Of a stretch of 64,000 bases of DNA, positions 1 through 64,000 are shown piece after piece; position 1 is the first letter of the stretch; every line of letters begins with the position of its first letter. A program made the position numbers and the translations under genes. Source of the DNA: Zobellia galactanivorans (GTDB lineage Bacteria; Bacteroidota; Bacteroidia; Flavobacteriales; Flavobacteriaceae); NCBI RefSeq assembly GCF_000973105.1, contig NC_015844.1, positions 186,001 through 250,000 on the forward strand. The letters are read 5' to 3'. Below the pieces are notes generated by a model that saw only the letters and a program-made list of their open reading frames with translations, ran no database searches and was not told the DNA's origin.

Positions 1-400
1 AATACGGTAAATTATTGGCCGCGTACAACAAGAGTAACAAGGTATAGGTCACTACGGCATAGATCACCTTTCCCTTGTAATCGAAATCGGGTGTACTGAA
101 CGCCAATAACGCCACGACCCCCAATGGAATCGCCGTAAACAAGATCCATGGCCGGAACTTGCCCCACCTTGAAGAAGTACGGTCGGCCAGAGCCCCGATA
201 ATAGGGTTGAAGCCGAAGGCGGCAATAAGCCCCACGGTCAATATAATACCCGACGCATGCTTGGTTTCAAGACCATAGATGTCCGTATAAAAATAGGCCA
301 AGTAGGTCATTAAAGTCTGGAACACCAAATTTGCGGAGAGGTCGCCCAGGCTATAACCGATTTTCTCCTTAACCGATAGCTTTTGAGTTGATGAATTCAT
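1..400 (-). CDS. GPH-family sugar:cation symporter, partial (3' end outside window)
   Basis: Only the N-terminal 133 or so codons lie in the window; the gene runs off the left edge. The ATG at 400 is followed by a reading frame beginning MNSSTQKLSVKEKIGYSLGD, with hydrophobic segments and the loop 'GALADRTSSRWGKFRPW', which is typical of the glycoside-pentoside-hexuronide:cation symporters (MelB/XynB type, about 450-500 residues, 12 membrane helices). The family imports mono- and oligosaccharides across the inner membrane with a proton or sodium ion. It starts 6 nt after the GH10 xylanase stop, so the two are almost certainly co-transcribed, and the likely cargo is xylose or xylo-oligosaccharides. 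The substrate is inferred from context. Confidence 0.85.
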   Translation of the reverse strand, partial: MNSSTQKLSVKEKIGYSLGDLSANLVFQTLMTYLAYFYTDIYGLETKHASGIILTVGLIAAFGFNPIIGALADRTSSRWGKFRPWILFTAIPLGVVALLAFSTPDFDYKGKVIYAVVTYTLLLLLYAANNLPY

Positions 401-406
401 GGATGT

Positions 407-1546
407 TTAGTGTTGGTCGGTTGAATCGGTCTTGAGTTGAATGACCGCGTCGTATGCTTTTTTAGTTTGGTACTCCCTATCAAATAATAGCGGATAGTTG
501 GTTCTATTATTTATGGGCCAATTGTTCAGCCAAGAACTTTGGTCATTGACCCCCCAAAAGGTAACCCTATCAATTTTATCGCTATGCTTGAGGAAGAGTT
601 TAAATATATCGCGGTAACGCTCGGCCAATTGCACTTGAACGGAATCGGGCAAACCCTCTGTATAGGGGTTCATTTCTTCGCTATTTTCAAAATTCTGGCT
701 GACCTCGGCACCCTCAAGTTCCCAAGGATTGGGCAGTACGGTAACGTCAAGCTCCGTAATGGCGACTTTTATCCCCAAGTTCGCATAGGCTACGATGCTG
801 TTTTCCACTTCTTCCAGCGAAGGTTCGGTCAGGCTCCAATGGGCTTGCATACCCACCCCATCGATCTTGATTCCGTTTTTCTGAAGGTTCTCGATGACGC
901 GAATGGCCCCCGCCCTTTTTTCGGGCTTCCACATATTGTAGTCGTTATAATACAATTTGGCTTCCGGGTCGGCTTTTTCGGCAAGTTTAAAGGCCATGTC
1001 TAAGTAACGGTCCCCTATTACCTTTAAAAAAATCGATTCTCGCAAAGAGCCATCTTCATTTAGGGCTTCGTTGACCACGTCCCAGCTATCGATCTTACCT
1101 TTGTAACGCGTGGCCACGGTATTGATATGGTCACGTATGTAATTGGCCATGGTGGCGCTATCTTTGACCGAGTTCATCCAAGGTCCGATTTGACTATGCC
1201 ATAACAAGGTATGTCCCACAACGTGCATTTTGTTCTTTTTGCCCAGGGCCACATATTTGTCGGCCATATCAAAATAAAAGGAATCGGGAGTCGGGTGGAT
1301 CTCTGCCCATTTCATGACATTTTCCGGACTAATACTATTGAACTCCTTCTTCAAAACATCTAAGGCCTTGGCGTTTTTTTCCGTGACTATTTGATCGTTC
1401 ACCGCCGCGCCAATGTAAAAGTTCTCTTCATAAAGTTTTTTAAGACTATTGAGCTCGTTTACAGTGTTTCGCTTATTCTCTTTGACTTTTCCACAACCCA
1501 GCAGAAACAATAGTATTCCTAGAAATAACAGAGCGGTTTTTAGCAT
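407..1546 (-). CDS. GH10 endo-1,4-beta-xylanase, lipoprotein
   Basis: Endo-beta-1,4-xylanase of glycoside hydrolase family 10, predicted to cut xylan backbones at the cell envelope. With the start at 1546 (379 aa) it opens with a lipoprotein signal 'MLKTALLFLGILLFLLGCG' and lipobox Cys18; the longer frame begins with TTG and would bury this signal. Family motifs are intact: 'GHTLLWHSQ' (substrate site), acid/base Glu160 in 'WDVVNEALN', nucleophile Glu265 in 'AITELDVTV', and a late 'FWGVNDQSSW'. It is a single-domain enzyme without a carbohydrate-binding module. A GPH symporter follows 6 nt downstream. Together with xylA/xylB and the HTCS nearby it forms a xylan locus, although three accessory genes now separate it from them. 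Confidence 0.95.
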   Translation of the reverse strand: MLKTALLFLGILLFLLGCGKVKENKRNTVNELNSLKKLYEENFYIGAAVNDQIVTEKNAKALDVLKKEFNSISPENVMKWAEIHPTPDSFYFDMADKYVALGKKNKMHVVGHTLLWHSQIGPWMNSVKDSATMANYIRDHINTVATRYKGKIDSWDVVNEALNEDGSLRESIFLKVIGDRYLDMAFKLAEKADPEAKLYYNDYNMWKPEKRAGAIRVIENLQKNGIKIDGVGMQAHWSLTEPSLEEVENSIVAYANLGIKVAITELDVTVLPNPWELEGAEVSQNFENSEEMNPYTEGLPDSVQVQLAERYRDIFKLFLKHSDKIDRVTFWGVNDQSSWLNNWPINNRTNYPLLFDREYQTKKAYDAVIQLKTDSTDQH

Positions 1547-1559
1547 ATCGTAAAATTTG

Positions 1560-1573
1560 ATCAGATTAGTTAG
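1560..1573 (-). promoter_or_regulatory. 14-nt leader element shared with the second susC leader
   Basis: The plus-strand 14-mer ATCAGATTAGTTAG lies 13 nt upstream of the xylanase start codon and recurs exactly at 54720-54733, 6 nt upstream of the second susC start. In both cases it reads CTAACTAATCTGAT on the coding strand. It may be a leader or translation-initiation element, or chance in AT-rich DNA. The rest of 1574-1843 shows no gene that I can support. Confidence 0.25.
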
Positions 1574-1843
1574 GGTATTACCAAAATTGCTCAATGTGCA
1601 ATTTATCGCCCTAGTGATTAACAATAGGATAAAAGTCGGGAAATTCCCCTTCCTGTGTATATTACAAATGATGCGCTATCTAGAATATTTGTGGCATTTT
1701 GCCCCATAAAAGTGATGAGCTTTAAGTAATTGGGCACGATGCAGAAAATGCGAGTGATTAAAACTCACGTTTTTAAGTGTAGAAAATGAGTGGTTTTAAT
1801 TAAGTTTTGATAGGGTCAGTTCATTACTAAACCATCCTAATTT

Positions 1844-2323
1844 TTAGTTTTCTTCAGCATTGCCTTTAGTCCTTTCTATTCCTTTATATACATTTGGATT
1901 ATGCTTTTCCATGTAAAATTCGGGATGGGACAATGCTGTAAATCCAAATTTCCTATAAAGCCATTCTGCAGTGTCAGTTAGTAAAATCCATCGTCTTAAT
2001 CCTTGTAGGTTTGGATGTTCCATGATTTCATTTATCAGCCATTTACTTAATCCATTTCCTCTATATTCTTTAAGAACGAATACATCTCCTAAATAGGCAA
2101 TTGTGGAATAGTCCGAAATTATTCTGGCAAAACCGATTTGTTTGTTATTATGATACAGTCCAAAATTCAGAGAGTTTTCAATGGATGTTTTAAGGGTGTT
2201 CATTGGAATTCCCTTAGCCCAATCAGTTTCGTTTGAAAGGAATTTATGGATGCAAAGAATATCCAATTTATCCTTATCAGTTGAAATGGTGTATTCCTTT
2301 TTATGCGTTTCTACTATTTCCAA
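1844..2323 (-). CDS. GNAT-family N-acetyltransferase
   Basis: A 159-residue protein of the GCN5-related acetyltransferase fold, cytoplasmic, predicted to transfer acetyl from acetyl-CoA to an unknown amine. The acetyl-CoA loop is visible as 'VLKEYRGNGLSKWLINEIM' (the Q/R-x-x-G-x-G/A pattern), preceded by 'IGFARIISD' and followed by 'AEWLYRKFGFTAL', the usual C-terminal beta strand region. The start is uncertain: the frame opens with TTG at 2323, an in-frame stop lies six codons upstream, and the first in-frame ATG would remove about 40 residues including the N-terminal strand, so TTG is preferred. It is flanked by about 300-nt gene-free stretches on each side and looks like stand-alone cargo, not part of the xylan operon. 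Confidence 0.8.
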   Translation of the reverse strand: MEIVETHKKEYTISTDKDKLDILCIHKFLSNETDWAKGIPMNTLKTSIENSLNFGLYHNNKQIGFARIISDYSTIAYLGDVFVLKEYRGNGLSKWLINEIMEHPNLQGLRRWILLTDTAEWLYRKFGFTALSHPEFYMEKHNPNVYKGIERTKGNAEEN

Positions 2324-2621
2324 TCCAGTATATTTAAGTCATATAAAGGTATGGATTTACCCATAACAGTACATATACTTCTATTGTACCCGTAATTTTC
2401 TTAAGTCTTTTGTTGTGTCATTACCTGAGAAAGCATAGTGAATAGGTGTTTTTAGATTTAGAGGATGATTAGTGCGGTTTCATAGTTTCACTTATTTGAA
2501 TCAATTATTTAAAAACATCACGGGAAAAACCCCTACCGTTTACAGAAATCAGTACAATTTTGATACGGTTTAGAATTGGACAGACCCCTGTTTATTTTGC
2601 TGCTATAAGTTGGTAAAACGG

Positions 2622-3371
2622 CTATCCGCTAATTTGATAAAAGATACAATAAATCATTCCTAAGTTAAAAGCTGCATGGCATACTATTGCACCTAAAATA
2701 GACCCTGAACGCATCCTACATATGTAAAAAAGTATACTGACACAGAACATACTTAAAACCCAAATTAGAGTGGGTACCAACAGGAATTTCCATTCTTGAT
2801 TTACGAATACCAGACCAAAGTGTGAAATGTGGACAAGGGCGAATGCCGAACTATCTATTAAAGAAGCCTTTCTATCTCCTAAGGAAGTTGCCATACTTGA
2901 GTGGACGATTCCTCTAAAAAATAGCTCCTCGCCAATTGGGCTAAACGTCATTCCCGTTACAGCCATGATACTGAACAAAACGAGTTTTCCTTCCTCGTCA
3001 ATTCCTGTAGGGATATTGTAAGATTGGGCAATATAGTAGTACCAATTTTCAAAAGTATTGCCGTACAAGACTGCCCCCAAATGGTACAATAAAATACTGA
3101 ACACTGCGCCAATTACAAAAGCAATACCTAACCAACCAATGGTGTCCGGTTTTTTAAGACCTATTTTCCTTCTGCCCAATTTACTCAAAAACAAAAAGGG
3201 TACTAATGCCGAAATAAGCATTATTAATCCTAGCCAACTATAATTAGCTATTTGGTTCGCCTGCAGCACCAATGCGAAACGAGGAATACAAATGAGTAGG
3301 ATTAGAAAAAAACCGAATTTCCAATCAAAATTGAAAATCTTTCCCCAAAACGGTTTTAATTCTTCCTCCAT
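2622..3371 (-). CDS. CPBP-family intramembrane metalloprotease
   Basis: A 249-residue polytopic membrane protein of the CAAX-protease/bacteriocin-processing (ABI, Rce1-like) family. Catalytic elements are present in order: Glu148-Glu149 and Arg153 in 'GEELFFRG', His181 and His184 in 'VHISHFG', and His232/Asn236 in 'CHAAFNLG'. Seven to eight hydrophobic stretches fit the family topology. Members process peptides or confer self-protection to bacteriocins; the substrate here cannot be read from sequence. No partner gene is adjacent: the upstream gap (3372-3674) and downstream gap (2324-2621) hold no other gene I can support. The ATG at 3371 is the only sensible start. Confidence 0.85.
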   Translation of the reverse strand: MEEELKPFWGKIFNFDWKFGFFLILLICIPRFALVLQANQIANYSWLGLIMLISALVPFLFLSKLGRRKIGLKKPDTIGWLGIAFVIGAVFSILLYHLGAVLYGNTFENWYYYIAQSYNIPTGIDEEGKLVLFSIMAVTGMTFSPIGEELFFRGIVHSSMATSLGDRKASLIDSSAFALVHISHFGLVFVNQEWKFLLVPTLIWVLSMFCVSILFYICRMRSGSILGAIVCHAAFNLGMIYCIFYQISG

Positions 3372-3426
3372 AATCTGTTTTAGCCCCTTAAGTTGATTCA
3401 GCTTTTATTGAGCTTACAATTAACTT

Positions 3427-3508
3427 GGCACGTACACACCAAACTGAAAGTCAGCATAGATTTTTTAGAAATAGGCAAGAACAGGCAATTGCTTATAGCC
3501 CTCGTGCC
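3427..3508. repeat. Widely spaced inverted repeat in gap 3372-3674
   Basis: The gap between the CPBP gene and the small unknown gene has no convincing ORF. It contains GGCACG (3427-3432) and its complement CGTGCC (3503-3508) about 70 nt apart, followed by TTTTGCACAAC. The arrangement is loosely reminiscent of recombination sites that flank single accessory genes, but it lacks the paired AAC/GTT ends of an attC site. The rest of the gap is AT-rich with no other recognisable signal. Confidence 0.25.
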
Positions 3509-3674
3509 TTTTGCACAACTCAAAATTTCAAATAAATACGTCAATTCTGATACGTAATAAAAATAATACCTTTTTTAAATCAGTAAGTTATGATTTTTTA
3601 TAATTTCAAAAAATAAGGGTGTTGTACTCCATGTCGAGTTGTGCAATGGCTATTGTTCTTGTTCTTTTTTTTCT

Positions 3675-4175
3675 TTACGTAATCATTGCTTTATCTCCCT
3701 TTTTTCCTTTTTTTACTCGTTCTGAATATCCAGCAAAAAAGAAAGGAATGTTGTCTTCATTTCCATTTTCAATTCGTTGTTTCACTTTCTCAAAGGCTAG
3801 AATTGAAATTTCAAAATCAGGTTGTCCAGTGACTAAAATCGGTTGATTTAATTGGTCATACCAATAATATTCCCCCCCGTAATTTCGTCTGGCAACTTCA
3901 AATATATACGAACCTGCTTGGGCAATTATGTCCTCTAAGATTCCAGAATCCATATCATCTTTGTTTTCTGAAAACAAGCTCAAAATTTCTTCGTCTAAAA
4001 CAGTTAAACTAGATTCGCTGTAATCCAATCCGTCATCTAGTCTTTCGTTGAAACTTGAAATGAGTTTTTCCGCATTATTCGTTGTTTTTTCAATAAATTC
4101 TAATTGAGTTTCATCAATCGGATTTTCATTAGTTTTACCGTTTGATTTTTTCTTAAAGAAGTCAAATAATCCCAT
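3675..4175 (-). CDS. Hypothetical acidic cytoplasmic protein
   Basis: A 166-residue protein that I do not recognise. It opens 'MGLFDFFKKKSNGK', a short amphipathic start common to many small uncharacterised bacterial proteins. It has no signal peptide or membrane segment and is Glu/Asp-rich in the first two thirds. The C-terminal third is basic, ending 'YSERVKKGKKGDKAMIT'. A central aromatic patch 'RRNYGGEYYWYDQLNQP' suggests a compact folded domain. Size and composition resemble immunity-type or orphan accessory proteins, but there is no toxin gene beside it and I would not assign that role. It lies 142 nt downstream of the HTCS stop on the same strand. Confidence 0.65.
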   Translation of the reverse strand: MGLFDFFKKKSNGKTNENPIDETQLEFIEKTTNNAEKLISSFNERLDDGLDYSESSLTVLDEEILSLFSENKDDMDSGILEDIIAQAGSYIFEVARRNYGGEYYWYDQLNQPILVTGQPDFEISILAFEKVKQRIENGNEDNIPFFFAGYSERVKKGKKGDKAMIT

Positions 4176-4317
4176 AATTTACTTTTATTCTCAGTATTTT
4201 TTAATTGAAGTCCAACGTAGGTGTATATGTAATTCAAACACATCTATTTCACCTCCCTAATTTACCCAATTCTTATAAATTATTAAGATTTTCACTACAA
4301 TAAAAATTAACAAAATC

Positions 4318-7300
4318 TTACTTCACCTCCGTAGGAAGGTATCCGAAATGCGCCTTAAAGCATTTGGTGAAATAAGAAGGAGAGGAAAAGCCTACTTTAA
4401 AGCATACTTCACTAATAGATTCGTTTCCGTTCTCTATCATCTGCTTGGCCTTTTCAAGTCTGATCTTTCTTAAAAATTCATTGGCCGAGCATCCGGTAAG
4501 GGCTTTTATCTTTCGGTACAATTGGCTTCTACTGAGGTGTAGTTCTTCCGCCAATTGTTCTACGTTCAAATTTTCATCGGACAGGTTGGCCGTTATATAA
4601 TCGAGTACCTTGGTGATAAAGCCTTTGTCGAGCTCCGAAGTGTTTTCGGGTACTTTTACATTGTTCGAATCGTTCAGATATTTATTGAACAATACCCGTC
4701 TACTGTTCAACATTTGCTTTAGTTGGGCGCGAAGCACCTTCATTTCAAAAGGTTTGTTCAAATACACGTCGGCGCCCGAATCTATACCTCGTACCCAATC
4801 GTCGGTCATGGTCTTGGCCGTAAGCATTAATATTGGTATATGGCTGGTCTTCAGGTCTTCCCTTACGCGCTTGCAGAACTCAAACCCGTCCATTTCGGGC
4901 ATGACCACATCGCTCAAGATTACATCGGGTATTCTTTTTAAGGCCATTTCAAGGCCCTGGGTTCCGTTTACGGCTTCAATCACGTTATACTCCTCACGCA
5001 GTTCTTTTTTGAGATAGGCCCTCAGCTCCGCATTATCTTCAACTACAAGTAAGGTCTGATTGTCGGTATCGACCGTCAATTGATCCAGAAGCCCATCTTC
5101 TTGCTTCACTTCCAGTTTATCGTCTAGGTTGATATCAGGGGCCAAGAACAGTTCACTAGGTTTAAAATGTGCCTTGCCCAAGGGAAGGAAGATCCTGAAC
5201 TTGGTACCTATCGATGCTTCGCTCTCTACGCTTATTTTTCCTTTAAGCAAGTCGATAAAACTCTTAACTACCTCAAGGCCAATACCCGTACCCCCGTAAT
5301 ACTGGCTATTCATATGCTCAGCCTGATAGAAGCGCTCGAATATTTTTTCCAGATCTTCCTTCTTTATTCCGGATCCGCTATCCTCAATTGCGATTTCAAC
5401 CGCTTGGACCGGTTTTTCATCATTGACCTGCGGAAACACCATTGCTTCATTACACTTAAAGACTCCTATGGTAATGCTTCCGTTATCAGGGGTAATCTTA
5501 AAGGCATTCGACAAAATATTAAATATGATCTTCTCGAGCATAGAAGGGTCGCTCCAGAGGGTGATCGGCATTTCGTCGGATTCTACCTGAAATAGAATGT
5601 TTTTTAGCGAAGCCTCTTCCTCAAAATGTCCCGCAATCTCACTGACAAAGGCTATCGCTTCCAACTCCGATATCTTTACCGTTAATTTATTGATATCTAG
5701 CTTCCTGAAATCCATTAACTCATCGATCAACCTTTTCATTCGGTTGGTATTCTTTTGGATGGTCCTTAATTTTTCCCTTATTTTTTTGGAAAACTGGTTT
5801 TCCGTATCGGTCAATATATCTTCCAAAGGGTTAAGGATAAGGGTAAGCGGCGTTCTAAACTCATGCGAGATATTGGTAAAAAATTGAATTTTTCTATCGT
5901 TCAACACCTCTTCTTGCAATCGCTTTTCGCGTTCAAATTGAACCATACGTTTTTCGCGTATCCTTTGGCTTGCCAAATTGGCTAGAAAGTAGGTAATCAA
6001 AAGAATGGCCAGCACGTATAAAAAAATGGCCGTATTTGTACTCCACCATGGAGATAGAACCTTAATTTTCAGTGCCGTAGGGCTATTGTTCCAAACCCCG
6101 TCATTGTTTGCCGCCTTCACCTTAAAGACATAATCGCCCGGCGGCAGGTTCGTATAAGTAGCACTTCTGGTTTTACCGACATAGTTCCACCGATTGTCAA
6201 AACCTTCTAAAAAATAGGCGTATTGGTTCTTCTTGGGCCGTGTAAAATTAATGCCCGCATATTCTATGGTAAAAACCGACTGATCATGCGTAAGGGTAAT
6301 AGCCTTTGTTCGGTCTATCACCTTTTCCAAGGGTGAATTTTGTGTACCGGGAACCACGGACTTGTTAAAGAGCTTAAAATCGGTAAAGTAAACCTCTGGT
6401 TTTACCTCATTAAAGCGTAGGTTTTCGGGATCTATGGAATTAACGCCTTCATAACTTCCAAAATAGAGAATCCCCGATTCATCTTTAAAAATGGAATTGA
6501 AATTAAAATCATTGGCCAAGAGCCCATCATGGATATCGAAATTCTTGAAGTTTTCTTGTTCTACATCCAATCTAGAAATTCCGTTGTTCCCCCCTATCCA
6601 AATAGCCCCACTATCATCTTCTAGAATTGAGGCTATGGTCTGTTGTGATAAACCGTTTCTATCGCCATACCATGTAAATGTATCTTTAGAGGGGTCGTAT
6701 TTACACAAGCCCCCACCATCCGTACCGATCCAGAGTATGTTCCTACGATCTTCAAATAAGGATACAATTCTATCCACGACCAATTGTCGCCCTGTATCTT
6801 CGTGCATACGCTCTACCAAGGAAATCGCCTTGTCCCCGGCAGAAAAATCACTGGAAATTTTATACAAGCCCCCAGTTGTTCCCAACCAGATAAAGCCATT
6901 ACTATCTACCAAAATTTTTCGTACCTCCCCATGGCTCGGAATCAGGTCATGAAAAATTTCCTCGTTGTGAGCGGTAAACTTTTCCGTTTGGGGGTCATAG
7001 GAATGCAAGCCCGTTACATAGGAGCCAATCCATATGATGCCATTTTTATCCTCATCAAAGGTCATAATACGGTTACTGGTTAGTCCCCCCTCAGTATTTG
7101 AAGTTTTATAATTTATAAACGTGGAAGTATTTTTTTTCAGGAGATAGATTCCAGAATTCCACGTACCTACCCATAGATTGCCTTGGCTATCGAAAAACAT
7201 ACCCGCAACGGCCGCTGCATGCAGGTTCGTTGCTATAGGGTTTCCTGGGTCTTTTAAATGGACTATCTTTTTGCTTTCCGAATCATATACATCGATCCCG

Positions 7301-8457
7301 CCACCGTCTAAACCGATCCACAATCTGCCTTTTTTATCACTCACAATACCCGTGACGGATGGCAATTGCAATGAATTGTTCAAGTTGGCCGAACTCTCGA
7401 TATCCTTGAATTTATCATAGAGGGTATCGTAAACCCCGACCCCCTTGTTATAGTAACCGATCCAAATACGTTCTTGGCTGTCTACAAAAACAGTCCATAT
7501 AGAATTCGATTTGATACTATTCACATCAAACTTATCGTAGCGATAGTTCTTGATCAAGCTTCCATCTGCCTTTAGTACAAAAAGTCCGTCGTTTTCCGTA
7601 CCGCAAATGATATTGCCATCTGCCGCTTGGGCAATGGAAAATACCCTTTCTTGGGTAAGGCTAAAGGAATCGATCTTATACTTGTTCGAAGACAGGAGTT
7701 TTATTTTTATTAATCCATCCGACAGAGTACCCAACCAAATGGCCCCATCCTTATCTTGAAACAAAGTCTCAATATTTCGAGACAGACTTTCTACCACTTC
7801 GCCCTTCCCATTCACTATTTGTGAAGGGCTCAACTTGACACCGTCATATTCAAAAAGGCCGTAATTTGTAGCCACGTATATTTTACCCGTAACACTCTTT
7901 AGAATATAGTTGATCTGAATGACCGATTTATTTATGGTAGACTGAATAGGGATCGACTCACTACGCAAGCTTAACGGATCGACCCTAAACATCCCATGGT
8001 AATGAGAGCCCACCAAAAGCTCTCCATTAATACCTTCTTGAATGGCCCTGATAAGCACACCACCTTCTATTACGGCTTCATCCCTAAGTTCTATTTTATC
8101 GAAGTTATCAAGGTCTCTATTATATAAATCCAAACCCGTTTCCGTGCCGACCCAAAGTCTATCCTTGCGGTCAATATATGTGGTGTGTATTAGCGAATTG
8201 CTTATGGATTTTGGTTCATTAAGATCCTGCTTGTACGTAATAAAATCAATACCGTTATACTTTTTAAGTCCCACGCCATTGGTCCCCATCCAAATAAGCC
8301 CCATACTATCTTCAACTATAGCGGAGACGGCTCTTTGCGTATTGTCTTGCTCGATATTCACAAAAGTGTAATCAGTTTTGGAAACCTGTGCACAGAGATG
8401 ACCTTGCGCACACAAGGCACATAAAATCAATTTACAAACCGCTTTTACAAATTTCAT
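4318..8457 (-). CDS. Hybrid two-component system (HTCS) sensor/regulator of the xylan locus
   Basis: A 1379-residue one-protein signalling chain. Order: signal peptide (about 1-24); beta-propeller Reg_prop repeats to about 690, seen as recurring 'G.IWIGT..GGL' units; Y_Y_Y domain (about 740-800); one membrane helix (about 806-826); histidine kinase with His865 in 'FTNISHEFRTP'; ATPase with 'DSGSGI' and 'GGTGIGLEV'; receiver domain with phospho-Asp1183 in 'ILSDVVMPEMDG' and Lys1235; C-terminal AraC helix-turn-helix. The ATG at 8457 is chosen because it directly precedes the signal peptide. The family binds oligosaccharides in the periplasm and switches polysaccharide genes through its own DNA-binding domain. 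The neighbouring xylanase and xylose genes suggest xylo-oligosaccharides as ligand; this is inferred. Confidence 0.93.
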   Translation of the reverse strand: MKFVKAVCKLILCALCAQGHLCAQVSKTDYTFVNIEQDNTQRAVSAIVEDSMGLIWMGTNGVGLKKYNGIDFITYKQDLNEPKSISNSLIHTTYIDRKDRLWVGTETGLDLYNRDLDNFDKIELRDEAVIEGGVLIRAIQEGINGELLVGSHYHGMFRVDPLSLRSESIPIQSTINKSVIQINYILKSVTGKIYVATNYGLFEYDGVKLSPSQIVNGKGEVVESLSRNIETLFQDKDGAIWLGTLSDGLIKIKLLSSNKYKIDSFSLTQERVFSIAQAADGNIICGTENDGLFVLKADGSLIKNYRYDKFDVNSIKSNSIWTVFVDSQERIWIGYYNKGVGVYDTLYDKFKDIESSANLNNSLQLPSVTGIVSDKKGRLWIGLDGGGIDVYDSESKKIVHLKDPGNPIATNLHAAAVAGMFFDSQGNLWVGTWNSGIYLLKKNTSTFINYKTSNTEGGLTSNRIMTFDEDKNGIIWIGSYVTGLHSYDPQTEKFTAHNEEIFHDLIPSHGEVRKILVDSNGFIWLGTTGGLYKISSDFSAGDKAISLVERMHEDTGRQLVVDRIVSLFEDRRNILWIGTDGGGLCKYDPSKDTFTWYGDRNGLSQQTIASILEDDSGAIWIGGNNGISRLDVEQENFKNFDIHDGLLANDFNFNSIFKDESGILYFGSYEGVNSIDPENLRFNEVKPEVYFTDFKLFNKSVVPGTQNSPLEKVIDRTKAITLTHDQSVFTIEYAGINFTRPKKNQYAYFLEGFDNRWNYVGKTRSATYTNLPPGDYVFKVKAANNDGVWNNSPTALKIKVLSPWWSTNTAIFLYVLAILLITYFLANLASQRIREKRMVQFEREKRLQEEVLNDRKIQFFTNISHEFRTPLTLILNPLEDILTDTENQFSKKIREKLRTIQKNTNRMKRLIDELMDFRKLDINKLTVKISELEAIAFVSEIAGHFEEEASLKNILFQVESDEMPITLWSDPSMLEKIIFNILSNAFKITPDNGSITIGVFKCNEAMVFPQVNDEKPVQAVEIAIEDSGSGIKKEDLEKIFERFYQAEHMNSQYYGGTGIGLEVVKSFIDLLKGKISVESEASIGTKFRIFLPLGKAHFKPSELFLAPDINLDDKLEVKQEDGLLDQLTVDTDNQTLLVVEDNAELRAYLKKELREEYNVIEAVNGTQGLEMALKRIPDVILSDVVMPEMDGFEFCKRVREDLKTSHIPILMLTAKTMTDDWVRGIDSGADVYLNKPFEMKVLRAQLKQMLNSRRVLFNKYLNDSNNVKVPENTSELDKGFITKVLDYITANLSDENLNVEQLAEELHLSRSQLYRKIKALTGCSANEFLRKIRLEKAKQMIENGNESISEVCFKVGFSSPSYFTKCFKAHFGYLPTEVK

Positions 8458-8610
8458 TTCCGTGAATATTAAATACACTTCGATCTATAGACTAGAATAT
8501 ATTGAGAAGAATTTTTTGATGCTTCTACCTTTCAGAACCCGGTTGAAGATAGGCGAATTGTTGATTTCAAACAAATGGACCCATTGGCGGAAGACTTAGA
8601 TATAAGGTAT

Positions 8611-9105
8611 TTAGTTTTTGATGTAACGGGTTTTCCAAAGCACTTGCCCGGCTTTATCCTTCCCTTCCAAATACACTACGGTATCGGACAAAAACCGAAA
8701 AGACACGGTCTGGGTATGTGTCCCTTGAAAGTCGCGATCCACCATTAGCCAGTTATCCTTATCCGAGAATGACCCAATGCCCGAAAAGCATTCCCCTTTT
8801 TCATTCTGGCCCAAGGCCACAATTTTATCGGTGGTACTATCGTAGCTTATCATTTCTACCAAAATGGGCGTATATGCCCCATCACGTAGCCGAAGCACTT
8901 CAACTTGTAAGGCCGTACCGTCCATTTTCGGCACGTTTACCATTTTTATCTGTGGTTCATCCCCAATCTCGTTCGATTCGGGAGAGACCGAACTTCCCCA
9001 TTCACCTATGTACCTTTTTAGACAAGAAGCTTGGTCAACTTTGACTTCTTGTGCCCATATACCCATGGTGCACATCAACAGTACTAGTGTTATTTTGCTT
9101 TTCAT
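8611..9105 (-). CDS. Small secreted protein of unknown function
   Basis: A 164-residue protein with a clear signal peptide ('MKSKITLVLLMCTMGIWAQ', cut after Ala-Gln), so probably periplasmic or surface-exposed. The mature part begins with a single Cys region and 'YIGEWGSS', and ends in alternating strands ('QTVSFRFLSDTVVYLEGKD'). This is consistent with a small beta-rich, lipocalin-like or DUF1579-like fold, though I cannot assign a family. The longer frame starts with TTG two codons earlier; the ATG at 9105 is preferred. It sits between the HTCS and the xylose catabolic genes on the same strand, about 150 nt upstream of the HTCS start, so it may share regulation with the xylan locus. Confidence 0.75.
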   Translation of the reverse strand: MKSKITLVLLMCTMGIWAQEVKVDQASCLKRYIGEWGSSVSPESNEIGDEPQIKMVNVPKMDGTALQVEVLRLRDGAYTPILVEMISYDSTTDKIVALGQNEKGECFSGIGSFSDKDNWLMVDRDFQGTHTQTVSFRFLSDTVVYLEGKDKAGQVLWKTRYIKN

Positions 9106-9163
9106 ATACAAGCTTTTGAATTATTGGCTGTCAGTCGAAAAATTAAAAAATGGGGTACATTAT

Positions 9164-9232
9164 CTCGGGGCAAGCCCGCGAGGCATTAAAAGGAATACAC
9201 CTTGATTTCGAGGCAAGCCTAGGAGCATTTAA
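9164..9232. repeat. Two imperfect direct repeats in the gap after the transaldolase
   Basis: Between the secreted protein and the transaldolase, two related units stand in tandem: CGGGGCAAGCCCGCGAGGCA with TTAAA (about 9166-9190) and CGAGGCAAGCCTAGGAGCA with TTTAA (about 9209-9232). A small palindrome CTCGAT-T-ATCGAG follows at 9234-9246. Both units share GGCAAGCC and end in a T/A-rich tail. This looks like a remnant of a dispersed intergenic repeat family; only a genome-wide search would tell. Confidence 0.4.
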
Positions 9233-9254
9233 TCTCGATTATCGAGTAAAAGCA

Positions 9255-9285
9255 ATATTGCCGATAGCAAGACCATCGGCAATAT
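9255..9285 (-). terminator. Hairpin downstream of the xylose operon
   Basis: Perfect 11-bp arms (ATATTGCCGAT and its complement) enclose a 9-nt loop about 70 nt downstream of the transaldolase stop. On the minus strand the stem is followed by TTGCTTTTACT, a weak U-tract. It probably ends or attenuates the xylB-xylA-tal transcript before the downstream secreted-protein gene. Confidence 0.5.
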
Positions 9286-9353
9286 CATATATTGAAATCG
9301 AACGTAAACCTTTTTTAGACCATAACCCTATGGCAGGTCTTCATATCGTTTAC

Positions 9354-10010
9354 CTATGCATTACCTTTTTGATAATCGGCCAAAAACTTCTCTAAACCAC
9401 TATCGGTCAAGGGGTGTTTTAGTAGACCTTCGATAGCCGATAAGGGCCCGGTCATTACATCTGATCCTAATTTTGCACAATTGATGATGTGCATGGTATG
9501 CCGTACGGAAGCCGATAGGATTTCCGTTTCAAAACCGTAGTTATCATAGATCAAACGGATCTCTTCGATCAATCGCAAACCGTCGGTAGAGATATCATCC
9601 AACCTCCCCAAAAACGGGGAAACGTAAGTCGCGCCGGCTTTGGCGGCCAATAAGGCCTGCCCTGCGGAAAACACTAGGGTAACGTTTGTTTTTATTCCTT
9701 TATCGGAGAAATACTTACAAGCCTTGACCCCATCTGCGATCATGGGCAACTTAACCACGATCTGTGGGTGTAAAGCCGCTAATTCCTCACCTTCTTTGAT
9801 CATGCCCTCATAATCGGTTGCGATAACCTCAGCGGAAACATCACCTTCAACCTTTTCACAAATGGCCAAGTAATGCTTTAAAATATTGTCCTTTCCCGTA
9901 ATGCCCTCTTTGGCCATTAAGGAAGGATTGGTAGTTACGCCATCCAAAACACCTAACTCGTAGGCGCTTTGAATGTCGTTTAAATTTGCTGTATCAATAA
10001 AAAACTTCAT
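9354..10010 (-). CDS. tal: Small-type transaldolase (TalC/FSA family)
   Basis: A 218-residue class I aldolase of the short transaldolase/fructose-6-phosphate aldolase family, cytoplasmic. The Schiff-base lysine is Lys87 in 'VVKLPM', aligned with Lys85 of E. coli FSA. The family residue that separates the two activities is Phe133 here ('[11 protein letters not shown]'); FSA has Tyr at that place and transaldolases have Phe, so sugar-to-sugar transaldolase activity is predicted. It lies 11 nt after xylA in the same direction. It would recycle pentose phosphate from the xylose pathway into glycolysis (sedoheptulose-7-P + glyceraldehyde-3-P to erythrose-4-P + fructose-6-P). Confidence 0.9.
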
Positions 10011-10021
10011 AGTTTATCTTC

Positions 10022-11347
10022 TTAGATGTACTGGTTGATAATGTTTTCGAACAACTCTTGCTTTCCGCTCTTAAGTTCCAGCTCGCCATTTTCCTGGGCT
10101 AGCTCATAAAGGTTCTCAAGGCTTAGTTTACCGGCCTCAAAATCTTTTCCCTTACCAGAATCAAAAGAGCTGTAGCGTTTTTCGCGTAGTTTGGTATAAT
10201 CGGAAGAAGTGATGATCTTATCGGCAGTAATCAATGCCCTTGCAAAGGTATCGGCACCTCCGATATGGGCCAAGAAGATATCTTCGAGATCGGTGGAGTT
10301 TCTTCTGATCTTGGCATCGAAGTTCACACCACCACCTTGCAGACCGCCAGCCTGTAAGAATACCAACATAGCTTCGGTGGTCTCTAAAATGTTGTTCGGG
10401 AACTGATCGGTATCCCATCCGTTTTGGTAATCCCCACGGTTGGCATCCAAGCTTCCCAACATTCCCGCTTTGGCGGCAACTTCCATTTCATGCTGAAAAG
10501 TGTGCTGTGCCAAAGTAGCGTGGTTTACTTCGATATTTATTTTGAAATCTTTTTCAAGTCCGTATTCCCTTAAAAAGCCGATTGCGGTAGCGGTATCAAA
10601 ATCATACTGGTGCTTCGTAGGCTCCATAGGTTTCGGTTCGATAAAGAAAGTACCTTTAAAACCTTGCTTACGGGCATAATCCCTCGCCATGGTCAAGAAC
10701 TGCGCCATATGGTCTAACTCACGGCCCATATTGGTATTTAGAAGAGACATATAACCTTCACGTCCTCCCCAGAAAACATAGTTCTCACCATCTAGGGCAA
10801 TCGTTGCGTCCAAAGCCAATTTCACTTGACCACCGGCTCTGGCCACCACGTCAAAGTCAGGGTTTGTAGCGGCACCGTTCATGTATCTCGGGTTAGAGAA
10901 ACAGTTGGCCGTACCCCATAATAATTTTATACCTGAGGCCGCTTTCTTTTCTTTGATATAATCGGTAATCGTGGCCAGTCTTTTTTCCGATTCGGCGAAA
11001 GTCGGGCCTTCTTGGATCAAATCGAAATCGTGAAAACAAAAATAATCGAATCCTATTTTACTGATAAATTCAAAAGCGGCATCCGCCTTATCCTTTGCGG
11101 CCTGAACGGCATCGGTAGATGCATCCCAAGGAAAGTTCTGTGTACCTGGGCCGAATGGATCTGAACCCTGCCCACAGAAGGTATGCCAATAGGCGATAGC
11201 AAACTTGAAGTGCTCCCTCATGGTCTTGCCCGCAACAACTTGGTCGGGATTGTAATATTTAAACGCTAAAGGGTTGTCAGATTCCTTCCCTTCAAACTTG
11301 ATGTCTCCAATTCCTTTAAAGTACTCTTTGTCTCCTAATAATGCCAT
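10022..11347 (-). CDS. xylA: Xylose isomerase
   Basis: A 441-residue xylose isomerase (class II, long N-terminal form) that converts D-xylose to D-xylulose in the cytoplasm with two divalent metal ions. Visible active-site elements: His106 and Asp109 in 'CFHDFD' (ring opening), '[14 protein letters not shown]' around 193-206, metal ligands Glu237 and Lys239 in '[14 protein letters not shown]', and 'EVNHATLA' with 'GSLDANRGD' further on. Full length for the family. The start codon is 1 nt from the xylulokinase stop, so translation is probably coupled. The operon order xylB-xylA-tal is complete for xylose entry into the pentose phosphate pathway. Confidence 0.97.
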
Positions 11348-11348
11348 G

Positions 11349-12833
11349 TTACTTGTTTTTTAATAATTGTTCTAATTCATTTTTCCATGCGGAATATGCG
11401 GATTGCAATGCTTCTTTTTCTTCGGAAGGCTTATAGCTCATGACATAATCATTGGCCATAATCTGCTCGCCGAAGCTTGAAAAGTCGCCATCGCGTAAAA
11501 TACAGGCCCTGGCTGCGCCAATAGCGCCCGTGGTATTATATATTTCAATTTCACGACCGATAAGTGTCGCTATGGTGTTCGAAAAAATTTCCGATCGAAA
11601 CAGGTTATCGTTTCCTGCCCTGATTTTGGTAGCGGTAATACCGTCTGACCGAAGAATTTCCATACCGTAAACAAAGGAGAAGGCAATACCTTCGAGTGAA
11701 GCCCTACACAAATGGGCCTTGGTATGGTTGTTCAGGTTGATACCAAAAATGTTGGTTCCCAAATCTATATTGTTCAACATGCGTTCGGCACCATTGCCAA
11801 AAGGCAATATTTTTACACCATCGGAACCTTGTGGTACCGAATTGGCCAAATCGTTCATTTCATCGTATGAGGCAACACTTAGGTTATTCAGCAACCATCG
11901 GTATTGTATACCGGCTCCGTTGATACAAAGCAGCTTCCCTACAAAGCGATTGGCTTCGCTGTAATTAACGTGGGCAAAATTGTTGACCCTTGAGCTCTCC
12001 TTGACAGAAAGGTTATCGGTAATGGCATAGATCACACCAGAGGTCCCACCTGTCGCAGCTACCTCTCCCGGATTAAAAACGTTTAAGGACAAGGCATTGT
12101 TCGGTTGGTCTCCCGCACGGTATAAAATAGGCGTACCTACTTTTAACCCTGATTCTTTTGCCCCTTGTTCCGAAACTTTACTCTGTACGGAAAAGGTATC
12201 GACGATTTCCGGAACATGTGCTTCGTTCAATCCGTAATAATCCAACAACCAAGTGGCGAGGCTATTCGTCTTAAAATCCCAAAATATACCTTCGGACAAA
12301 CCCGATAAGGTTGTATTTGCCGTACCGCTCAACCTACAGGCGATATAATCTCCCGGTAGCATGAATTTATGGATACGCTCAAAAGTTTCCGGCTCGTTTT
12401 CCTTGACCCATTTTAATTTAGAGGCGGTAAAATTGGAAGGCGAGTTCAAAAGGTTTTCACTACAACGATCGTTGCCCAGTTCATCAAAGGCCTTTTGCCC
12501 GATGCCCACTGCCCTACTATCGCACCAAATAATGGAATCCCGTAAGGGCTTCAAATCTTTGTCGACCACAACCAATCCGTGCATCTGATATGAAATACCG
12601 ATTCCCGTGACCTCTTCGGGTTTGATATTATTTTCCGAAAGAAGGGTTTTGGTGGCCGTACAAACGTGCTTCCACCATGTATCTGGATCCTGTTCGGCCC
12701 AACCATTGTTAATGGCAAGAATATCCATTTCCGTTTTGGGTTCGCTAACCACGGCCACGGGCTTACCTGTGCCCACCTCGACCAAGGCCGCTTTTATTGA
12801 CGAACTTCCGATATCATAACCTATACTGTACAT
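11349..12833 (-). CDS. xylB: Xylulokinase
   Basis: A 494-residue FGGY-family carbohydrate kinase, cytoplasmic, phosphorylating D-xylulose with ATP to xylulose-5-phosphate. The N-terminal phosphate loop '[14 protein letters not shown]' follows directly on the ATG at 12833; a longer frame starts with TTG and adds 17 residues without family support. The catalytic Asp lies in '[10 protein letters not shown]', followed by the ATP-site 'ATGGTSGV' and the C-terminal '[18 protein letters not shown]' region. It is the first gene of the xylB-xylA-tal operon and faces a divergent LacI regulator across a 332-nt control region. Kinase substrate is assigned from xylA adjacency, which is a strong clue in this family. 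Confidence 0.95.
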
Positions 12834-12920
12834 AATTTTTTGATGTTTGAAAGAGCTTAGGGTTTTTAACGGCAATTTTGCCAAATAGCTTTTACCGCAC
12901 TAAAAACCAAGCCCTTTTGT

Positions 12921-12928
12921 CAAATTTA
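12921..12928 (-). promoter_or_regulatory. Candidate -7 box of the xylB operon
   Basis: TAAATTTG on the minus strand matches the Bacteroidota -7 consensus TAnnTTTG exactly and lies about 90 nt upstream of the xylB start. I do not see a well-spaced TTTG -33 element, so support is partial. The gap 12834-13165 otherwise holds a palindrome (13035-13048) and the LacI-gene promoter candidate. Confidence 0.4.
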
Positions 12929-13034
12929 AACCATAACTTAAAACGAGTGGCAGATAATTCGTTTCCGTACTAAAATACGAAATACAATTGTTCTTAAAAT
13001 CAAAATATCACAAATACAACCTATTAAAAATCAG

Positions 13035-13048
13035 ATATTTACAAATAT
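13035..13048. promoter_or_regulatory. Palindrome ATATTT-AC-AAATAT, possible LacI-type operator
   Basis: Perfect 6-bp arms around a 2-nt centre, in the control region between xylB and the divergent LacI-type gene. Its outer flanks (ATCA...TGAT) extend the symmetry imperfectly. LacI-family dimers bind palindromes of about this size, so it is the best visible operator candidate, but AT-rich palindromes also arise by chance. Confidence 0.35.
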
Positions 13049-13142
13049 GTTGATTTTTCGAAATGGGTTTCGTAAAAAACAGAGGTCCTAAATATTAATT
13101 TAGCGATCGGGAAGATCAAAAAGAAGTAAAATCTTATTGACG

Positions 13143-13159
13143 ATATTTAGTATCTTGAT
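13143..13159 (+). promoter_or_regulatory. Promoter-like 17-mer upstream of the LacI-type gene
   Basis: ATATTTAGTATCTTGAT ends 6 nt before the start codon. It differs by one base from the 17-mer at 61303-61319 upstream of the TPR-LuxR regulator. The core TATCTTG resembles a -7 box (TAnnTTTG lacking one T). If so, the LacI transcript would be nearly leaderless. Confidence 0.35.
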
Positions 13160-13165
13160 GCAGTT

Positions 13166-14191
13166 ATGAAACGAAAAATAAGTTTAGACGATATCGCCAA
13201 ACATTTTAAGGTATCTAAATCTACCGTATCCAAGGCCCTTAACGACAGTCATGAGATAAGTGCCCGTACCAAGGCCAAGATCATTGCCTATGCCCGTGAA
13301 CACAAATATCGCCCCAACCTAAACGCCATCAATCTAAGAAAAGAGCCGTCGCACTCGGTGGGGGTAATCATACCCAACATTCTCAACTATTTCTTTGCCC
13401 AGGCGATTAGCGGTATTGAAAAAGTATTGAACGACCACGGGTACAACATGATCGCGTGCATCTCCAACGAATCGCATAAAAAGGAAGTCGCCATTACCGA
13501 AATGCTCCGCAAAGGAGCCATATCGGGACTCTTGGTTTCCTTGGCGGAAGAAACCGGAAAGCTGAACAACATTGACCACTTCAAGCCCTTTTTAAACAAA
13601 GGCATACCAATGGTCATGTTCGACCGTGTATCATCGGAACTCAATTGTGACAAAGTCACCATAGACGATAGCAAAGCGGCCTATAATGCCACGGAACACC
13701 TTATAAAATCGGGATGTAAGCGTATTGCCATAGTATCACTATTGGGAGACCTTGAGATTTCAAAGCTTCGGATCAACGGCTATCACCAATGCCTAAAAGA
13801 CCATAACATCGACCTAGATAAAAGCTTGATCTTTGAAAAGCTGGAAAAGTCGTTTATGGAGGTCGAAATCAGAAAATTGCTTTCCGCCGGAAAAGTAGAC
13901 GCGATTTTAGGTTTAGAGGAAGAAGCCGGTGTTACCTCTTTATTGACCGCCAATTCACTGGGGATAAAAATCCCCGAAGAACTTTCCATTATCTGTTTTA
14001 CCAACGGGGTGCTCCCCAAATACGTACGCCCCAGCCTTACCTCGATTAGCCAACACGGCTATTATATGGGAGAAAGGGCCGCTAGGCAATTGGTCAAAAG
14101 AATAGAACAGAACGATAACGGAAATACCTTTGAGACCGAGGTCATCAAAACCACCATGATCGAACGTGAATCTACCGTGCCTGTCGCCTAG
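13166..14191 (+). CDS. LacI-family transcriptional regulator of xylose genes
   Basis: A 341-residue LacI/GalR regulator. The N-terminal helix-turn-helix 'SLDDIAKHFKVSKSTVSKAL' and hinge helix region ('YRPNLNAINLRK') are intact. They are followed by a periplasmic-binding-protein-like effector domain from about residue 60 ('SVGVIIPNILNYFFAQAISG' through 'LTSISQHGYYMGERAARQL'). It is divergently transcribed from xylB-xylA-tal and most likely responds to xylose, xylulose or a phosphorylated product to control that operon; this is inferred from position. It converges on the cytochrome-type gene at 14205 with only 13 nt between the stops, and I see no terminator there. Confidence 0.92.
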   Translation: MKRKISLDDIAKHFKVSKSTVSKALNDSHEISARTKAKIIAYAREHKYRPNLNAINLRKEPSHSVGVIIPNILNYFFAQAISGIEKVLNDHGYNMIACISNESHKKEVAITEMLRKGAISGLLVSLAEETGKLNNIDHFKPFLNKGIPMVMFDRVSSELNCDKVTIDDSKAAYNATEHLIKSGCKRIAIVSLLGDLEISKLRINGYHQCLKDHNIDLDKSLIFEKLEKSFMEVEIRKLLSAGKVDAILGLEEEAGVTSLLTANSLGIKIPEELSIICFTNGVLPKYVRPSLTSISQHGYYMGERAARQLVKRIEQNDNGNTFETEVIKTTMIERESTVPVA

Positions 14192-14204
14192 AAAACACTT
14201 TATT

Positions 14205-16310
14205 TCAAAAGAAAAAGAGTTGGTTCACCCTCAAGGTGTCGTCCTTTTTGGGTTGGCCCACTATTTTCAGATATTTATACGATTGCTTTGGAAGCTGGAT
14301 CGATATTTCCTTAAGCCGGTCAAGATTACTTTCATTCGCAAAGCTTTCCTTCTTTATCAATTGCCAATTTTCCTTGTCATCGGAAGCCCAAACCGCTATA
14401 AACTCAATGGGCGATTTTTTTTGCTTATAGTGCAAGCCACAACTTAAGACCACCTCTTTTATTTTCGGGGCCGATACGCTAAAATCAACGATGGCCTCCA
14501 GCGGTTTTTTGTTGAAGGAAGCCCAGAATTTTGAAAAGCCTACTTTTTCGTTGCTTCGAACGGCATCGGTCAATATTTTTTCGGCCTCGCCCGTATACGA
14601 GCTCAAGATTCCCGGATAAACGAGCTCTATCGCATCGGGCACCAGGCCTCGATCATAAAAAATATAGGAAACCGGGTTACTGGGCAACCAGCCTTCCTTG
14701 TAGGCATAGGCTTTAACGGTTTGCCGTCTTTTTCCTTTCAGATCCAATGGAAAGGCCTTTTCAAAAGCTACCGAGGTAGAATCGGGTCGAGATCCATCCA
14801 AGGTATACTTAATGTTTACCCCGTTCATCTTATGTCCCAAGGAAATCAAATCGCCCGAACTAATAATATTTCCCTCATTGACCAAGGTTGGAGGGGTCAA
14901 CCGCAATTCTTCTTCCGGGTCGGGCACATAACCTTCATTAATAATCACATGGGGCAGTTTCGTTCTCAACTGTTCTATATCATCGGCATTGAGCTGGGTG
15001 TTCCATACAAATACTTCCTTCAGGCCTTTCAACTTTTGTAAATGTTCGAGTACCGATGCATTTATACCCGTACCCGATAAGGACAAGCTTTCCAACTGGG
15101 CACATCCCTGCAAGGCCCCGATGCCCTCACTGTCGATATCGGTAAAATTAAGGACCAAGTGCTCAAGGTTCTGCAGTTTTCCCACAGACTTCATATGCTC
15201 GTTCGTTATCGGAAGGTTGGCCAAACTGAGGTAAATGACCTGCTCCTTGATTTTATCAAGTTCGTTCAAGTATTCGTCTTGAAAAGCACTACGCCCGAAA
15301 ATAGCAACTTCTACCGCCGGTGAAGTTGGCGATTTTTGAACCACGGTTCTATAGGGGTTGTTGAGTTCTTTAATGGCTTCGGCCCCAACAAAGTTGAAGG
15401 TATATTGTTTTTCTTCAAATGATTTCAACCATTTGTCGGTAACCAACTGCTTTAAGGTATCGCTTTCTTGTAGTTGGGCATAGGTAACCTTATCATCCGC
15501 ACCGTGTTCGATCCAAGTACCGATCAATGTAATTTCTTCTTTGGTCAATTGTGGTTTTCCTTCGGGTGGCATGTGCTCTTCGTCTTCCAAGGGCAGGGCC
15601 GCCCGCTTCAACAAAAGGCTCTCTTCCGCATTATGAGCCAGCCAGACTTCCCCATTTTCGCCTCCCTTGGTTATGGCCTCTATGGTGGTCAGGTCTAGAT
15701 CGCCCTTATGTTTTTGAGGATTATGGCAACTGGTGCATTTCGCTTTTAAGACCGGGGCGATATAGGCCGTATATATGGGCGTATTCTCGTCTACGACTTC
15801 CTCTTGTGCCGCTGTGATCGGTTCCATTAAAAAATTGGTCCCATGGGTCAACCCTGCCCCAAAATGCCCGCCTACGAGCACGCCTAACAGGCCTGTATAC
15901 AGCAATACGCGAAACACCTTGCCGTAAGAATACACCCAAACCAAGGCGTATATAACAAAACATAAGGCAATGCCCACCCACTTGTGGAGCGTCAGCAATT
16001 CCGAATCGTAGCCCTCAAGGGACAATAAGAGCCCCATAAGCGTAGCCAGTACCGTAGTAAACGAGGTCAACAACAAGAGCGAGTAGTTTATCTTTTCAAA
16101 GGAAACCGGGTCGAGCTGTTTTTTGAAGAGGTTGAGAACCACCAAAAGCACTATAAAGGCCACCGGAAAATGCAGGATCAAGGGATGCATTCGCCCCAAG
16201 GGCTGCACCCAAAAAGGAATCTTCAAATGACCTTCAAAAAGCACTAAAAATGCCAACAATACGTGCAGAAAGAACAGCACGTTCAAAAAAAACGGAATGG
16301 CTTTTTTCAT
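14205..16310 (-). CDS. Membrane c-type cytochrome with LRR and chitobiase-type domains
   Basis: A 701-residue mosaic protein. Residues about 1-160 form four or more membrane helices of DUF2231 character ('RMHPLILHFPVAF', later 'LHKWVGIAL' and 'GGHFGAGLTHGTNF'). A planctomycete-type cytochrome c domain follows with one haem motif CTSCH (192-196) in 'CTSCHNPQKHKGDLDL'. Residues about 360-465 are leucine-rich repeats. Residues about 478-555 resemble the chitobiase/beta-hexosaminidase C-terminal domain ('KYTLDGSRPDSTS'). The last 100 residues are beta-rich and may be a discoidin-like binding domain. It is the last gene of a tight four-gene operon. A role as a membrane electron carrier for a periplasmic oxidation of glycans is possible but unproven. 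Confidence 0.8.
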   Translation of the reverse strand: MKKAIPFFLNVLFFLHVLLAFLVLFEGHLKIPFWVQPLGRMHPLILHFPVAFIVLLVVLNLFKKQLDPVSFEKINYSLLLLTSFTTVLATLMGLLLSLEGYDSELLTLHKWVGIALCFVIYALVWVYSYGKVFRVLLYTGLLGVLVGGHFGAGLTHGTNFLMEPITAAQEEVVDENTPIYTAYIAPVLKAKCTSCHNPQKHKGDLDLTTIEAITKGGENGEVWLAHNAEESLLLKRAALPLEDEEHMPPEGKPQLTKEEITLIGTWIEHGADDKVTYAQLQESDTLKQLVTDKWLKSFEEKQYTFNFVGAEAIKELNNPYRTVVQKSPTSPAVEVAIFGRSAFQDEYLNELDKIKEQVIYLSLANLPITNEHMKSVGKLQNLEHLVLNFTDIDSEGIGALQGCAQLESLSLSGTGINASVLEHLQKLKGLKEVFVWNTQLNADDIEQLRTKLPHVIINEGYVPDPEEELRLTPPTLVNEGNIISSGDLISLGHKMNGVNIKYTLDGSRPDSTSVAFEKAFPLDLKGKRRQTVKAYAYKEGWLPSNPVSYIFYDRGLVPDAIELVYPGILSSYTGEAEKILTDAVRSNEKVGFSKFWASFNKKPLEAIVDFSVSAPKIKEVVLSCGLHYKQKKSPIEFIAVWASDDKENWQLIKKESFANESNLDRLKEISIQLPKQSYKYLKIVGQPKKDDTLRVNQLFFF

Positions 16311-16314
16311 AGAT

Positions 16315-17769
16315 CTAAGCTATAATATCCTTTACCACATGACCGTGTACATCGGTCAACCTAAACCTTCTGCCTAGATGTTTATATGTCAGTTTTTCAT
16401 GGTCTAAGCCCATTAAATGCATTATAGTAGCGTGTAAGTCGTGAATGTGTACCGGACTTTCCACAATGTTATAGCCCAGTTCGTCGGTCTTTCCGTAAGA
16501 CAGACCTGCCTTTACCCCACCCCCAGCTAAAAAGATACTGAAACAGCGTGGGTGATGGTCCCTTCCGTAATTATCTTTCGTTAGTTTACCTTGGCAATAG
16601 TTCGTTCTACCAAATTCACCACTCCATATCACCAAGGTTTCGTCTAACAGTCCTCTTTGCTTTAAATCGGTAATCAAGGCCGCCGATGCCATATCTACAT
16701 CTTTGGCCTGGCCTTTGATTTCACCTACCAGGTTATTGTGCTGATCCCAGCCCTGATGGTACAATTGTACAAAACGCACGCCCGATTCCGACAGTTTTCT
16801 TGCCAGTAGGCAATTGGCCGCGTACGTCCCCGGCACCATACAGTCAGGACCGTACAGTTTTTTGATATGATCCGGTTCTTTAGATACGTCCGTTATTTCG
16901 GGAACGGCCGTTTGCATTCTAAAGGCCATTTCGTACTGTTTTATTTTTGCAGGAATTTCAGGATCACCAAACTCGTCATAGCCCAGTTGATTCATGGAGG
17001 CCAAGTGGTCTAACATCTTACGACGTGTTTCCCTATCCATTCCCTTGGGGTCGTTCAGATAAAGAATCGGGTCTTCACTGGCGCTCAATTGCACCCCTTG
17101 ATGGGAGCTATCTAAAAATCCGTTCGACCATAATTTCGAGTATACACCTTGGCCATTACCTTTTCCCTTTGAGAGCAACACACAATAGGCCGGTAAGTTT
17201 TGGTTCTCGCTTCCCAGTCCGTAGCTGAACCAAGATCCGATACTGGGCCTATTCCCCACTTGGGCGCCGGTCTGCATAAAAGTCAATGCCGGGTCATGGT
17301 TGATCGCATCGGTATGCATGCTTTTGATCATGCAAATATCATCGGTTATCTTGGCAATATTCGGAAAGAGCTCGCTCACCCAAGTTCCGGATTCGCCATA
17401 CTGCTTAAAGCCGAATTTAGACCCTACCAGAGGAAAGGATTCTTGACCTGCGGTCATACCCGTTAATTTTTGGTTTCCCCGAATGGAAGGGGGAAGCTCT
17501 TGCCCGAACATATCGTTCAACTTAGGTTTATAGTCAAAGCTTTCCAATTGGGAAGGTGCCCCATTTTGTACCAATAGAATGATCCGTTTGGCTTTTGCCG
17601 CAAAGTGCTTTAAGCCTAAAGGCAGCTGTTCTTCGGCGGCTTTCTTGCCTGACAACAGATCAGGCATTAAAAGCGACCCTAAGGCCACACCGCCCATTCC
17701 CATGGCCATTTTTCCTAAAAAATGTCTTCGGTTCGTATTCAAATAATGCTCAACAACTTCTTTATCCAT
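16315..17769 (-). CDS. DUF1501 protein, Tat-exported
   Basis: A 484-residue DUF1501 protein. It carries a twin-arginine signal ('NRRHFLGKMAMGMGGVALG', Arg14-Arg15), so it is exported folded, which suggests a cofactor or a metal site. The family has an alkaline-phosphatase/sulfatase-like fold; visible landmarks are 'RIILLVQNGAPSQLESFDYK', 'QTGAQVGNRPSIGSWFSYGLG', 'QLYHQGWDQHNN', 'LVIWSGEFGRTNY' and 'GRDHHPRCFSIFLAGGG'. It has no Cys/Ser-x-Pro-x-Arg formylglycine site, so it is not a classical sulfatase. DUF1501 genes are usually paired with DUF1549/DUF1553 genes in Planctomycetes and Verrucomicrobia; that partner lies 16 nt upstream here. The reaction is unknown. Confidence 0.88.
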   Translation of the reverse strand: MDKEVVEHYLNTNRRHFLGKMAMGMGGVALGSLLMPDLLSGKKAAEEQLPLGLKHFAAKAKRIILLVQNGAPSQLESFDYKPKLNDMFGQELPPSIRGNQKLTGMTAGQESFPLVGSKFGFKQYGESGTWVSELFPNIAKITDDICMIKSMHTDAINHDPALTFMQTGAQVGNRPSIGSWFSYGLGSENQNLPAYCVLLSKGKGNGQGVYSKLWSNGFLDSSHQGVQLSASEDPILYLNDPKGMDRETRRKMLDHLASMNQLGYDEFGDPEIPAKIKQYEMAFRMQTAVPEITDVSKEPDHIKKLYGPDCMVPGTYAANCLLARKLSESGVRFVQLYHQGWDQHNNLVGEIKGQAKDVDMASAALITDLKQRGLLDETLVIWSGEFGRTNYCQGKLTKDNYGRDHHPRCFSIFLAGGGVKAGLSYGKTDELGYNIVESPVHIHDLHATIMHLMGLDHEKLTYKHLGRRFRLTDVHGHVVKDIIA

Positions 17770-17785
17770 ATCTCTTGATTGACCT

Positions 17786-20089
17786 TTATCCTTTTACTAT
17801 TGTTTCTTCTAGATTGTAAATCGTGTGAATGATCTGCATAAGTGCCGCCACTTTAACCTCGTCCCTATCTTCTAAAATAGGGTACTCGCCTACTTCAATA
17901 AAATCCTTTGCTTTCTGCCTATCGTTTGCAAATGCCTTTTCTTGGTCATGGTAATAAGCGACCAGCATTTCCTTTTCTTGGGGTTTAATGCTTCGGCATA
18001 AAATGCGGACAAAGGCGGCTTCTATTTTTTCATCGAAGGTGCTTTCTTCCTGGATCAATCTTTCCGACAATACCCGGGATGCCTCCAAGATCGTCGGATC
18101 GTTCAGGGCGATAAGCGCTTGAAGCGGTGTCATGGTTGATTGCCTTTTTACCTCGCACTGATCACGTGTGGCCGCATCAAAGGTCAATTGTACCGGAGGG
18201 AGGGTGGTTCGTTTTATAAAAACGTAAATACCGCGTCGATACAGGTCTTCGCCATGGTCCTGAACATAATTGGCCAAAATGCCGCGCCCTGAACTTGCCG
18301 CTTCCCAAATACCGTCGGGCTGATAGACCTTTACGCTACGCCCACCTATCTCGGTGTTCAACAATCCGCTCGTCGCCAAGGCGTGGTCCCGTATCATCTC
18401 TGCATTAAAACGCAAGCGAGACATACGCGACAGGTAACGGTTATCGGGGTCTATAGCCAACTTTTCGTTACTGACCACGGAAGACTGCTTGTAAGTGGAA
18501 GACATGACTATCTGTTTCACCAAACGTTTCATATCCCATCCGTTTTCCATAAAATCCGCGGAAAGCCAGTTCAACAGGCCAATGTGCGTAGGCAAATCGC
18601 CTTGCATTCCAAAATCGCCGGAAGACCTCACAATACCTTCACCAAAAATTTCCTGCCATACCCTGTTGACAAAAACCCTACTCGTTAGGGGGTTCCTGTC
18701 ATCAAAAAGCCATTTGGTAAGTCCTAGGCGATTACGTTCGTAGACCAGGGTATCAAACTTCATGACGGCTTCGGGGGTAGCTGGCTCAACAATCTCCCCC
18801 TTATCATCATAGACCCCTCGGTTCAATACATGGGTCGTTCTAATGTCGGGTTTCTCTTCGATAACCATGACATCGATATCCTCCGGTTCTTTTTTATTTA
18901 TAAACGGAAGTTCCTTATCGATTACCTCATCGGTAATAGTAATCAAGGGGGGCTCTGCCAATACTTCCCCCATAGGTCTAGATCGATGTACCACCTTGTC
19001 GAAAAAGGCAAAAGTATTGAAGTAATCTTTCTGTGAAATTGGGTCGTACTTATGATCGTGACACTTGGCACACTCCAAGGTCAGCCCCAAAAAGGCCTTA
19101 CCGAAGGTATTGGTTCTATCGGTTACGTTCTCGATCCTGAACTCTTCCTCTATAATACCGGCCTCTTGGTTTATTTTATGGTTACGATTAAAGCCCGTTG
19201 CCAAAATGGTCTCCATATTTTTCTTCGGCATCAGGTCTCCCGCCAATTGGTAGGTTACAAACTTTTCGTAGCTGTAATTTTCGTTAAAGGCGTGAATTAC
19301 CCAATCTCTCCAGGGCCACATGGTTCGCAACTGGTCGTTCTGAAAGCCGTGGGAATCGGCGTAACGGGCCACGTCTAACCAGTGGCTTGCCATTTTCTCG
19401 CCATAATGCACACTGCCCAATAACTCGTCCACAATTTGTTCGTAAGCATCGGGCGCGTCATTCCGAATGAACTTTTCGCGCATTTCCGGCGAAGGCGGTA
19501 AGCCCGTAATATCTAAAGAAACCCTTTTCAATAAGCGTTCCTTATCGGCAATTTCATTGGGTTCAAGACCTACCTCTTCAAGTTTTCCCCATATAAAATG
19601 GTCGATTTCATTGCTCACCCAATCAGAGGGAACTTCTGGTATCTCCGGTTTTTTCACGGGAATAAAGGCCCAATGTGGCTCGTACACCGCACCTTGTTCT
19701 ATCCACTTCTTCAACACCTTTATTTCATACTCCGTCAGCTTTAGGTTAGAATCTAAGGGAGGCATGAGGTCGGAACTATCTTTGGCCGTAATCCGTTGGT
19801 AGACCATCGATTTTTCTACATTCTTCGGTACAATGGCAAACTCCTTATCGGAGTCTTTCAGTGCTTTGTAGGCGCCTTCAGGGGTATCTAACCGTAAGTC
19901 TGCCGACCTTTTATTGGCATCGGGACCATGGCAATTAAAACACTTGTCCGACAGTATGGGCCGAACATCAAAATTATAATCTACCCTGTTAGGAACTTTT
20001 TGCTGCGGAATGGAAGCATATTGCCCCTCTTCCTTACAAGAAACCAGAAGTAGCCCTAAAATGATAAGTTGAAGAACGAATTTTTTCAT
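17786..20089 (-). CDS. Planctomycete-type cytochrome with DUF1549/DUF1553, lipoprotein
   Basis: A 767-residue lipoprotein (lipobox Cys18 in 'LGLLLVSCKEEG'). An N-terminal cytochrome domain has haem motif CFNCH (50-54) within 'CFNCHGPDANKRSADLRLDT'. DUF1549 follows from about 155 with 'WLDVARYADSHGFQND' and a second motif CAKCH (340-344) in 'LTLECAKCHDHKYDPIS'. DUF1553 spans about 450-740 ('NPLTSRVFVNRVWQEIFGEG', 'STMTPLQALIALNDPTILEAS'). The two CxxCH sites predict two covalent haems. Such proteins occur in large numbers in Planctomycetes beside sulfatases and are uncommon in flavobacteria. It is 3 nt after the propeller gene and 16 nt before the DUF1501 gene, so all should be made together. 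Periplasmic or surface redox activity is inferred. Confidence 0.88.
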   Translation of the reverse strand: MKKFVLQLIILGLLLVSCKEEGQYASIPQQKVPNRVDYNFDVRPILSDKCFNCHGPDANKRSADLRLDTPEGAYKALKDSDKEFAIVPKNVEKSMVYQRITAKDSSDLMPPLDSNLKLTEYEIKVLKKWIEQGAVYEPHWAFIPVKKPEIPEVPSDWVSNEIDHFIWGKLEEVGLEPNEIADKERLLKRVSLDITGLPPSPEMREKFIRNDAPDAYEQIVDELLGSVHYGEKMASHWLDVARYADSHGFQNDQLRTMWPWRDWVIHAFNENYSYEKFVTYQLAGDLMPKKNMETILATGFNRNHKINQEAGIIEEEFRIENVTDRTNTFGKAFLGLTLECAKCHDHKYDPISQKDYFNTFAFFDKVVHRSRPMGEVLAEPPLITITDEVIDKELPFINKKEPEDIDVMVIEEKPDIRTTHVLNRGVYDDKGEIVEPATPEAVMKFDTLVYERNRLGLTKWLFDDRNPLTSRVFVNRVWQEIFGEGIVRSSGDFGMQGDLPTHIGLLNWLSADFMENGWDMKRLVKQIVMSSTYKQSSVVSNEKLAIDPDNRYLSRMSRLRFNAEMIRDHALATSGLLNTEIGGRSVKVYQPDGIWEAASSGRGILANYVQDHGEDLYRRGIYVFIKRTTLPPVQLTFDAATRDQCEVKRQSTMTPLQALIALNDPTILEASRVLSERLIQEESTFDEKIEAAFVRILCRSIKPQEKEMLVAYYHDQEKAFANDRQKAKDFIEVGEYPILEDRDEVKVAALMQIIHTIYNLEETIVKG

Positions 20090-20092
20090 AAG

Positions 20093-21148
20093 TTATACCC
20101 TTTCTAGTTTTATAGGATAGGTTTTATTGGCGTTCCACTGGCAGACGTATATGTTCTTATCATCGTCTATACAAACATCATGACAGTGATTGAAAAGGGG
20201 CACATCTTGTACCATTAATTGTAACTTTCCTTTCTTGTAGACCGGGGCCGTACCTCCTGGATTGGATACAACCTTGTCGTTCTTGTCCAAAATGGTAACA
20301 AAACCAGAATCCGGGGTTTGCTCCAAATACTTTAACCGAGACCAACACACCCCTGAATATAGGTTCTCACCATCTATGACCGGTCTGCAGACAAATGCCC
20401 CTGGAAGAAAAAGAGAAGATAGGTACTTGCCATCAAGGCTGTAGCGTTTGAATGAATTGTGTTTTCTAGAGGTACACAACAATGTAATGTTGTTAGGATC
20501 CCTATCATCAATCGTTACCCCATGGGCGGTGCTGAACAAATGGTCTTCTAAGCCCCGTCCGCCAAACTTCCGTATAAATTCACCGTCTTTGGAGTACTGT
20601 AAAATAAAATCGGAACCGTAGCCGTCCGCTACATAAATATCCCCATTGGGAGCTACCGTTGTTTCGGTAGGGCGATACTTTTGATCTTTTTCATAAACCC
20701 CGATGTCGTGTGGATTGGGCAACTCCATAAGAACCCTTCCCTCTACCGTAGTTTTGAGAATGGCACCATCGTTATCGGTTATAAAAAGCATATCTACTTC
20801 CCCTTCCTTCGACAAGGTCAGTCCGTGGGCCGATTTCAGGTTATGTGTCCAAGTCTTTAATAGCTTGCCCGATTTGTCATATACAATAACATTGTTCTTG
20901 ATCTCATCGGTAACCATAATGAGCCTGCCCTTGGAATCCATCACCATTTCATGACAGTTTTTTACCGGGGTGCTTGCCGGGTTCAGGTTTCCCCACTCTT
21001 TATGTACGCGATACTTAAAATCGCCATGACCAATAATCTGATCAGATAACTTGGGCTTATTTATTATCCCAAAACTATATGTAGGAACAGAAAGCGCGGC
21101 ACCGGCAAAAGCCGACTGTTTGATAAAATTTCGTCTGGAGTTTTTCAT
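20093..21148 (-). CDS. Tat-exported six-bladed beta-propeller (NHL-type) protein
   Basis: A 351-residue protein with a Tat-type signal ('MKNSRRNFIKQSAFAGAAL', Arg5-Arg6). The mature part is built of NHL/SMP30-like blades: 'CHEMVMDSKGRLIMVTD', 'HGLTLSKEGEVDMLFITDN', 'TTVAPNGDIYVADGYG' and 'HDVCIDDDKNIYVCQWN'. These recall 6-bladed propeller hydrolases, peptidyl-alpha-hydroxyglycine lyase-like proteins, or non-enzymatic scaffolds. It is first in the four-gene operon that also makes two cytochromes and a DUF1501 protein. It starts 118 nt downstream of the second HTCS, transcribed in the same direction. The function is unknown; a sugar-acid lactonase or scaffold role would fit a periplasmic oxidation pathway, but that is speculation. 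Confidence 0.85.
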   Translation of the reverse strand: MKNSRRNFIKQSAFAGAALSVPTYSFGIINKPKLSDQIIGHGDFKYRVHKEWGNLNPASTPVKNCHEMVMDSKGRLIMVTDEIKNNVIVYDKSGKLLKTWTHNLKSAHGLTLSKEGEVDMLFITDNDGAILKTTVEGRVLMELPNPHDIGVYEKDQKYRPTETTVAPNGDIYVADGYGSDFILQYSKDGEFIRKFGGRGLEDHLFSTAHGVTIDDRDPNNITLLCTSRKHNSFKRYSLDGKYLSSLFLPGAFVCRPVIDGENLYSGVCWSRLKYLEQTPDSGFVTILDKNDKVVSNPGGTAPVYKKGKLQLMVQDVPLFNHCHDVCIDDDKNIYVCQWNANKTYPIKLERV

Positions 21149-21266
21149 TCGGTTATTTTTAAGTTGCAGCGTAATAAGCGCTTCTCAAAAATACCTAACT
21201 ACCTATTTTTCAATGTAGACTAATTGTGCAAAAAGGTGCATTTTTTGTGTAATACATACACTTAAT

Positions 21267-24200
21267 CTATTTATCGGGCACATAATGCGATGGAGGATGA
21301 CCGAACTCTTTTTTAAAAATGCGACTGAAATACCGATTATCGTTATACCCTACCCTGAACGCAATCTCCTTTATACTCAGCTGCCCTTTCTGTAACATAG
21401 GCATCGCTTTTGAAAGTTTGTAGGTATTGATATACTCAATAATGGTCTTACCGGTAAGCGCCTGGATCTTTCTATACAACTGTGAACGTCCGATGGCCAA
21501 TTCATCACACAAAAAGTCAATGGAAAAATCGGCGTTTTCGAGATGGGCGTCAATAACCTTGTTCACCCGTATCAAATATTGGTCTACCTGAGAGGTGGGT
21601 TCTACGATCAGGTCTTCCTTTTGATATTTTTTGACAAGGCGTTGCCTGCTCTCGATCCGGTTTTGGATTTTCATTTTAATTTCGGAAACGTTAAAGGGCT
21701 TTTCTATATAATCTTCGGCCCCGGTTTCCAATCCTTTTAACTTATTTTCCAATCCTGTTTTAGCGGTCAAAAACATCAATGGAATATGGGCGGTCAGTTC
21801 ATTCGCCTTTAACTGGTTTGCTACTTGAATGCCATCGAACAAGGGCATCATGATATCACTGATCACAATGTCGGGGATATGTTCCAAGGCCAATTGAAAA
21901 CCGTCCTTTCCATTGTCCGCCTGAAGAATTACGTAATCGTCGGACAGTTCGGCGGTCAAATAATTACGAATATCCTCATTGTCCTCGATCAGGAGCACTA
22001 CCGTCTCACCTGAGGCTGTTTCCGTCGAAACAACGGGAGCTTCCTCTATGTTTACCTCATAATCTTTATAACCAATAGGCACGGTAATCGTAAAATGCGA
22101 TCCTTTTCCCTCTTCGCTCTTCAATTTGATCCTTCCTTGATGGAGCTTTACCAATTCTGAGATAAGGGAAAGTCCTATTCCACTACTATAGCCTTTATTC
22201 GGATTTTCGTCCAACTGATAGAAGCGTTCAAATACCTTTTCTTGGTATTTTTCTGGGATACCGGCCCCATTGTCTAGAACCTCAATTTCCAATTTTCCGC
22301 TTACCACTTTATCGTCGTCATCGGTCTCAAGGTCGGCATAGGAGGTCCTTAAATTAATCTCACCGTTTTTAGGCGTAAACTTAAAGGCATTGGAAACGAG
22401 ATTGCTTACTATTTTTTCAATGACATCTTCGTCAAAATAAAGGGTATAATCGGTTTCGGAAGCCTCGCAGTTAAAATCGATATTTTTCTCTTTTGCCCAA
22501 TATTCATAGGCGGTATACATATTTGTACAGACCAATAGTTCGTCATGGGGCTTGATTCTCAATTGCTGATTTCCTTCCAGTTTACGAAAATCAAGAATTT
22601 GATTCACCAGTTCCAACAAACGATTGCTGTTTCTATACATCATTTGCAAGACCCGGGTATCAGGTTTGATCCCTTTACGGATATACTTGTCCAAGGGCGA
22701 GGTAATCAAGGTCAATGGCGTTCGCAGTTCATGGGAGATATTGGTAAAAAAACGAAGCTTCATCTGGGCCAGTTCCTCGAATTGATATACCCTTTCCTTT
22801 TCAATTTCGAACATATTTCTTGTCCGTTCCCGCAACAAGAAAAACCTAAAGCCCCATATCCCTATCAATAAGAGCAAAACGGCCCCTAAAATCTGCACCC
22901 ATAGGCGTTCCCAAAAGGGAGGGGTGACTACGATATCCAAGCTTTTGATCTTGTCCGTCCAAATTCCATCTTCATTGGTCGCCTTTAAAAGAAAGGTATA
23001 GTGGCCCGAAGGTAGGTTCGTATAGGTCGCCCGAGTGCCATTGGCCATGGTCCAATCAGAATCAAACCCCTCTAATTTATAAGCGTATTGACAACGCTGG
23101 GCATTTTCGTACTGTATGGCCTGAAAGCTGAGTTCTATTTTTTGGTCTTTATATGAGAGTTGTAAGTGGTCTTCTACCTCTATACTCTTTTTTATGTACG
23201 GACTATTGGGCGAAACCAACTCATTGTTTACCCATAATTTAGAAATATAGACCGAAGGGGTTTTGGTACTAGGTACAACCGTTTCAGGATTGAAGGTCAT
23301 TAGGCCCGCATTTGTAGAAAACACCATATGGCCATCATCGGTAACGGAGCTTGAAATATTGATTTTCTGCGAAATGAGTCCGTCTTGTTCATTCAAAATA
23401 CGAACCACATTGTTCTTTGCATCTAGTTTTATAAGTCCGTTTCTGGTACCCAACCACAAATTCCCCTTCCGATCTTGTTCAATGCTGTTAATGATCCTAT
23501 CCTTTAGAAGGCTATTATCATACTGTATAAATAAATCTTTTTGCAGATCATAACTACAAAGTCCGGAATTTGTCCCCACCCAAAGGGTACGGTCCGCATC
23601 CTCAAAAATCACATTTATAAAATTGTTGTTTACCGTAGCGGTATTGCCAATTTCATGCCTATAGTGTACAAATTGGTTCTTCTCGGGCACATAGCGTTTT
23701 ACGCCATCGCCATTGGTGCCGATCCAAATCTGGCCTTTGTAATCTTCAAAAAGTTCATTTGCCCGATGAAAATACCCTATACCATTGGGATCGTTGGGGT
23801 CACAGTCGAAATACACGGTTTTCTCCGTTGCGGGATCGTAAATGCGGGCTCCTAAGACCTCTCCCGTCCAAACCGGTCCGCTACTCGTTTCCAAAAGCCC
23901 GAAAAGCTCGGCGGGTTTTCTTGTGGTTTTTCGTAAAGCTTCCCCTTCTTCGGTATATCTATAAATATGATCGTTATCGGCCACCCATATAATTTCCTTG
24001 TCATACGAACTCATAAAAGTCCTGTAAGTAAACCCTTCGAGGGTTTTGCTCAGAACCTGGTCTTTCTTACTGTAGATATTGATCTTTCCGTCTCTATATA
24101 CCCAATAGTTATTTTTAGTCTTTAGGATTTTGGCGTTCCTGCCCGATTCTAAAAAAGACTTGAATATTACCGGCGATTTTTTAATGTGAAAAAAATGGCC

Positions 24201-25181
24201 CGCACCGTCCAATACCCAAGAATCTTCCTTGGCCGGGTTATGAAATATTTGTCTTATATAGAACGACCCTTCATTGAAGCGCTTGTTTAGCCCAATTACC
24301 TTTTTGGTTTTGAAATCGGCATCTACGATAGCTATTTGATCTCGGTGCGCTATCCAGCAATTCTTTCCATTGTCCGGTTGTATGGCACTTACCCGGTCTT
24401 GTGGCAAGTCCAATTTATGAAGCTGGTTCTTTTTATCCACTTTAAACAGCTTGCCGCTGGAAACAATGAGGTCGTTATAAAAGCCCAATACGGGAAAAGA
24501 GTGGGAACCCCCTGGTATTTCTTTTATAAGGCGTGTAAATTTCCCTGTATCCGGATGAAACAAATTGAGTCCGATCCATGTACCGATAAAAAGACGGCCA
24601 TCAGGACTCCCCTGTATATCGAGCACGTTATTATGACTTATACTTTCGGAATCTTCTGCATTGTATTGGTATCGTTTAAAAGTTCCCGTTTCGCGGTTCA
24701 TCAAGTTCAAACCACCACCATCGGTACCGATATAGAAGGTGTTGTCGGCAGTTTCATAAATGACCCTGACCTCATTAAAACTTAGACTTCCAGGGTCATC
24801 TTCGTCATGAATGAAACGTTGAAAATGATCGTATTCCCGATCATATTTAAGAAGGCCGCCACCATAGGTCCCTACCCATAAGATTCCTTGGCTATCTTCA
24901 TACAAACACGAGATATGGTTATCGGTGATACTTGTCTGTTCGTGCTCGTTTTTACTGTAGTTTTTAAAATTCCCCCCATCAAAACGCCACAGACCATTAG
25001 TAGAGGCTATCCAAATAAAACCATAGCGATCCTCAAGTATATCTTGGGCAGCGGTCTCTATCGGTAGTTGAAAATGGGTAATTTCAAAATCAGATACATT
25101 TTCCTGTGCATGTACAAAGGGGACAGTACCCAATAATAACAAGGCCAAAAAAAGATAAAAAATATGGGGTACTCTAAGCAT
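21267..25181 (-). CDS. Hybrid two-component system (HTCS) sensor/regulator 2
   Basis: A 1304-residue HTCS: signal peptide (about 1-25), Reg_prop beta-propeller repeats to about 640, Y_Y_Y domain (about 690-752), membrane helix (about 756-783), histidine kinase with His817 in 'FFTNISHELRTP', ATPase ('DNGAGIPEKYQEKVFERFYQ', 'SSGIGLSLI'), receiver with phospho-Asp1109 in 'VISDIMMPLFDG' and Lys1161, and a C-terminal AraC helix-turn-helix ('GRSQLYRKIQALTG'). The ATG at 25181 precedes the signal peptide; the longer frame starts with TTG. It stands upstream of the propeller/DUF1553/DUF1501/cytochrome operon on the same strand and divergent from a sulfatase. By HTCS precedent these are its likely targets and its ligand an oligosaccharide. 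Confidence 0.93.
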   Translation of the reverse strand: MLRVPHIFYLFLALLLLGTVPFVHAQENVSDFEITHFQLPIETAAQDILEDRYGFIWIASTNGLWRFDGGNFKNYSKNEHEQTSITDNHISCLYEDSQGILWVGTYGGGLLKYDREYDHFQRFIHDEDDPGSLSFNEVRVIYETADNTFYIGTDGGGLNLMNRETGTFKRYQYNAEDSESISHNNVLDIQGSPDGRLFIGTWIGLNLFHPDTGKFTRLIKEIPGGSHSFPVLGFYNDLIVSSGKLFKVDKKNQLHKLDLPQDRVSAIQPDNGKNCWIAHRDQIAIVDADFKTKKVIGLNKRFNEGSFYIRQIFHNPAKEDSWVLDGAGHFFHIKKSPVIFKSFLESGRNAKILKTKNNYWVYRDGKINIYSKKDQVLSKTLEGFTYRTFMSSYDKEIIWVADNDHIYRYTEEGEALRKTTRKPAELFGLLETSSGPVWTGEVLGARIYDPATEKTVYFDCDPNDPNGIGYFHRANELFEDYKGQIWIGTNGDGVKRYVPEKNQFVHYRHEIGNTATVNNNFINVIFEDADRTLWVGTNSGLCSYDLQKDLFIQYDNSLLKDRIINSIEQDRKGNLWLGTRNGLIKLDAKNNVVRILNEQDGLISQKINISSSVTDDGHMVFSTNAGLMTFNPETVVPSTKTPSVYISKLWVNNELVSPNSPYIKKSIEVEDHLQLSYKDQKIELSFQAIQYENAQRCQYAYKLEGFDSDWTMANGTRATYTNLPSGHYTFLLKATNEDGIWTDKIKSLDIVVTPPFWERLWVQILGAVLLLLIGIWGFRFFLLRERTRNMFEIEKERVYQFEELAQMKLRFFTNISHELRTPLTLITSPLDKYIRKGIKPDTRVLQMMYRNSNRLLELVNQILDFRKLEGNQQLRIKPHDELLVCTNMYTAYEYWAKEKNIDFNCEASETDYTLYFDEDVIEKIVSNLVSNAFKFTPKNGEINLRTSYADLETDDDDKVVSGKLEIEVLDNGAGIPEKYQEKVFERFYQLDENPNKGYSSGIGLSLISELVKLHQGRIKLKSEEGKGSHFTITVPIGYKDYEVNIEEAPVVSTETASGETVVLLIEDNEDIRNYLTAELSDDYVILQADNGKDGFQLALEHIPDIVISDIMMPLFDGIQVANQLKANELTAHIPLMFLTAKTGLENKLKGLETGAEDYIEKPFNVSEIKMKIQNRIESRQRLVKKYQKEDLIVEPTSQVDQYLIRVNKVIDAHLENADFSIDFLCDELAIGRSQLYRKIQALTGKTIIEYINTYKLSKAMPMLQKGQLSIKEIAFRVGYNDNRYFSRIFKKEFGHPPSHYVPDK

Positions 25182-25259
25182 GAGCTGAATATAAAACAAT
25201 TCTAAGGAAGGTTAAATAAATTTCTGTTATTGTCAATATGCCCTGCTTCAAATTCGGTG

Positions 25260-25268
25260 CCCCCCCCC
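25260..25268. other. C9 homopolymer in the HTCS2-sulfatase control region
   Basis: Nine consecutive C residues lie in the 282-nt divergent gap between the HTCS gene and the sulfatase gene, about 80 nt from the HTCS start. Such tracts slip during replication and can change promoter spacing. I see no flanking promoter boxes good enough to show that this matters here. Confidence 0.5.
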
Positions 25269-25463
25269 ATGAGTAGTAGTGCCTCTCCCAACATTCGTTC
25301 TACAAAAAACAACTTAAGGTTAAGATAGTGCCAGCCCTTGATAAAATACATAAATACAGGGGGTTAATTTTAAGGTTAATTTGTAGTCGATACAAAACTA
25401 CAGGCTATGGTTAATATTCTTATTAATGCATAACTTTAATTGGTTCCATAAAACCCGAGAAAA

Positions 25464-27113
25464 ATGAACATTCGCATCGTTGCCCTAATCTTTCTAGGGC
25501 TGTTAACAAACTGTAAAAACAATACCACGCCCGCAAAGGAAGCGCAAGCAAAAAAACCGAATATTCTTTTTCTGGCCATTGATGACCTAAGGCCCGAACT
25601 TGGCGCCTACGGTTCCGACATCGCCCTGACGCCCAATATCGACGCCTTGGCCAAGGATGGCCTTCGATTTAACAATGCCTATTGTCAACAGGCGATCTGT
25701 AGCCCTTCGAGGGCCAGCTTAATGACCGGTGCCCGCCCCGAAACCATTCAGGTCATTGAAAATTTCACCTATTTCAGGGATAAAAACCCTGATATCGCCA
25801 CCCTGCCCCAGCATTTTAAGGCCAACGGTTACGAGACCGTATACACCGGAAAGATCTATCACGGAAAATACAACGATCCAGAACTTTCTTGGAGCAGACA
25901 GCCGGTTGAATTGAACAAGAGCGAAGTCAAATTCGGGTTTAAATTGCCCGAGAATATCAAAATGCAGAAGGAAAACAGCGAGGCCATGGTGGCCAAGTAC
26001 GGAAAAAATGCCTTGAGGAACGGTCTAGGGAAAGGTCCCTCTTACGAATTTGCCGACTTTCCCGACAATGCCTATGAAGATGGATTCAACACAGACCTGG
26101 CCATTGCCACTATGAAAGATATGCTTGAGAAAAACCCGGAAAAACCGTTCTTCTTGGGTATGGGCATGAAAAAACCCCACCTCGATTGGATCGCCCCTAA
26201 GAAATACTGGGATATGTACGATGAGTCTGACATTAAACTTGCGGAACACGACCAAGCCCCAAAAGACGGAGCCACCATGGGGCTCCATGCTTCCTTTGAA
26301 TTAAGGGCCAGGGCCGGAATTCCTAAAAAAGGGGATATTTCCCCCGAGCAAGCCATAAAGTTAAAGCATGCCTATTTGGCCTGTGTGAGTTATGTCGATG
26401 CCCAAATCGGCCGTATGCTCAGTGCCCTCGACGAAGCGGGAATAAGGGACAACACCATCATTATTTTATGGAGTGACCACGGATGGCATTTAGGGGATAT
26501 GGGCATTTGGGGGAAGGCAACGAATTATGAAATTGCCACTAGGGTTCCATTGATCATCTGGACCCCCGACATGGCAAAAGAAAACCGAGGAAAAGCTACG
26601 GATGCCCTTGTGGAATTGGTAGATATGTATCCGACCCTATGTGACCTTGCCGACATTTCAAAACCCAATACTTTGGAAGGCCAAAGTTTTGTTCCTTTGC
26701 TTTCCAACCCCGAGCAAGAATGGAAGACCGCTGTTTTTTCGCAGTTTCCGACACCTGCACTAAGGGAATGGGCCGCCAATCCGCTTTCAAAAGGAATGCG
26801 TGAAACTTCCTTTGGGCCATTAATAGAAGAAGTCGAAGGCCGTATTAAAACGCAACAAGGTGAAAAATGGGACCGCGATCTGTTCGAAAATCGCTTAATG
26901 GGATATTCCATGCGCACCAAAAACTACCGTTTTATCGTATGGAAAGATTATACCGATAAAGAAGCTGAACCTGTGTTCATAGAACTCTACGACCACAATA
27001 ACGACCCAGCGGAAACCGTAAACATCGCCAAAGACCGTCCTGAGCTGGTAAAAGAGCTCATGCTGTTGTTCGATAAAGGCTGGGAAGGGAACAGGGCGAA
27101 AGTAAATATTTAA
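25464..27113 (+). CDS. S1-family sulfatase, iduronate-2-sulfatase-like, lipoprotein
   Basis: A 549-residue type I sulfatase. The lipobox is at Cys17 ('LGLLTNCKNN'). Metal-binding 'LAIDDLRPELGAYG' (Asp40-Asp41) precedes the maturation motif C-S-P-S-R at 79-83, where Cys79 becomes formylglycine; the second metal site is 'LWSDHGWHLGDMGIWGK'. The 'DDLRPELGAYG' form is typical of iduronate-2-sulfatase-like enzymes. It would remove sulfate esters from algal polysaccharide fragments in the periplasm or at the surface. It is divergent from HTCS2 and is followed, 208 nt on, by the GC-rich GMC dehydrogenase. No sulfatase-maturing enzyme is in the window. The sugar specificity cannot be read from sequence. 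Confidence 0.93.
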   Translation: MNIRIVALIFLGLLTNCKNNTTPAKEAQAKKPNILFLAIDDLRPELGAYGSDIALTPNIDALAKDGLRFNNAYCQQAICSPSRASLMTGARPETIQVIENFTYFRDKNPDIATLPQHFKANGYETVYTGKIYHGKYNDPELSWSRQPVELNKSEVKFGFKLPENIKMQKENSEAMVAKYGKNALRNGLGKGPSYEFADFPDNAYEDGFNTDLAIATMKDMLEKNPEKPFFLGMGMKKPHLDWIAPKKYWDMYDESDIKLAEHDQAPKDGATMGLHASFELRARAGIPKKGDISPEQAIKLKHAYLACVSYVDAQIGRMLSALDEAGIRDNTIIILWSDHGWHLGDMGIWGKATNYEIATRVPLIIWTPDMAKENRGKATDALVELVDMYPTLCDLADISKPNTLEGQSFVPLLSNPEQEWKTAVFSQFPTPALREWAANPLSKGMRETSFGPLIEEVEGRIKTQQGEKWDRDLFENRLMGYSMRTKNYRFIVWKDYTDKEAEPVFIELYDHNNDPAETVNIAKDRPELVKELMLLFDKGWEGNRAKVNI

Positions 27114-27321
27114 ACAAGTCCGACCCCATCCCTATCATCGGAACCAGGTTCTTTATAATATAATTCAGACCACGCGGTTAAAATGATTCCATTTTCGATG
27201 TAAAACCTATAAAATTCTTGAATTTGCATAGGCTTTTGGGAACTCTACTACAGACAGGCGCAAACTATTGTTATTTTTCGAATCTCAATCGAATCGAACT
27301 ACTAACAAAAGCAAAGAACCT

Positions 27322-29040
27322 ATGCAGATTAAAGAATCGCCCGAACTCTATGATGTTATCATCGTTGGTTCGGGAGCGGGTGGCGGTATGGCCACCAAGC
27401 AACTGGCCGATGCGGGCCTCAAGGTTGCGGTGGTCGAGGCGGGCCCCTTTTTCGACCCGGCCGATCCGAAGACCATGACCCAATTGAAGAACCCCTACGA
27501 TTCCCCCAGGCGGGGCGCCGGCACGGACCGTGCCTTCGGGGAGTTCGACATGTCCTATGGCGATTGGCACGTTGACGGCGAACCCTACACCCATGCCGAG
27601 GGCACGACCTTCAAATGGTGGCGTTCGCGCATGCTCGGTGGCCGTACCAACCACTGGGGCCGTATATCGCTGCGTTTCGGGCCGAAGGATTTCAAGGGCA
27701 AGACGCGCGATGGTCATGGTGAGGACTGGCCCATCGGTTACGATGACGTAAAACCGTACTACGACAAGGTCGACAAACTGATCGGGGTCTTCGGCACCAA
27801 CGAGGGACTGGAGAACGATCCCGACGGTTTTTTCCTGCCTCCCCCAAAGCCTAGGCTCCACGAGCTTTTTTATATAAAGGGCGCCAAGAAATCGGGCATT
27901 CCCGTGATCCCCGGCCGGCTATCGATGCTTACCAAGCGCATCAACAACGAACGCGGGGTCTGCTTTTACTGCGGGCAGTGCAACCGCTCCTGTTCCATAT
28001 ATGCCGATTTCTCGGCCGGGAGCTGCCTTATCTTCCCAGCACAGAAGAACGGCGGACAGGTAAAGCTGTACGTCAACGCCATGGTACGCGAGGTCACCAC
28101 CGATGAGGAGGGAAGGGCCACCGGGGTATCGTACATCGACAAGGAGGACAGGAAGGAATACAAGCTAAGGGGAAAGATCGTCGTATTGGCGGCCTCCGCC
28201 TGTAGCTCGGCGCGGATCCTTCTCAACAGCAAGAGCAAGCAGCACCCCAACGGACTGGGCAACAGCAGCAACCTGGTGGGAAGGTACCTGCACGACTCGA
28301 CGGGCAGTAGCGGCGCGGCGTTCGTCCCGGGCCTCATGGACCGCGACGTGTCCTATAACGAGGACGGGGTCGGCGGCATGCACGTTTACTCGCCCTGGTG
28401 GGGCGACAACAACAAACTGGACTTCCCCCGCGGCTACCACATCGAGGTATGGGGGGGCATGGGCCAGCCCAACTACGGCTTCGGCTTCGACCAGGACAAT
28501 TTCAACAAGCTCATGGGCCTGCCCACGGGCGGCTACGGCGACAAGCTCAGGGACGAGGTCAAAAGGTACTATGGCGCCGTAGTGGGCTTCGGCGGAAGGG
28601 GCGAGGGCCTCGCGGTAAAGGACAACTATTGCGAGATCGATCCCACCACGGTCGACGATTACGGTATCCCCGTACTGAAGTTCAACTATAAGTGGTCCGA
28701 TATCGAAGTGCGCCAGGCCAAGCACATGCAGGATACCTTCGAGGAGATCACCCACAACATGGGCGGTATCTATCTCAACAAACCCGGCAAGGACAGGGAC
28801 TATGGCCTCCATGCCCCGGGCGAGATCATCCACGAGGTGGGCACCACGCGTATGGGCGACGACCCCAGGACCTCGGTGACCAACAGGTTCAACCAACTCC
28901 ACGACGTCGACAATGTCTTTATCGTCGATGCGGGGCCCTTTGTATCACAGGCCGACAAGAACTGTACATGGACCATTTTGGCCCTGTCGTGGAGGGCATC
29001 GGATTATATCATCGAACAGATCAAAAAACAAAACCTATAG
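27322..29040 (+). CDS. GMC-family FAD-dependent oxidoreductase (dehydrogenase catalytic subunit)
   Basis: A 572-residue glucose-methanol-choline oxidoreductase. The FAD loop 'DVIIVGSGAGGGMATKQL' begins at residue 11; the ATG at 27322 is preferred over a TTG 54 nt upstream. A cysteine cluster at 214-224 ('CFYCGQCNRSC', C-x2-C-x2-C-x3-C) could hold an iron-sulfur cluster, as in three-subunit FAD sugar dehydrogenases. The C-terminal active-site segment 'IHEVGTTRMGDDPR' and 'DAGPFVSQADKNCTWTI' are present. There is no Tat signal; its partner gene, 6 nt downstream, carries one, so piggy-back export is plausible. DNA and codons are strikingly GC-rich compared with both neighbours, a possible sign of transfer or of strong codon selection. 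The substrate, probably a sugar or sugar acid, is unknown. Confidence 0.9.
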   Translation: MQIKESPELYDVIIVGSGAGGGMATKQLADAGLKVAVVEAGPFFDPADPKTMTQLKNPYDSPRRGAGTDRAFGEFDMSYGDWHVDGEPYTHAEGTTFKWWRSRMLGGRTNHWGRISLRFGPKDFKGKTRDGHGEDWPIGYDDVKPYYDKVDKLIGVFGTNEGLENDPDGFFLPPPKPRLHELFYIKGAKKSGIPVIPGRLSMLTKRINNERGVCFYCGQCNRSCSIYADFSAGSCLIFPAQKNGGQVKLYVNAMVREVTTDEEGRATGVSYIDKEDRKEYKLRGKIVVLAASACSSARILLNSKSKQHPNGLGNSSNLVGRYLHDSTGSSGAAFVPGLMDRDVSYNEDGVGGMHVYSPWWGDNNKLDFPRGYHIEVWGGMGQPNYGFGFDQDNFNKLMGLPTGGYGDKLRDEVKRYYGAVVGFGGRGEGLAVKDNYCEIDPTTVDDYGIPVLKFNYKWSDIEVRQAKHMQDTFEEITHNMGGIYLNKPGKDRDYGLHAPGEIIHEVGTTRMGDDPRTSVTNRFNQLHDVDNVFIVDAGPFVSQADKNCTWTILALSWRASDYIIEQIKKQNL

Positions 29041-29046
29041 CCTAAG

Positions 29047-29766
29047 ATGGACAGAAGAAAGAGTATACAGACCATGATCCTAGGTGCGGGGGCTTCCGCA
29101 CTTGCCTTCCACGGATGTAAGGGCGAAGGGGACGGGAAGACGGAAGTGGCCGTTCAGGAAGCAGCGCAGCCCCATTATTTCGGGCGTACGCCCAAGGAAC
29201 TCGAGCGTATCGAAAAGCTCAATGCCGAGCGCTTGTTCAACGAACACGAAATGGAGACCATCGCCGTGCTCAGCACGGTGATCCTTCCCCCCAAGGAACC
29301 CTTTGGAGGGCCCTTGGAGGCCGATGTGCCCGAATTCATAGAGTTTATCGGAAAGGACATGCCCGATATGCAGAACACCCTTTTGGGGGGACTGATGTGG
29401 CTCGACCACCGGAGCAATACCGAATTCGGGACCGAGTTCAAGACGGCCACCCTCGAACAGCAGAAACAGATCCTCGATACCATCTGTTATCAGGATATGG
29501 ACGTCCCCCTGGACGAACAGCCCTTGGAGATACAGTTCTTCGCCCTTATGCGGAACCTGGTGGTCACCGGGTATTACACCTCCAAGGTAGGTATAGCCGA
29601 CCTGGGCTACAAGGGGAACTCGCCCAACGTTTGGGACGGGGTGCCCGACGAGGTGCTCAAGAAGCACGGCGTGGAATACGATCCCGAATGGATCGCCAAA
29701 TGTGTCGACCAAAGCAAAAGGAACGACATTGCCGAATGGGACGAAAATGGAAATCTTTTGACATAA
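29047..29766 (+). CDS. Gluconate 2-dehydrogenase subunit 3-like protein
   Basis: A 239-residue partner of the GMC enzyme. It starts with a twin-arginine type signal ('MDRRKSIQTMILGAGASAL') ending in Cys24, a possible Tat lipoprotein. The mature part resembles the small 'subunit 3' of gluconate 2-dehydrogenase ('METIAVLSTVILPPKEPFGG', 'FFALMRNLVVTGYYTSKVG'), thought to help export and fold the flavoprotein. Like the GMC gene it is very GC-rich. Its last 32 codons plus stop are duplicated 20 kb away (49763 onward), see the repeat entries. A dedicated cytochrome third subunit is missing beside it; the haem proteins at 14205-20089 are the nearest electron-acceptor candidates, which is speculation. 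Confidence 0.88.
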   Translation: MDRRKSIQTMILGAGASALAFHGCKGEGDGKTEVAVQEAAQPHYFGRTPKELERIEKLNAERLFNEHEMETIAVLSTVILPPKEPFGGPLEADVPEFIEFIGKDMPDMQNTLLGGLMWLDHRSNTEFGTEFKTATLEQQKQILDTICYQDMDVPLDEQPLEIQFFALMRNLVVTGYYTSKVGIADLGYKGNSPNVWDGVPDEVLKKHGVEYDPEWIAKCVDQSKRNDIAEWDENGNLLT

Positions 29767-29827
29767 ACCATAATAACAGAAACCGATTTACCCTATTAAG
29801 TAAAAAAGCCCCCAATTTGGGGGCTTT
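29667..29827 (+). repeat. 161-bp direct repeat, left copy (3' end of subunit-3 gene plus terminator)
   Basis: This segment covers the last 32 codons and stop of the subunit-3 gene, the 38 nt after it, and the whole bidirectional terminator. It is repeated at 49763-49923 in the same orientation with a single mismatch (A at 29815, C at 49911). Immediately outside the segment on both sides the two loci do not match. The copies are exactly 20,096 nt apart and enclose the utilisation island. Near-identity implies a recent duplication or ongoing gene conversion. Confidence 0.97.
29805..29827. terminator. Bidirectional terminator between subunit-3 gene and GH117
   Basis: Ten-base arms AAAGCCCCCA and TGGGGGCTTT with a 3-nt loop. 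On the minus strand the stem is followed by six T's, so it should end the leftward GH117 transcript well; on the plus strand it has only three T's. It lies 39 nt after the subunit-3 stop and 37 nt after the GH117 stop. Confidence 0.85.
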
Positions 29828-29863
29828 CCCATTTCATGGGATAGTCTTGCATTTACACAAGTT

Positions 29864-31075
29864 TCAATCCTTTTCCATTTTGTATTCTAAAACTTTTTCA
29901 TATTCACGGTTAATACTATCTCCCTTTTGAATGCTCAAATCACAATCAAAACGTCTTAAGTAGTTCCATTTTCCTAATACATGGCTCAACCCCCAAGTAA
30001 TACCTTGACCAGGTTGGCTATCGGTATCAACAAAATTCCCGACACGATATGTACCACCTGCTTCGGGCTTTTCTAAACCATGTTTTACAGGATAAAAATT
30101 TATACCATCTTCCGCATATTGGATGCTGTTCGCCTCAGGTCCTTCACTAAGAAATGCACATACCCCCTTTCGGTAGGGCCAGACAATGCATTCATGCCCT
30201 CCTATTAAGACTGGATTATATACTGACTTCTTATAAGGTCCTTCCGGTTTGTCGGCTATGGCTACACCGATGACGGCATTTGGCATATCGGCGTATTCTT
30301 TCGTAAAGACCCCATCGGAAATATTTGGCTTCCATGGAACGCGACCGGCACTTTTATAGTAAAGCCAATACTTTCCTTCTCGTACGACTAAAGTGGGATC
30401 GTGCACTACTTCGCCGTCCCATGAATCTTCTGGCCCCACTTCAAGAATTGGTTTCTCCCAACGATGCCAAGGTCCGGTCGGTGAATCGGACCATGACATT
30501 CCTATTTTATTCTTATTGAAGTCACCACCGTCAAATTTACCACCGTTCCATCTCGCTTCTTTTAAACTACCGGCGGCTTGATAAAAAAGATAATATTTAT
30601 TATTGGCAACCAGTATGTCGGGCGTAAATACACTTCGCGCATCAAAGCTCCCTTTGGGGCCCCTATCTACGGCTACCCCTTGTTCTTTCCAGTTGTACCC
30701 GTCTTTTGATGTTGCATAATATATGCTTGCCATATCCCAATGAAACGCCCGCAAGCTATCATTTGCAGCTTTGGGTCCAACTACGGGAACATTACTCGGC
30801 GGTCTTGTATACCATACATAATAAACACCTTCAATCTTAATTATACTAGATGGATCACGTCTTGTAACTCCCTCTTCATAACCAATACCTTTAATGTCAG
30901 AAAAACTAAACTTGGTATTGAACTCATTATATTTATCGAATCTCAATTTACTTGCCCTAAAACGTTTGTAAGCGGCACTTTCCTGTTTTCTCTGGGAATA
31001 ACAAGAAGCCCCCCCTATAAATAAAAGGAAGACTAAAACTTTTATATTTATTCTTTTTATGGCATTTTTTCTCAT
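29864..31075 (-). CDS. GH117-family glycosidase, lipoprotein (island copy)
   Basis: A 403-residue five-bladed beta-propeller of family GH117, whose known members release 3,6-anhydro-L-galactose from neoagaro-oligosaccharides. It has a lipoprotein signal (Cys25). Residues matching the described active site are present: Asp74 in 'VTRRDPSSI', Asp226 in 'VVHDPTLVV', and His294-Glu295 in 'IGGHECIVWP'. An N-terminal helical arm with 'YKRFRASKLRFDKYNEF' resembles the dimerisation arm of the family. It ends the leftward island operon, 121 nt after the lyase-like gene. Being in a uronate-processing operon, its target may not be agar; the divergent paralog at 58031 sits with a sulfatase instead. GH43-like propellers are the main alternative, less likely. 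Confidence 0.85.
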   Translation of the reverse strand: MRKNAIKRINIKVLVFLLFIGGASCYSQRKQESAAYKRFRASKLRFDKYNEFNTKFSFSDIKGIGYEEGVTRRDPSSIIKIEGVYYVWYTRPPSNVPVVGPKAANDSLRAFHWDMASIYYATSKDGYNWKEQGVAVDRGPKGSFDARSVFTPDILVANNKYYLFYQAAGSLKEARWNGGKFDGGDFNKNKIGMSWSDSPTGPWHRWEKPILEVGPEDSWDGEVVHDPTLVVREGKYWLYYKSAGRVPWKPNISDGVFTKEYADMPNAVIGVAIADKPEGPYKKSVYNPVLIGGHECIVWPYRKGVCAFLSEGPEANSIQYAEDGINFYPVKHGLEKPEAGGTYRVGNFVDTDSQPGQGITWGLSHVLGKWNYLRRFDCDLSIQKGDSINREYEKVLEYKMEKD

Positions 31076-31196
31076 GTATTAAAAAATTACTGATTGGTTT
31101 CTAATTTCTTAAAGTAAAACTAGTTCATTTATAAATAAGTAGACAAAGAATACGTTTATTGATTGTGCTCAAATAGTCGTATAAAAACAGCTACCA

Positions 31197-33137
31197 TTAA
31201 TCGAATACAGCAGTTGATTCCAAACTGTATCGAATTTTATCTGCGGTAAAATCAAAATAAACACCTTCCGCAATACCGTTGACGTATTCAATAGGTGTCC
31301 CTGTTCGCTTGAGTTGGCCATTTACATTGTTCAACACGCTAAATTTGATTGCTTTCTCTTTTAAACCTATAGAAACTTCGGATTGATTCAATTCGATTTT
31401 TGTATTGTTTTCGCCATCGAAAACAAGCATGGGCCAAGTAATTCGTTTCTCGGCTTCAATCCCCTTAAATTCATTGTTTACGGTTACTTTACCTTTTTCA
31501 ATTGTAATCGTTTCTATTGATTTCTTTTGGTCACCTAGGTTATACGTCACCTTAAATTTCACTAAATCTTGTCTCTCTTTAATAATTTCAACCTCTGGGG
31601 TAATAGCTTGCTGTTTGGCCAATGACTCCCATGATCCATCTTTTGTTCTCCAAGACGGCCCTGTAGCCATATAGGTTCCTTCTCCGCTGAAATAGGGGGC
31701 CAATCCGTTCGATGGGCCCAATTGGGGGTTGCCATCCTTGAGATGAACTCGAACAATACCCGTTGGGTTGTACATATTATCACCTTCGGTTTCGTATTCC
31801 AAATATGTACCACTTGCATTGGCAATTATTTTGTGGAAGGGTTTTAATATGGGTAATACAAAACCTCCAATATCTGCGGGTGATGGCAATTCTTCAATTT
31901 CATCATTGGAAAACTGCCATGCTTGTGCCAACATTGATGTTGCCAACATATTATAACATGTATGCATCGAATACTTCTCGTATCCATGTCTTTTTTCTAT
32001 GGGAAATCTGTTTTTGACAATAAATCCCGAACCATCCATACGAATCCATTTTTTTATGGATTCCAGAGATAGGGACGCTGCTCGTTTAAAGGCACCAGCC
32101 TCGCTTACCCTTCCACTTTTTGCGTATGCAGAAGCATATATCTCAAACAGGACGCATTGCTCGGCTTCGTTCCAAATATGGTGACTGCTTCGGTAACCTG
32201 TCGGAAGTTCTCCAAATGGAGATTGCATAAATAACGAAGTCCAAGCTCCCTTCCATAAATTATCCCGCATTTTTACGGCATGTTTTCCCTTGTATCCCAA
32301 TTGAAGCATTCCCGAAAGATAATGTCTTGGAAAAAGGTCATACGGTAACGGATTACCATGCTCGTTATACATACCCAGTTCGGTAAAATTATTCAACTGG
32401 ATACCCAACATTTTTTCAACATAATCGGTATTGGTAAAACCATTTATATTTCTTAAAAATTCGCCTGAGGTATGGACAAGAACCCAATTATTTCCTTCGG
32501 ACTTGTCATAGGTTGCATATAATTTTTCAATCTTTATGGAATTTATTTTCCGATCCCACTCTGCCAGACGCTCTTTGCTGGCATAGGGTTTGAACAAGCT
32601 ATAGGCCATCATAACCGGCCACGTATAAAAATCGCCATGATTTCCATTTACCGTGGCATTAACCATATCAACTAAAGCAATGTCTAGGGCTTTCATTCCC
32701 CGTTCCGCAAGCAGATCGTTCTTTTGGATATAAGAAGAGGCAACAAGGGCCGATACACTATGGGCAAAACAGGGAGTACTATAATATTTCTCCGTTTTTT
32801 CTACAGGATCAATAATACGTCCATTGCTATCTTGATACTTTAGCATGGCCCGAACTTGTTTCTCAATAACTTTCAAATAATCTTCTTTCTTATTGGCACT
32901 TGGCTTAAAATCAGTAGTTAACACCTGATTTGACAAAAAAGTATTTATTTGATTTGCCATGGGATGTGCGCCCATTTTTAAGGAATTCCCTTTAAGAATA
33001 TTTGGAGGCAGCAAAAAGGTGTCTTTTTCTGTCAAAAACTGTTTTTTTTCTGAAAGCATAGCTTTTTTATCATCTTGTTTACACCCAATACCCATCAAAA
33101 CGATCGTCAATGTTATACATATGCCTGTTTTTTTCAT
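31197..33137 (-). CDS. Putative alpha/alpha-barrel polysaccharide lyase or hydrolase, lipoprotein
   Basis: A 646-residue lipoprotein (Cys19) that I cannot place in a named family. Residues about 80-410 are helix-rich with repeated aromatic/His patches ('NGNHGDFYTWPVMMAYS', 'NNWVLVHTSGEFLRN', 'YDLFPRHYLSGML', 'SSHHIWNEAEQCVLFE', 'YSMHTCYNMLATSMLAQAW'), as in alpha/alpha-toroid lyases. Residues about 430-646 look like beta-sandwich. Several His and Tyr residues could serve as lyase base and acid. Its operon also encodes GH105/88, KduI and a KduD-like enzyme, which act on the unsaturated uronates that lyases produce, so a uronate lyase is the best guess. A uronidase of the GH154 kind is an alternative. 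Confidence 0.7.
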   Translation of the reverse strand: MKKTGICITLTIVLMGIGCKQDDKKAMLSEKKQFLTEKDTFLLPPNILKGNSLKMGAHPMANQINTFLSNQVLTTDFKPSANKKEDYLKVIEKQVRAMLKYQDSNGRIIDPVEKTEKYYSTPCFAHSVSALVASSYIQKNDLLAERGMKALDIALVDMVNATVNGNHGDFYTWPVMMAYSLFKPYASKERLAEWDRKINSIKIEKLYATYDKSEGNNWVLVHTSGEFLRNINGFTNTDYVEKMLGIQLNNFTELGMYNEHGNPLPYDLFPRHYLSGMLQLGYKGKHAVKMRDNLWKGAWTSLFMQSPFGELPTGYRSSHHIWNEAEQCVLFEIYASAYAKSGRVSEAGAFKRAASLSLESIKKWIRMDGSGFIVKNRFPIEKRHGYEKYSMHTCYNMLATSMLAQAWQFSNDEIEELPSPADIGGFVLPILKPFHKIIANASGTYLEYETEGDNMYNPTGIVRVHLKDGNPQLGPSNGLAPYFSGEGTYMATGPSWRTKDGSWESLAKQQAITPEVEIIKERQDLVKFKVTYNLGDQKKSIETITIEKGKVTVNNEFKGIEAEKRITWPMLVFDGENNTKIELNQSEVSIGLKEKAIKFSVLNNVNGQLKRTGTPIEYVNGIAEGVYFDFTADKIRYSLESTAVFD

Positions 33138-33195
33138 TTTAAATGTTTTAAAAAGTTGAACCTGCCCAATGACGGACGCAATTATAATTCTTGAA

Positions 33196-34449
33196 TCAGA
33201 TACCTATAGGTTTTATTTCTTTAATGAATACTCTTAGAATAAGCCAATTCAGCATATAGACCGAAGAAGCTACCATAAAAATGAGAAAATAACTTCCGGT
33301 ACTCTCTAACAATACTCCTACAAAAGCAGCGGACAATGCCCCTCCAATCGCACCCGTGAAGCCGCTTAGTCCCATCATTGAACCTACGGCATTCTTCGGG
33401 TACACGTCGGAAACAATAGTGAATATATTGGATGCCCACCCTTGGTGGCCTGCAGCCGCTAGTGATATGAAGACTACGGCTACCCATAGGTTTGCTATTT
33501 GCGAAACCAGCATTACGGGCAAAACCAATAGGGCACATATAAAAATTGTAGTCTTACGTGCATAATTGACACTCTTTCCATTCTTTATAAAGTTAGATGA
33601 CAACCATCCGCCACCTATACCTCCTATACTCGAAACAGCGTAAATAACAATCAAAGGCAGTACAACATCCTTAAGATTTACACCGTGGGTTTTACTTAAA
33701 AAATCGGGAATCCAGAATAGAAAGAACCACCACACCCAATCTGAAATAAACCTAGTAGTGCAAATGGCATAGGTCTGTTTGTACTTAAAAAGTTCAATCC
33801 ATTTTAGTGATGGCCTATTGTCTTTTTCCTCATTATCCTGATGAATATATGCTAATTCTTCCGGGGTTATTTTAGGGTGTTTTTCTGGAGTAGTATAATA
33901 ATTCAACCAAAAAAAGACCCAAATCAGGCCTAATGCCCCCGTTATGATAAAAGCCCATTGCCAACCAAACGAAAGGGTAATCCATGTTACAACAATTGGC
34001 GCCAATATGGCTCCTACGGTAGAACCGGAATTAAAGAGTCCGGCTGCAAAGGCGCGCTCTTTTTTTGGGAACCATTCAGCTATGCCCTTAACGGCAGCCG
34101 GAAAATTAGCAGCTTCACCAATACCTAGTACAAATCTCGCTGCAGCGAAGCTAACCCCCCCCCTTGCTGCGGCATGTGCCATACCGGCAATACTCCAAAC
34201 CACAATTGCCCAAACGTAACCCAGCCGAGTTCCATGTTTATCTATAAATTTTCCCATTGACAATAGACCAATGGCATACGCAATTTGAAAAGCAGTTACT
34301 ATGTAACCATAATCAGCTTCGCTCCAGTTTAAGTCATCAGCTATAAATGGTTTTAATATTCCAATAATCTGCCTATCTATATAATTGATTGTCGTAGCAA
34401 AAAATATCATAGTCAATATTTTCCATCTAACCCCTTGCTTCCCTTTCAT
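33196..34449 (-). CDS. MFS transporter, hexuronate/galactonate (ACS) type
   Basis: A 417-residue major facilitator with 12 predicted membrane helices. The N-terminal 'FFATTINYIDRQIIGILKPF' and the helix 4 region with 'RFVLGIGEAANFPAAVKGI' followed by 'EWFPKKERAFAAGLFNSGS' are signatures of the anion:cation symporter branch that contains ExuT (hexuronates) and the galactonate transporter. It would bring uronate monomers or short unsaturated fragments into the cytoplasm for KduI and the SDR encoded just upstream (24-nt gap). A run of nine G's lies inside the coding sequence (34155-34163) and could cause phase-variable frameshifting; the frame is intact in this copy. Confidence 0.9.
   Translation of the reverse strand: MKGKQGVRWKILTMIFFATTINYIDRQIIGILKPFIADDLNWSEADYGYIVTAFQIAYAIGLLSMGKFIDKHGTRLGYVWAIVVWSIAGMAHAAARGGVSFAAARFVLGIGEAANFPAAVKGIAEWFPKKERAFAAGLFNSGSTVGAILAPIVVTWITLSFGWQWAFIITGALGLIWVFFWLNYYTTPEKHPKITPEELAYIHQDNEEKDNRPSLKWIELFKYKQTYAICTTRFISDWVWWFFLFWIPDFLSKTHGVNLKDVVLPLIVIYAVSSIGGIGGGWLSSNFIKNGKSVNYARKTTIFICALLVLPVMLVSQIANLWVAVVFISLAAAGHQGWASNIFTIVSDVYPKNAVGSMMGLSGFTGAIGGALSAAFVGVLLESTGSYFLIFMVASSVYMLNWLILRVFIKEIKPIGI
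34155..34163 (-). repeat. G9 tract inside the MFS transporter gene
   Basis: Nine consecutive G's on the coding strand encode part of 'AARGGVSF' about residues 96-103. Mononucleotide runs of this length in coding DNA are classic slippage sites. The present length keeps the transporter in frame. Confidence 0.9.
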
Positions 34450-34473
34450 ATATTACTTTATTTAAGAACTATC

Positions 34474-35274
34474 CTATTTATTCTCCCCTTCTAAATAACC
34501 AAAATTGGCTGTGATACCCCCATCAACATATATGATTTGACCATTTATAAAATCACCCGCTTGTGACGACAACAATAAGGCCGTACCACAGAGGTCTTCT
34601 ACTTCTCCCCATCTATTGGCCGGGGTACGCATCATTATAAGTTTGTTGAACGGATGGTTCTTCGATGCATACGCTTTGGTTTTTGCCGTTTTAATATACC
34701 CTGGACCTATTCCATTTACCTGAATATTGTGCCTGCCCCACTCTACACACATATTCTTTGTTAACATTTTCAAACCTCCTTTAGCCGCGGCGTAGGCAGA
34801 CACTGAATTTCTACCATACTCACTCATCAATGAACAAATGTTTATGATTTTCCCCCCTCCCTTTTCTATCATTTCAGGTACCACACTTTTGGATACCATG
34901 AAGGCGGATATAAGGTTTATATCGATGACTTTACGAAAGTCATCATTGTTCATATCCAATATAGGAGACCGTTTTATTATTCCAGCATTATTTACCAAAA
35001 TATCAATGGTTCCAAAAAACCTCTTAATAGTTTCAAAGGACACCGTTATTTCTTGTTGATCGCTAACATCAAAGGCTATCGTAAATATTTCATATCCTAG
35101 ATTTGCGAACTCATTTTTAACGGAATCAAGTTTATCTTGGTTGCGACCATTGATACAGACCTTTGCTCCTGCTTGAGCTAACGCCAATGCAATTACTTTG
35201 CCTATTCCGTCGGACCCCCCGGTTACTAGGGCATTTTTACCCTCTAATTTGAATGAATTCAATATATGGGCCAT
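34474..35274 (-). CDS. SDR-family oxidoreductase, KduD-like
   Basis: A 266-residue classical short-chain dehydrogenase. The cofactor loop 'TGGSDGIG' (18-25) is followed by 'NNAG' (95-98) and the catalytic Ser148, Tyr161 and Lys165 ('YAAAK'). The closest functional group is 2-deoxy-D-gluconate 3-dehydrogenase/gluconate 5-dehydrogenase. With KduI encoded 3 nt upstream, the likely reaction is reduction of 2,5-diketo-3-deoxygluconate to 2-keto-3-deoxygluconate (KDG) with NAD(P)H. Assignment to that step comes from the pairing; SDR specificity cannot be read from motifs alone. Cytoplasmic, no signal peptide. Confidence 0.85.
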   Translation of the reverse strand: MAHILNSFKLEGKNALVTGGSDGIGKVIALALAQAGAKVCINGRNQDKLDSVKNEFANLGYEIFTIAFDVSDQQEITVSFETIKRFFGTIDILVNNAGIIKRSPILDMNNDDFRKVIDINLISAFMVSKSVVPEMIEKGGGKIINICSLMSEYGRNSVSAYAAAKGGLKMLTKNMCVEWGRHNIQVNGIGPGYIKTAKTKAYASKNHPFNKLIMMRTPANRWGEVEDLCGTALLLSSQAGDFINGQIIYVDGGITANFGYLEGENK

Positions 35275-35277
35275 CTG

Positions 35278-36123
35278 CTATCTTAATTGGTTTGCTTTGA
35301 CCATGTCCATATCGCTAAAGTCAAGATTTTCACCCGCCATGCCCCATACAAAACTGTAGTTGGAGGTGCCGGCAGCCGCATGAATTGACCATGGAGGGGA
35401 AATAACCGCTTGATGGTTACCCATCCAAACATGTCTTGTTTGTTGTGGTTCTCCCATAAAATGACAGATGGCTTCGTCTTGAGGAAGGTCGATATATAGG
35501 TAAACCTCCATTCTACGATTATGGGTATGTGGGGGCATCGTATTCCATATGCTACCTTTCTTTAGTTCTGTTATACCCATTTGCAGCTGACAGGTTTGTA
35601 CGGTTGCCTCTACAATATATTGGACTATGCGCCTTTCATTTGCTTTTTCGGAAGTGCCTAAATCGAGGGTTATCGTATCGGTCGAAGCAATCTTTTTTAT
35701 TGGAAAACCTTGATGTGCAGGTGCAGAATTGATATAAAACATAGCCGGGTTCCCTGGATCTTCACTGCTTAAGTGAATATTCTTTGCTCCCATTCCTATA
35801 TATAAAGCCTCCTTATGTCCTAAACGATACTTATCTTCTCCTACAGTTACTATCCCCTGATTACCTATGTTTAATATCCCTACTTCTCTACGGTCACAAA
35901 AATTTTGAGCTTTTAAAGGTTCTATCGTAGCTAATTCCAATACTTCATCAATAGGCACCGCTCCTCCTGAAATAAATCGATCATAATGTGAGTATATAAG
36001 GGTTATTTTATCTTTTTCAAATAAATTTTTGATTAAAAAATGTTCTCTTAATTCTTCGGTGTCATATGATTTTACGTCGCTCGGGTGCGATGTAAAGCGT
36101 TCTTGATATTCTATATTCGCCAT
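35278..36123 (-). CDS. kduI: 5-dehydro-4-deoxy-D-glucuronate isomerase
   Basis: A 281-residue KduI. It converts 5-keto-4-deoxyuronate, the spontaneous product of an unsaturated uronic acid, to 2,5-diketo-3-deoxygluconate in the cytoplasm. The zinc ligands line up with E. coli KduI at constant offset: His199, His201 and Glu206 in 'PPHTHNRRMEVY', and His248 in 'WSIHAAAG'. The 'HFMGEPQQTRHVWMGNHQAV' segment is family-typical. Length is normal. It is 7 nt after the GH105/88 gene and 3 nt before the SDR, giving the usual order of unsaturated-uronate processing. Its presence is the strongest sign that the island target contains uronic acid. Confidence 0.95.
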   Translation of the reverse strand: MANIEYQERFTSHPSDVKSYDTEELREHFLIKNLFEKDKITLIYSHYDRFISGGAVPIDEVLELATIEPLKAQNFCDRREVGILNIGNQGIVTVGEDKYRLGHKEALYIGMGAKNIHLSSEDPGNPAMFYINSAPAHQGFPIKKIASTDTITLDLGTSEKANERRIVQYIVEATVQTCQLQMGITELKKGSIWNTMPPHTHNRRMEVYLYIDLPQDEAICHFMGEPQQTRHVWMGNHQAVISPPWSIHAAAGTSNYSFVWGMAGENLDFSDMDMVKANQLR

Positions 36124-36130
36124 GCTTGTA

Positions 36131-37282
36131 TTAGTTGTCGTTCAAATTCATTTTATACATCTCACTTGCTGCTAACAAAAATGTGCCTGTTACATATTCA
36201 TGAGAATCATCTTTTGACAAATTTACCGGCCTATCACCTACCAATTGCCCCCATTGAACCTTACCTTCTTTACTAACTTCATCCGTAACGGATTTCCAAG
36301 CCTTCTTCACTACAGGAACAAACTCATCTTTATCAAGTATTCCATTGTTTATACCGTACGCAAGCCCATAAATAAAGAAGCTGGTACCACTAGTTTCCTT
36401 GAAGGGCGCATATTCCGGGTCTGCAAGATTTGGATACCAAAACCCTTCTTGAGTTTGTTTGTCTTTTAGGGCATAGGCCATATCTTTCAATAACAGCTCG
36501 TATCTATTATAACTTGCATGCTCCATAGGTAGGTATTCAAGTATACGTGCAATACCGGCTATTGCCCACCCATTACCCCTTGACCATATCACTTTTTTTC
36601 CATTGGCGGTAACCTGTTCGTTACCTTTCCATTTAGGGTCGTTTTTTCGTGCGTCGATATTTTCAGGAAAAAACCGTTTATCTCGATAGAATAAATGCTC
36701 ATCCGTATCATATAATTTACCATACACATCCCAAAAGCAGGATTCCATCCACTGCAAGTATTTTTCGTCACCGGTAACTGAATATAGCATGGCCAATGCT
36801 GGCGGGCCGGTGAATAGACCATCCACATAACGTCTTCCTCCTTCAAAATACCATTCATCAGGGTTCGCTACGGGGTTTTTTATTCCAGGGTTTTCCAAGT
36901 GTTGGACAATTCCCCTTATCTTACTTTTCTCAGGCTCTACCATATAAGATTGCAACATGGTTTGACCTATGGTCAATAAATTCACACCGCTAGCCTCATG
37001 GTCTGGTGGCAGGGTTGGCAGGGTCCAATTCAAATCTTCACATAGCTGGTTGGACTGTGCCAAATACGTGTCGTCACCCGTTGCTAAATAACTTGCCATA
37101 ACCCCGGTATAATAGGTTCCCCGTATCCAATTGTCATCAAAAGCTTTCCAAGGATTTTTTAACTGGTATTCATTTGTCCTATCCATCAATTCTTTTATTG
37201 AGGATTGATTATAAATGGATTGCGCTTTTAAACTCGGGCTTAGTACAACAGCCAAAAAAAGAAGTATTGTGTATTTTTTCAT
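36131..37282 (-). CDS. GH105/GH88-type unsaturated glucuronyl hydrolase
   Basis: A 383-residue (alpha/alpha)6-barrel enzyme with signal peptide ('MKKYTILLFLAVVLSPSLKAQ'), periplasmic. It would release the 4,5-unsaturated uronic acid from the non-reducing end of lyase products by hydration. The likely catalytic Asp154 is in 'RRYVDGLFTGPPALAML', and the family motif 'WSRGNGWAIAGIARILEYLP' is intact. Sequence patterns fit GH105 (YteR-like) somewhat better than GH88. It sits downstream of susD after a 134-nt gap and directly before kduI, so its product feeds that pathway after uptake. Confidence 0.9.
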   Translation of the reverse strand: MKKYTILLFLAVVLSPSLKAQSIYNQSSIKELMDRTNEYQLKNPWKAFDDNWIRGTYYTGVMASYLATGDDTYLAQSNQLCEDLNWTLPTLPPDHEASGVNLLTIGQTMLQSYMVEPEKSKIRGIVQHLENPGIKNPVANPDEWYFEGGRRYVDGLFTGPPALAMLYSVTGDEKYLQWMESCFWDVYGKLYDTDEHLFYRDKRFFPENIDARKNDPKWKGNEQVTANGKKVIWSRGNGWAIAGIARILEYLPMEHASYNRYELLLKDMAYALKDKQTQEGFWYPNLADPEYAPFKETSGTSFFIYGLAYGINNGILDKDEFVPVVKKAWKSVTDEVSKEGKVQWGQLVGDRPVNLSKDDSHEYVTGTFLLAASEMYKMNLNDN

Positions 37283-37416
37283 TGGTAATTTGTTTTCTTA
37301 TAGGTTATGTGATATTTCAAATTGAATTATGGGCAATTAGGTAGAATAGTATCTTCTCTTAATTACTACGGTCGGATTTAGTGGCAATCAAAAATCCTTC
37401 AACTAAACAAAGGTTT

Positions 37417-39111
37417 TTAATTAACGTATCCAGGGTTTTGCTCTAGTTTACCTAAAGTATTGAGTTCTATTTCGGCAAATGGAATGGGGAACAGATTGTT
37501 GAACGGTTGAACGGTAAGGCCGGAAAAAGGATTGCCCAAAACGGTTCTTTCGAACAAAAGGTTTAATCTACTAAGCGTCATTCTTCTGTTCTCTTCAATA
37601 TTCAATTCACGCATACGCTCGTCTAAGATATAATTCATATCCACTTCGTCTGCCTCTACAGGGGTGGCTTGCGCCCGATTTCTCAATATATTGATATCGT
37701 CGGCAGCTGCGGCAGTGTTACCAAGGGCAAGATACGCTTCTGCACGGAGTAAATACGTTTCGGCCACTCTGATCTGGTACCAATCCGTGAAAGTTTGGCC
37801 AGCTGTATTGGCCACTTGTCCCGTTGTCACATCTACCAAAATTTCAACAGGATGGTCATTAGGGGTAGAGATTTTGGTAATGTTCGGGTAATAATCGCGC
37901 AGCGTATCCTGTGCTGTAAGATTGTCGAACCAAGACTGGGGAAAATCGCTTATTTTTTGACCAAAAAAAGCAGACTGAGGATTATCGACCACCCAATCCC
38001 TTTGGATGTTCCGATTGTTATTTCTGTTGTCGGGATCAAACGTTTGTGTGACACTATCCCAACCCCATACGGTATGGGTGAAATAAGGAGTTGGTCTTAC
38101 AAAGCCAACAGGTCTTCCTAGATTTCGTGAGGTAGGCCCCAAGAATGCGCCAACACCGTCCGGACCATTTAAAAACCAGTACAAACTCCCATAATGCCGT
38201 TCGTACCTAAAATTATTATCACCATTGGTAACGGCAATCTGGGTATTACCTGGGATGTTAAATTCTTCCTGTAATACTAAAATACCCTCTTGATTTCCCG
38301 AGCTACGGTTTTGATTGAACCTTTGAAATAAATCCCAATAAGGATCGCCTTCATCAGTAGCCCTATTACCAAAACGGGAAGTCATTAGATTTATATTTGG
38401 GTCACTGATTACCGTAGAAGCAGCTGATACGGCTTGATCCGGTTGCCCTTTGGCAAGGTACAACTCCGCCAAATAATGGTTTGCGGCAGCATTGTTCAAT
38501 CTACCATCTGCCTTAACTTCACTAACACCGGGCAAGTTCAGTGCCGCAAATTCTAGATCCTGGATAGCCTGATCTAATGTTTCATCTATAGAAGACCTTT
38601 CAAAATCTCGCCTTGGCGATGAAATTTCCTCCAAAACGATAGGTACTCCTCCGTAGAGAAAACCTAAAGATCGATAGGCAAAACCACGAAACCACCTCGC
38701 TTCGGCGATGTGTAAATTCTTTTCCGCTTGGTCTTCGTACTCAATAGCCTCGATTCTCGTCAAAATGGCATTCGAATTGAAAATGATCTTGTAATACCGG
38801 TTCCAAAACTCCAGTGCCACGTCAGAGGAAGGGATCAAACCGGTTCGATAATCTCCAAGCCCCTGTATTTCAGGGCTCCGTGCCCACATGCACAAGTCTG
38901 TTCCCGAATGCATCAAGTTATTGTTGGTTCCTTGGTTCAAGGCTCTCATCCTACCATAATTCGAAACCAAAGCGGCCTCTATATCGGCAGGGGAGACATA
39001 AGAAATCTCAGGACTTAAAAAATCTGAAGGGACTTCTATTAATTGGTCTTCATCACATGCTCCTAATAGTATTAGAAGGCAAGTCAAAATAAAATAGTTA
39101 TATGATTTCAT
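37417..39111 (-). CDS. SusD/RagB-family glycan-binding lipoprotein
   Basis: A 564-residue SusD-like surface lipoprotein (lipobox Cys19 in 'LLILLGACDEDQ'). It shows the usual TPR-rich helical core and late 'VAETYLLRAEAYLALGNTAAAADDINILRNRAQA', followed by 'DERMRELNIEENRRMTLSRL'. These proteins capture oligosaccharides at the cell surface and act as the lid of the SusC channel. Its start is 10 nt after the susC stop, the standard pairing. The bound glycan is not readable from sequence; from the operon it should be an acidic, uronate-containing polymer. Confidence 0.93.
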   Translation of the reverse strand: MKSYNYFILTCLLILLGACDEDQLIEVPSDFLSPEISYVSPADIEAALVSNYGRMRALNQGTNNNLMHSGTDLCMWARSPEIQGLGDYRTGLIPSSDVALEFWNRYYKIIFNSNAILTRIEAIEYEDQAEKNLHIAEARWFRGFAYRSLGFLYGGVPIVLEEISSPRRDFERSSIDETLDQAIQDLEFAALNLPGVSEVKADGRLNNAAANHYLAELYLAKGQPDQAVSAASTVISDPNINLMTSRFGNRATDEGDPYWDLFQRFNQNRSSGNQEGILVLQEEFNIPGNTQIAVTNGDNNFRYERHYGSLYWFLNGPDGVGAFLGPTSRNLGRPVGFVRPTPYFTHTVWGWDSVTQTFDPDNRNNNRNIQRDWVVDNPQSAFFGQKISDFPQSWFDNLTAQDTLRDYYPNITKISTPNDHPVEILVDVTTGQVANTAGQTFTDWYQIRVAETYLLRAEAYLALGNTAAAADDINILRNRAQATPVEADEVDMNYILDERMRELNIEENRRMTLSRLNLLFERTVLGNPFSGLTVQPFNNLFPIPFAEIELNTLGKLEQNPGYVN

Positions 39112-39121
39112 AATTATAGAT

Positions 39122-42100
39122 TTAAAAAGTTAGATTAAGACCTAGGGAATAACTCTTCATTACCGGTGCCTGATTTAGATCAAAAGCGTTGCCGTTGATT
39201 TCTGGATCTGTACCGATCCAATCGGTCCAAGTATGTAAATTTTTGCCGGTTAAAAACAAACGCAGCTTGGAAATGGCAAGTTTTTCTACGATTTTATCAG
39301 GAAAGTTATAGGCTAACCGCACATCTTGAAGGCGAACAAAACTACGGTCGGCGTAGCGTTGTGCCGCAATCGGGTCATCAAATAAGACTCCGGAATGTAT
39401 ACCCTTGGGATTGGCAGGAGACCAAGCATCAAACTCTTTAAAAGTATTATACGTGCTCGCATTATCGTGTCTTAATATACCTATACTTGAGGTTGGTGAT
39501 ACTCTACCCAAATAACCATCTTTTCCTCCCTGTATAGAATTGATGAAGGCACTGAAAGTAAAATTTTTATAATTGAATTCATTATAGATACTAAAACGAT
39601 AAGCCTCTTCTGCACGGCCTAGAACCTTACGGTCCTTATCGGCGGATATCAATCCATCACCATCTAAATCTTCAAAAATCCGGTTTCCAGGGTTGTACCC
39701 ATCTGGTATATTATCGTTTAATTGATAAATAACCCCTGTATCGACATAATCGTAAATAGTTTGAATCGACTGCCCCGGTATTAGTCTACCTCGAGTGGTA
39801 ATCAAATCATCCTCTACACCGTCATTGTCATCGTCCCGTCCTAATATGGTAATAATCTCATTGCTATTTGTTGAAAAATTCAATGTACTGGTCCAAGTAA
39901 AATTATCGGTTTGTACGTTTATAGAAGTCACGGAGGCCTCTAGGCCATTGTTGGCCACTTCTCCCAAATTAGTAGGTATAGTCTCAAAACCAGTGATTCG
40001 CGGAAGGTTAATATCGAACAAGATATCTTCTGTTATTGTATCATAGTAGTTGACACTACCATTAATTTTACCATCAAGAAAGCCAAAATCCAATCCTAAG
40101 TTGAGACCTGTTGTGGTTTCCCAACTAAGGCTATTATTCGCAAGAGAGCTAATATTTTGACCGTAAGCGGGCCCTGAACCGTCTCCGAATACATATTGAA
40201 AACCTGCATCTACTCGTGCAAGTGTTCGGTATCTGCCAACTGTACGGTTACCTGTTTGTCCGTACGTTGCCCTTAACTTTAAATTAGTTATACCTGGCAT
40301 AGCATCGGCAATGAACTTTTCATTGCTAATAGTCCATGCTAATCCTAAAGAAGGAAATATTCCGAATTTTTTATCGGAACCGAATCCAGAGAACCCATCA
40401 CGTCGGGTGGTAAAGGTCAATAGGTATTTATTGTTATATCGGTAATTCAGGCGAGCCATTTGGTAAATACTGCGTTCATCAAAGGCATCGGATTCAGCAA
40501 GTTGTAGATCAACATCCCCTGATTCCAAGCTATTGACCCCCAAGGCTTGATTTAAAAAATTTCCAGATTGCGCAATGGTACTTTCCCCATTCCTTTCTTC
40601 AAAACCATACAAGAGCGTAACATCTAAATCGTGTTTTTCGTTAAAGGTTTGCTTATATGTCAATAGATTATCCGTTGTTCTATCCTCTCGATAAATATTT
40701 TCTTTAGAAGCCGCCCCAGCAAAATTATTAGCAATGGGGTCAAATCTAAAATCTCTTTGCGTTCTATAGTTGATAGCGTGGTTAATGCGATAGGACAAGC
40801 CTTTAATGGGCAATTGCACCTGTGCATAAAAGTTGCCGAATAAATTCAATCGTTTATCCAGTTGATCAATTGCCGTTCTGAGTAAAGGACTGCGTTCAAC
40901 ACCTATAGGATCCGTAGCTATACTACCGTCTTCATTGAACGGAGCAATTAGTGGGGAATACATATATCCTCTTCTTAAGTCCGCCTCAAGACCTGAATAA
41001 TCTCCAAATGAAGCAAAAGTCTGCATGCCTATGGTTAACCAATCTCTTACCTTGGTATCAAAATTGGCCCGCAAACTCAACCTGTCAAATTGATCGTTCA
41101 GCAACCAACCTTTTTGATCTATATAACCAGAAGACAAAAAATAAGAGGTTTTACCGGAATTACCTGCCATACTGATATTTGTATTTTGTGTATGAGCCGA
41201 TTGTGACACCACATCTAACCAATCTGTATTCGTTCCATTATTAAAACCATCTAATATAGACTGATATGGAAATCTTGCCGATGGATCAAAAGTAGGATCT
41301 AGCTGTGTATACTCAGGTGCCAAATAGGCCTCTTCATAGAAGATTTTGTTGTAATGTTCTAGAAACCCGTCTCTACTCACGGGGGTTAAAGTATTGGTCG
41401 GAGTCTCTACAGAATAAAAACTTGAAAAATTAATTACAGGTTTTCGATTGGTTTTTCCGCTTTTTGAAGTAATCAATATTACTCCGTTAGCAGCCTGAGA
41501 ACCATAAATCGCTTGTGAACTGGCATCTTTTAATACGTCAATAGTACCAATATCGGCAGGATTAATGTCTGCTAAACTTCCTCTATATATAACCCCATCA
41601 AGAACAATCAAAGGGTCACTTCCGGTTAGGTTGCCATCATCATCAACGGCAAAGGTATTTCTCCCCCTCACTTGTATATTTGGATTCTCCCCGGCGGAAC
41701 TTACGGCCCCAATATTAAGTCCCGCAACGGAACCTTGAAGTGATTGAAGAATATTGACGTTCGGTTGATCTTCAAAAGCCTGAAGATCGGCACTCGCCAC
41801 TGATCCAGTCAAATCAGATTTTTTCTGGGTACCGTACCCTACAACCACTACTTCATCTAATTTTGATACATCTTCAACCATAACCACATTGATCGTTGAC
41901 TGGTCACCAACTGTGATTTCTTGGGATACAAATCCTATATAACTGATTAATAAAACATCGCTTTTGTCTACGATCAATGAATAATTGCCATCAAAATCAG
42001 TGGATACCCCCGTGGAAGTCCCCTTGATAACTATGGAAACGCCCGGAAGGGGTTGACTTGCCTCGTCGACAATTGTTCCCGAAACACTCGCTTGATAATT

Positions 42101-42244
42101 AAAAGTTTCTTTTTTTAATAAGGATGTGGTCTTCCCTATTGCCGCAGCATATATCTGAGACGAAAACAACATCAAGAAGAAAATAGTAAAAACCTGCTTT
42201 GCTAAAAGCTTAGGGTCACGAATGAAAGTAATTTTTGTTCTCAT
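39122..42244 (-). CDS. SusC/RagA TonB-dependent outer-membrane transporter
   Basis: A 1040-residue SusC-like transporter. After a signal region ('FTIFFLMLFSSQIYAAA') comes a carboxypeptidase-D-like domain ('VSGTIVDEASQPLPGVSI'), a TonB-box region ('LDEVVVVGYGTQKKSDLTGSV'), the plug, and a 22-strand barrel ending in '...KSYSLGLNLTF' with the terminal Phe of outer-membrane proteins. The ATG at 42244 is preferred: the longer frame begins with TTG. It imports oligosaccharides captured by the downstream SusD, powered by TonB. It heads the leftward operon, with AraC-type boxes and a -7 candidate in the 360-nt control region upstream. Confidence 0.95.
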   Translation of the reverse strand: MRTKITFIRDPKLLAKQVFTIFFLMLFSSQIYAAAIGKTTSLLKKETFNYQASVSGTIVDEASQPLPGVSIVIKGTSTGVSTDFDGNYSLIVDKSDVLLISYIGFVSQEITVGDQSTINVVMVEDVSKLDEVVVVGYGTQKKSDLTGSVASADLQAFEDQPNVNILQSLQGSVAGLNIGAVSSAGENPNIQVRGRNTFAVDDDGNLTGSDPLIVLDGVIYRGSLADINPADIGTIDVLKDASSQAIYGSQAANGVILITSKSGKTNRKPVINFSSFYSVETPTNTLTPVSRDGFLEHYNKIFYEEAYLAPEYTQLDPTFDPSARFPYQSILDGFNNGTNTDWLDVVSQSAHTQNTNISMAGNSGKTSYFLSSGYIDQKGWLLNDQFDRLSLRANFDTKVRDWLTIGMQTFASFGDYSGLEADLRRGYMYSPLIAPFNEDGSIATDPIGVERSPLLRTAIDQLDKRLNLFGNFYAQVQLPIKGLSYRINHAINYRTQRDFRFDPIANNFAGAASKENIYREDRTTDNLLTYKQTFNEKHDLDVTLLYGFEERNGESTIAQSGNFLNQALGVNSLESGDVDLQLAESDAFDERSIYQMARLNYRYNNKYLLTFTTRRDGFSGFGSDKKFGIFPSLGLAWTISNEKFIADAMPGITNLKLRATYGQTGNRTVGRYRTLARVDAGFQYVFGDGSGPAYGQNISSLANNSLSWETTTGLNLGLDFGFLDGKINGSVNYYDTITEDILFDINLPRITGFETIPTNLGEVANNGLEASVTSINVQTDNFTWTSTLNFSTNSNEIITILGRDDDNDGVEDDLITTRGRLIPGQSIQTIYDYVDTGVIYQLNDNIPDGYNPGNRIFEDLDGDGLISADKDRKVLGRAEEAYRFSIYNEFNYKNFTFSAFINSIQGGKDGYLGRVSPTSSIGILRHDNASTYNTFKEFDAWSPANPKGIHSGVLFDDPIAAQRYADRSFVRLQDVRLAYNFPDKIVEKLAISKLRLFLTGKNLHTWTDWIGTDPEINGNAFDLNQAPVMKSYSLGLNLTF

Positions 42245-42373
42245 AATGCTTCTGTTTGGTTTGTTAAATAAAACTATTGACCCATACAATACATCAACAA
42301 TAGAAGCCTTGTTCTGTTGTTAAATCACTATAAACTCAGTCAATAAATTGATTATTTGGTAATTTATTTAAGG

Positions 42374-42381
42374 CAAACTTA
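42374..42381 (-). promoter_or_regulatory. Candidate -7 box of the island susC operon
   Basis: TAAGTTTG on the minus strand fits the Bacteroidota -7 consensus TAnnTTTG and lies about 130 nt upstream of the susC start. No clear -33 TTTG is at the usual spacing, which would suit an activator-dependent promoter. The gap 42245-42604 otherwise contains the AraC-box candidate and AT-rich leader. Confidence 0.4.
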
Positions 42382-42460
42382 GAAGTATAGAACTGGAAGA
42401 TTGTACTGATTTTGATTGATGCTATATAAATATTTGCAATATGATGCTTATATAACAATA

Positions 42461-42484
42461 TTTTATCAATATATGAATATTTAC
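42461..42484 (-). promoter_or_regulatory. AraC-type box candidate upstream of susC
   Basis: On the minus strand the site reads AAATATTCAT then ATATTGAT, 80-100 nt upstream of the -7 candidate. AAATATTCAT recurs exactly at 43531-43540, facing the opposite operon, also followed by ATTGAT. Conserved half-sites in front of the two arms, with the AraC gene between them, suggest a common activator. Confidence 0.45.
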
Positions 42485-42604
42485 AGCTTCATTATGTCCC
42501 TATTATTTCTTTGCGAGCAGAAATGTATTTGGGAAATCAGGGGAAAAAAATGATGGTTTTCTATAAACCTATTGCATAAGGCGAAGTAGAGAAGGTAGGG
42601 CGAA

Positions 42605-43483
42605 TCATACCCTGGTTATACGGTTCTGCTTTCTATATTGGCTCGGAGAAATACCTTTAATTCTTTTAAATATTTGTGAAAAAGCAGAAGGATTATTAAA
42701 TCCCGAATCATAACAAACCTGAATCATACTCAACTTTTCTTCCAGTAATATTTTACAAGCATATTGAACCCTCACTTCAAATAAGAAATCATTGTAACTT
42801 TTCTTAACAGTGTTCTTAAAGTACCGGCAAAACGCACTTTTGGACAAGTTGGCCACCTCTGCAATTTCTTCCAATCGAATTTTTCTTCTGAAGTGCAACA
42901 TGGTGAACTGTATTATTTTATTCATCCTATCCTTCTCTTTAGGGTCTGACGATTTATGATGATCGAAGGGAGACAAGATGTATGCATTTTTTGATTCGGA
43001 CATTATGGAAAGTATTCGCAATAATGATAATATCTGGTTAAAAGATGATTGATGAAGCATTTCATGTAAAATTATGGCAATGACCCGGTTTTCTTCACCC
43101 TTGACCCTCACACCTCCCAAAGCGTCATAAAAAACTTTTCTTAACCCGTGTGATTCCCGAAGGTTAAGCAAGTCTTTGCCGGCAAAGTCCGTATTAAACT
43201 TAACTACAATGGCTTTGGTCAGTTGTTTTGTATTCTCTTGATAGAAATCGTCATGACTGATCCAAACGTGTGTGAGCTCTTCACCGACCAAAACCAAATC
43301 TCCCTTTTTATAAGATTTAATACTACTGCCCACATACCTCGTGCCATATCCCTCGATTATATAGGCCAATTCCAATTCTTTATGGTAGTGTAAAGGATTT
43401 GTAAAATGGGCGGTTTCAATATAGTTTACCGAAACCGCTTCATTTGGAGTTCGGAGTGACGAGAGAAACTTTGGTTTGATCAT
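42605..43483 (-). CDS. AraC-family transcriptional regulator of the island
   Basis: A 292-residue regulator with an N-terminal cupin effector domain ('HYHKELELAYIIEGYGTRYVG', 'GDLVLVGEELTHVW') and a C-terminal pair of helix-turn-helix motifs ('IRLEEIAEVANLSKSAFCRYF' region and 'SMIQVCYDSGFNNPSAFSQIF', then 'GISPSQYRK'). The ATG at 43483 gives the usual length for this type; an ATG 57 nt upstream would add a Cys/Ile-rich tail without family support. It lies between the two divergent arms of the island, and nearly identical boxes occur upstream of each, so it probably controls both in response to an uptake product. Confidence 0.9.
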   Translation of the reverse strand: MIKPKFLSSLRTPNEAVSVNYIETAHFTNPLHYHKELELAYIIEGYGTRYVGSSIKSYKKGDLVLVGEELTHVWISHDDFYQENTKQLTKAIVVKFNTDFAGKDLLNLRESHGLRKVFYDALGGVRVKGEENRVIAIILHEMLHQSSFNQILSLLRILSIMSESKNAYILSPFDHHKSSDPKEKDRMNKIIQFTMLHFRRKIRLEEIAEVANLSKSAFCRYFKNTVKKSYNDFLFEVRVQYACKILLEEKLSMIQVCYDSGFNNPSAFSQIFKRIKGISPSQYRKQNRITRV

Positions 43484-43530
43484 TTTTAATTGAATATTGA
43501 CTAAATATCGAATATTTATTAAGCACATGC

Positions 43531-43557
43531 AAATATTCATAAAATATTGATCAATAT
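43531..43557 (+). promoter_or_regulatory. AraC-type box candidate with palindrome, rightward arm
   Basis: AAATATTCAT (43531-43540) is followed by a perfect 14-bp palindrome ATATTGATCAATAT (43544-43557). It lies 66-92 nt upstream of the DUF4861 gene and 50-75 nt upstream of the AraC gene, so it could serve both. The first ten bases match the susC site exactly. Confidence 0.45.
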
Positions 43558-43622
43558 ACAGGCATTCTTTTAATCAATAATTAATTTCTTTTGTGGATAC
43601 CCAATTATATAATAATTACAAT

Positions 43623-44822
43623 ATGATTCGTTCAACCAAAAATCTTTCTCTTCTACTTCTTCTTTTTCTAGGTATTTCTTGTTCTGAAAGAGAGCCGAGC
43701 TATGAAATATTGGTAATGAACGACACCGATATTCCAAGAACCCGCGAAATCGTGGAAGTTTGGTTAAAAGATCTTCCAGAACAAAAGGAAATAGGTAAAT
43801 ACACATTAACCGATGAGTCGGGAAAACCACGACAACTACAATATGTAGATAAAGACTCTGACGATATTGACGATTACCTGATTTTCATGACAAACATAAA
43901 TGCTCGAGAGAAAAGAGCCTTCACATTAAGTCGTAATAAGGGTTTTACGGAAAAAGCAGATAGTTCTTTAACCACATATTGTAGAATTGTTCCTGAAAGA
44001 ATGGATGATTTTGCATGGGAAAACGATAAAGTAGCCTTCAGAAGTTATGGTCCGAAGTGTCAAGAACTTTTTGAAGAGGGCAATGCTTCAGGTCTTATTT
44101 CCAGTGGTATAGATTGTTGGACCAAACGTGTAGAGTACCCAATTATTAATAAATGGTACAAAAATGACAAAAAAGGTAAGTCGTATCATGAAGACCACGG
44201 TGAAGGACTTGATAATTACCACGTAGGAACGACCAGAGGTTGTGGTGGTACGGCACTTGTTTATAAAGGAAAAACCATACTAAGCAAGAATTTTGTAAAC
44301 TGGAAAATTTTAGCCAACGGCCCTATCAGAAGCATTTTTGAATTGGAATATGCCCCTATCATGGTCGGGGGAGACCCTATAAATGAAACCAAACGAATTA
44401 CCATAGACCTAGGTACTCAACTGTACCAATGTGAAGTGTTTTATAAGAGCCAGGAAACCATGATAAATGAGATGTTCATGGGGCTTGCCTTACACGACGG
44501 AAAAGGTAAGATCAATTCAAGCATGGGAGAAGGTTGGGTATCTTACTGGGAACCCATGGGGGATTCATATTTGGGAACGGCTGTCTTGACAAATCCCGAC
44601 AACATATCGAAAGTATCCTTGAAAAGTATAATCCATGAAGACGAAAGCAAAAATAACGTTGGAATCCATTCGCGGATATTAAACAATACAGTTAAATATT
44701 GGTCCGGTTTCGGATGGAAAAAAAGTGGTGATTTCGACACTCCAGAAGACTGGGATAATTATGTCAAAAAGGAAGCTGCAAAAAAAAGAAACCCTATAAA
44801 AATTAAAATATCCAGTAAGTAA
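43623..44822 (+). CDS. DUF4861 lipoprotein
   Basis: A 399-residue lipoprotein (lipobox Cys20 in 'LFLGISCSERE'); the longer frame begins with GTG ten codons earlier and is disfavoured. The family landmarks are 'SYHEDHGEGLDNYHVGTTRGCGGTALVYKGK', split here at residues about 190-220, and 'YWSGFGWKKSGDF' near the C-terminus; I name only the pattern. DUF4861 proteins are found in Bacteroidota loci for acidic polysaccharides beside lyases and GH88/105 enzymes, and their activity is not established. Beta-rich character suggests a galactose-mutarotase-like or lyase fold. It heads the rightward arm and is followed 6 nt on by the RraA-like gene. Confidence 0.82.
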   Translation: MIRSTKNLSLLLLLFLGISCSEREPSYEILVMNDTDIPRTREIVEVWLKDLPEQKEIGKYTLTDESGKPRQLQYVDKDSDDIDDYLIFMTNINAREKRAFTLSRNKGFTEKADSSLTTYCRIVPERMDDFAWENDKVAFRSYGPKCQELFEEGNASGLISSGIDCWTKRVEYPIINKWYKNDKKGKSYHEDHGEGLDNYHVGTTRGCGGTALVYKGKTILSKNFVNWKILANGPIRSIFELEYAPIMVGGDPINETKRITIDLGTQLYQCEVFYKSQETMINEMFMGLALHDGKGKINSSMGEGWVSYWEPMGDSYLGTAVLTNPDNISKVSLKSIIHEDESKNNVGIHSRILNNTVKYWSGFGWKKSGDFDTPEDWDNYVKKEAAKKRNPIKIKISSK

Positions 44823-44828
44823 AAAATT

Positions 44829-45515
44829 ATGTGGAAAACAGACGAAGAATTATTTGAAATTGCAAAAAGAGAACTATTTACGGCTTTAGTAGGCGATATT
44901 TTAGACAAGATTGGTTCTGTGCATCAATTTCTCCCGCCAAACCTTAAACCTGTTAAAGATGATATGGTCATCATAGGTAGGGCCATGCCCGTCTTAGAGG
45001 CGGATGTATTTGCCGAAACTACCGAATCAAGAAATAACCCTTTAATGAATAAACCTTTTGGATTGATGTTCGAAGCTTTGGACAATTTAAAAAAGAATGA
45101 GGTCTATATCTGCACGGGAGCAACCTCGCCTTACGCACTCTGGGGGGGACTTATGAGTACGAGAGCCATGAAACTTGGTGCTGCCGGGGCAGTAGTCAAC
45201 GGATATTCCAGGGACACAAATGAGATAGAAAAACTAAATTTCCCAACTTTTTCTACAGGCACGTATGCTCAGGACCAAGGTCCACGAGGCAAAGTTATGG
45301 ATTTTGCTTCCGCAATCGAAATCAATGGAATCAAAATCAATCCAGGTGATATTGTATACGGAGATAGAGATGGAGTGCTTATAATTCCAAAGGAACTAGA
45401 AAAAGATGTATTTACAGGAGCAATTGAAAAAGCCCGTGGAGAACAAGAGGTTAAAAAAGCTTTGGAAGAAGGTATGAGTACAGTCGATGCTTTTAATAAA
45501 TTCGGCATCATGTAG
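44829..45515 (+). CDS. RraA-like class II pyruvate aldolase family protein
   Basis: A 228-residue cytoplasmic protein of the RraA/4-hydroxy-4-methyl-2-oxoglutarate aldolase family (once labelled dimethylmenaquinone methyltransferase). Family core 'YALWGGLMSTRAMKLGAAGA' and 'VVNGYSRDTNEI' are present; the Arg-Asp pair of the 'D-x20-R-D' aldolase pattern is kept. Members cleave 2-oxo acids to pyruvate with a divalent metal. No KDG kinase or KDG-phosphate aldolase is in the window, so this protein may cleave KDG or a related 2-keto-3-deoxy acid made by KduI and the SDR. That role is an inference; a regulatory RraA role is unlikely in this context. Confidence 0.82.
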   Translation: MWKTDEELFEIAKRELFTALVGDILDKIGSVHQFLPPNLKPVKDDMVIIGRAMPVLEADVFAETTESRNNPLMNKPFGLMFEALDNLKKNEVYICTGATSPYALWGGLMSTRAMKLGAAGAVVNGYSRDTNEIEKLNFPTFSTGTYAQDQGPRGKVMDFASAIEINGIKINPGDIVYGDRDGVLIIPKELEKDVFTGAIEKARGEQEVKKALEEGMSTVDAFNKFGIM

Positions 45516-45623
45516 TAGTATAGAACAATTGAGTATATGGTGTGTGCAGGTGATGAATTTTAATCAATAAATCAACATATGCTTCTTTGCGATTCAAATC
45601 CAAAATTAGTCAACACCCTTTAC

Positions 45624-45662
45624 TTCCTTTAATTAAGGAAAGAAAGATATTAGAAATATCTT
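45624..45662 (+). promoter_or_regulatory. Two tandem inverted repeats upstream of the GH31 gene
   Basis: TTCCTT-TAATT-AAGGAA (45624-45640) is followed 3 nt later by AAGATATTAGAAATATCTT (45644-45662; perfect 8-bp arms, 3-nt loop), ending 16 nt before the GH31 start. They lie in a 163-nt gap inside the rightward arm. They may be an internal operator or RNA stem-loops that tune expression of the two downstream glycosidases. Confidence 0.45.
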
Positions 45663-45678
45663 CATACATTTACATTCT

Positions 45679-47847
45679 ATGATAAAATTTTTCCTGCCCC
45701 TTACTTTTTTAATCGTTCTACTTTCATGTACCAATACAGAAAAACCACTAAGCAATGACCTCGTAAAGGCTAATTGGCAGGAGACTTTACCTGGCATCTG
45801 GAAAACCGTAATAAACAAAGGTGAAACTTATAACTTTATTGACCAAGCCCCGGTTGCACCAAAGGTAGAAGCTATCAAGAAACTTGGCAACTCAGGCTTC
45901 CCCCTAGATAAGTCTTCAATTGAAATAAAGGTAATAAATGGTAAAACTTATATAAGTCTTCCGTTAAAAAAGGAGGAACAAATATATGGACTAGGGCTAA
46001 ACTTTAAAAGTCTTGATCAAGTGGGTAAAGTGAAACGCTTACATGTAGATCATTATAACCATAGAGATGATGGTAGAACACATGCACCTGTTCCATTTTA
46101 TGTTTCATCACTAGGGTATGGGGTCTTTATAAACTCTGCTCAGTATATAGATGTTTATGTGGGCACCGGTGTAAAAAAAGACAATCCTGATGCTCCTAAA
46201 CCTAGGGACAGAAACACTGACCCCAACTGGGAGTCAAACCCATATTCCAATGCGGTGGAGATTCTTATACCATCAGACAAAGCAGAAATTCTTGTTTTTG
46301 AAGGGGAAACGCCAATGAAAGTTGTCCAGAGATTTAATCTTTTCTTTGGAGGTGGTGTTATCCCCCCAAAATGGGGATTGGGTTTTTGGCAACGCACGCC
46401 AACATTATATAACAACAAGGAAGTAATGAAAGAAATTAGTGATTTTAAGGAAAAGAACTTCCCGTTGGATGTAATTGGATTAGAACCAGGATGGCATAGT
46501 AAATCTTACCCTTGTACCTTTGAGTGGGACGCAGAAAGGTTTCCGAATCCCTCCCAATTCATAAACCAAGTGGACAATGAAAGCGTCAAACTTAACCTTT
46601 GGTGCAATCCATATGTATCTCCATCATCTTCCATGTACGATAAGCTCATGCCTTTAAGCGGTTCCCATAAGGTATGGGGTGGAATTGTTCCTGATCTTAA
46701 TATGGAAGAAGCCAGGAACATTTACGGTGACCATATAATGAAAAACCAGATATCCCTTGGTATCAGCGGTTTTAAAGTAGATGAGGTAGACGGATTCGAT
46801 TATTGGCTATGGCCAGATGTTGCCACATTCCCTTCAGGTGTTTCTGCAGAACAAACACGGCAAACCTATGGGCTTAAATTTATGGATATGGTCACCGATC
46901 TTTATAGAAAACAAAATACCCGTACCTATGGGCTGGCAAGAGCCAATAATGCAGGTGGTGTAGCTATGCCCTATGCTTTGTACAATGATCAATATGCCCA
47001 TCAAGATTTTATTGCGGGTTTGGCCAATTCTGGTTTTAATGGTGTGCTATGGGAACCAGAGGTTAGGGAGTCCGATTCCGCGGAAGAATGGCTCAGAAGA
47101 ATGCAGACCAGTTGTTTATCTCCCATGGCAATGATCAACGCTTGGGGCTCGGGCACCAAACCTTGGTCCTTCCCTGAAGTATACGAGGCATGTCAGGAAA
47201 TTGCGTACTTAAGAATGCAATTGCTTCCATATCTCTATAGTTCGTTTTCACGTTACTATTTTGAAGGAATTCCCCCTTTTAGGGCAATGGCTTTAGAAGA
47301 CAGTTATAATAGCGAACGTAAACTAATAAAAAAAGAATTAGATCATACAGACAATCCGTACCAGCAAGCTTTATTAAAAGAAAACCTTACCCAATACATG
47401 ATGGGAGATAATATTATGGTAGCCCCAATGTTTACAGGCATGAAAGAACGGGAAGTAATATTACCAAAAGGGCGCTGGTTCAATTTTTACACGGGTAGCT
47501 TCATGGGAGATGGCGAAGTGATTACCGTAGCTCCCCCTGTAAACCAAATTCCTTTGTTTGTGCGCGATGGAGGCATTATTCCAATGATTCCGCCAATAAG
47601 GCAAACATCTGAATGGAAAGAAGGCACTCCCCTAACGCTTAGAGTGTATGGTAATGCCCCTGCAGAGTTCATTCTATATGATGATGATGGTAAAAGTTAT
47701 GATTTTGAAAAAGGAAAGTATACAACAAAACTGCTTAAAGCGGATAAAGGTGTCGGACAGATAAAAGACCTTCAAAATAATAGTTCTTGGACATATGGAG
47801 AAATACACTGGGAATTTATGACAAAGACCAATGTACCTATCAAATAA
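45679..47847 (+). CDS. GH31-family alpha-glycosidase, lipoprotein
   Basis: A 722-residue GH31 enzyme with lipobox Cys17 ('LTFLIVLLSCTN'). The N-terminal beta-sandwich is followed by the barrel with 'PPKWGLGFWQ' (229-238), the nucleophile region 'GFKVDEVDGFDYW' (Asp368) and 'NSGFNGVLWEPEVRESD' (about 450-466), where typical alpha-glucosidases carry 'W.GD' for the acid/base residue. The altered acid/base loop sets it apart from standard alpha-glucosidases and alpha-xylosidases; alpha-galactosidase-type or other specificities in GH31 are possible. It is followed 39 nt on by GH29. It should trim alpha-linked side sugars in the periplasm or on the surface. Confidence 0.88.
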   Translation: MIKFFLPLTFLIVLLSCTNTEKPLSNDLVKANWQETLPGIWKTVINKGETYNFIDQAPVAPKVEAIKKLGNSGFPLDKSSIEIKVINGKTYISLPLKKEEQIYGLGLNFKSLDQVGKVKRLHVDHYNHRDDGRTHAPVPFYVSSLGYGVFINSAQYIDVYVGTGVKKDNPDAPKPRDRNTDPNWESNPYSNAVEILIPSDKAEILVFEGETPMKVVQRFNLFFGGGVIPPKWGLGFWQRTPTLYNNKEVMKEISDFKEKNFPLDVIGLEPGWHSKSYPCTFEWDAERFPNPSQFINQVDNESVKLNLWCNPYVSPSSSMYDKLMPLSGSHKVWGGIVPDLNMEEARNIYGDHIMKNQISLGISGFKVDEVDGFDYWLWPDVATFPSGVSAEQTRQTYGLKFMDMVTDLYRKQNTRTYGLARANNAGGVAMPYALYNDQYAHQDFIAGLANSGFNGVLWEPEVRESDSAEEWLRRMQTSCLSPMAMINAWGSGTKPWSFPEVYEACQEIAYLRMQLLPYLYSSFSRYYFEGIPPFRAMALEDSYNSERKLIKKELDHTDNPYQQALLKENLTQYMMGDNIMVAPMFTGMKEREVILPKGRWFNFYTGSFMGDGEVITVAPPVNQIPLFVRDGGIIPMIPPIRQTSEWKEGTPLTLRVYGNAPAEFILYDDDGKSYDFEKGKYTTKLLKADKGVGQIKDLQNNSSWTYGEIHWEFMTKTNVPIK

Positions 47848-47886
47848 CTTATTAATTACCATTTAATCCAAGAATCTCAAAAAAAT

Positions 47887-49503
47887 ATGAACTCAAAATA
47901 TCACCTATTTGCTTTGCTACTAGTGCAAGCTTTGATAGGTCCAAAATCAGCCTTCGCACAAGAGATCGATTTTAAACCTACCTACGAATCACTAAAACAG
48001 TACACTACCCCAGAATGGTTTAGAGATGCAAAATTTGGTATTTGGTCACATTGGGGCCCTCAGTCAGTGCCAGAAAGGGGAGATTGGTATGCACGGTTCA
48101 TGTATTTACAGGGAGTACTGGATTGGGGAGAAAAATTTGATGTCAATGAATCCCATACAAAGCGATATGGACATCCATCAGAATTTGGATATAAAGATTT
48201 AATCCCTTTATTCACCGCGGAGAAATGGAACCCTGAAAAATTGATGGAATTGTATCAAAAAGCTGGTGCTAGATATTTTGTATCCATGGGACAACATCAT
48301 GACAATTTTGATATGTGGAACTCCAAATTGCAACCGTGGAATTCCGTTAATATGGGCCCTAAACGAGATATTGTAAAAGAATGGCAAGATGCTGCCAAAA
48401 AAAATGGAATGCCTTTTGGGGTTTCTTTTCATGGCGAAGCTGCTTGGACCTTTTTTGAATCTTCCAGATTGTCCGACCACAAGGGTCCTTTCCAAGGAGT
48501 ACCGTATGACGGCTGGCAAACAAAAGAAGATGGTAAAGGAAAATGGTGGGAAGGTTATGACCCTCGTGACTTATATGGGCAGCCACATAAGCCTAAACTA
48601 CCTGCAAATGTTAAATATGCTGAAGAAGTTGTGGAGGAAGGGGAACCACCATCCGACGCTTTTTTGGATAATTTTATAGGTAGGGTGTATGATGTTCTGG
48701 ACCAATACCATCCAGAACTTATTTATTTTGATAGTGGGCATTTCCCAGCAGGAAAAGCACGTGGTACCAAATTGATAGCCGACTTTTATAATATGTCTCA
48801 AAAATGGAACAAGGGGATAAACCAAGCGGTAGTAAATGCAAAACATTTGACCGATGAGGAACAACAAATGTTTATGCTGGACTTTGAGAATACGCATAGT
48901 AGTGAAGTCCGCAAATTACCGTGGCAAACGGATATTGGCTTTGATGGATGGTTTTATCTTGAAAAAGAAAAAGAAGACTATTTACCTACACAAGACGTAA
49001 TACACACACTTGCAGATATTGTTAGTAAAAATGGTAATATGCTTCTTAATATTACACAATCCGCAAATGGAGAAATTCACCCATACGCTTATCAATTTTT
49101 AAAAGAAATGACCCAATGGATGGCTATAAATTCAGAAGGCATCCATGGAACAAGGCCCTGGATAAAATTCGGAGAAGGACCTTCTAGAATAGAGGGTGAA
49201 AAGGATATTGAACATGAATCCATAGATTATTCATCCAAAGACTTTAGGTTTACAACCAAGGGAAATGTGTTATATGCCATTTTGATGAAGTATCCGGAAA
49301 GCAAAAAAGAAATATCCATAACATCACTTTCAAAAAACGAAATTCTTTGGTTTGGTGACATTGGAAATGTCAGCCTTTTAGGGCATAAAGGCAATTTAAA
49401 ATGGAAAAGAACAGCAAACGGCTTGGTGGTATCCCTTCCTGAAAAAGCACCTTGTGACTATGCATATGTAATTAAAATTTCCTCTTCAAAAAAATCAGGT
49501 TAG
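47887..49503 (+). CDS. GH29-family alpha-L-fucosidase-like enzyme
   Basis: A 538-residue secreted enzyme (signal cut after 'PKSAFAQ'). GH29 landmarks are in order: 'WFRDAKFGIWSHWGPQSVPE' (44-63), 'GARYFVSMGQHHDNFDMWNS' (127-146), and the presumed nucleophile Asp282 in 'PELIYFDSGHF', then 'NGNMLLNITQSANGEI'. GH29 enzymes release alpha-L-fucose, and some act on alpha-L-galactose, which is relevant for red-algal galactans. The active-site His-His-Asp pattern is intact, so it should be active. Substrate (fucose or L-galactose) is undecided. It is the last gene of the rightward arm; about 110 nt later the DNA turns into the IS256 scar. Confidence 0.88.
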   Translation: MNSKYHLFALLLVQALIGPKSAFAQEIDFKPTYESLKQYTTPEWFRDAKFGIWSHWGPQSVPERGDWYARFMYLQGVLDWGEKFDVNESHTKRYGHPSEFGYKDLIPLFTAEKWNPEKLMELYQKAGARYFVSMGQHHDNFDMWNSKLQPWNSVNMGPKRDIVKEWQDAAKKNGMPFGVSFHGEAAWTFFESSRLSDHKGPFQGVPYDGWQTKEDGKGKWWEGYDPRDLYGQPHKPKLPANVKYAEEVVEEGEPPSDAFLDNFIGRVYDVLDQYHPELIYFDSGHFPAGKARGTKLIADFYNMSQKWNKGINQAVVNAKHLTDEEQQMFMLDFENTHSSEVRKLPWQTDIGFDGWFYLEKEKEDYLPTQDVIHTLADIVSKNGNMLLNITQSANGEIHPYAYQFLKEMTQWMAINSEGIHGTRPWIKFGEGPSRIEGEKDIEHESIDYSSKDFRFTTKGNVLYAILMKYPESKKEISITSLSKNEILWFGDIGNVSLLGHKGNLKWKRTANGLVVSLPEKAPCDYAYVIKISSSKKSG

Positions 49504-49613
49504 ATATCCTCTAATATATATACAATTGGCTATAATCTATCGGGATCTATAAATTAAACTCAGTCAAATTTAATATAAAGTTACCAGACCATAGGACTCC
49601 AATTTTGGAAGGA

Positions 49614-49762
49614 CTAGGCCCATTTCTTCTCGATGCTTCCGGTGGCCAGATAGACCGGTTGAGCAATGCCATATCGTTCGTAAAGGCCTCTTTGGCTTGG
49701 TTGCCTTACAACAGTCGGAGAAAGCCCTTCACGGCATTGGCAGTGTAGATTATCTTGCGTAT
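49614..49762 (-). pseudogene. IS256-family transposase remnant (broken, both ends missing)
   Basis: Read on the minus strand, this 149-nt stretch encodes pieces of the C-terminal catalytic part of a mutator-type (IS256) transposase. One frame gives 'RKIIYTANAVKGFLRLL', a stop, then 'GNQAKEAFTNDMALLNRS'; after a frameshift it gives 'VYLATGSIEKKWA' and a stop. In intact relatives this reads as a continuous run of the type IIYTTNAVEGF...GAFTNDMALLK..YLAT..IEKKW. The region upstream of the remnant's codons is replaced exactly at 49763 by the 161-bp repeat, and the normal C-terminal tail is gone. It is dead, but it marks an IS-related rearrangement at the island edge. The 110 nt before it (49504-49613) hold nothing recognisable. 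Confidence 0.8.
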
Positions 49763-49923
49763 CGGCGTGGAATACGATCCCGAATGGATCGCCAAATGTG
49801 TCGACCAAAGCAAAAGGAACGACATTGCCGAATGGGACGAAAATGGAAATCTTTTGACATAAACCATAATAACAGAAACCGATTTACCCTATTAAGTAAA
49901 AAAGCCCCCACTTTGGGGGCTTT
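49763..49923 (+). repeat. 161-bp direct repeat, right copy (orphan 3' end of subunit-3 gene plus terminator)
   Basis: Identical to 29667-29827 except at one base in the terminator loop (49911). It contains the last 32 codons and stop of the subunit-3 gene with no upstream part, so it is not expressed as a gene. On its left it is fused to the IS256 remnant; on its right the second susD begins 21 nt later. Recombination between the two copies would remove 20,096 nt and leave the subunit-3 gene convergent with susCD. Confidence 0.97.
49901..49923. terminator. Terminator downstream of the second susCD pair
   Basis: AAAGCCCCCA and TGGGGGCTTT arms, 3-nt loop, with five T's after it on the plus strand and six on the minus strand. 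It ends 21 nt from the susD stop and should terminate the leftward susCD transcript. It is the second copy of the terminator at 29805-29827. Confidence 0.85.
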
Positions 49924-49944
49924 TTCCTAACCTAGCAATTAAGT

Positions 49945-51537
49945 CTAATAACCAACATTCTGGGTCAGATTTGGGTTTCGTTGAATTTCAGATTCAGCAA
50001 TTGGCAGTAATAAATGTTTTTCTTCAAAGGTTTTTCCAAAAGTATTTTGCCGCCCTACCAAATCGACAAAAGTGGTTTCCCCATCGGTATTGACAGGATA
50101 TTTTCTAGTCCTAACCATATCGAACCAAAGCTTAAAATCGAATATAAGCTCCCTGTTTCTTTCTTTCCACACTTCTTCAACAAAATCGGTAACGGAAAGT
50201 CCGGTCAATTCGGCTCGAATCGTTTCTATATCGGTCGTCCAATAGGCCCGTGCCCTGACTTGGGTCAAATAATCGATCGCTTCGGCCGTAACCCCTTCCG
50301 ATTGAGCAATTGCCTCTGCCGCAACCAACAGGGCTTCAGGATAACTATACGCCCTCAAATTTTTAGACGATTGCGAAGTTGAAAAGAAAGCTTCTTCATC
50401 GAGCCATATATGAGGCGTTACCGGAAACGTAATGGTCTCACCGGCCCCGGTTACAAAAGAACTATGAAAATATTGTTTTTCCTGGGCCCTTAAATCCAAT
50501 TCCGTATCATACTGTGCGTACAATTCGGGTCGCGGACCATAGGCATTTTGAATATTTCCATAGGCCGATCCCACACTCCCACTGACCGATGCCGGAAATG
50601 ACCACTGCGGATAAGGTGAAGTACGTATCCCCGCTTCGTACTCAATTTGATAAATGTACTCCTTGTCCAGGGCCTGTTCCTTTCTTATTTTATTGTAGGC
50701 ACTATTCCCTAAAATTACATTGCCCTCGGTGTCGGTATCGTGCGATGTAAGCGAAAAGGCCCCGCTATTGATTACTTGACGGGCAGTTGTAGCGGCTTTG
50801 GCATAATTGTCACTTGACAGGGGAGCCCCGCTCATGGTCAAATATATATCGGACAATACCATTAAGGCCGTTTCCCGGGTAATTCGGTAATTGTTATCCA
50901 CCATATTGCCATTGGGCAAGCTTCCTTCAACAGTAGCCACACTAAAATCGGCCAGAATCTGATCGTATATATCCGCTATGGCAGTACGTTCCACAAAAAT
51001 CTCATCCAATCCGCCGACGGGTTCGGTTATCAATGGTACATCTCCAAAAATTCGAACGAGATAGAAATAGGCGAACCCCCTAAAAAAACTGGCTTGTGCT
51101 ATCAGGTTCTTCTTTTCCCCTTCAGATAGCCCAGGGGTTTCCGGTATATTGGCAATGGCCAAATTGGCTCCTGCAATCCCCCGGTAGAGTCCTTCCCACA
51201 TTCCATTTAAATCATTATCAACATTATTGGGGGTTATTGCCAATTGCTGGGCCAAATTCACTTGACGCTCCTGACCGTTAAACTCATTATCGAAAAAACC
51301 GGACAGATACTGTAGGTACATGACCCGGGTACCGTTGAACACCCCTCCACTGAGGTACATCTGCGGCACACCGTTCTGGTATAAATAATTCACGGCACTC
51401 TCCGCTTGACCAGGTTCAGAGAAGTATTGGTCAACACTTAACGAATCCCTAGGCTCTTCCTCCAAAAAATCAGAACAAGATACCACCGCCAGAACTAAAC
51501 TTAAAAAACCGAATATTTTATAGTATTTCATAGCCAT
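49945..51537 (-). CDS. SusD/RagB-family glycan-binding lipoprotein (second pair)
   Basis: A 530-residue SusD-like lipoprotein (lipobox Cys21 in 'LSLVLAVVSCSDFLEEEP'). Helical core with 'ETALMVLSDIYLTMSGAPLS' and the late 'EALLVAAEAIAQSEGVTAEAIDYLTQVRARA' and 'EVWKERNRELIFDFKLWFDMVRTRKYP' segments is typical. The start overlaps the susC stop (TAATG), so translation is coupled; an ATG two codons further in is equally possible. No enzyme gene follows: the transcript meets the terminator of the 161-bp repeat. The pair therefore lacks its own enzymes here. Confidence 0.93.
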   Translation of the reverse strand: MAMKYYKIFGFLSLVLAVVSCSDFLEEEPRDSLSVDQYFSEPGQAESAVNYLYQNGVPQMYLSGGVFNGTRVMYLQYLSGFFDNEFNGQERQVNLAQQLAITPNNVDNDLNGMWEGLYRGIAGANLAIANIPETPGLSEGEKKNLIAQASFFRGFAYFYLVRIFGDVPLITEPVGGLDEIFVERTAIADIYDQILADFSVATVEGSLPNGNMVDNNYRITRETALMVLSDIYLTMSGAPLSSDNYAKAATTARQVINSGAFSLTSHDTDTEGNVILGNSAYNKIRKEQALDKEYIYQIEYEAGIRTSPYPQWSFPASVSGSVGSAYGNIQNAYGPRPELYAQYDTELDLRAQEKQYFHSSFVTGAGETITFPVTPHIWLDEEAFFSTSQSSKNLRAYSYPEALLVAAEAIAQSEGVTAEAIDYLTQVRARAYWTTDIETIRAELTGLSVTDFVEEVWKERNRELIFDFKLWFDMVRTRKYPVNTDGETTFVDLVGRQNTFGKTFEEKHLLLPIAESEIQRNPNLTQNVGY

Positions 51538-54500
51538 TAAAATTTAAGATTAAACCCAAGGGTAAAAGTCCTAGGCCTTGGATATTGAAAAAAGAATATA
51601 TTTTGACCGAACTGGCTGGTGTTGGAAGAGCCTTCGGGATCATAGCCCTGAAAGTCTTTCGACTGTACCACAAAAGCGTTATCTACACTTCCATAAACCC
51701 TGAAGTTCTTAATGCCGTATGAGCCCAAAAATTTATCGGGAAGGGTATACCCCAAGACAAACAGATTGCCTCGCAAGTACGACCCATCGGCGACCCAACG
51801 GCTGTCAACTTGACTATTTTGTCCGGATGTACCTTGGTTTCTGATTTCCTGTACCTGCGTATTTTGGTTCTCAGGGGTCCACCCTTCGGTCAGTATCGTA
51901 CGTAGGCCATTGGCGATTCCTGATCGATCTTCGGTAGAATGCAAGGCTTGCTGAAGAATGTCTACATCATACACAAACTGAAGGTCGACCGAAAAGTCGA
52001 AACGGCCCATTTTAAAGTTATTGATAAAGCTACCTGTCCATGTGGGCAATCCGTTCCCTATAATCGTACGCTCGGCCGATCGTTTGGCTTCACCGGGCAA
52101 AGCCCCAACTTCAGCGGCCGCGTCAGCCTCATCGGTTCCCCAGATTCCCAGACGTTCCAATCCCCAGAAAGAAGCTACCGGCTCCCCTACCCTTAAGATG
52201 GTATTACTCCCCGATACAAAACTAGGGCCTGGAAAAATATCTTCATCGTTCGCCCCTAATTTTTCAATCCTATTTTTATTGTAGTTGAGATTGAATACGG
52301 ACTCCCAAAAGAAATCGTTTTTAGAATATGCCGAACTTAAAGCGACTTCGGCTCCCCTATTCGAAATAGAACCTATATTATCTCGAATACTTCCAAAACC
52401 TGAGGAGCGCGGTATCGGCCTATCGAGCAACAGGTCTTCGGTCAATTTGTAATAATAATCAAGTTCTAGGCTTATCTGCGGGTTTGTATTGGTACTCATT
52501 TCCATACCAACATCGAATTGGGTAGTCGTCTCCCAGCCCACATCGGGGTTAGGTATACGACTCACAAAGCTATCGTTTACCCTTTGCCCGTTGACCAGAG
52601 CCGTACCCGAAGAAATGGTAGCCAAGGTAGAATACGGACTGATTTCGGTATTACCCGTTACCCCATAGCTTGTTCTCAGCTTTAATTGATTCAAGAAAGT
52701 GTTGTTTTCCAAAAACTTTTCCTCGGAAACCACCCATCCCATACCTATGGAAGGAAAGAAGCCATACTTATTATTGGCCCCAAACCGAGAAGACCCATCG
52801 GCCCTACCTGTTAGAGTTAAGAGATAGCGATCTTTATAGGTGTATCCCGCCCTCATAAAATAAGAGTTGATGGACCAGTCGTTATACCCTGATTGGGGTT
52901 CGCCAAAAACACTACCTGATTGCAATCGGTAAAAAGAAAGCGAATTGTCGGGAAAACCTTCCGATCGGGCACTAAAACCAAAATAGCTTCGCTTTTGCCA
53001 ACTCGCCCCAAGTACGGCGTTTATACGTGAGTCGCCTAAACTTTTATTATATGACAAGAAATTTTCCTGCTGCCAATAAAGTACCTTTTCCTCTGCCACA
53101 CTGGCGCGGCCCAAGGGAGCCGATGTATTGATCAGGTCATTGGGTGAAAAATCCTGAAACGTACGATCTTGTTTATCGATACCGAACTGTGTTTTAAAAT
53201 CGAGTCCGTCCGCAAGATGGAACTGAAAGTAGACATTCCCGAAAATCTGGTTTCTAAGGTTCCGTTGTACTTGGGTCTCCAATACGTGTACCGGATTTGC
53301 CATGGCTTCAACATTGTACGGATCGGTAATCGAACGGCTATTTGAATAAGTACCGTCGGGAAAGCGCACTGGAAAAATCGGGGGCATTTCAATCATCGTT
53401 CTTCTTGGCACTTGCCCGCCTCCTCCATCTGAAAATTCATTTTCAATGGTATAATTCACTAAAACATTGGCACCAAAAGAAAGCCAATCCCTCACTTGGG
53501 TATCGTAGGTAAGCTTGCCGTTCCATCTTTCCAAATCATTATTGAGCATAATCCCCTCGACATCGGAAAAATTAAAAAAGGCTCCCACCGACGACTTTCC
53601 ATTATTCTGTTGCACCGCCAATTGGTGGTTATGGGTAACGGCCGTTCGCGTAGCCTCATCTTGCCAATCGGTGTCGTACAGCGGTTTGCCACTGCTGTCG
53701 AACAGGCGGGGGTCGTCTGTAGTAAATTCGGGGGCGTCGGTACCCGGTCGGTATTTCGGGGCATTTGCGAAGCCTGTCTTTACTACTTGCAACCATTCTT
53801 CCGAATTTAAAAGGTCTAGTTTTTTTCGCAGATGGCCCAAACTCAAGTAACTGTCATACGATACGGTAACACCTTCGGTTTTAGCGCCCCTTTTAGTAGT
53901 AACCAAAATTACGCCATTGGCTCCCCTGGCCCCATATATAGATGTTGAAGAGGCATCCTTAAGGACCTCCATACTTTCTACGTTGTTCGGGTTCAGGAAC
54001 TGAATATCTTCCATTACCACTCCATCGACTACAAAGAGAGGGTCGGAACTTGAGTTGATGGTTCCCAATCCCCTAATAATAATTCTAGGGGCGGCAGTAG
54101 GGTTACCTGAATTCAAATATACATTAGCACCTGCAACTCGGCCTTGAAGACCCTGAAGGGCATTGCCCACCGGCCTTTTCAGAATGGCATCGCCATCAAC
54201 ACTGGCTACAGATCCCGTAACATCGGATTTTCTTTGAACCCCATAGCCCACCACAACGACTTCCTCAAGTTTTGAAGCATCCAAAGCAAGTTGTATCTGT
54301 AGGGAGGAGCTGAACGAAACCTTTACTTCTTTTGATTTAAAACCAATGTATGAAGCCACAATCACGGCATTTTCACTTTCTACATTTAAAGTGAAGTTTC
54401 CATCAAAATCGGTAACCACACCGTTGGTTGTTCCCTTTTCCAAAATATTGGCTCCCGGTAAGGGCGTACCATCTTCGTCAACAACGGTTCCCCTAACTTC

Positions 54501-54713
54501 CGATTGTTGGGCGCTAGCGATACTAAGGTTTTTAGAGATAGAGTGTTCTAATAGATCAGGAGTGTTTGTTGAAAGGGACAGAAATGATTTCGGTTGAGAT
54601 ACCGCCGAAATTGAAAGATTGGGAACTAGAATAATGAAAAATAGAATTTGTAACGACAAGGAGCTTTTGAACAAAGTGCATCCTGTACATTTTGTTTTTG
54701 CATGTTTTTTCAT
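51537..54713 (-). CDS. SusC/RagA TonB-dependent outer-membrane transporter (second pair)
   Basis: A 1058-residue SusC-like transporter. The order is signal region, carboxypeptidase-D-like domain ('VRGTVVDEDGTPLPGANI'), TonB-box segment ('LEEVVVVGYGVQRKSDVTGS'), plug and barrel, ending in '...RTFTLGFNLKF' with terminal Phe. It is distinct from the island SusC in sequence, so it should carry a different oligosaccharide. It is divergent from the TPR-AraC regulator at 55120 across 406 nt, which makes that protein its likely regulator. The control region includes a 14-nt palindrome close to the start codon and the leader 14-mer shared with the xylanase gene. Confidence 0.95.
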   Translation of the reverse strand: MKKHAKTKCTGCTLFKSSLSLQILFFIILVPNLSISAVSQPKSFLSLSTNTPDLLEHSISKNLSIASAQQSEVRGTVVDEDGTPLPGANILEKGTTNGVVTDFDGNFTLNVESENAVIVASYIGFKSKEVKVSFSSSLQIQLALDASKLEEVVVVGYGVQRKSDVTGSVASVDGDAILKRPVGNALQGLQGRVAGANVYLNSGNPTAAPRIIIRGLGTINSSSDPLFVVDGVVMEDIQFLNPNNVESMEVLKDASSTSIYGARGANGVILVTTKRGAKTEGVTVSYDSYLSLGHLRKKLDLLNSEEWLQVVKTGFANAPKYRPGTDAPEFTTDDPRLFDSSGKPLYDTDWQDEATRTAVTHNHQLAVQQNNGKSSVGAFFNFSDVEGIMLNNDLERWNGKLTYDTQVRDWLSFGANVLVNYTIENEFSDGGGGQVPRRTMIEMPPIFPVRFPDGTYSNSRSITDPYNVEAMANPVHVLETQVQRNLRNQIFGNVYFQFHLADGLDFKTQFGIDKQDRTFQDFSPNDLINTSAPLGRASVAEEKVLYWQQENFLSYNKSLGDSRINAVLGASWQKRSYFGFSARSEGFPDNSLSFYRLQSGSVFGEPQSGYNDWSINSYFMRAGYTYKDRYLLTLTGRADGSSRFGANNKYGFFPSIGMGWVVSEEKFLENNTFLNQLKLRTSYGVTGNTEISPYSTLATISSGTALVNGQRVNDSFVSRIPNPDVGWETTTQFDVGMEMSTNTNPQISLELDYYYKLTEDLLLDRPIPRSSGFGSIRDNIGSISNRGAEVALSSAYSKNDFFWESVFNLNYNKNRIEKLGANDEDIFPGPSFVSGSNTILRVGEPVASFWGLERLGIWGTDEADAAAEVGALPGEAKRSAERTIIGNGLPTWTGSFINNFKMGRFDFSVDLQFVYDVDILQQALHSTEDRSGIANGLRTILTEGWTPENQNTQVQEIRNQGTSGQNSQVDSRWVADGSYLRGNLFVLGYTLPDKFLGSYGIKNFRVYGSVDNAFVVQSKDFQGYDPEGSSNTSQFGQNIFFFQYPRPRTFTLGFNLKF

Positions 54714-54743
54714 GGTACAATCAGATTAGTTAGTTAAGATGCC

Positions 54744-54757
54744 CTCTTTAAAAAGAG
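54744..54757. promoter_or_regulatory. Palindrome CTCTTT-AA-AAAGAG in the susC leader
   Basis: Perfect 6-bp arms 31 nt upstream of the second susC start, inside the 406-nt divergent gap 54714-55119. It could be an operator or an mRNA hairpin. On the other side of the gap TATCTTA (55048-55054) resembles the -7-like core found before two other regulator genes. I see nothing else in the gap. Confidence 0.35.
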
Positions 54758-55119
54758 AACCAGTAGTAGATTGAAATTGAGTTAAAGGGTTTTCTTCATA
54801 GGCACTTATACATAAGGGTTAAGTATTTTTTTTGAGAAAGCTGGCCAAAGTAACCAGTCAACCAAAATATTCGAAAAGAATTGTTAACGTAGGAAAGGCC
54901 TAGTTAATTCGTTAGAAAATTCATGAATTTTATATTTCCGGAAACTATATGTTTCATCAAAAACTAGATATTCGACGAAATACATCCCACAGTGGCAATT
55001 GATCGTAGATTTATGCTTCCTTAAAATTCTATTCCTACAAACTCCTTTATCTTAGCCCTAGGAAAATATACTCGGCTAGCCATTTATCCGATGTCATTTT
55101 ACCGAAACCCAAATACTTT

Positions 55120-56964
55120 ATGAATCTTAAGCGAATTGTTATCGTTCTGTTTATTTTGGTCTCTTTACCAATGGTAGGACAGCCCTATACTACCCGAGAT
55201 GTTCAAGCTTACCTCATACGTCTTGAAAAACTGGTAGACAAGCAATTGGCGCAGGGAAATATTGTTTTTGACGAAAAGGGACTTTTAGACGAACGGTCAA
55301 GGACCAAAGGAAAGGAAAAGGTTCAGGCCTGCTTTAAATTATATAACTTTTACATCTACAAATCACCCGAACTTGCAGAAGACTATAATAACGAGTCTCT
55401 TGAACTTTCTAAAGAAATAGCTTATACGGAAGGTTATCTGCAGTCGATTACCCATCAAGCATTTATATATTTCATGCAAGGTAAGTTTGACCAGGCATCT
55501 GAATTATTGGACCGTTTAGATTCAGAAAAGCTAATGGATCAATACCCTAAAATCATTGCTGACAACAGTGCGCTAAAATCATATATCCACACCGAGCGTG
55601 GAGCATATGATTTGGCTCTCGACACCTCTTTAAAAAATCTACGCTATGGGGAAGCAATAGAAAACCCTTATGTTTTGATGAAGGCCTACTCTTCGATTTC
55701 CCATCTATATTTAAGATTGGGGCAATATGAAAAGGCGCTTGAAAATTGCCTCAAGGGCATCGATCATTCCTTGGCCTTAAAACGGACACAAAATATTTTA
55801 CCCAAGATAGACGAGATGGCCAGAATGGTCCATGTTTTACAAGGTAGTCGACCCGCCTCCGAAATCTACACCTTCTATCTAAAGCTAAAACAAAAATTAC
55901 CGGCCCCTGGAGGCTATATTGAGAGTGCCGTATTTATGAATATCGCAAGTATATACATAGAACAAGGCGAATTTGCACTTGCCGAACAGTATCTCAATAG
56001 GGTGTTCGAACTTATCAATGAAAACGAATACAGGTTCAGGCTTCCTAGGGCCTATATCCTGAGGGCCGAACTCAGCCTTAAAAGGGCCGATACTACAGCG
56101 GCCATAAAAAGTTATACGGCAAGCTATGGAACGGCGAGAAAAATCAATGCCTTTGATGTGGTCAAAGACGTGAGCTATAAATTGGCAAAGCTTCACCAAG
56201 CCAAAGGAAATGTAGAACTGGGACAGTCTTTCTCGGCCATTCATTGGGCCGTTCGCGATTCGCTTTTTTCCTTAGAAACCAACCAGAGAATACAAATTCT
56301 AGAGGCAAGCAGAAGAATCAACGAAATTTCCAAAGAAAAGGAAATACTTGAAATACGTACCAAAAACCAAGAAGAACGCTATGTATTTATACTCCTTGTA
56401 CTAACGCTGACCCTTATATCTGGTGGTATCGCCACATATTCGTATTTTAAGGTAAGAAAGAAAAACCGGCTCTTGTTTTATAGGACCAAAGAGCTCATAC
56501 AAGAAAAGATACACCAACAGAACAAGGCTCACCATTCCGACAAACCAAAAGAAACCGTCCCCAAAAGATTTCGTTCCCATGAATATATTGATGAAGATAT
56601 CAAGGAAATCATATTAATAAAGCTGAAAAAATTCGAAAAAAACAACGATTTTCTAAATCAAAAATGCAGCCTTTCATCGTTGTCGGAAGAACTACAGACC
56701 AATCAAAAATACTTGTCACAGGTAATCAACCATGAAAAAAAATCGAATTTCAACAACTATATCAACGAGTTAAGAATAAACTACCTTCTCAAACGTTTGG
56801 TCGAAGATGAAGATTTCAGAAATAGTAAGCTAAGTTATATTGCCAGTGTATGTGGATTCAACAACCAAAACACCTTTTATTCGGCTTTCAAAAAACGTTT
56901 GGGTATTCTCCCCTCATACTTTATTAAACAACTCAACGAAGAAAAAGAGAAGGAGCAAAACTAA
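55120..56964 (+). CDS. Membrane-bound TPR transcription regulator with AraC-type output
   Basis: A 614-residue one-component regulator. Signal/anchor sequence at the N-terminus ('IVIVLFILVSLPMVGQ'), tetratricopeptide repeats about 90-390 ('ALENCLKGIDHSLALKRTQN', 'ASIYIEQGEFALAEQYLNRV'), a short coiled coil, a membrane helix (about 425-448), then a cytoplasmic AraC-type DNA-binding domain (about 510-605: 'FLNQKCSLSSLSEELQTNQK', 'KLSYIASVCGFNNQNTFYSA'). The TPR part is predicted periplasmic and the DNA-binding part cytoplasmic, so the protein would sense across the membrane while bound to it. It is divergent from susCD and probably controls that pair. Its stop overlaps the DUF4442 stop by 4 nt. 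Confidence 0.88.
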   Translation: MNLKRIVIVLFILVSLPMVGQPYTTRDVQAYLIRLEKLVDKQLAQGNIVFDEKGLLDERSRTKGKEKVQACFKLYNFYIYKSPELAEDYNNESLELSKEIAYTEGYLQSITHQAFIYFMQGKFDQASELLDRLDSEKLMDQYPKIIADNSALKSYIHTERGAYDLALDTSLKNLRYGEAIENPYVLMKAYSSISHLYLRLGQYEKALENCLKGIDHSLALKRTQNILPKIDEMARMVHVLQGSRPASEIYTFYLKLKQKLPAPGGYIESAVFMNIASIYIEQGEFALAEQYLNRVFELINENEYRFRLPRAYILRAELSLKRADTTAAIKSYTASYGTARKINAFDVVKDVSYKLAKLHQAKGNVELGQSFSAIHWAVRDSLFSLETNQRIQILEASRRINEISKEKEILEIRTKNQEERYVFILLVLTLTLISGGIATYSYFKVRKKNRLLFYRTKELIQEKIHQQNKAHHSDKPKETVPKRFRSHEYIDEDIKEIILIKLKKFEKNNDFLNQKCSLSSLSEELQTNQKYLSQVINHEKKSNFNNYINELRINYLLKRLVEDEDFRNSKLSYIASVCGFNNQNTFYSAFKKRLGILPSYFIKQLNEEKEKEQN

Positions 56965-57503
56965 TTTACTTCTTTTTTCTTCGCTTCCGCCAACGCCCTT
57001 TTCTTCTTATAAAATGCCTTGTCGGCTACATAAATGGTCTTTTTCACTTCACAGAAGACAATATCACGAGCCTTGTTCATCAAGTAAGTCGTCTTTACAA
57101 TGTCGATCGCATCTTCTTGCGCTACCCTTTGCTTGATTTTCTCTACTTCCTCCCAACTGTATTCAAAATCGGCATAGAGGTCTTCTTTGGCAGGCCTTTT
57201 AAAGTAAATTGCGGCAGACTTGTCCCAAACCACATAATCGTCGCCAAGTATGTTAATGAGCTGAACCATGGGTATGGGATCAACGGCCGAGAACATACTT
57301 CCTCCGAATATAGTGTTTACATAATTCCGGTTTTTATACCCAATAGGCAATTTCACCGTCACCTTTCGCAAATCGGACGAAACCGCTTTCACCCTTGCCG
57401 TGCTACGACGGTACATAGGCGAAAGGTTAAAACCGTATTTCAATAATTTATGCTTGCCTATAAAACGGGAGCCGATGTCGACCAAATCACTATAAAACGA
57501 CAT
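56961..57503 (-). CDS. DUF4442 hotdog-fold protein (acyl-CoA thioesterase-like)
   Basis: A 180-residue cytoplasmic protein of the DUF4442 group, related to hotdog-fold thioesterases. Visible features are 'RKVTVKLPIGYKNRNYVNTI' followed by 'FGGSMFSAVDPIPMVQLINI', where hotdog enzymes carry their central helix, and 'YFKRPAKEDLYADFEYSWEE'. A basic Lys/Glu-rich tail follows. A house-keeping lipid or acyl-CoA role is likely and unrelated to the glycan genes. It is convergent with the regulator to its left (stops overlap by 4 nt) and is followed upstream by a 527-nt gap. Confidence 0.8.
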   Translation of the reverse strand: MSFYSDLVDIGSRFIGKHKLLKYGFNLSPMYRRSTARVKAVSSDLRKVTVKLPIGYKNRNYVNTIFGGSMFSAVDPIPMVQLINILGDDYVVWDKSAAIYFKRPAKEDLYADFEYSWEEVEKIKQRVAQEDAIDIVKTTYLMNKARDIVFCEVKKTIYVADKAFYKKKRALAEAKKKEVN

Positions 57504-57747
57504 TAGATGTATCTAAATTACCAATTGGGAACAAGGGCTAAAATTACCACTAAGTACCAAATAAAAAAAATGAAGGAAAAAACGGGGAGTAAAAGAAAAA
57601 GAACTTTCATCAGATGAAGTCCTTAAAAAAGACAATAGGTGCAGACGCGATTCCTATTTTCGAAAGAAATAATAAAATACGAACGATATTTTCATCTAGG
57701 CCGATCCGTGCTTTTTCAAAAAGGGGGAACATTTATTTCGTTCTATC

Positions 57748-57870
57748 ATAAACAGCGATAAACGGCCTTCTCAAACTTCCTATCAGACATATATCGCCCG
57801 TATTTCAATACCCCAAAATTAGGGTACAGAGTCAGAAAAAACTTATAGTTTTCGATAAACAGCGTTTATC
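57748..57870. promoter_or_regulatory. Repeated ATAAACAGCG and palindrome in gap 57504-58030
   Basis: This 527-nt gap has no gene that I can support. ATAAACAGCG occurs at 57748-57757 (extended to ATAAACAGCGATAAAC) and at 57855-57864, the latter within a perfect palindrome GATAAAC-AGC-GTTTATC (57854-57870). They lie 245-370 nt upstream of the DUF4442 gene and downstream of GH117. This could be a regulator site for an unseen transcript, or a relic. Confidence 0.35.
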
Positions 57871-57980
57871 TACATGTGAATGCCTAGATACCTATAGACG
57901 AGTCGTTATTTTAAGATGAAATGTAGAAACTGGGCCACTTTAAGCGTTCTGAAAGCTTTCTTCCTTAAAGTCTTGAAACC

Positions 57981-58006
57981 AAAAAGAGCATCGCTAAATG
58001 CCCTCT
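57981..58006 (-). terminator. Terminator after the sulfatase-GH117 operon
   Basis: On the minus strand AGAGGGCAT and ATGCTCT pair (7 bp with a 2-nt bulge, loop TTAGCG) followed by five T's, 25 nt past the GH117 stop. It is a modest but well-placed rho-independent terminator. Confidence 0.55.
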
Positions 58007-58030
58007 TCCGTTGATTTTAAAACTCAATTT

Positions 58031-59296
58031 CTATTTCAGGACCTCGGACTGTAGGCGTTCCACCTGTTTGGCACTCAAGCCTTGTCTGTAATAGACATCG
58101 GGCCGGTGATTTACCCGGTGTTCCTTCATTTCGGGGTCATCTAGATCAAGGCTCAGGTCACAGTCGAAACGAACGAGTTTTGAATGGTATTTGCCTTTGC
58201 CCCCTAAATTGATAAAGTGGGCAAGGCCCCAAGTAACGCCCCTGCCATAATCGGTATCGGTAAAGGCATCCGGCACATAGGGAGCGCCTGCATAGGGCAT
58301 CAACTCGGTAATGGAGGCAATTTCAAAATTTACCCAATCTTCGGCATATTGTACGGTATTGTGTTCGGGACCGTCTTTATAGACCAAAGCCGCAACCCCT
58401 TCCCTGAAGGGAAACAATGAAGTCTCATGCCCCGAAGTTATTAAGGGATTCAGGGGATGCTTTGTAAAAGGCCCCAAGGGATCATCAGCAATAGCGAGTC
58501 CTTGCATACGTACCTTGTCGGGTTTTTCACCAAAATCGGATTTATAATAAATATAGATTTTACCATTGTGAACAAGGGGATACGGATCGTGAATGGAATA
58601 TTGGTCCCACTCCCCTTCTCCCCCGTTCGGGATCACTACCTTATTATACGGGGTCCATGGGCCATCGGGCGAATCGGCATAGGAAACGGCAACAGGGCAA
58701 TCATCCCCTCTTTTTCCGCTCGCCTCCATAAAGCCTTGGTAATACAGGTAATATTTGCCCTTCCACTCCAAAATATCGGTAGTCGTTACCGACCGCCATC
58801 CTACCAAGGGTTTTTTAGGTCTTTTTATGGCCACCCCTTGTTCTTCCCAAGTAAAACCATCGGAAGACGTAGCATACCAAATTTCGGACAGGTCCCAGTC
58901 GGAAGAGGGAATGGTATCATTACTCTCATCTGCCCCCCGCGGTGGCGTAGAAGTATTTCTATACGTGTACCACACGTAATACTTCCCCTTGTGCAAGAGT
59001 ATTTTGGAAGGATCCCTTCTTGTAATCGTACCATCGTTTCCGTTGTAATCGAAACCTTTGAGCTCAGTATATTTAAATTGGCTAAAAAGCTCGTTATGCT
59101 GTGGCTGCGGTGCTTCGTAGTCGGTATAGATTCGTTCCATTGCGGCACTCATCTTTCGGTTGGGTTTTTCGCTAGGCAATATAAAAGGGAAGCCCCTTTG
59201 ATCGGCTTGCTGTTCTACGTATGGTTTTTTCTCGGACTGATCTTGACATGCTCCCAACAAAAAAAGTAGGGCAACGATTGTAGTGATGTTTTTCAT
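58031..59296 (-). CDS. GH117-family glycosidase, lipoprotein (sulfatase-linked copy)
   Basis: A 421-residue GH117 enzyme with lipobox Cys17 ('VALLFLLGACQDQ'). Active-site matches are Asp95 in 'ITRRDPSKILL', Asp237 in 'SIHDPYPLVH', and His290-Glu291 in 'ITSGHETSLFPFR'. It is clearly a paralog of the island copy at 29864 but is divergent over most of its length, so the two probably act on different substrates. The known reaction is exo-release of 3,6-anhydro-L-galactose from agar-type oligosaccharides. It starts 32 nt after a sulfatase gene on the same strand, suggesting desulfation followed by removal of a terminal sugar. Confidence 0.88.
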   Translation of the reverse strand: MKNITTIVALLFLLGACQDQSEKKPYVEQQADQRGFPFILPSEKPNRKMSAAMERIYTDYEAPQPQHNELFSQFKYTELKGFDYNGNDGTITRRDPSKILLHKGKYYVWYTYRNTSTPPRGADESNDTIPSSDWDLSEIWYATSSDGFTWEEQGVAIKRPKKPLVGWRSVTTTDILEWKGKYYLYYQGFMEASGKRGDDCPVAVSYADSPDGPWTPYNKVVIPNGGEGEWDQYSIHDPYPLVHNGKIYIYYKSDFGEKPDKVRMQGLAIADDPLGPFTKHPLNPLITSGHETSLFPFREGVAALVYKDGPEHNTVQYAEDWVNFEIASITELMPYAGAPYVPDAFTDTDYGRGVTWGLAHFINLGGKGKYHSKLVRFDCDLSLDLDDPEMKEHRVNHRPDVYYRQGLSAKQVERLQSEVLK

Positions 59297-59328
59297 GGCT
59301 TGGTCTGGTTATGGTTTTATTGTCTTTT

Positions 59329-61131
59329 CTATTTTCCTAAATATTCAACATAGGTGTAGTATACCCCATAGGTCTCCCCTCCCTCCATAAAGTCGTTGAC
59401 CAACATGGTCTTTCCTTCTTGAAGGTTCAAGATAAAATCTACACTGTGGGCTCCGGCATCAATGGACCGCTCTTGGATTTGATTGGCAATTTGGATCCGT
59501 ACTTTTTCAGGATGCATGCTTTTGTAGTCATATTGGTTTTTAGGGTTCTTTTCAGGAATGCCCCAAATGGGCCCGGAACATTCTTTGGGCCAACGCATAC
59601 AAGAAATTTTATACTGCCCCGCTTTTTCGACTTTAATAGGATGGGTATTGTTCCTGTTCTTGATTCCCGATGCCACCTGCTCCGGTTTCCAGATACCCCC
59701 ATCTTCTCCAATGGCGTGCTGAATGGTCAGTTTAATTTCTTTCTGGTTATCGTTACCGACAATACTCACCGGAAACTCTTGGTATTCATTCCCCGATTTG
59801 GCCCTGTTCAAAAATGCTTCGTTTTGAGCCAATAAACCTTCTACTACTTTATTGTTTTTTGAGGCCACATCATGGTCTTGATGCGGGTCCTTCCCTATGT
59901 CGTATAAATTCGTTCCGTTTACCAGCCGCCATTTCTTGTTGAGTATCGCGGTTTCATCGGTATCGTGTGGGCTACGCCAATCTTGACGGTGGTGTACAAA
60001 GACCGTTCTTTTCTCATCGAGCTTTCCGTTTTTGAGCAATAGTGGAGAAAAATCGATTCCGTCCAACTTCATTCTTTCGGGAATTTCAAGACCACAGAGA
60101 CCGGCCAAGGTGGGAATCAGGTCTACATGCGCCGTTAATTCGTTCAAGTCTTTCCCTCCTTTTATCTTACCGTCTTTCCAACGTATAAAAAAGGGTACCC
60201 GATGACCTCCTTCGTAACGCTGTCCCTTTTTTCCCCTAAAACCTTTATTAAAACCCAGTTTACCGTCATCACTCACACCGCCTCCCGAACCGTTATCGGT
60301 CATATAGATCAGTATGGTATTGTCGGCCAATTTTTGTTTTTTCAGATAGGCTTCGAGTTTTCCGAAATTCTCATCAATATTGGTAATCATTCCATAGAAT
60401 TCGGCACCTACTATTTTATCGCCTACCAAATGTCGGTAAGGCGCTGCATATTTTTCCGCGACGATAAACGGACTATGGGGCGCATTGGTAGGCAAGTACA
60501 AAAAGAAAGGCGCTTCTTTGTTCTTATCGATAAACTTCATGGCTTCTTGAAACCATACATCGGTACAATAGCCTGAAAACTGTTTAGGCTCATTGTTAAC
60601 GTAGTACACATCGTCGTTGTAACTATTCCCCCAATAATCGGACAACTCGCCCACACCTCCGGCCTTATGGTGGACCGCTACGTCAAAACCACTATCGGTA
60701 GGCCTTGAGGGGTAGTTATCGCCCAAATGCCACTTGCCGAACATTGCCGTTTTATAACCGTTCCTTTTAAACACATCGGCCATGGTAAGTGCATTTTCCG
60801 CCAAGGCATCACGTCCCTTATATGTGGCCCATGTACCGTTATTGACGGGGTATCTTCCGGTCATAAGCGCCGCCCGTGTAGGAGTGCACATAGGACTTAC
60901 ATGAAAATCGGTCAGGCGTACGGCCTGTTTATAAAACTTATCGATATTCGGGGTCTTTATCCACGGGTTACCATGGCAGGCCAAATCACCTATCCCTTGA
61001 TCATCGGTCATTACCAAAATCACGTTAGGCGGTTTTACCTCTTGTGAAAATCCATTCCCCAGAAAAAGCGCCATCCCTAATAAGAATACGCCCTTTATCC
61101 CTTTGTTCGTTATCCGTTTAAATTTTTCCAT
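59329..61131 (-). CDS. S1-family sulfatase
   Basis: A 600-residue type I sulfatase with a signal peptide (cut near 'GNGFSQEV'). The first metal site 'ILVMTDDQGIGDLACHG' (Asp43-Asp44) precedes the formylglycine motif C-T-P-T-R at 82-86; 'GKWHLGDNYPSRPTDSGF' and 'LIYMTDNGSGGG' complete the catalytic set. A C-terminal beta-rich region (about 455-600) extends beyond the core. The target should be a sulfated algal oligosaccharide, and the GH117 gene 32 nt downstream suggests a galactan. It is divergent from the membrane-bound LuxR-type regulator at 61342, 210 nt away. Confidence 0.93.
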   Translation of the reverse strand: MEKFKRITNKGIKGVFLLGMALFLGNGFSQEVKPPNVILVMTDDQGIGDLACHGNPWIKTPNIDKFYKQAVRLTDFHVSPMCTPTRAALMTGRYPVNNGTWATYKGRDALAENALTMADVFKRNGYKTAMFGKWHLGDNYPSRPTDSGFDVAVHHKAGGVGELSDYWGNSYNDDVYYVNNEPKQFSGYCTDVWFQEAMKFIDKNKEAPFFLYLPTNAPHSPFIVAEKYAAPYRHLVGDKIVGAEFYGMITNIDENFGKLEAYLKKQKLADNTILIYMTDNGSGGGVSDDGKLGFNKGFRGKKGQRYEGGHRVPFFIRWKDGKIKGGKDLNELTAHVDLIPTLAGLCGLEIPERMKLDGIDFSPLLLKNGKLDEKRTVFVHHRQDWRSPHDTDETAILNKKWRLVNGTNLYDIGKDPHQDHDVASKNNKVVEGLLAQNEAFLNRAKSGNEYQEFPVSIVGNDNQKEIKLTIQHAIGEDGGIWKPEQVASGIKNRNNTHPIKVEKAGQYKISCMRWPKECSGPIWGIPEKNPKNQYDYKSMHPEKVRIQIANQIQERSIDAGAHSVDFILNLQEGKTMLVNDFMEGGETYGVYYTYVEYLGK

Positions 61132-61302
61132 ATGTATTGAAAAGAATTATTTTTAGCTTTTGCCCATTAATGTCACATCGCTTTTCCAAGTCGCCCCCGA
61201 CCCCTCAAAACTAGCCATAGAAAACAACAAAGCTTAAAAAAGATACTTTACAAATATTATACAAAAGATAATTACGCCCTCATAAAGACGATATTCCCTT
61301 TA

Positions 61303-61319
61303 ATATTTAATATCTTGAT
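61303..61319 (+). promoter_or_regulatory. Promoter-like 17-mer upstream of the TPR-LuxR regulator
   Basis: ATATTTAATATCTTGAT differs by one base from the site in front of the LacI-type gene (13143-13159). Its TATCTTG core is a plausible -7 element and would leave a leader of roughly 18 nt. Confidence 0.35.
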
Positions 61320-61341
61320 TCCAGTAAGCTTAAAACCCCAC

Positions 61342-62979
61342 ATGAAACTGTATTTCAGATATTTACATATTTTTATATTATTCTTCTACATTCATACGGG
61401 CCTGTTTTGTCAAAACAAGGCGCATAAAAACCATATACAAGACAGCACATCCTACTATACAAACCAAATAAAGAAGGCCGTAACCAAATCGAAGCTGTTT
61501 CCCGATAAATCTTATCACATGTTCGATGTTTCCAAAGCCTATTTTGAAAAAAAAAGAGACACGGTACATATAGTACACTGTCTCTTGGGCATGTCGGAAA
61601 TTCAAAAGAAGAAAGGAAAATTCAGTCGATCATTCGATCACCTATGGCAGGCCAAGTACTTAAGCGATTTTTCTAAAAACAAGGCGCAGAAAGTGCGAAT
61701 ACGTATTGACCTGGCCCGTCTTTACGATGAGTTCAATATGAACGAACAATCGGTCTTACATTTAGGAGAGTCCCTAAAAATCGCAAAGGAAATATACGTT
61801 CTCGATTCCACCCAGGTAAAACATCTGATTTCCAGTTATATGTACATGGCCGTACGGCAGCGCAAATCGGGGAATCACCATAAAGCCATGCAGTACTTAG
61901 ACTCTTGCTTTATCAACCCATCGGTCAAGCTCGAAAAAAGTGTAGAGATGCCCTTCTGGGATGCCGAGCGAGGAAAAATCATGCAAGAACTCAAACAGTA
62001 CGGCAAGGCAAGCACTTATTTACATCTTTCACGCAAGCATACGCTAGACAAACAAGCGAACTACCGCCCCAATATCTCTATGTACCTGGGCGATTTAAAA
62101 AAAGACCTTGGCCAAAAGGATAGTGCGCTCTATTTCTACAATGAAAGTTTATCGCTGAGCCGTGACCACGGGTTTAGAAACGATTTAGAAGCCGAAGTAC
62201 TACGTAAGATCGCAGAAGTATATTCCATGAGCGGGGAAAAGGACTTGGCCTACGACTATCTCATTGAATCGACCCGTACCGCCGACCAAATCCTACAGGC
62301 AAAAAACCAGACGAACAGTGAACTTTTTCAAATTAAGGACACCTACCTCAAGTCCATTTCAAAAAAGGATGCCCTTTTAGAGCAAAAAAACATCATCATA
62401 GAGAAAAACTTCCAGATACAACGCCGGCTTCAGATTATCATGGGGCTCTTGGTTTTGCTCGGGATCGTAATCTTTATTGTGGTACGTACTAGGCTCAAAC
62501 TGAAAAAAACCGTTTTACGCCAAAAAGAAGCGGAATTGCACACTAAACTTATAAGTGAACGAAGCAAAAACGAGATTGAGATTAAAAGCAAACAACTCAC
62601 CTCTTATGCCCTTCAACTCATAGACAAAGACAGTGCCATCGATGAGCTACTCGATATGTTGAAAAAAGAAGGCTCGCCCCGCTACAAGTCGCTTTTCAGC
62701 AAATACAAAAAGGGATCTAACGACCTGTGGAACGAATTCAACCTTCAATTTACACAGGTCAACTCCGCTTTCTACGATAAACTAAAAGAACATCACCCAA
62801 GCCTGAGTTCTACCGAACAAAAGCACTGTGCGCTTATAAAACTGAACCTAACGACCAAAGACATGGCCCGGATCTTAAATATAGAACCCCATAGCGTTCA
62901 CGTCTCACGTTCTAGAATTCGAAAAAAAATGGGGTTAGAGCGCTCACAAAACCTAGAAAATTACATTTCAAGTATCTAG
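61342..62979 (+). CDS. Membrane-bound TPR regulator with LuxR-type output
   Basis: A 545-residue one-component regulator. The ATG at 61342 is chosen because it precedes the signal/anchor ('YLHIFILFFYIHTGLFCQ'); the longer frame begins with TTG. TPR repeats fill about 40-340 ('ISSYMYMAVRQRKSGNHHKA', 'GDLKKDLGQKDSALYFYNES'). A membrane helix ('IIMGLLVLLGIVIFIVV', about 372-390) and coiled coil precede a C-terminal helix-turn-helix of LuxR/GerE character ('LNLTTKDMARILNIEPHSVH', then 'VSRSRIRKKMGL'). The layout matches a periplasmic sensor wired to a cytoplasmic DNA-binding domain. It is divergent from the sulfatase-GH117 operon, its likely target. Confidence 0.87.
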   Translation: MKLYFRYLHIFILFFYIHTGLFCQNKAHKNHIQDSTSYYTNQIKKAVTKSKLFPDKSYHMFDVSKAYFEKKRDTVHIVHCLLGMSEIQKKKGKFSRSFDHLWQAKYLSDFSKNKAQKVRIRIDLARLYDEFNMNEQSVLHLGESLKIAKEIYVLDSTQVKHLISSYMYMAVRQRKSGNHHKAMQYLDSCFINPSVKLEKSVEMPFWDAERGKIMQELKQYGKASTYLHLSRKHTLDKQANYRPNISMYLGDLKKDLGQKDSALYFYNESLSLSRDHGFRNDLEAEVLRKIAEVYSMSGEKDLAYDYLIESTRTADQILQAKNQTNSELFQIKDTYLKSISKKDALLEQKNIIIEKNFQIQRRLQIIMGLLVLLGIVIFIVVRTRLKLKKTVLRQKEAELHTKLISERSKNEIEIKSKQLTSYALQLIDKDSAIDELLDMLKKEGSPRYKSLFSKYKKGSNDLWNEFNLQFTQVNSAFYDKLKEHHPSLSSTEQKHCALIKLNLTTKDMARILNIEPHSVHVSRSRIRKKMGLERSQNLENYISSI

Positions 62980-62991
62980 CTTTAAAAACGC

Positions 62992-63010
62992 AGGGGCTGG
63001 CCACGCCCCT
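62992..63010. terminator. Hairpin between the LuxR-type regulator and GH5
   Basis: AGGGGC and GCCCCT arms with a 7-nt loop. On the minus strand the stem is followed by TGCGTTTTTAAAG, fitting a terminator for the leftward GH5 gene; it lies between two convergent stops and may serve both. Confidence 0.6.
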
Positions 63011-63035
63011 AATATTTCATAGGTTCGAAAATCTA

Positions 63036-64000
63036 CTATTCCGTTTTTGCCTTTGAACGGGCCTCAGTCGTTTCCTTAACAATGGCCTCGGCAATTTCAG
63101 GGTAATTCCACTCAAGGGTATTTCTATTAAAAATACCGAACTCATCAACATTCCCGTTATCCCACCAAATGGGACAAATGCCCCTTTCGGCGCAGGCCCT
63201 GGCATAGAATTCGGCATGGGCCAAGCGGTCTTCGGGATTATCACTGAAGGTTGAGCCCCACTCCCCCATGACCACGGCCCTATTATCTTCGACGATGAAT
63301 TTATCACGGATTTTATCCAACTCCGCAAGTAAGGCGGTTTTGTCGGCTTCGGTTCCCCAAGTGGAGTCCGTTCCATCCAAACAAAACTGATAAGGGAAAT
63401 AGCTATGCACCGATACAATAACATTTTTATCCCCATTGGGTACAAGATAGTCGTTCAAAGCATTTGAAGCGGTACTTGCAGCATAGGTAGACACCATTAT
63501 TTTTCGCTTTGCATTATTGCCCCCCGTGGCCCGAATGGCATCGACACTGACCTGGTGATATTGATTGACGGCATCACGGCCTTCTTGTGTACCTCCTTTC
63601 CATTCCTCGGGCGTACCCTTATGTCTCGGTTCATTTAGGGTTTCAAAAATAAGGTAATCGCCGTAAGTCTTGAACCTATTGGCTATTTGCGTCCATACCT
63701 TCGAAAGTTCATCTTTTACTTCATCGGCCTTTTCATAGGTAGGAAGGATCCATGTTTCATCATGGTGTATATTTATGATCACATACATCTCATTTTCGAG
63801 GGCAAAATTGGCAATGGCCTCGACCTTATCCAACCAATTTGCTTCAATAAGATAGTCTGGGCCCTCCCCTATATGAAACTTCCAAGTAACCGGTAAACGT
63901 AAGGTTTTAAATCCCATTTTGGCAATTTCATCGATCATGGCCTTAGTGGTCAAGGGGTTTCCCCAAGCCGTCTCGTCACTGTTATAGGTATCCATTGCAT
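63036..64000 (-). CDS. GH5-family endoglucanase-like enzyme, partial (5' end outside window)
   Basis: About 321 C-terminal residues of a GH5 glycosidase; the frame stays open to the right edge, so the N-terminus is missing. The first visible segment '...AMDTYNSDETAWGNPLTT' corresponds to the N-terminal substrate loop that normally follows 'G.N.GN'. Then come 'FKTLRLPVTWKFHIGEGPDY', the acid/base Glu in 'FETLNEPRHKG', and the nucleophile Glu in 'VVMGEWGSTFSDN'. The pattern fits the cellulase/xyloglucanase-type branch (GH5_4-like), but mannanase or other beta-glucan activity cannot be excluded. It is convergent with the LuxR-type regulator and ends at a hairpin. Confidence 0.88.
   Translation of the reverse strand, partial: AMDTYNSDETAWGNPLTTKAMIDEIAKMGFKTLRLPVTWKFHIGEGPDYLIEANWLDKVEAIANFALENEMYVIINIHHDETWILPTYEKADEVKDELSKVWTQIANRFKTYGDYLIFETLNEPRHKGTPEEWKGGTQEGRDAVNQYHQVSVDAIRATGGNNAKRKIMVSTYAASTASNALNDYLVPNGDKNVIVSVHSYFPYQFCLDGTDSTWGTEADKTALLAELDKIRDKFIVEDNRAVVMGEWGSTFSDNPEDRLAHAEFYARACAERGICPIWWDNGNVDEFGIFNRNTLEWNYPEIAEAIVKETTEARSKAKTE

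Follow-up and report, generated by a model that had tools for sequence, protein, structure and literature searches.

Integrase-borne islands typically target the 3' ends of genes and are flanked by direct repeats, while insertion-duplication (Campbell-type integration) and homology-facilitated illegitimate recombination are other known modes of insertion. Here, we describe an island in a 64,000-nt stretch of the genome of Zobellia galactanivorans, a marine bacterium that degrades seaweed (the stretch is referred to as the window), that shares traits with each of these systems. Like horizontally acquired polysaccharide utilisation loci (PULs) of Bacteroidota, it has a SusCD pair, carbohydrate-active enzymes, uronate genes (KduI, SDR and GH88), an AraC regulator, a patchy distribution and a shift in composition, but it has no recognised ICE or plasmid genes, and it carries a 161-bp target duplication and, at one border, what remains of a broken IS256-type element. 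As in insertion-duplication and homology-facilitated illegitimate recombination, there are direct target repeats, one of them truncated, and microhomology at one junction, although here the donor molecule and the donor homology at the left junction offer no sequence to compare. The 3'-end target, the direct repeats and the excisable layout resemble those of integrase islands in gene 3' ends, whereas the absence of a tRNA target and of an integrase among the main ORFs, and the broken IS at one end, do not. We estimate a probability of about 0.58 that the island is a horizontally acquired PUL that was inserted illegitimately, with target duplication, once its host lineage had diverged from the closest relative compared. 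Literature searches for Zobellia genomic islands with direct repeats found no title on this locus. Those on the Zobellia zgal_19 genes returned only carrageenan work, those on PUL excision via direct repeats (search stem Bacteroid-) only shufflon work, and those joining homology-facilitated illegitimate recombination, microhomology and duplication only plant work.

A preliminary description of the window had proposed a complete, AT-richer polysaccharide locus with its own regulator, and both gene content and composition agree with this. The 13 main ORFs of the island (Table 1) make up a susCD locus that includes an AraC-type regulator. Pfam and NCBIfam place GH43, MFS, SDR, KduI, GH88, SusD, SusC and AraC genes and the gene of a 646-aa protein on the minus strand, and DUF4861, RraA-like, GH31 and GH29 (Alpha_L_fucos) genes on the plus strand; as expected of a PUL, SusD_RagB and Plug families lie beside GH88, GH31, Alpha_L_fucos and GH43. 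The GC content is 39.1%, against 42.5% and 42.8% in the flanks, and GC3 is 0.354 (13 genes) against 0.470 in 22 flank genes, a set that excludes GMC, subunit 3 and a few ORFs that were short or doubtful (Mann-Whitney p = 1.8e-5). The gene of the 646-aa protein occurs in one of nine genus genomes (counting that of the window, G000) and in three of 299 family genomes. Two observations had been named in advance as contrary to a foreign entry, namely presence of the island in all relatives or a flank-like composition. Neither was made: the 646-aa protein had no match at E <= 1e-10 in any of the eight other genus genomes, and GC3 differs. A collinear eight-gene core of 54–83% amino acid identity is found in Agaribacillus aureus (L050), of the order Cytophagales, in another class. 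As judged from a composition and distribution unlike those of its host, the 13-gene island is a foreign, horizontally acquired susCD locus.

Table 1. Features of the island and its borders (window positions).
Feature	Position	Strand	Basis
GMC oxidoreductase and Gluconate_2-dh3 (subunit 3) pair	27305..29765	+	Pfam
Left repeat copy: subunit-3 end and bidirectional terminator	29667..29827	+	repeat comparison, folding
Island, 19,935 bp	29828..49762	mixed	Pfam/NCBIfam, GC3, absence from G008
GH88, SusD, SusC: middle of core common to Agaribacillus (L050), G277 (L061) and G243 (L062)	36131..42289	-	
Truncated IS256-type (Transposase_mut) remnant	49543..49762	-	inverted repeat, transposase codons
Right repeat copy, with a piece of subunit 3 and the terminator, adjoining susD flank as in G008	49763..49923	+	
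CGGCG microhomology at right junction, common to related IS (TATCGGCGGGG) and native subunit 3 (GCACGGCGTGG)	49763..49767		
Right flank: second susD/susC pair, 96% to G008:C15:374-5252	49924..54713	-	

The two repeat copies at the island borders start 20,096 nt apart, in direct orientation, and differ at one of 161 positions (repeat position 149), which rules out a chance repeat and upholds the preliminary account of the pair. Plus-strand self-BLAST revealed no further direct repeats in the window at E <= 1e-8. Each copy consists of the final 32 codons and stop of the subunit-3 gene and a GC-rich hairpin, with folding energies of -18.7 to -22.3 kcal/mol for the 46-nt stretches on both strands. 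Pfam and folding agree with the subunit-3 end and bidirectional terminator that had been proposed for each copy, with the amendment that the rightward T-run is shortened to TTT (CTTT) in the left copy, while the leftward run is whole in both. A third instance of the repeat's first 99 bp lies within another complete GMC/subunit-3 pair, at a distance of 3.47 Mb in the record. As the terminator is absent there, this second locus is ruled out as the source of the duplicated piece.

The layout that the preliminary description had proposed as ancestral, and had suggested looking for as an empty site in a relative, is present in one relative, the closest Zobellia congener compared (G008). Here, the subunit-3 end, a single terminator and susD are contiguous (L028, with the first two at positions 1–373), and the 22 nt in between are identical. 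The flanks are 93.8% identical between G000 and G008 over 14.2 kb on the right and 95.1% over 12.0 kb on the left; in G008, contigs C12 and C15 are linked across the gap at GMC/subunit 3 on the strength of their unique flanks rather than by a read-through. The G008 layout also bears on whether the island is an artefact of assembly. Near-identical repeats do favour misjoins, but the record is a single 5.52-Mb contig, the copies differ by one base between distinct and unique flanks, and the chromosomal half of either border is matched by G008, the island half being seen in no other genome; an artefact is the least credible explanation we considered.

With polarity taken from this one close relative, the insertion is probably later than the split of G000 and G008, because the repeat copies differ from each other at 1/161 positions and from G008 at 12 and 13/161 (Fisher p = 0.003). 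The non-coding part behaves alike, with 1/61 between copies and 6 and 7/61 to G008. Alternatively, the island could be ancestral to both genomes and have been lost from G008 by recombination between the repeats, which would give exactly the layout of the seemingly empty site. Repeats at least as old as the split would then be expected, and only conversion from one repeat to the other could mask such an age in the divergences above. The lack of a match to the 646-aa protein in all eight other genus genomes further argues against an ancestral island, which we regard as improbable. Entry with duplication of the target 3' end, as the preliminary description had suggested, is supported by the repeats, the empty site and the foreign composition and distribution.

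The right border holds a truncated IS256-type element with a terminal inverted repeat (49543-49565, 20/23) and degenerate C-terminal transposase codons. Positions 49565-49770 are 83% identical to G000:C1:527935-528144, which lies within an element at about 526906-528235. The remnant ends exactly at the junction, where it is joined to subunit 3 through a microhomology of exactly 5 bp, a length that about 0.5% of random joints reach, with the IS side read from the 83% relative. Remnant, microhomology and the third 99-bp occurrence went unmentioned in the preliminary description and are new here. This border does not resemble that of a composite transposon, in which IS copies would lie at both ends with a short target duplication: the IS end is at the right only, the best inverted-repeat match at the left junction is 13–14/23, and the duplication spans 161 bp. 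Nor does an integrase-type genomic island or ICE remnant, with the repeat serving as att site in a gene 3' end, seem at all likely despite the 3'-end target and direct repeats. Integrase, recombinase and conjugation families are absent from the 13 main ORFs (the scan covered ORFs of about 100 aa and more) and tRNAs from the window, which rules out a tRNA/att island; at the right end there is a broken IS, and an att core would usually be shorter than 161 bp. As an IS256-type remnant is joined by microhomology and no integrase was found, an illegitimate, target-duplicating insertion is favoured.

The same border could have formed in two steps, in line with the other reading of the preliminary description, the loss of a second copy by IS-linked deletion. 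Campbell-type integration of a carrier (a circle or a donor segment) holding the island and a whole GMC–subunit-3–terminator unit would first give, by homologous recombination, two full copies; a deletion from the IS256-type element into subunit 3 would then leave the last 100 bp and the terminator. A deletion endpoint would look like this remnant, cut off exactly at the junction and joined through microhomology, and the dispersed copies of GMC/subunit 3 have been homogenised in this lineage. However, this route adds an event and presupposes a carrier already equipped with the locus's own terminator, which the second GMC/subunit-3 locus lacks, and a search of the own genome found no other piece of a second copy at the site. 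We consider it unlikely, although less so than an ancestral island.

By the direct, illegitimate route, the island would have entered the Zobellia chromosome at the point where the GMC/subunit-3 operon converges on a susCD operon. Its right end, broken inside the IS256-type element just downstream of the GH29 gene, would have joined subunit-3 DNA via the 5-bp microhomology, 161 bp upstream of the joint between left end and terminator. This border structure could come from a template switch primed by microhomology or from homology-facilitated illegitimate recombination; as evidence for such joining, one 5-bp microhomology is modest. The outcome would be a subunit-3 gene kept whole at the left border, a fragment lacking its head at the right one, a terminator at both, and no recognised mobility gene. 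Excision via the repeats is possible from the layout, in a sample of one genome per species: recombination between them could release a 20,096-bp circle, which, having no replicon, would be lost. The island is an apparently recent example of a complete glycan-use locus that gained a place in a chromosome while having no recognised mobility genes. With two borders that can be read and set against an empty site, it is useful for asking how such loci spread without ICE.

The target gene pair has a history of its own. The second GMC/subunit-3 copy (G000:C1:3681464-3683923) is 99.1% identical to that in the window (2439/2461; 22 differences in 2461 columns), while in G008 the 3' ends differ from each other at 5/313 positions and from the window copy at 15 and 16/313. 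Both loci are collinear in G000 and G008. Paralogs closer than orthologs, with a duplication older than the split, indicate concerted evolution; by these identities, the copies are homogenised within genomes, which means that they recombine. Gene conversion between bacterial paralogs is known (e.g., PMC13061034), and the GC-biased conversion hypothesis has been extended to bacteria, by the title of PMC4450053, in whose text the terms paralog, duplicat, ectopic and multicopy do not occur. Among the matches listed, no title addressed GC bias between bacterial paralogs.

Such a bias may be at work here, since the near-identity of copies whose loci exist in a sister species comes with a strong GC3 excess, as in GC-biased gene conversion. 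GC3 is 0.785 and 0.72 for the pair (range 0.72–0.79), against 0.29–0.49 in seven single-copy congeners, and the residual for G000 GMC is +0.313, against at most 0.107 among 34 other loci. Part of the excess is intrinsic to the gene, as GMC is also GC-richer than its upstream flank in those 34 loci (mean 0.054, largest 0.108; G000 0.143). W->S changes are in excess in the G000 pair (p = 0.002), and at p = 0.056 with G018 in the outgroup, which has no row for the upstream flank gene, so that those sites used the seven-genome outgroup. In the readable GMC/subunit-3 ends of G008, W->S shows no excess (2/10 vs 44/137) and S->W is higher (3/8 vs 1/33, p = 0.019). Transfer of GMC from a GC-rich donor is ruled out by a protein tree in which the two copies are the sister group of seven other Zobellia (99/94); of 397 sampled family genomes, 121 had matches at E <= 1e-250, and no outside genome exceeds 92% to GMC. 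Translational selection is likewise rejected, as 32/33 ORFs of a ribosomal stretch have a GC3 of 0.27–0.46. For this single gene pair, the high GC3 is compatible with GC-biased gene conversion.

More tentatively, the subunit-3 site might be a hot spot of ectopic recombination, where conversion favouring G/C between loci more than 2 Mb apart overwrote the gene pair again and again and raised GC3 from about 0.4 to 0.78 in a protein that stayed Zobellia-like; that activity would also have allowed capture of the island together with a second copy of the 3' end, and would allow its departure. If true, GC-biased gene conversion between bacterial paralogs would here have a controlled example at the scale of a single locus. 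As single-copy orthologs in the same syntenic place serve as controls, the pair is a natural experiment on the contested question of whether recombination itself raises GC in bacteria.

The 646-aa island protein belongs to no Pfam or NCBIfam family and has no PDB sequence match at E <= 1. Its structure model, from a two-sequence alignment, has a mean pLDDT of 43, and a PDB search with this low-confidence model gave no matches at E <= 0.001; a chondroitinase, alginate lyases and a glycosaminoglycan lyase appeared in the noise below threshold. A plasmid search returned one record, at 28.7% identity.

Two 161-bp direct repeats that differ at a single base and lie 20,096 nt from each other enclose the 13-gene susCD island at the positions claimed in the preliminary description. 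Each holds the 3′ gene end and terminator ascribed to it, namely the final 32 codons and stop of the Gluconate_2-dh3 (subunit 3) gene and a GC-rich hairpin. Plus-strand self-BLAST of the whole 64-kb window (bases 186001–250000 of a genome assembled as one contig, 5,521,712 bp) returned no further direct repeat at E ≤ 1e-8. The empty site sought in close relatives is found in G008, the closest congener compared, whose contig C15 starts inside subunit 3 and runs through 312 bases of the gene and one terminator into susD. The 22 bases from the repeat end to susD are identical in both genomes, and the right flank is collinear with G008 for 14.2 kb (93.8% identity). The left flank is collinear for 12.0 kb (95.1%) with contig C12, which terminates within the GMC oxidoreductase gene; from these unique flanks we infer that C12 and C15 are linked across the GMC/subunit-3 pair. 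Among nine genus genomes, the susCD flank was matched in four (E ≤ 1e-30), at high identity only in the window's genome and G008 and at 64–67% in the other two.

The repeat copies differ from each other at 1/161 positions (95% interval 0.02–3.4%) and from G008 at 12 and 13/161 (Fisher p = 0.003). Over the non-coding part of the repeat, 61 bases that are absent from the distant GMC/subunit-3 locus, there is one difference between the copies versus six and seven to G008. As the copies differ less from each other than from G008, the duplication most likely postdates the split of the two genomes, unless the copies converted each other. The rightward T-run of the left copy is partly lost at the junction (GGGGGCTTT then CCC), where the right copy and G008 read GGGGGCTTTTTCC. 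The leftward T-run is intact at the hairpins of both leftward operons, GH43 and susCD, each of which would have retained a hairpin, a putative terminator, as a side effect of the insertion.

The island is foreign, which supports its earlier reading as an acquired segment, and as such it belongs to an already known kind of element. It is more AT-rich, as had been suggested, with a GC content of 39.1% versus 42.5 and 42.8% in the flanks, and a mean GC3 of 0.354 in its 13 genes versus 0.470 in 22 flank genes, a set that excluded GMC and subunit 3 (p = 1.8e-5). Its 646-aa protein, unk646, is present in one of nine genus genomes (E ≤ 1e-10) and in three of 299 family genomes, the window's own counted (E ≤ 1e-50). 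Three loci with close SusD relatives were found in an 84,980-species collection, a search that reaches close relatives only and possibly excludes the own genome. Agaribacillus aureus (Cytophagales) carries DUF4861-AraC-susC-susD-GH88-KduI-MFS-unk646 as a single run without the SDR, at 54–83% amino acid identity. Genome G277 has unk646-KduI-GH88-susD-susC in the order of the window, up to the end of the fetched stretch, and G243 has susD-susC, unk646-KduI-GH88, AraC, DUF4861 and RraA in rearranged order. Within the flanks fetched, Zobellia russellii shares the SusC/SusD pair alone (82–83% amino acid identity).

The right border holds a degenerate element end of the Transposase_mut type (the IS256 family). 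This remnant begins about 40 bases past the GH29 stop and ends abruptly where subunit 3 starts. Its inverted repeat agrees in 20/23 bases with the one at the end of a related element at 527–528 kb, and its degenerate transposase codons are 83% identical to that element; the related element, its transposase broken into two frames, is the sole close relative among the matches listed in the own-genome search. At the junction, the sequence is TATCGGCGGGG in the related IS, GCACGGCGTGG in native subunit 3 and TATCGGCGTGG in the window, a microhomology of five bases, CGGCG. At least five shared bases occur in 0.5% of random joints between these sequences, and CGGCG is absent at this point from the other Transposase_mut copies compared in this genome, which are of another subgroup. 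The left junction has no such IS end (best inverted-repeat match 13–14/23), the 13 main island ORFs include no integrase-like families, and the 64-kb window contains no tRNA.

A single event would be enough to explain these borders: the island end, broken within the IS, would have been fused to subunit 3 at CGGCG, and the other island end would have met the terminator 161 bp downstream of that point. Since the joints would be offset by this distance, 161 bp would be present on both sides of the island. Such joints are expected equally from template switching and from homology-facilitated illegitimate recombination. The main rival, Campbell-type integration followed by a deletion from the IS to subunit 3, takes two events and produces the same final picture. 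The single-event reading refines the insertion mechanism of the preliminary description, which offered target duplication or an IS-linked deletion. Excision of a 20,096-bp circle via the repeats would be possible in principle.

Coordinates of the features discussed (window positions unless prefixed; G000:C1, the window's own contig; L030 and L041, stretches fetched from it)
Feature	Position	Remarks
Sulfatase	25464-27113	directly upstream of GMC/subunit-3 pair
GMC/subunit-3, window copy	27305-29765	99.1% identical to second copy
GMC/subunit-3, second copy	G000:C1:3681464-3683923 (L030:11465-13924)	99.1% identical to window copy
unk646	31197-33137	646-aa island protein
Transposase_mut-type element end	49543-49762	transposase codons on minus strand, degenerate
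GH43-like gene	58031-59296	
Transposase_mut element	G000:C1 about 526906-528235 (L041:6907-8236)	each end with a recognisable inverted repeat (18/23 and 23/23)

The second GMC/subunit-3 locus looks like the ancestral place of the pair, as its flanks are collinear with genome G001 and its two neighbour genes flank the pair in all seven single-copy congeners. Both loci exist in G008, where contigs break at both GMC/subunit-3 ends. Pieces of the pair lie on four contig ends (start, C12 and C5; end, C15 and C27), the pattern expected if G008 too has two copies, and both C5 and C27 align collinearly with the second locus. As the two readable 3′ ends of G008 are closer to each other (5/313 differences) than to the window copy (15 and 16/313), the copies are, on this sequence comparison, homogenised within genomes.

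The pair is also unusually GC-rich. GC3 is about 0.78 in GMC and 0.72 in subunit 3, with 0.47–0.52 in the neighbour genes of the second locus; the readable G008 pieces give 0.64–0.66 (GMC, first 47 codons) and 0.72–0.73 (subunit 3, last 103). In the seven single-copy congeners, GC3 is 0.29–0.43 in GMC (92–94% amino acid identity) and 0.34–0.49 in subunit 3 (84–86%). Compared with 34 other family loci (the 29 best-scoring of the family search and five congeners), GMC exceeds the value predicted by upstream GC by 0.313 (residual SD 0.055, largest other residual 0.107). A GC-rich donor is an unlikely source of the gene, as the protein tree places both GMC copies with the other Zobellia (99/94); a Zobellia-like donor outside the sampled genomes is possible. 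Ordinary translational selection fails as the cause: in a 20-kb stretch around ribosomal protein L2, our model of high expression, in which L2 alone was identified by search, GC3 is 0.27–0.46 in 32 of 33 ORFs and 0.48 in one. Among third positions on which all seven congeners agree, A/T has become G/C at 54/103 sites in the pair versus 44/137 sites in the flanks (p = 0.002); when G018 joins the congeners, the counts are 32/69 versus 34/108 (p = 0.056). The short readable ends of G008 do not show this excess. GC-biased gene conversion fits best, as a candidate case in one gene pair. This pattern may matter more than the island and would surprise specialists.

The sulfatase upstream of the pair has a 69% DNA match to a stretch near 3.636 Mb of the same genome. 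A passage of PMC5698469 describes ZGAL_181 and ZGAL_3146 as paralogs and reports strong induction of ZGAL_181 (cgsB2) by carrageenan; by this correspondence, from which we infer the locus tag, the sulfatase is probably ZGAL_181. The GH43-like gene may be zgal_205, which PMC9296495 gives as the GH117 gene of PUL3.

Two of the island enzymes exceed NCBIfam cut-offs, KduI as a 5-dehydro-4-deoxy-D-glucuronate isomerase and the SDR as a gluconate 5-dehydrogenase. Together with GH88, these assignments point to unsaturated uronates, hence lyase products, as the predicted substrates. unk646, which has no match in Pfam, NCBIfam or PDB, accompanies GH88 and KduI also in Agaribacillus, G277 and G243, and is possibly a lyase-type enzyme, perhaps a new one. 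A relative of unk646 (28.7% identity) lies within a glycosyltransferase/dTDP-rhamnose polysaccharide cluster on the E. coli plasmid p13QT31-2 (NZ_ON934553.1; at 8001-9635 of the fetched stretch L065).
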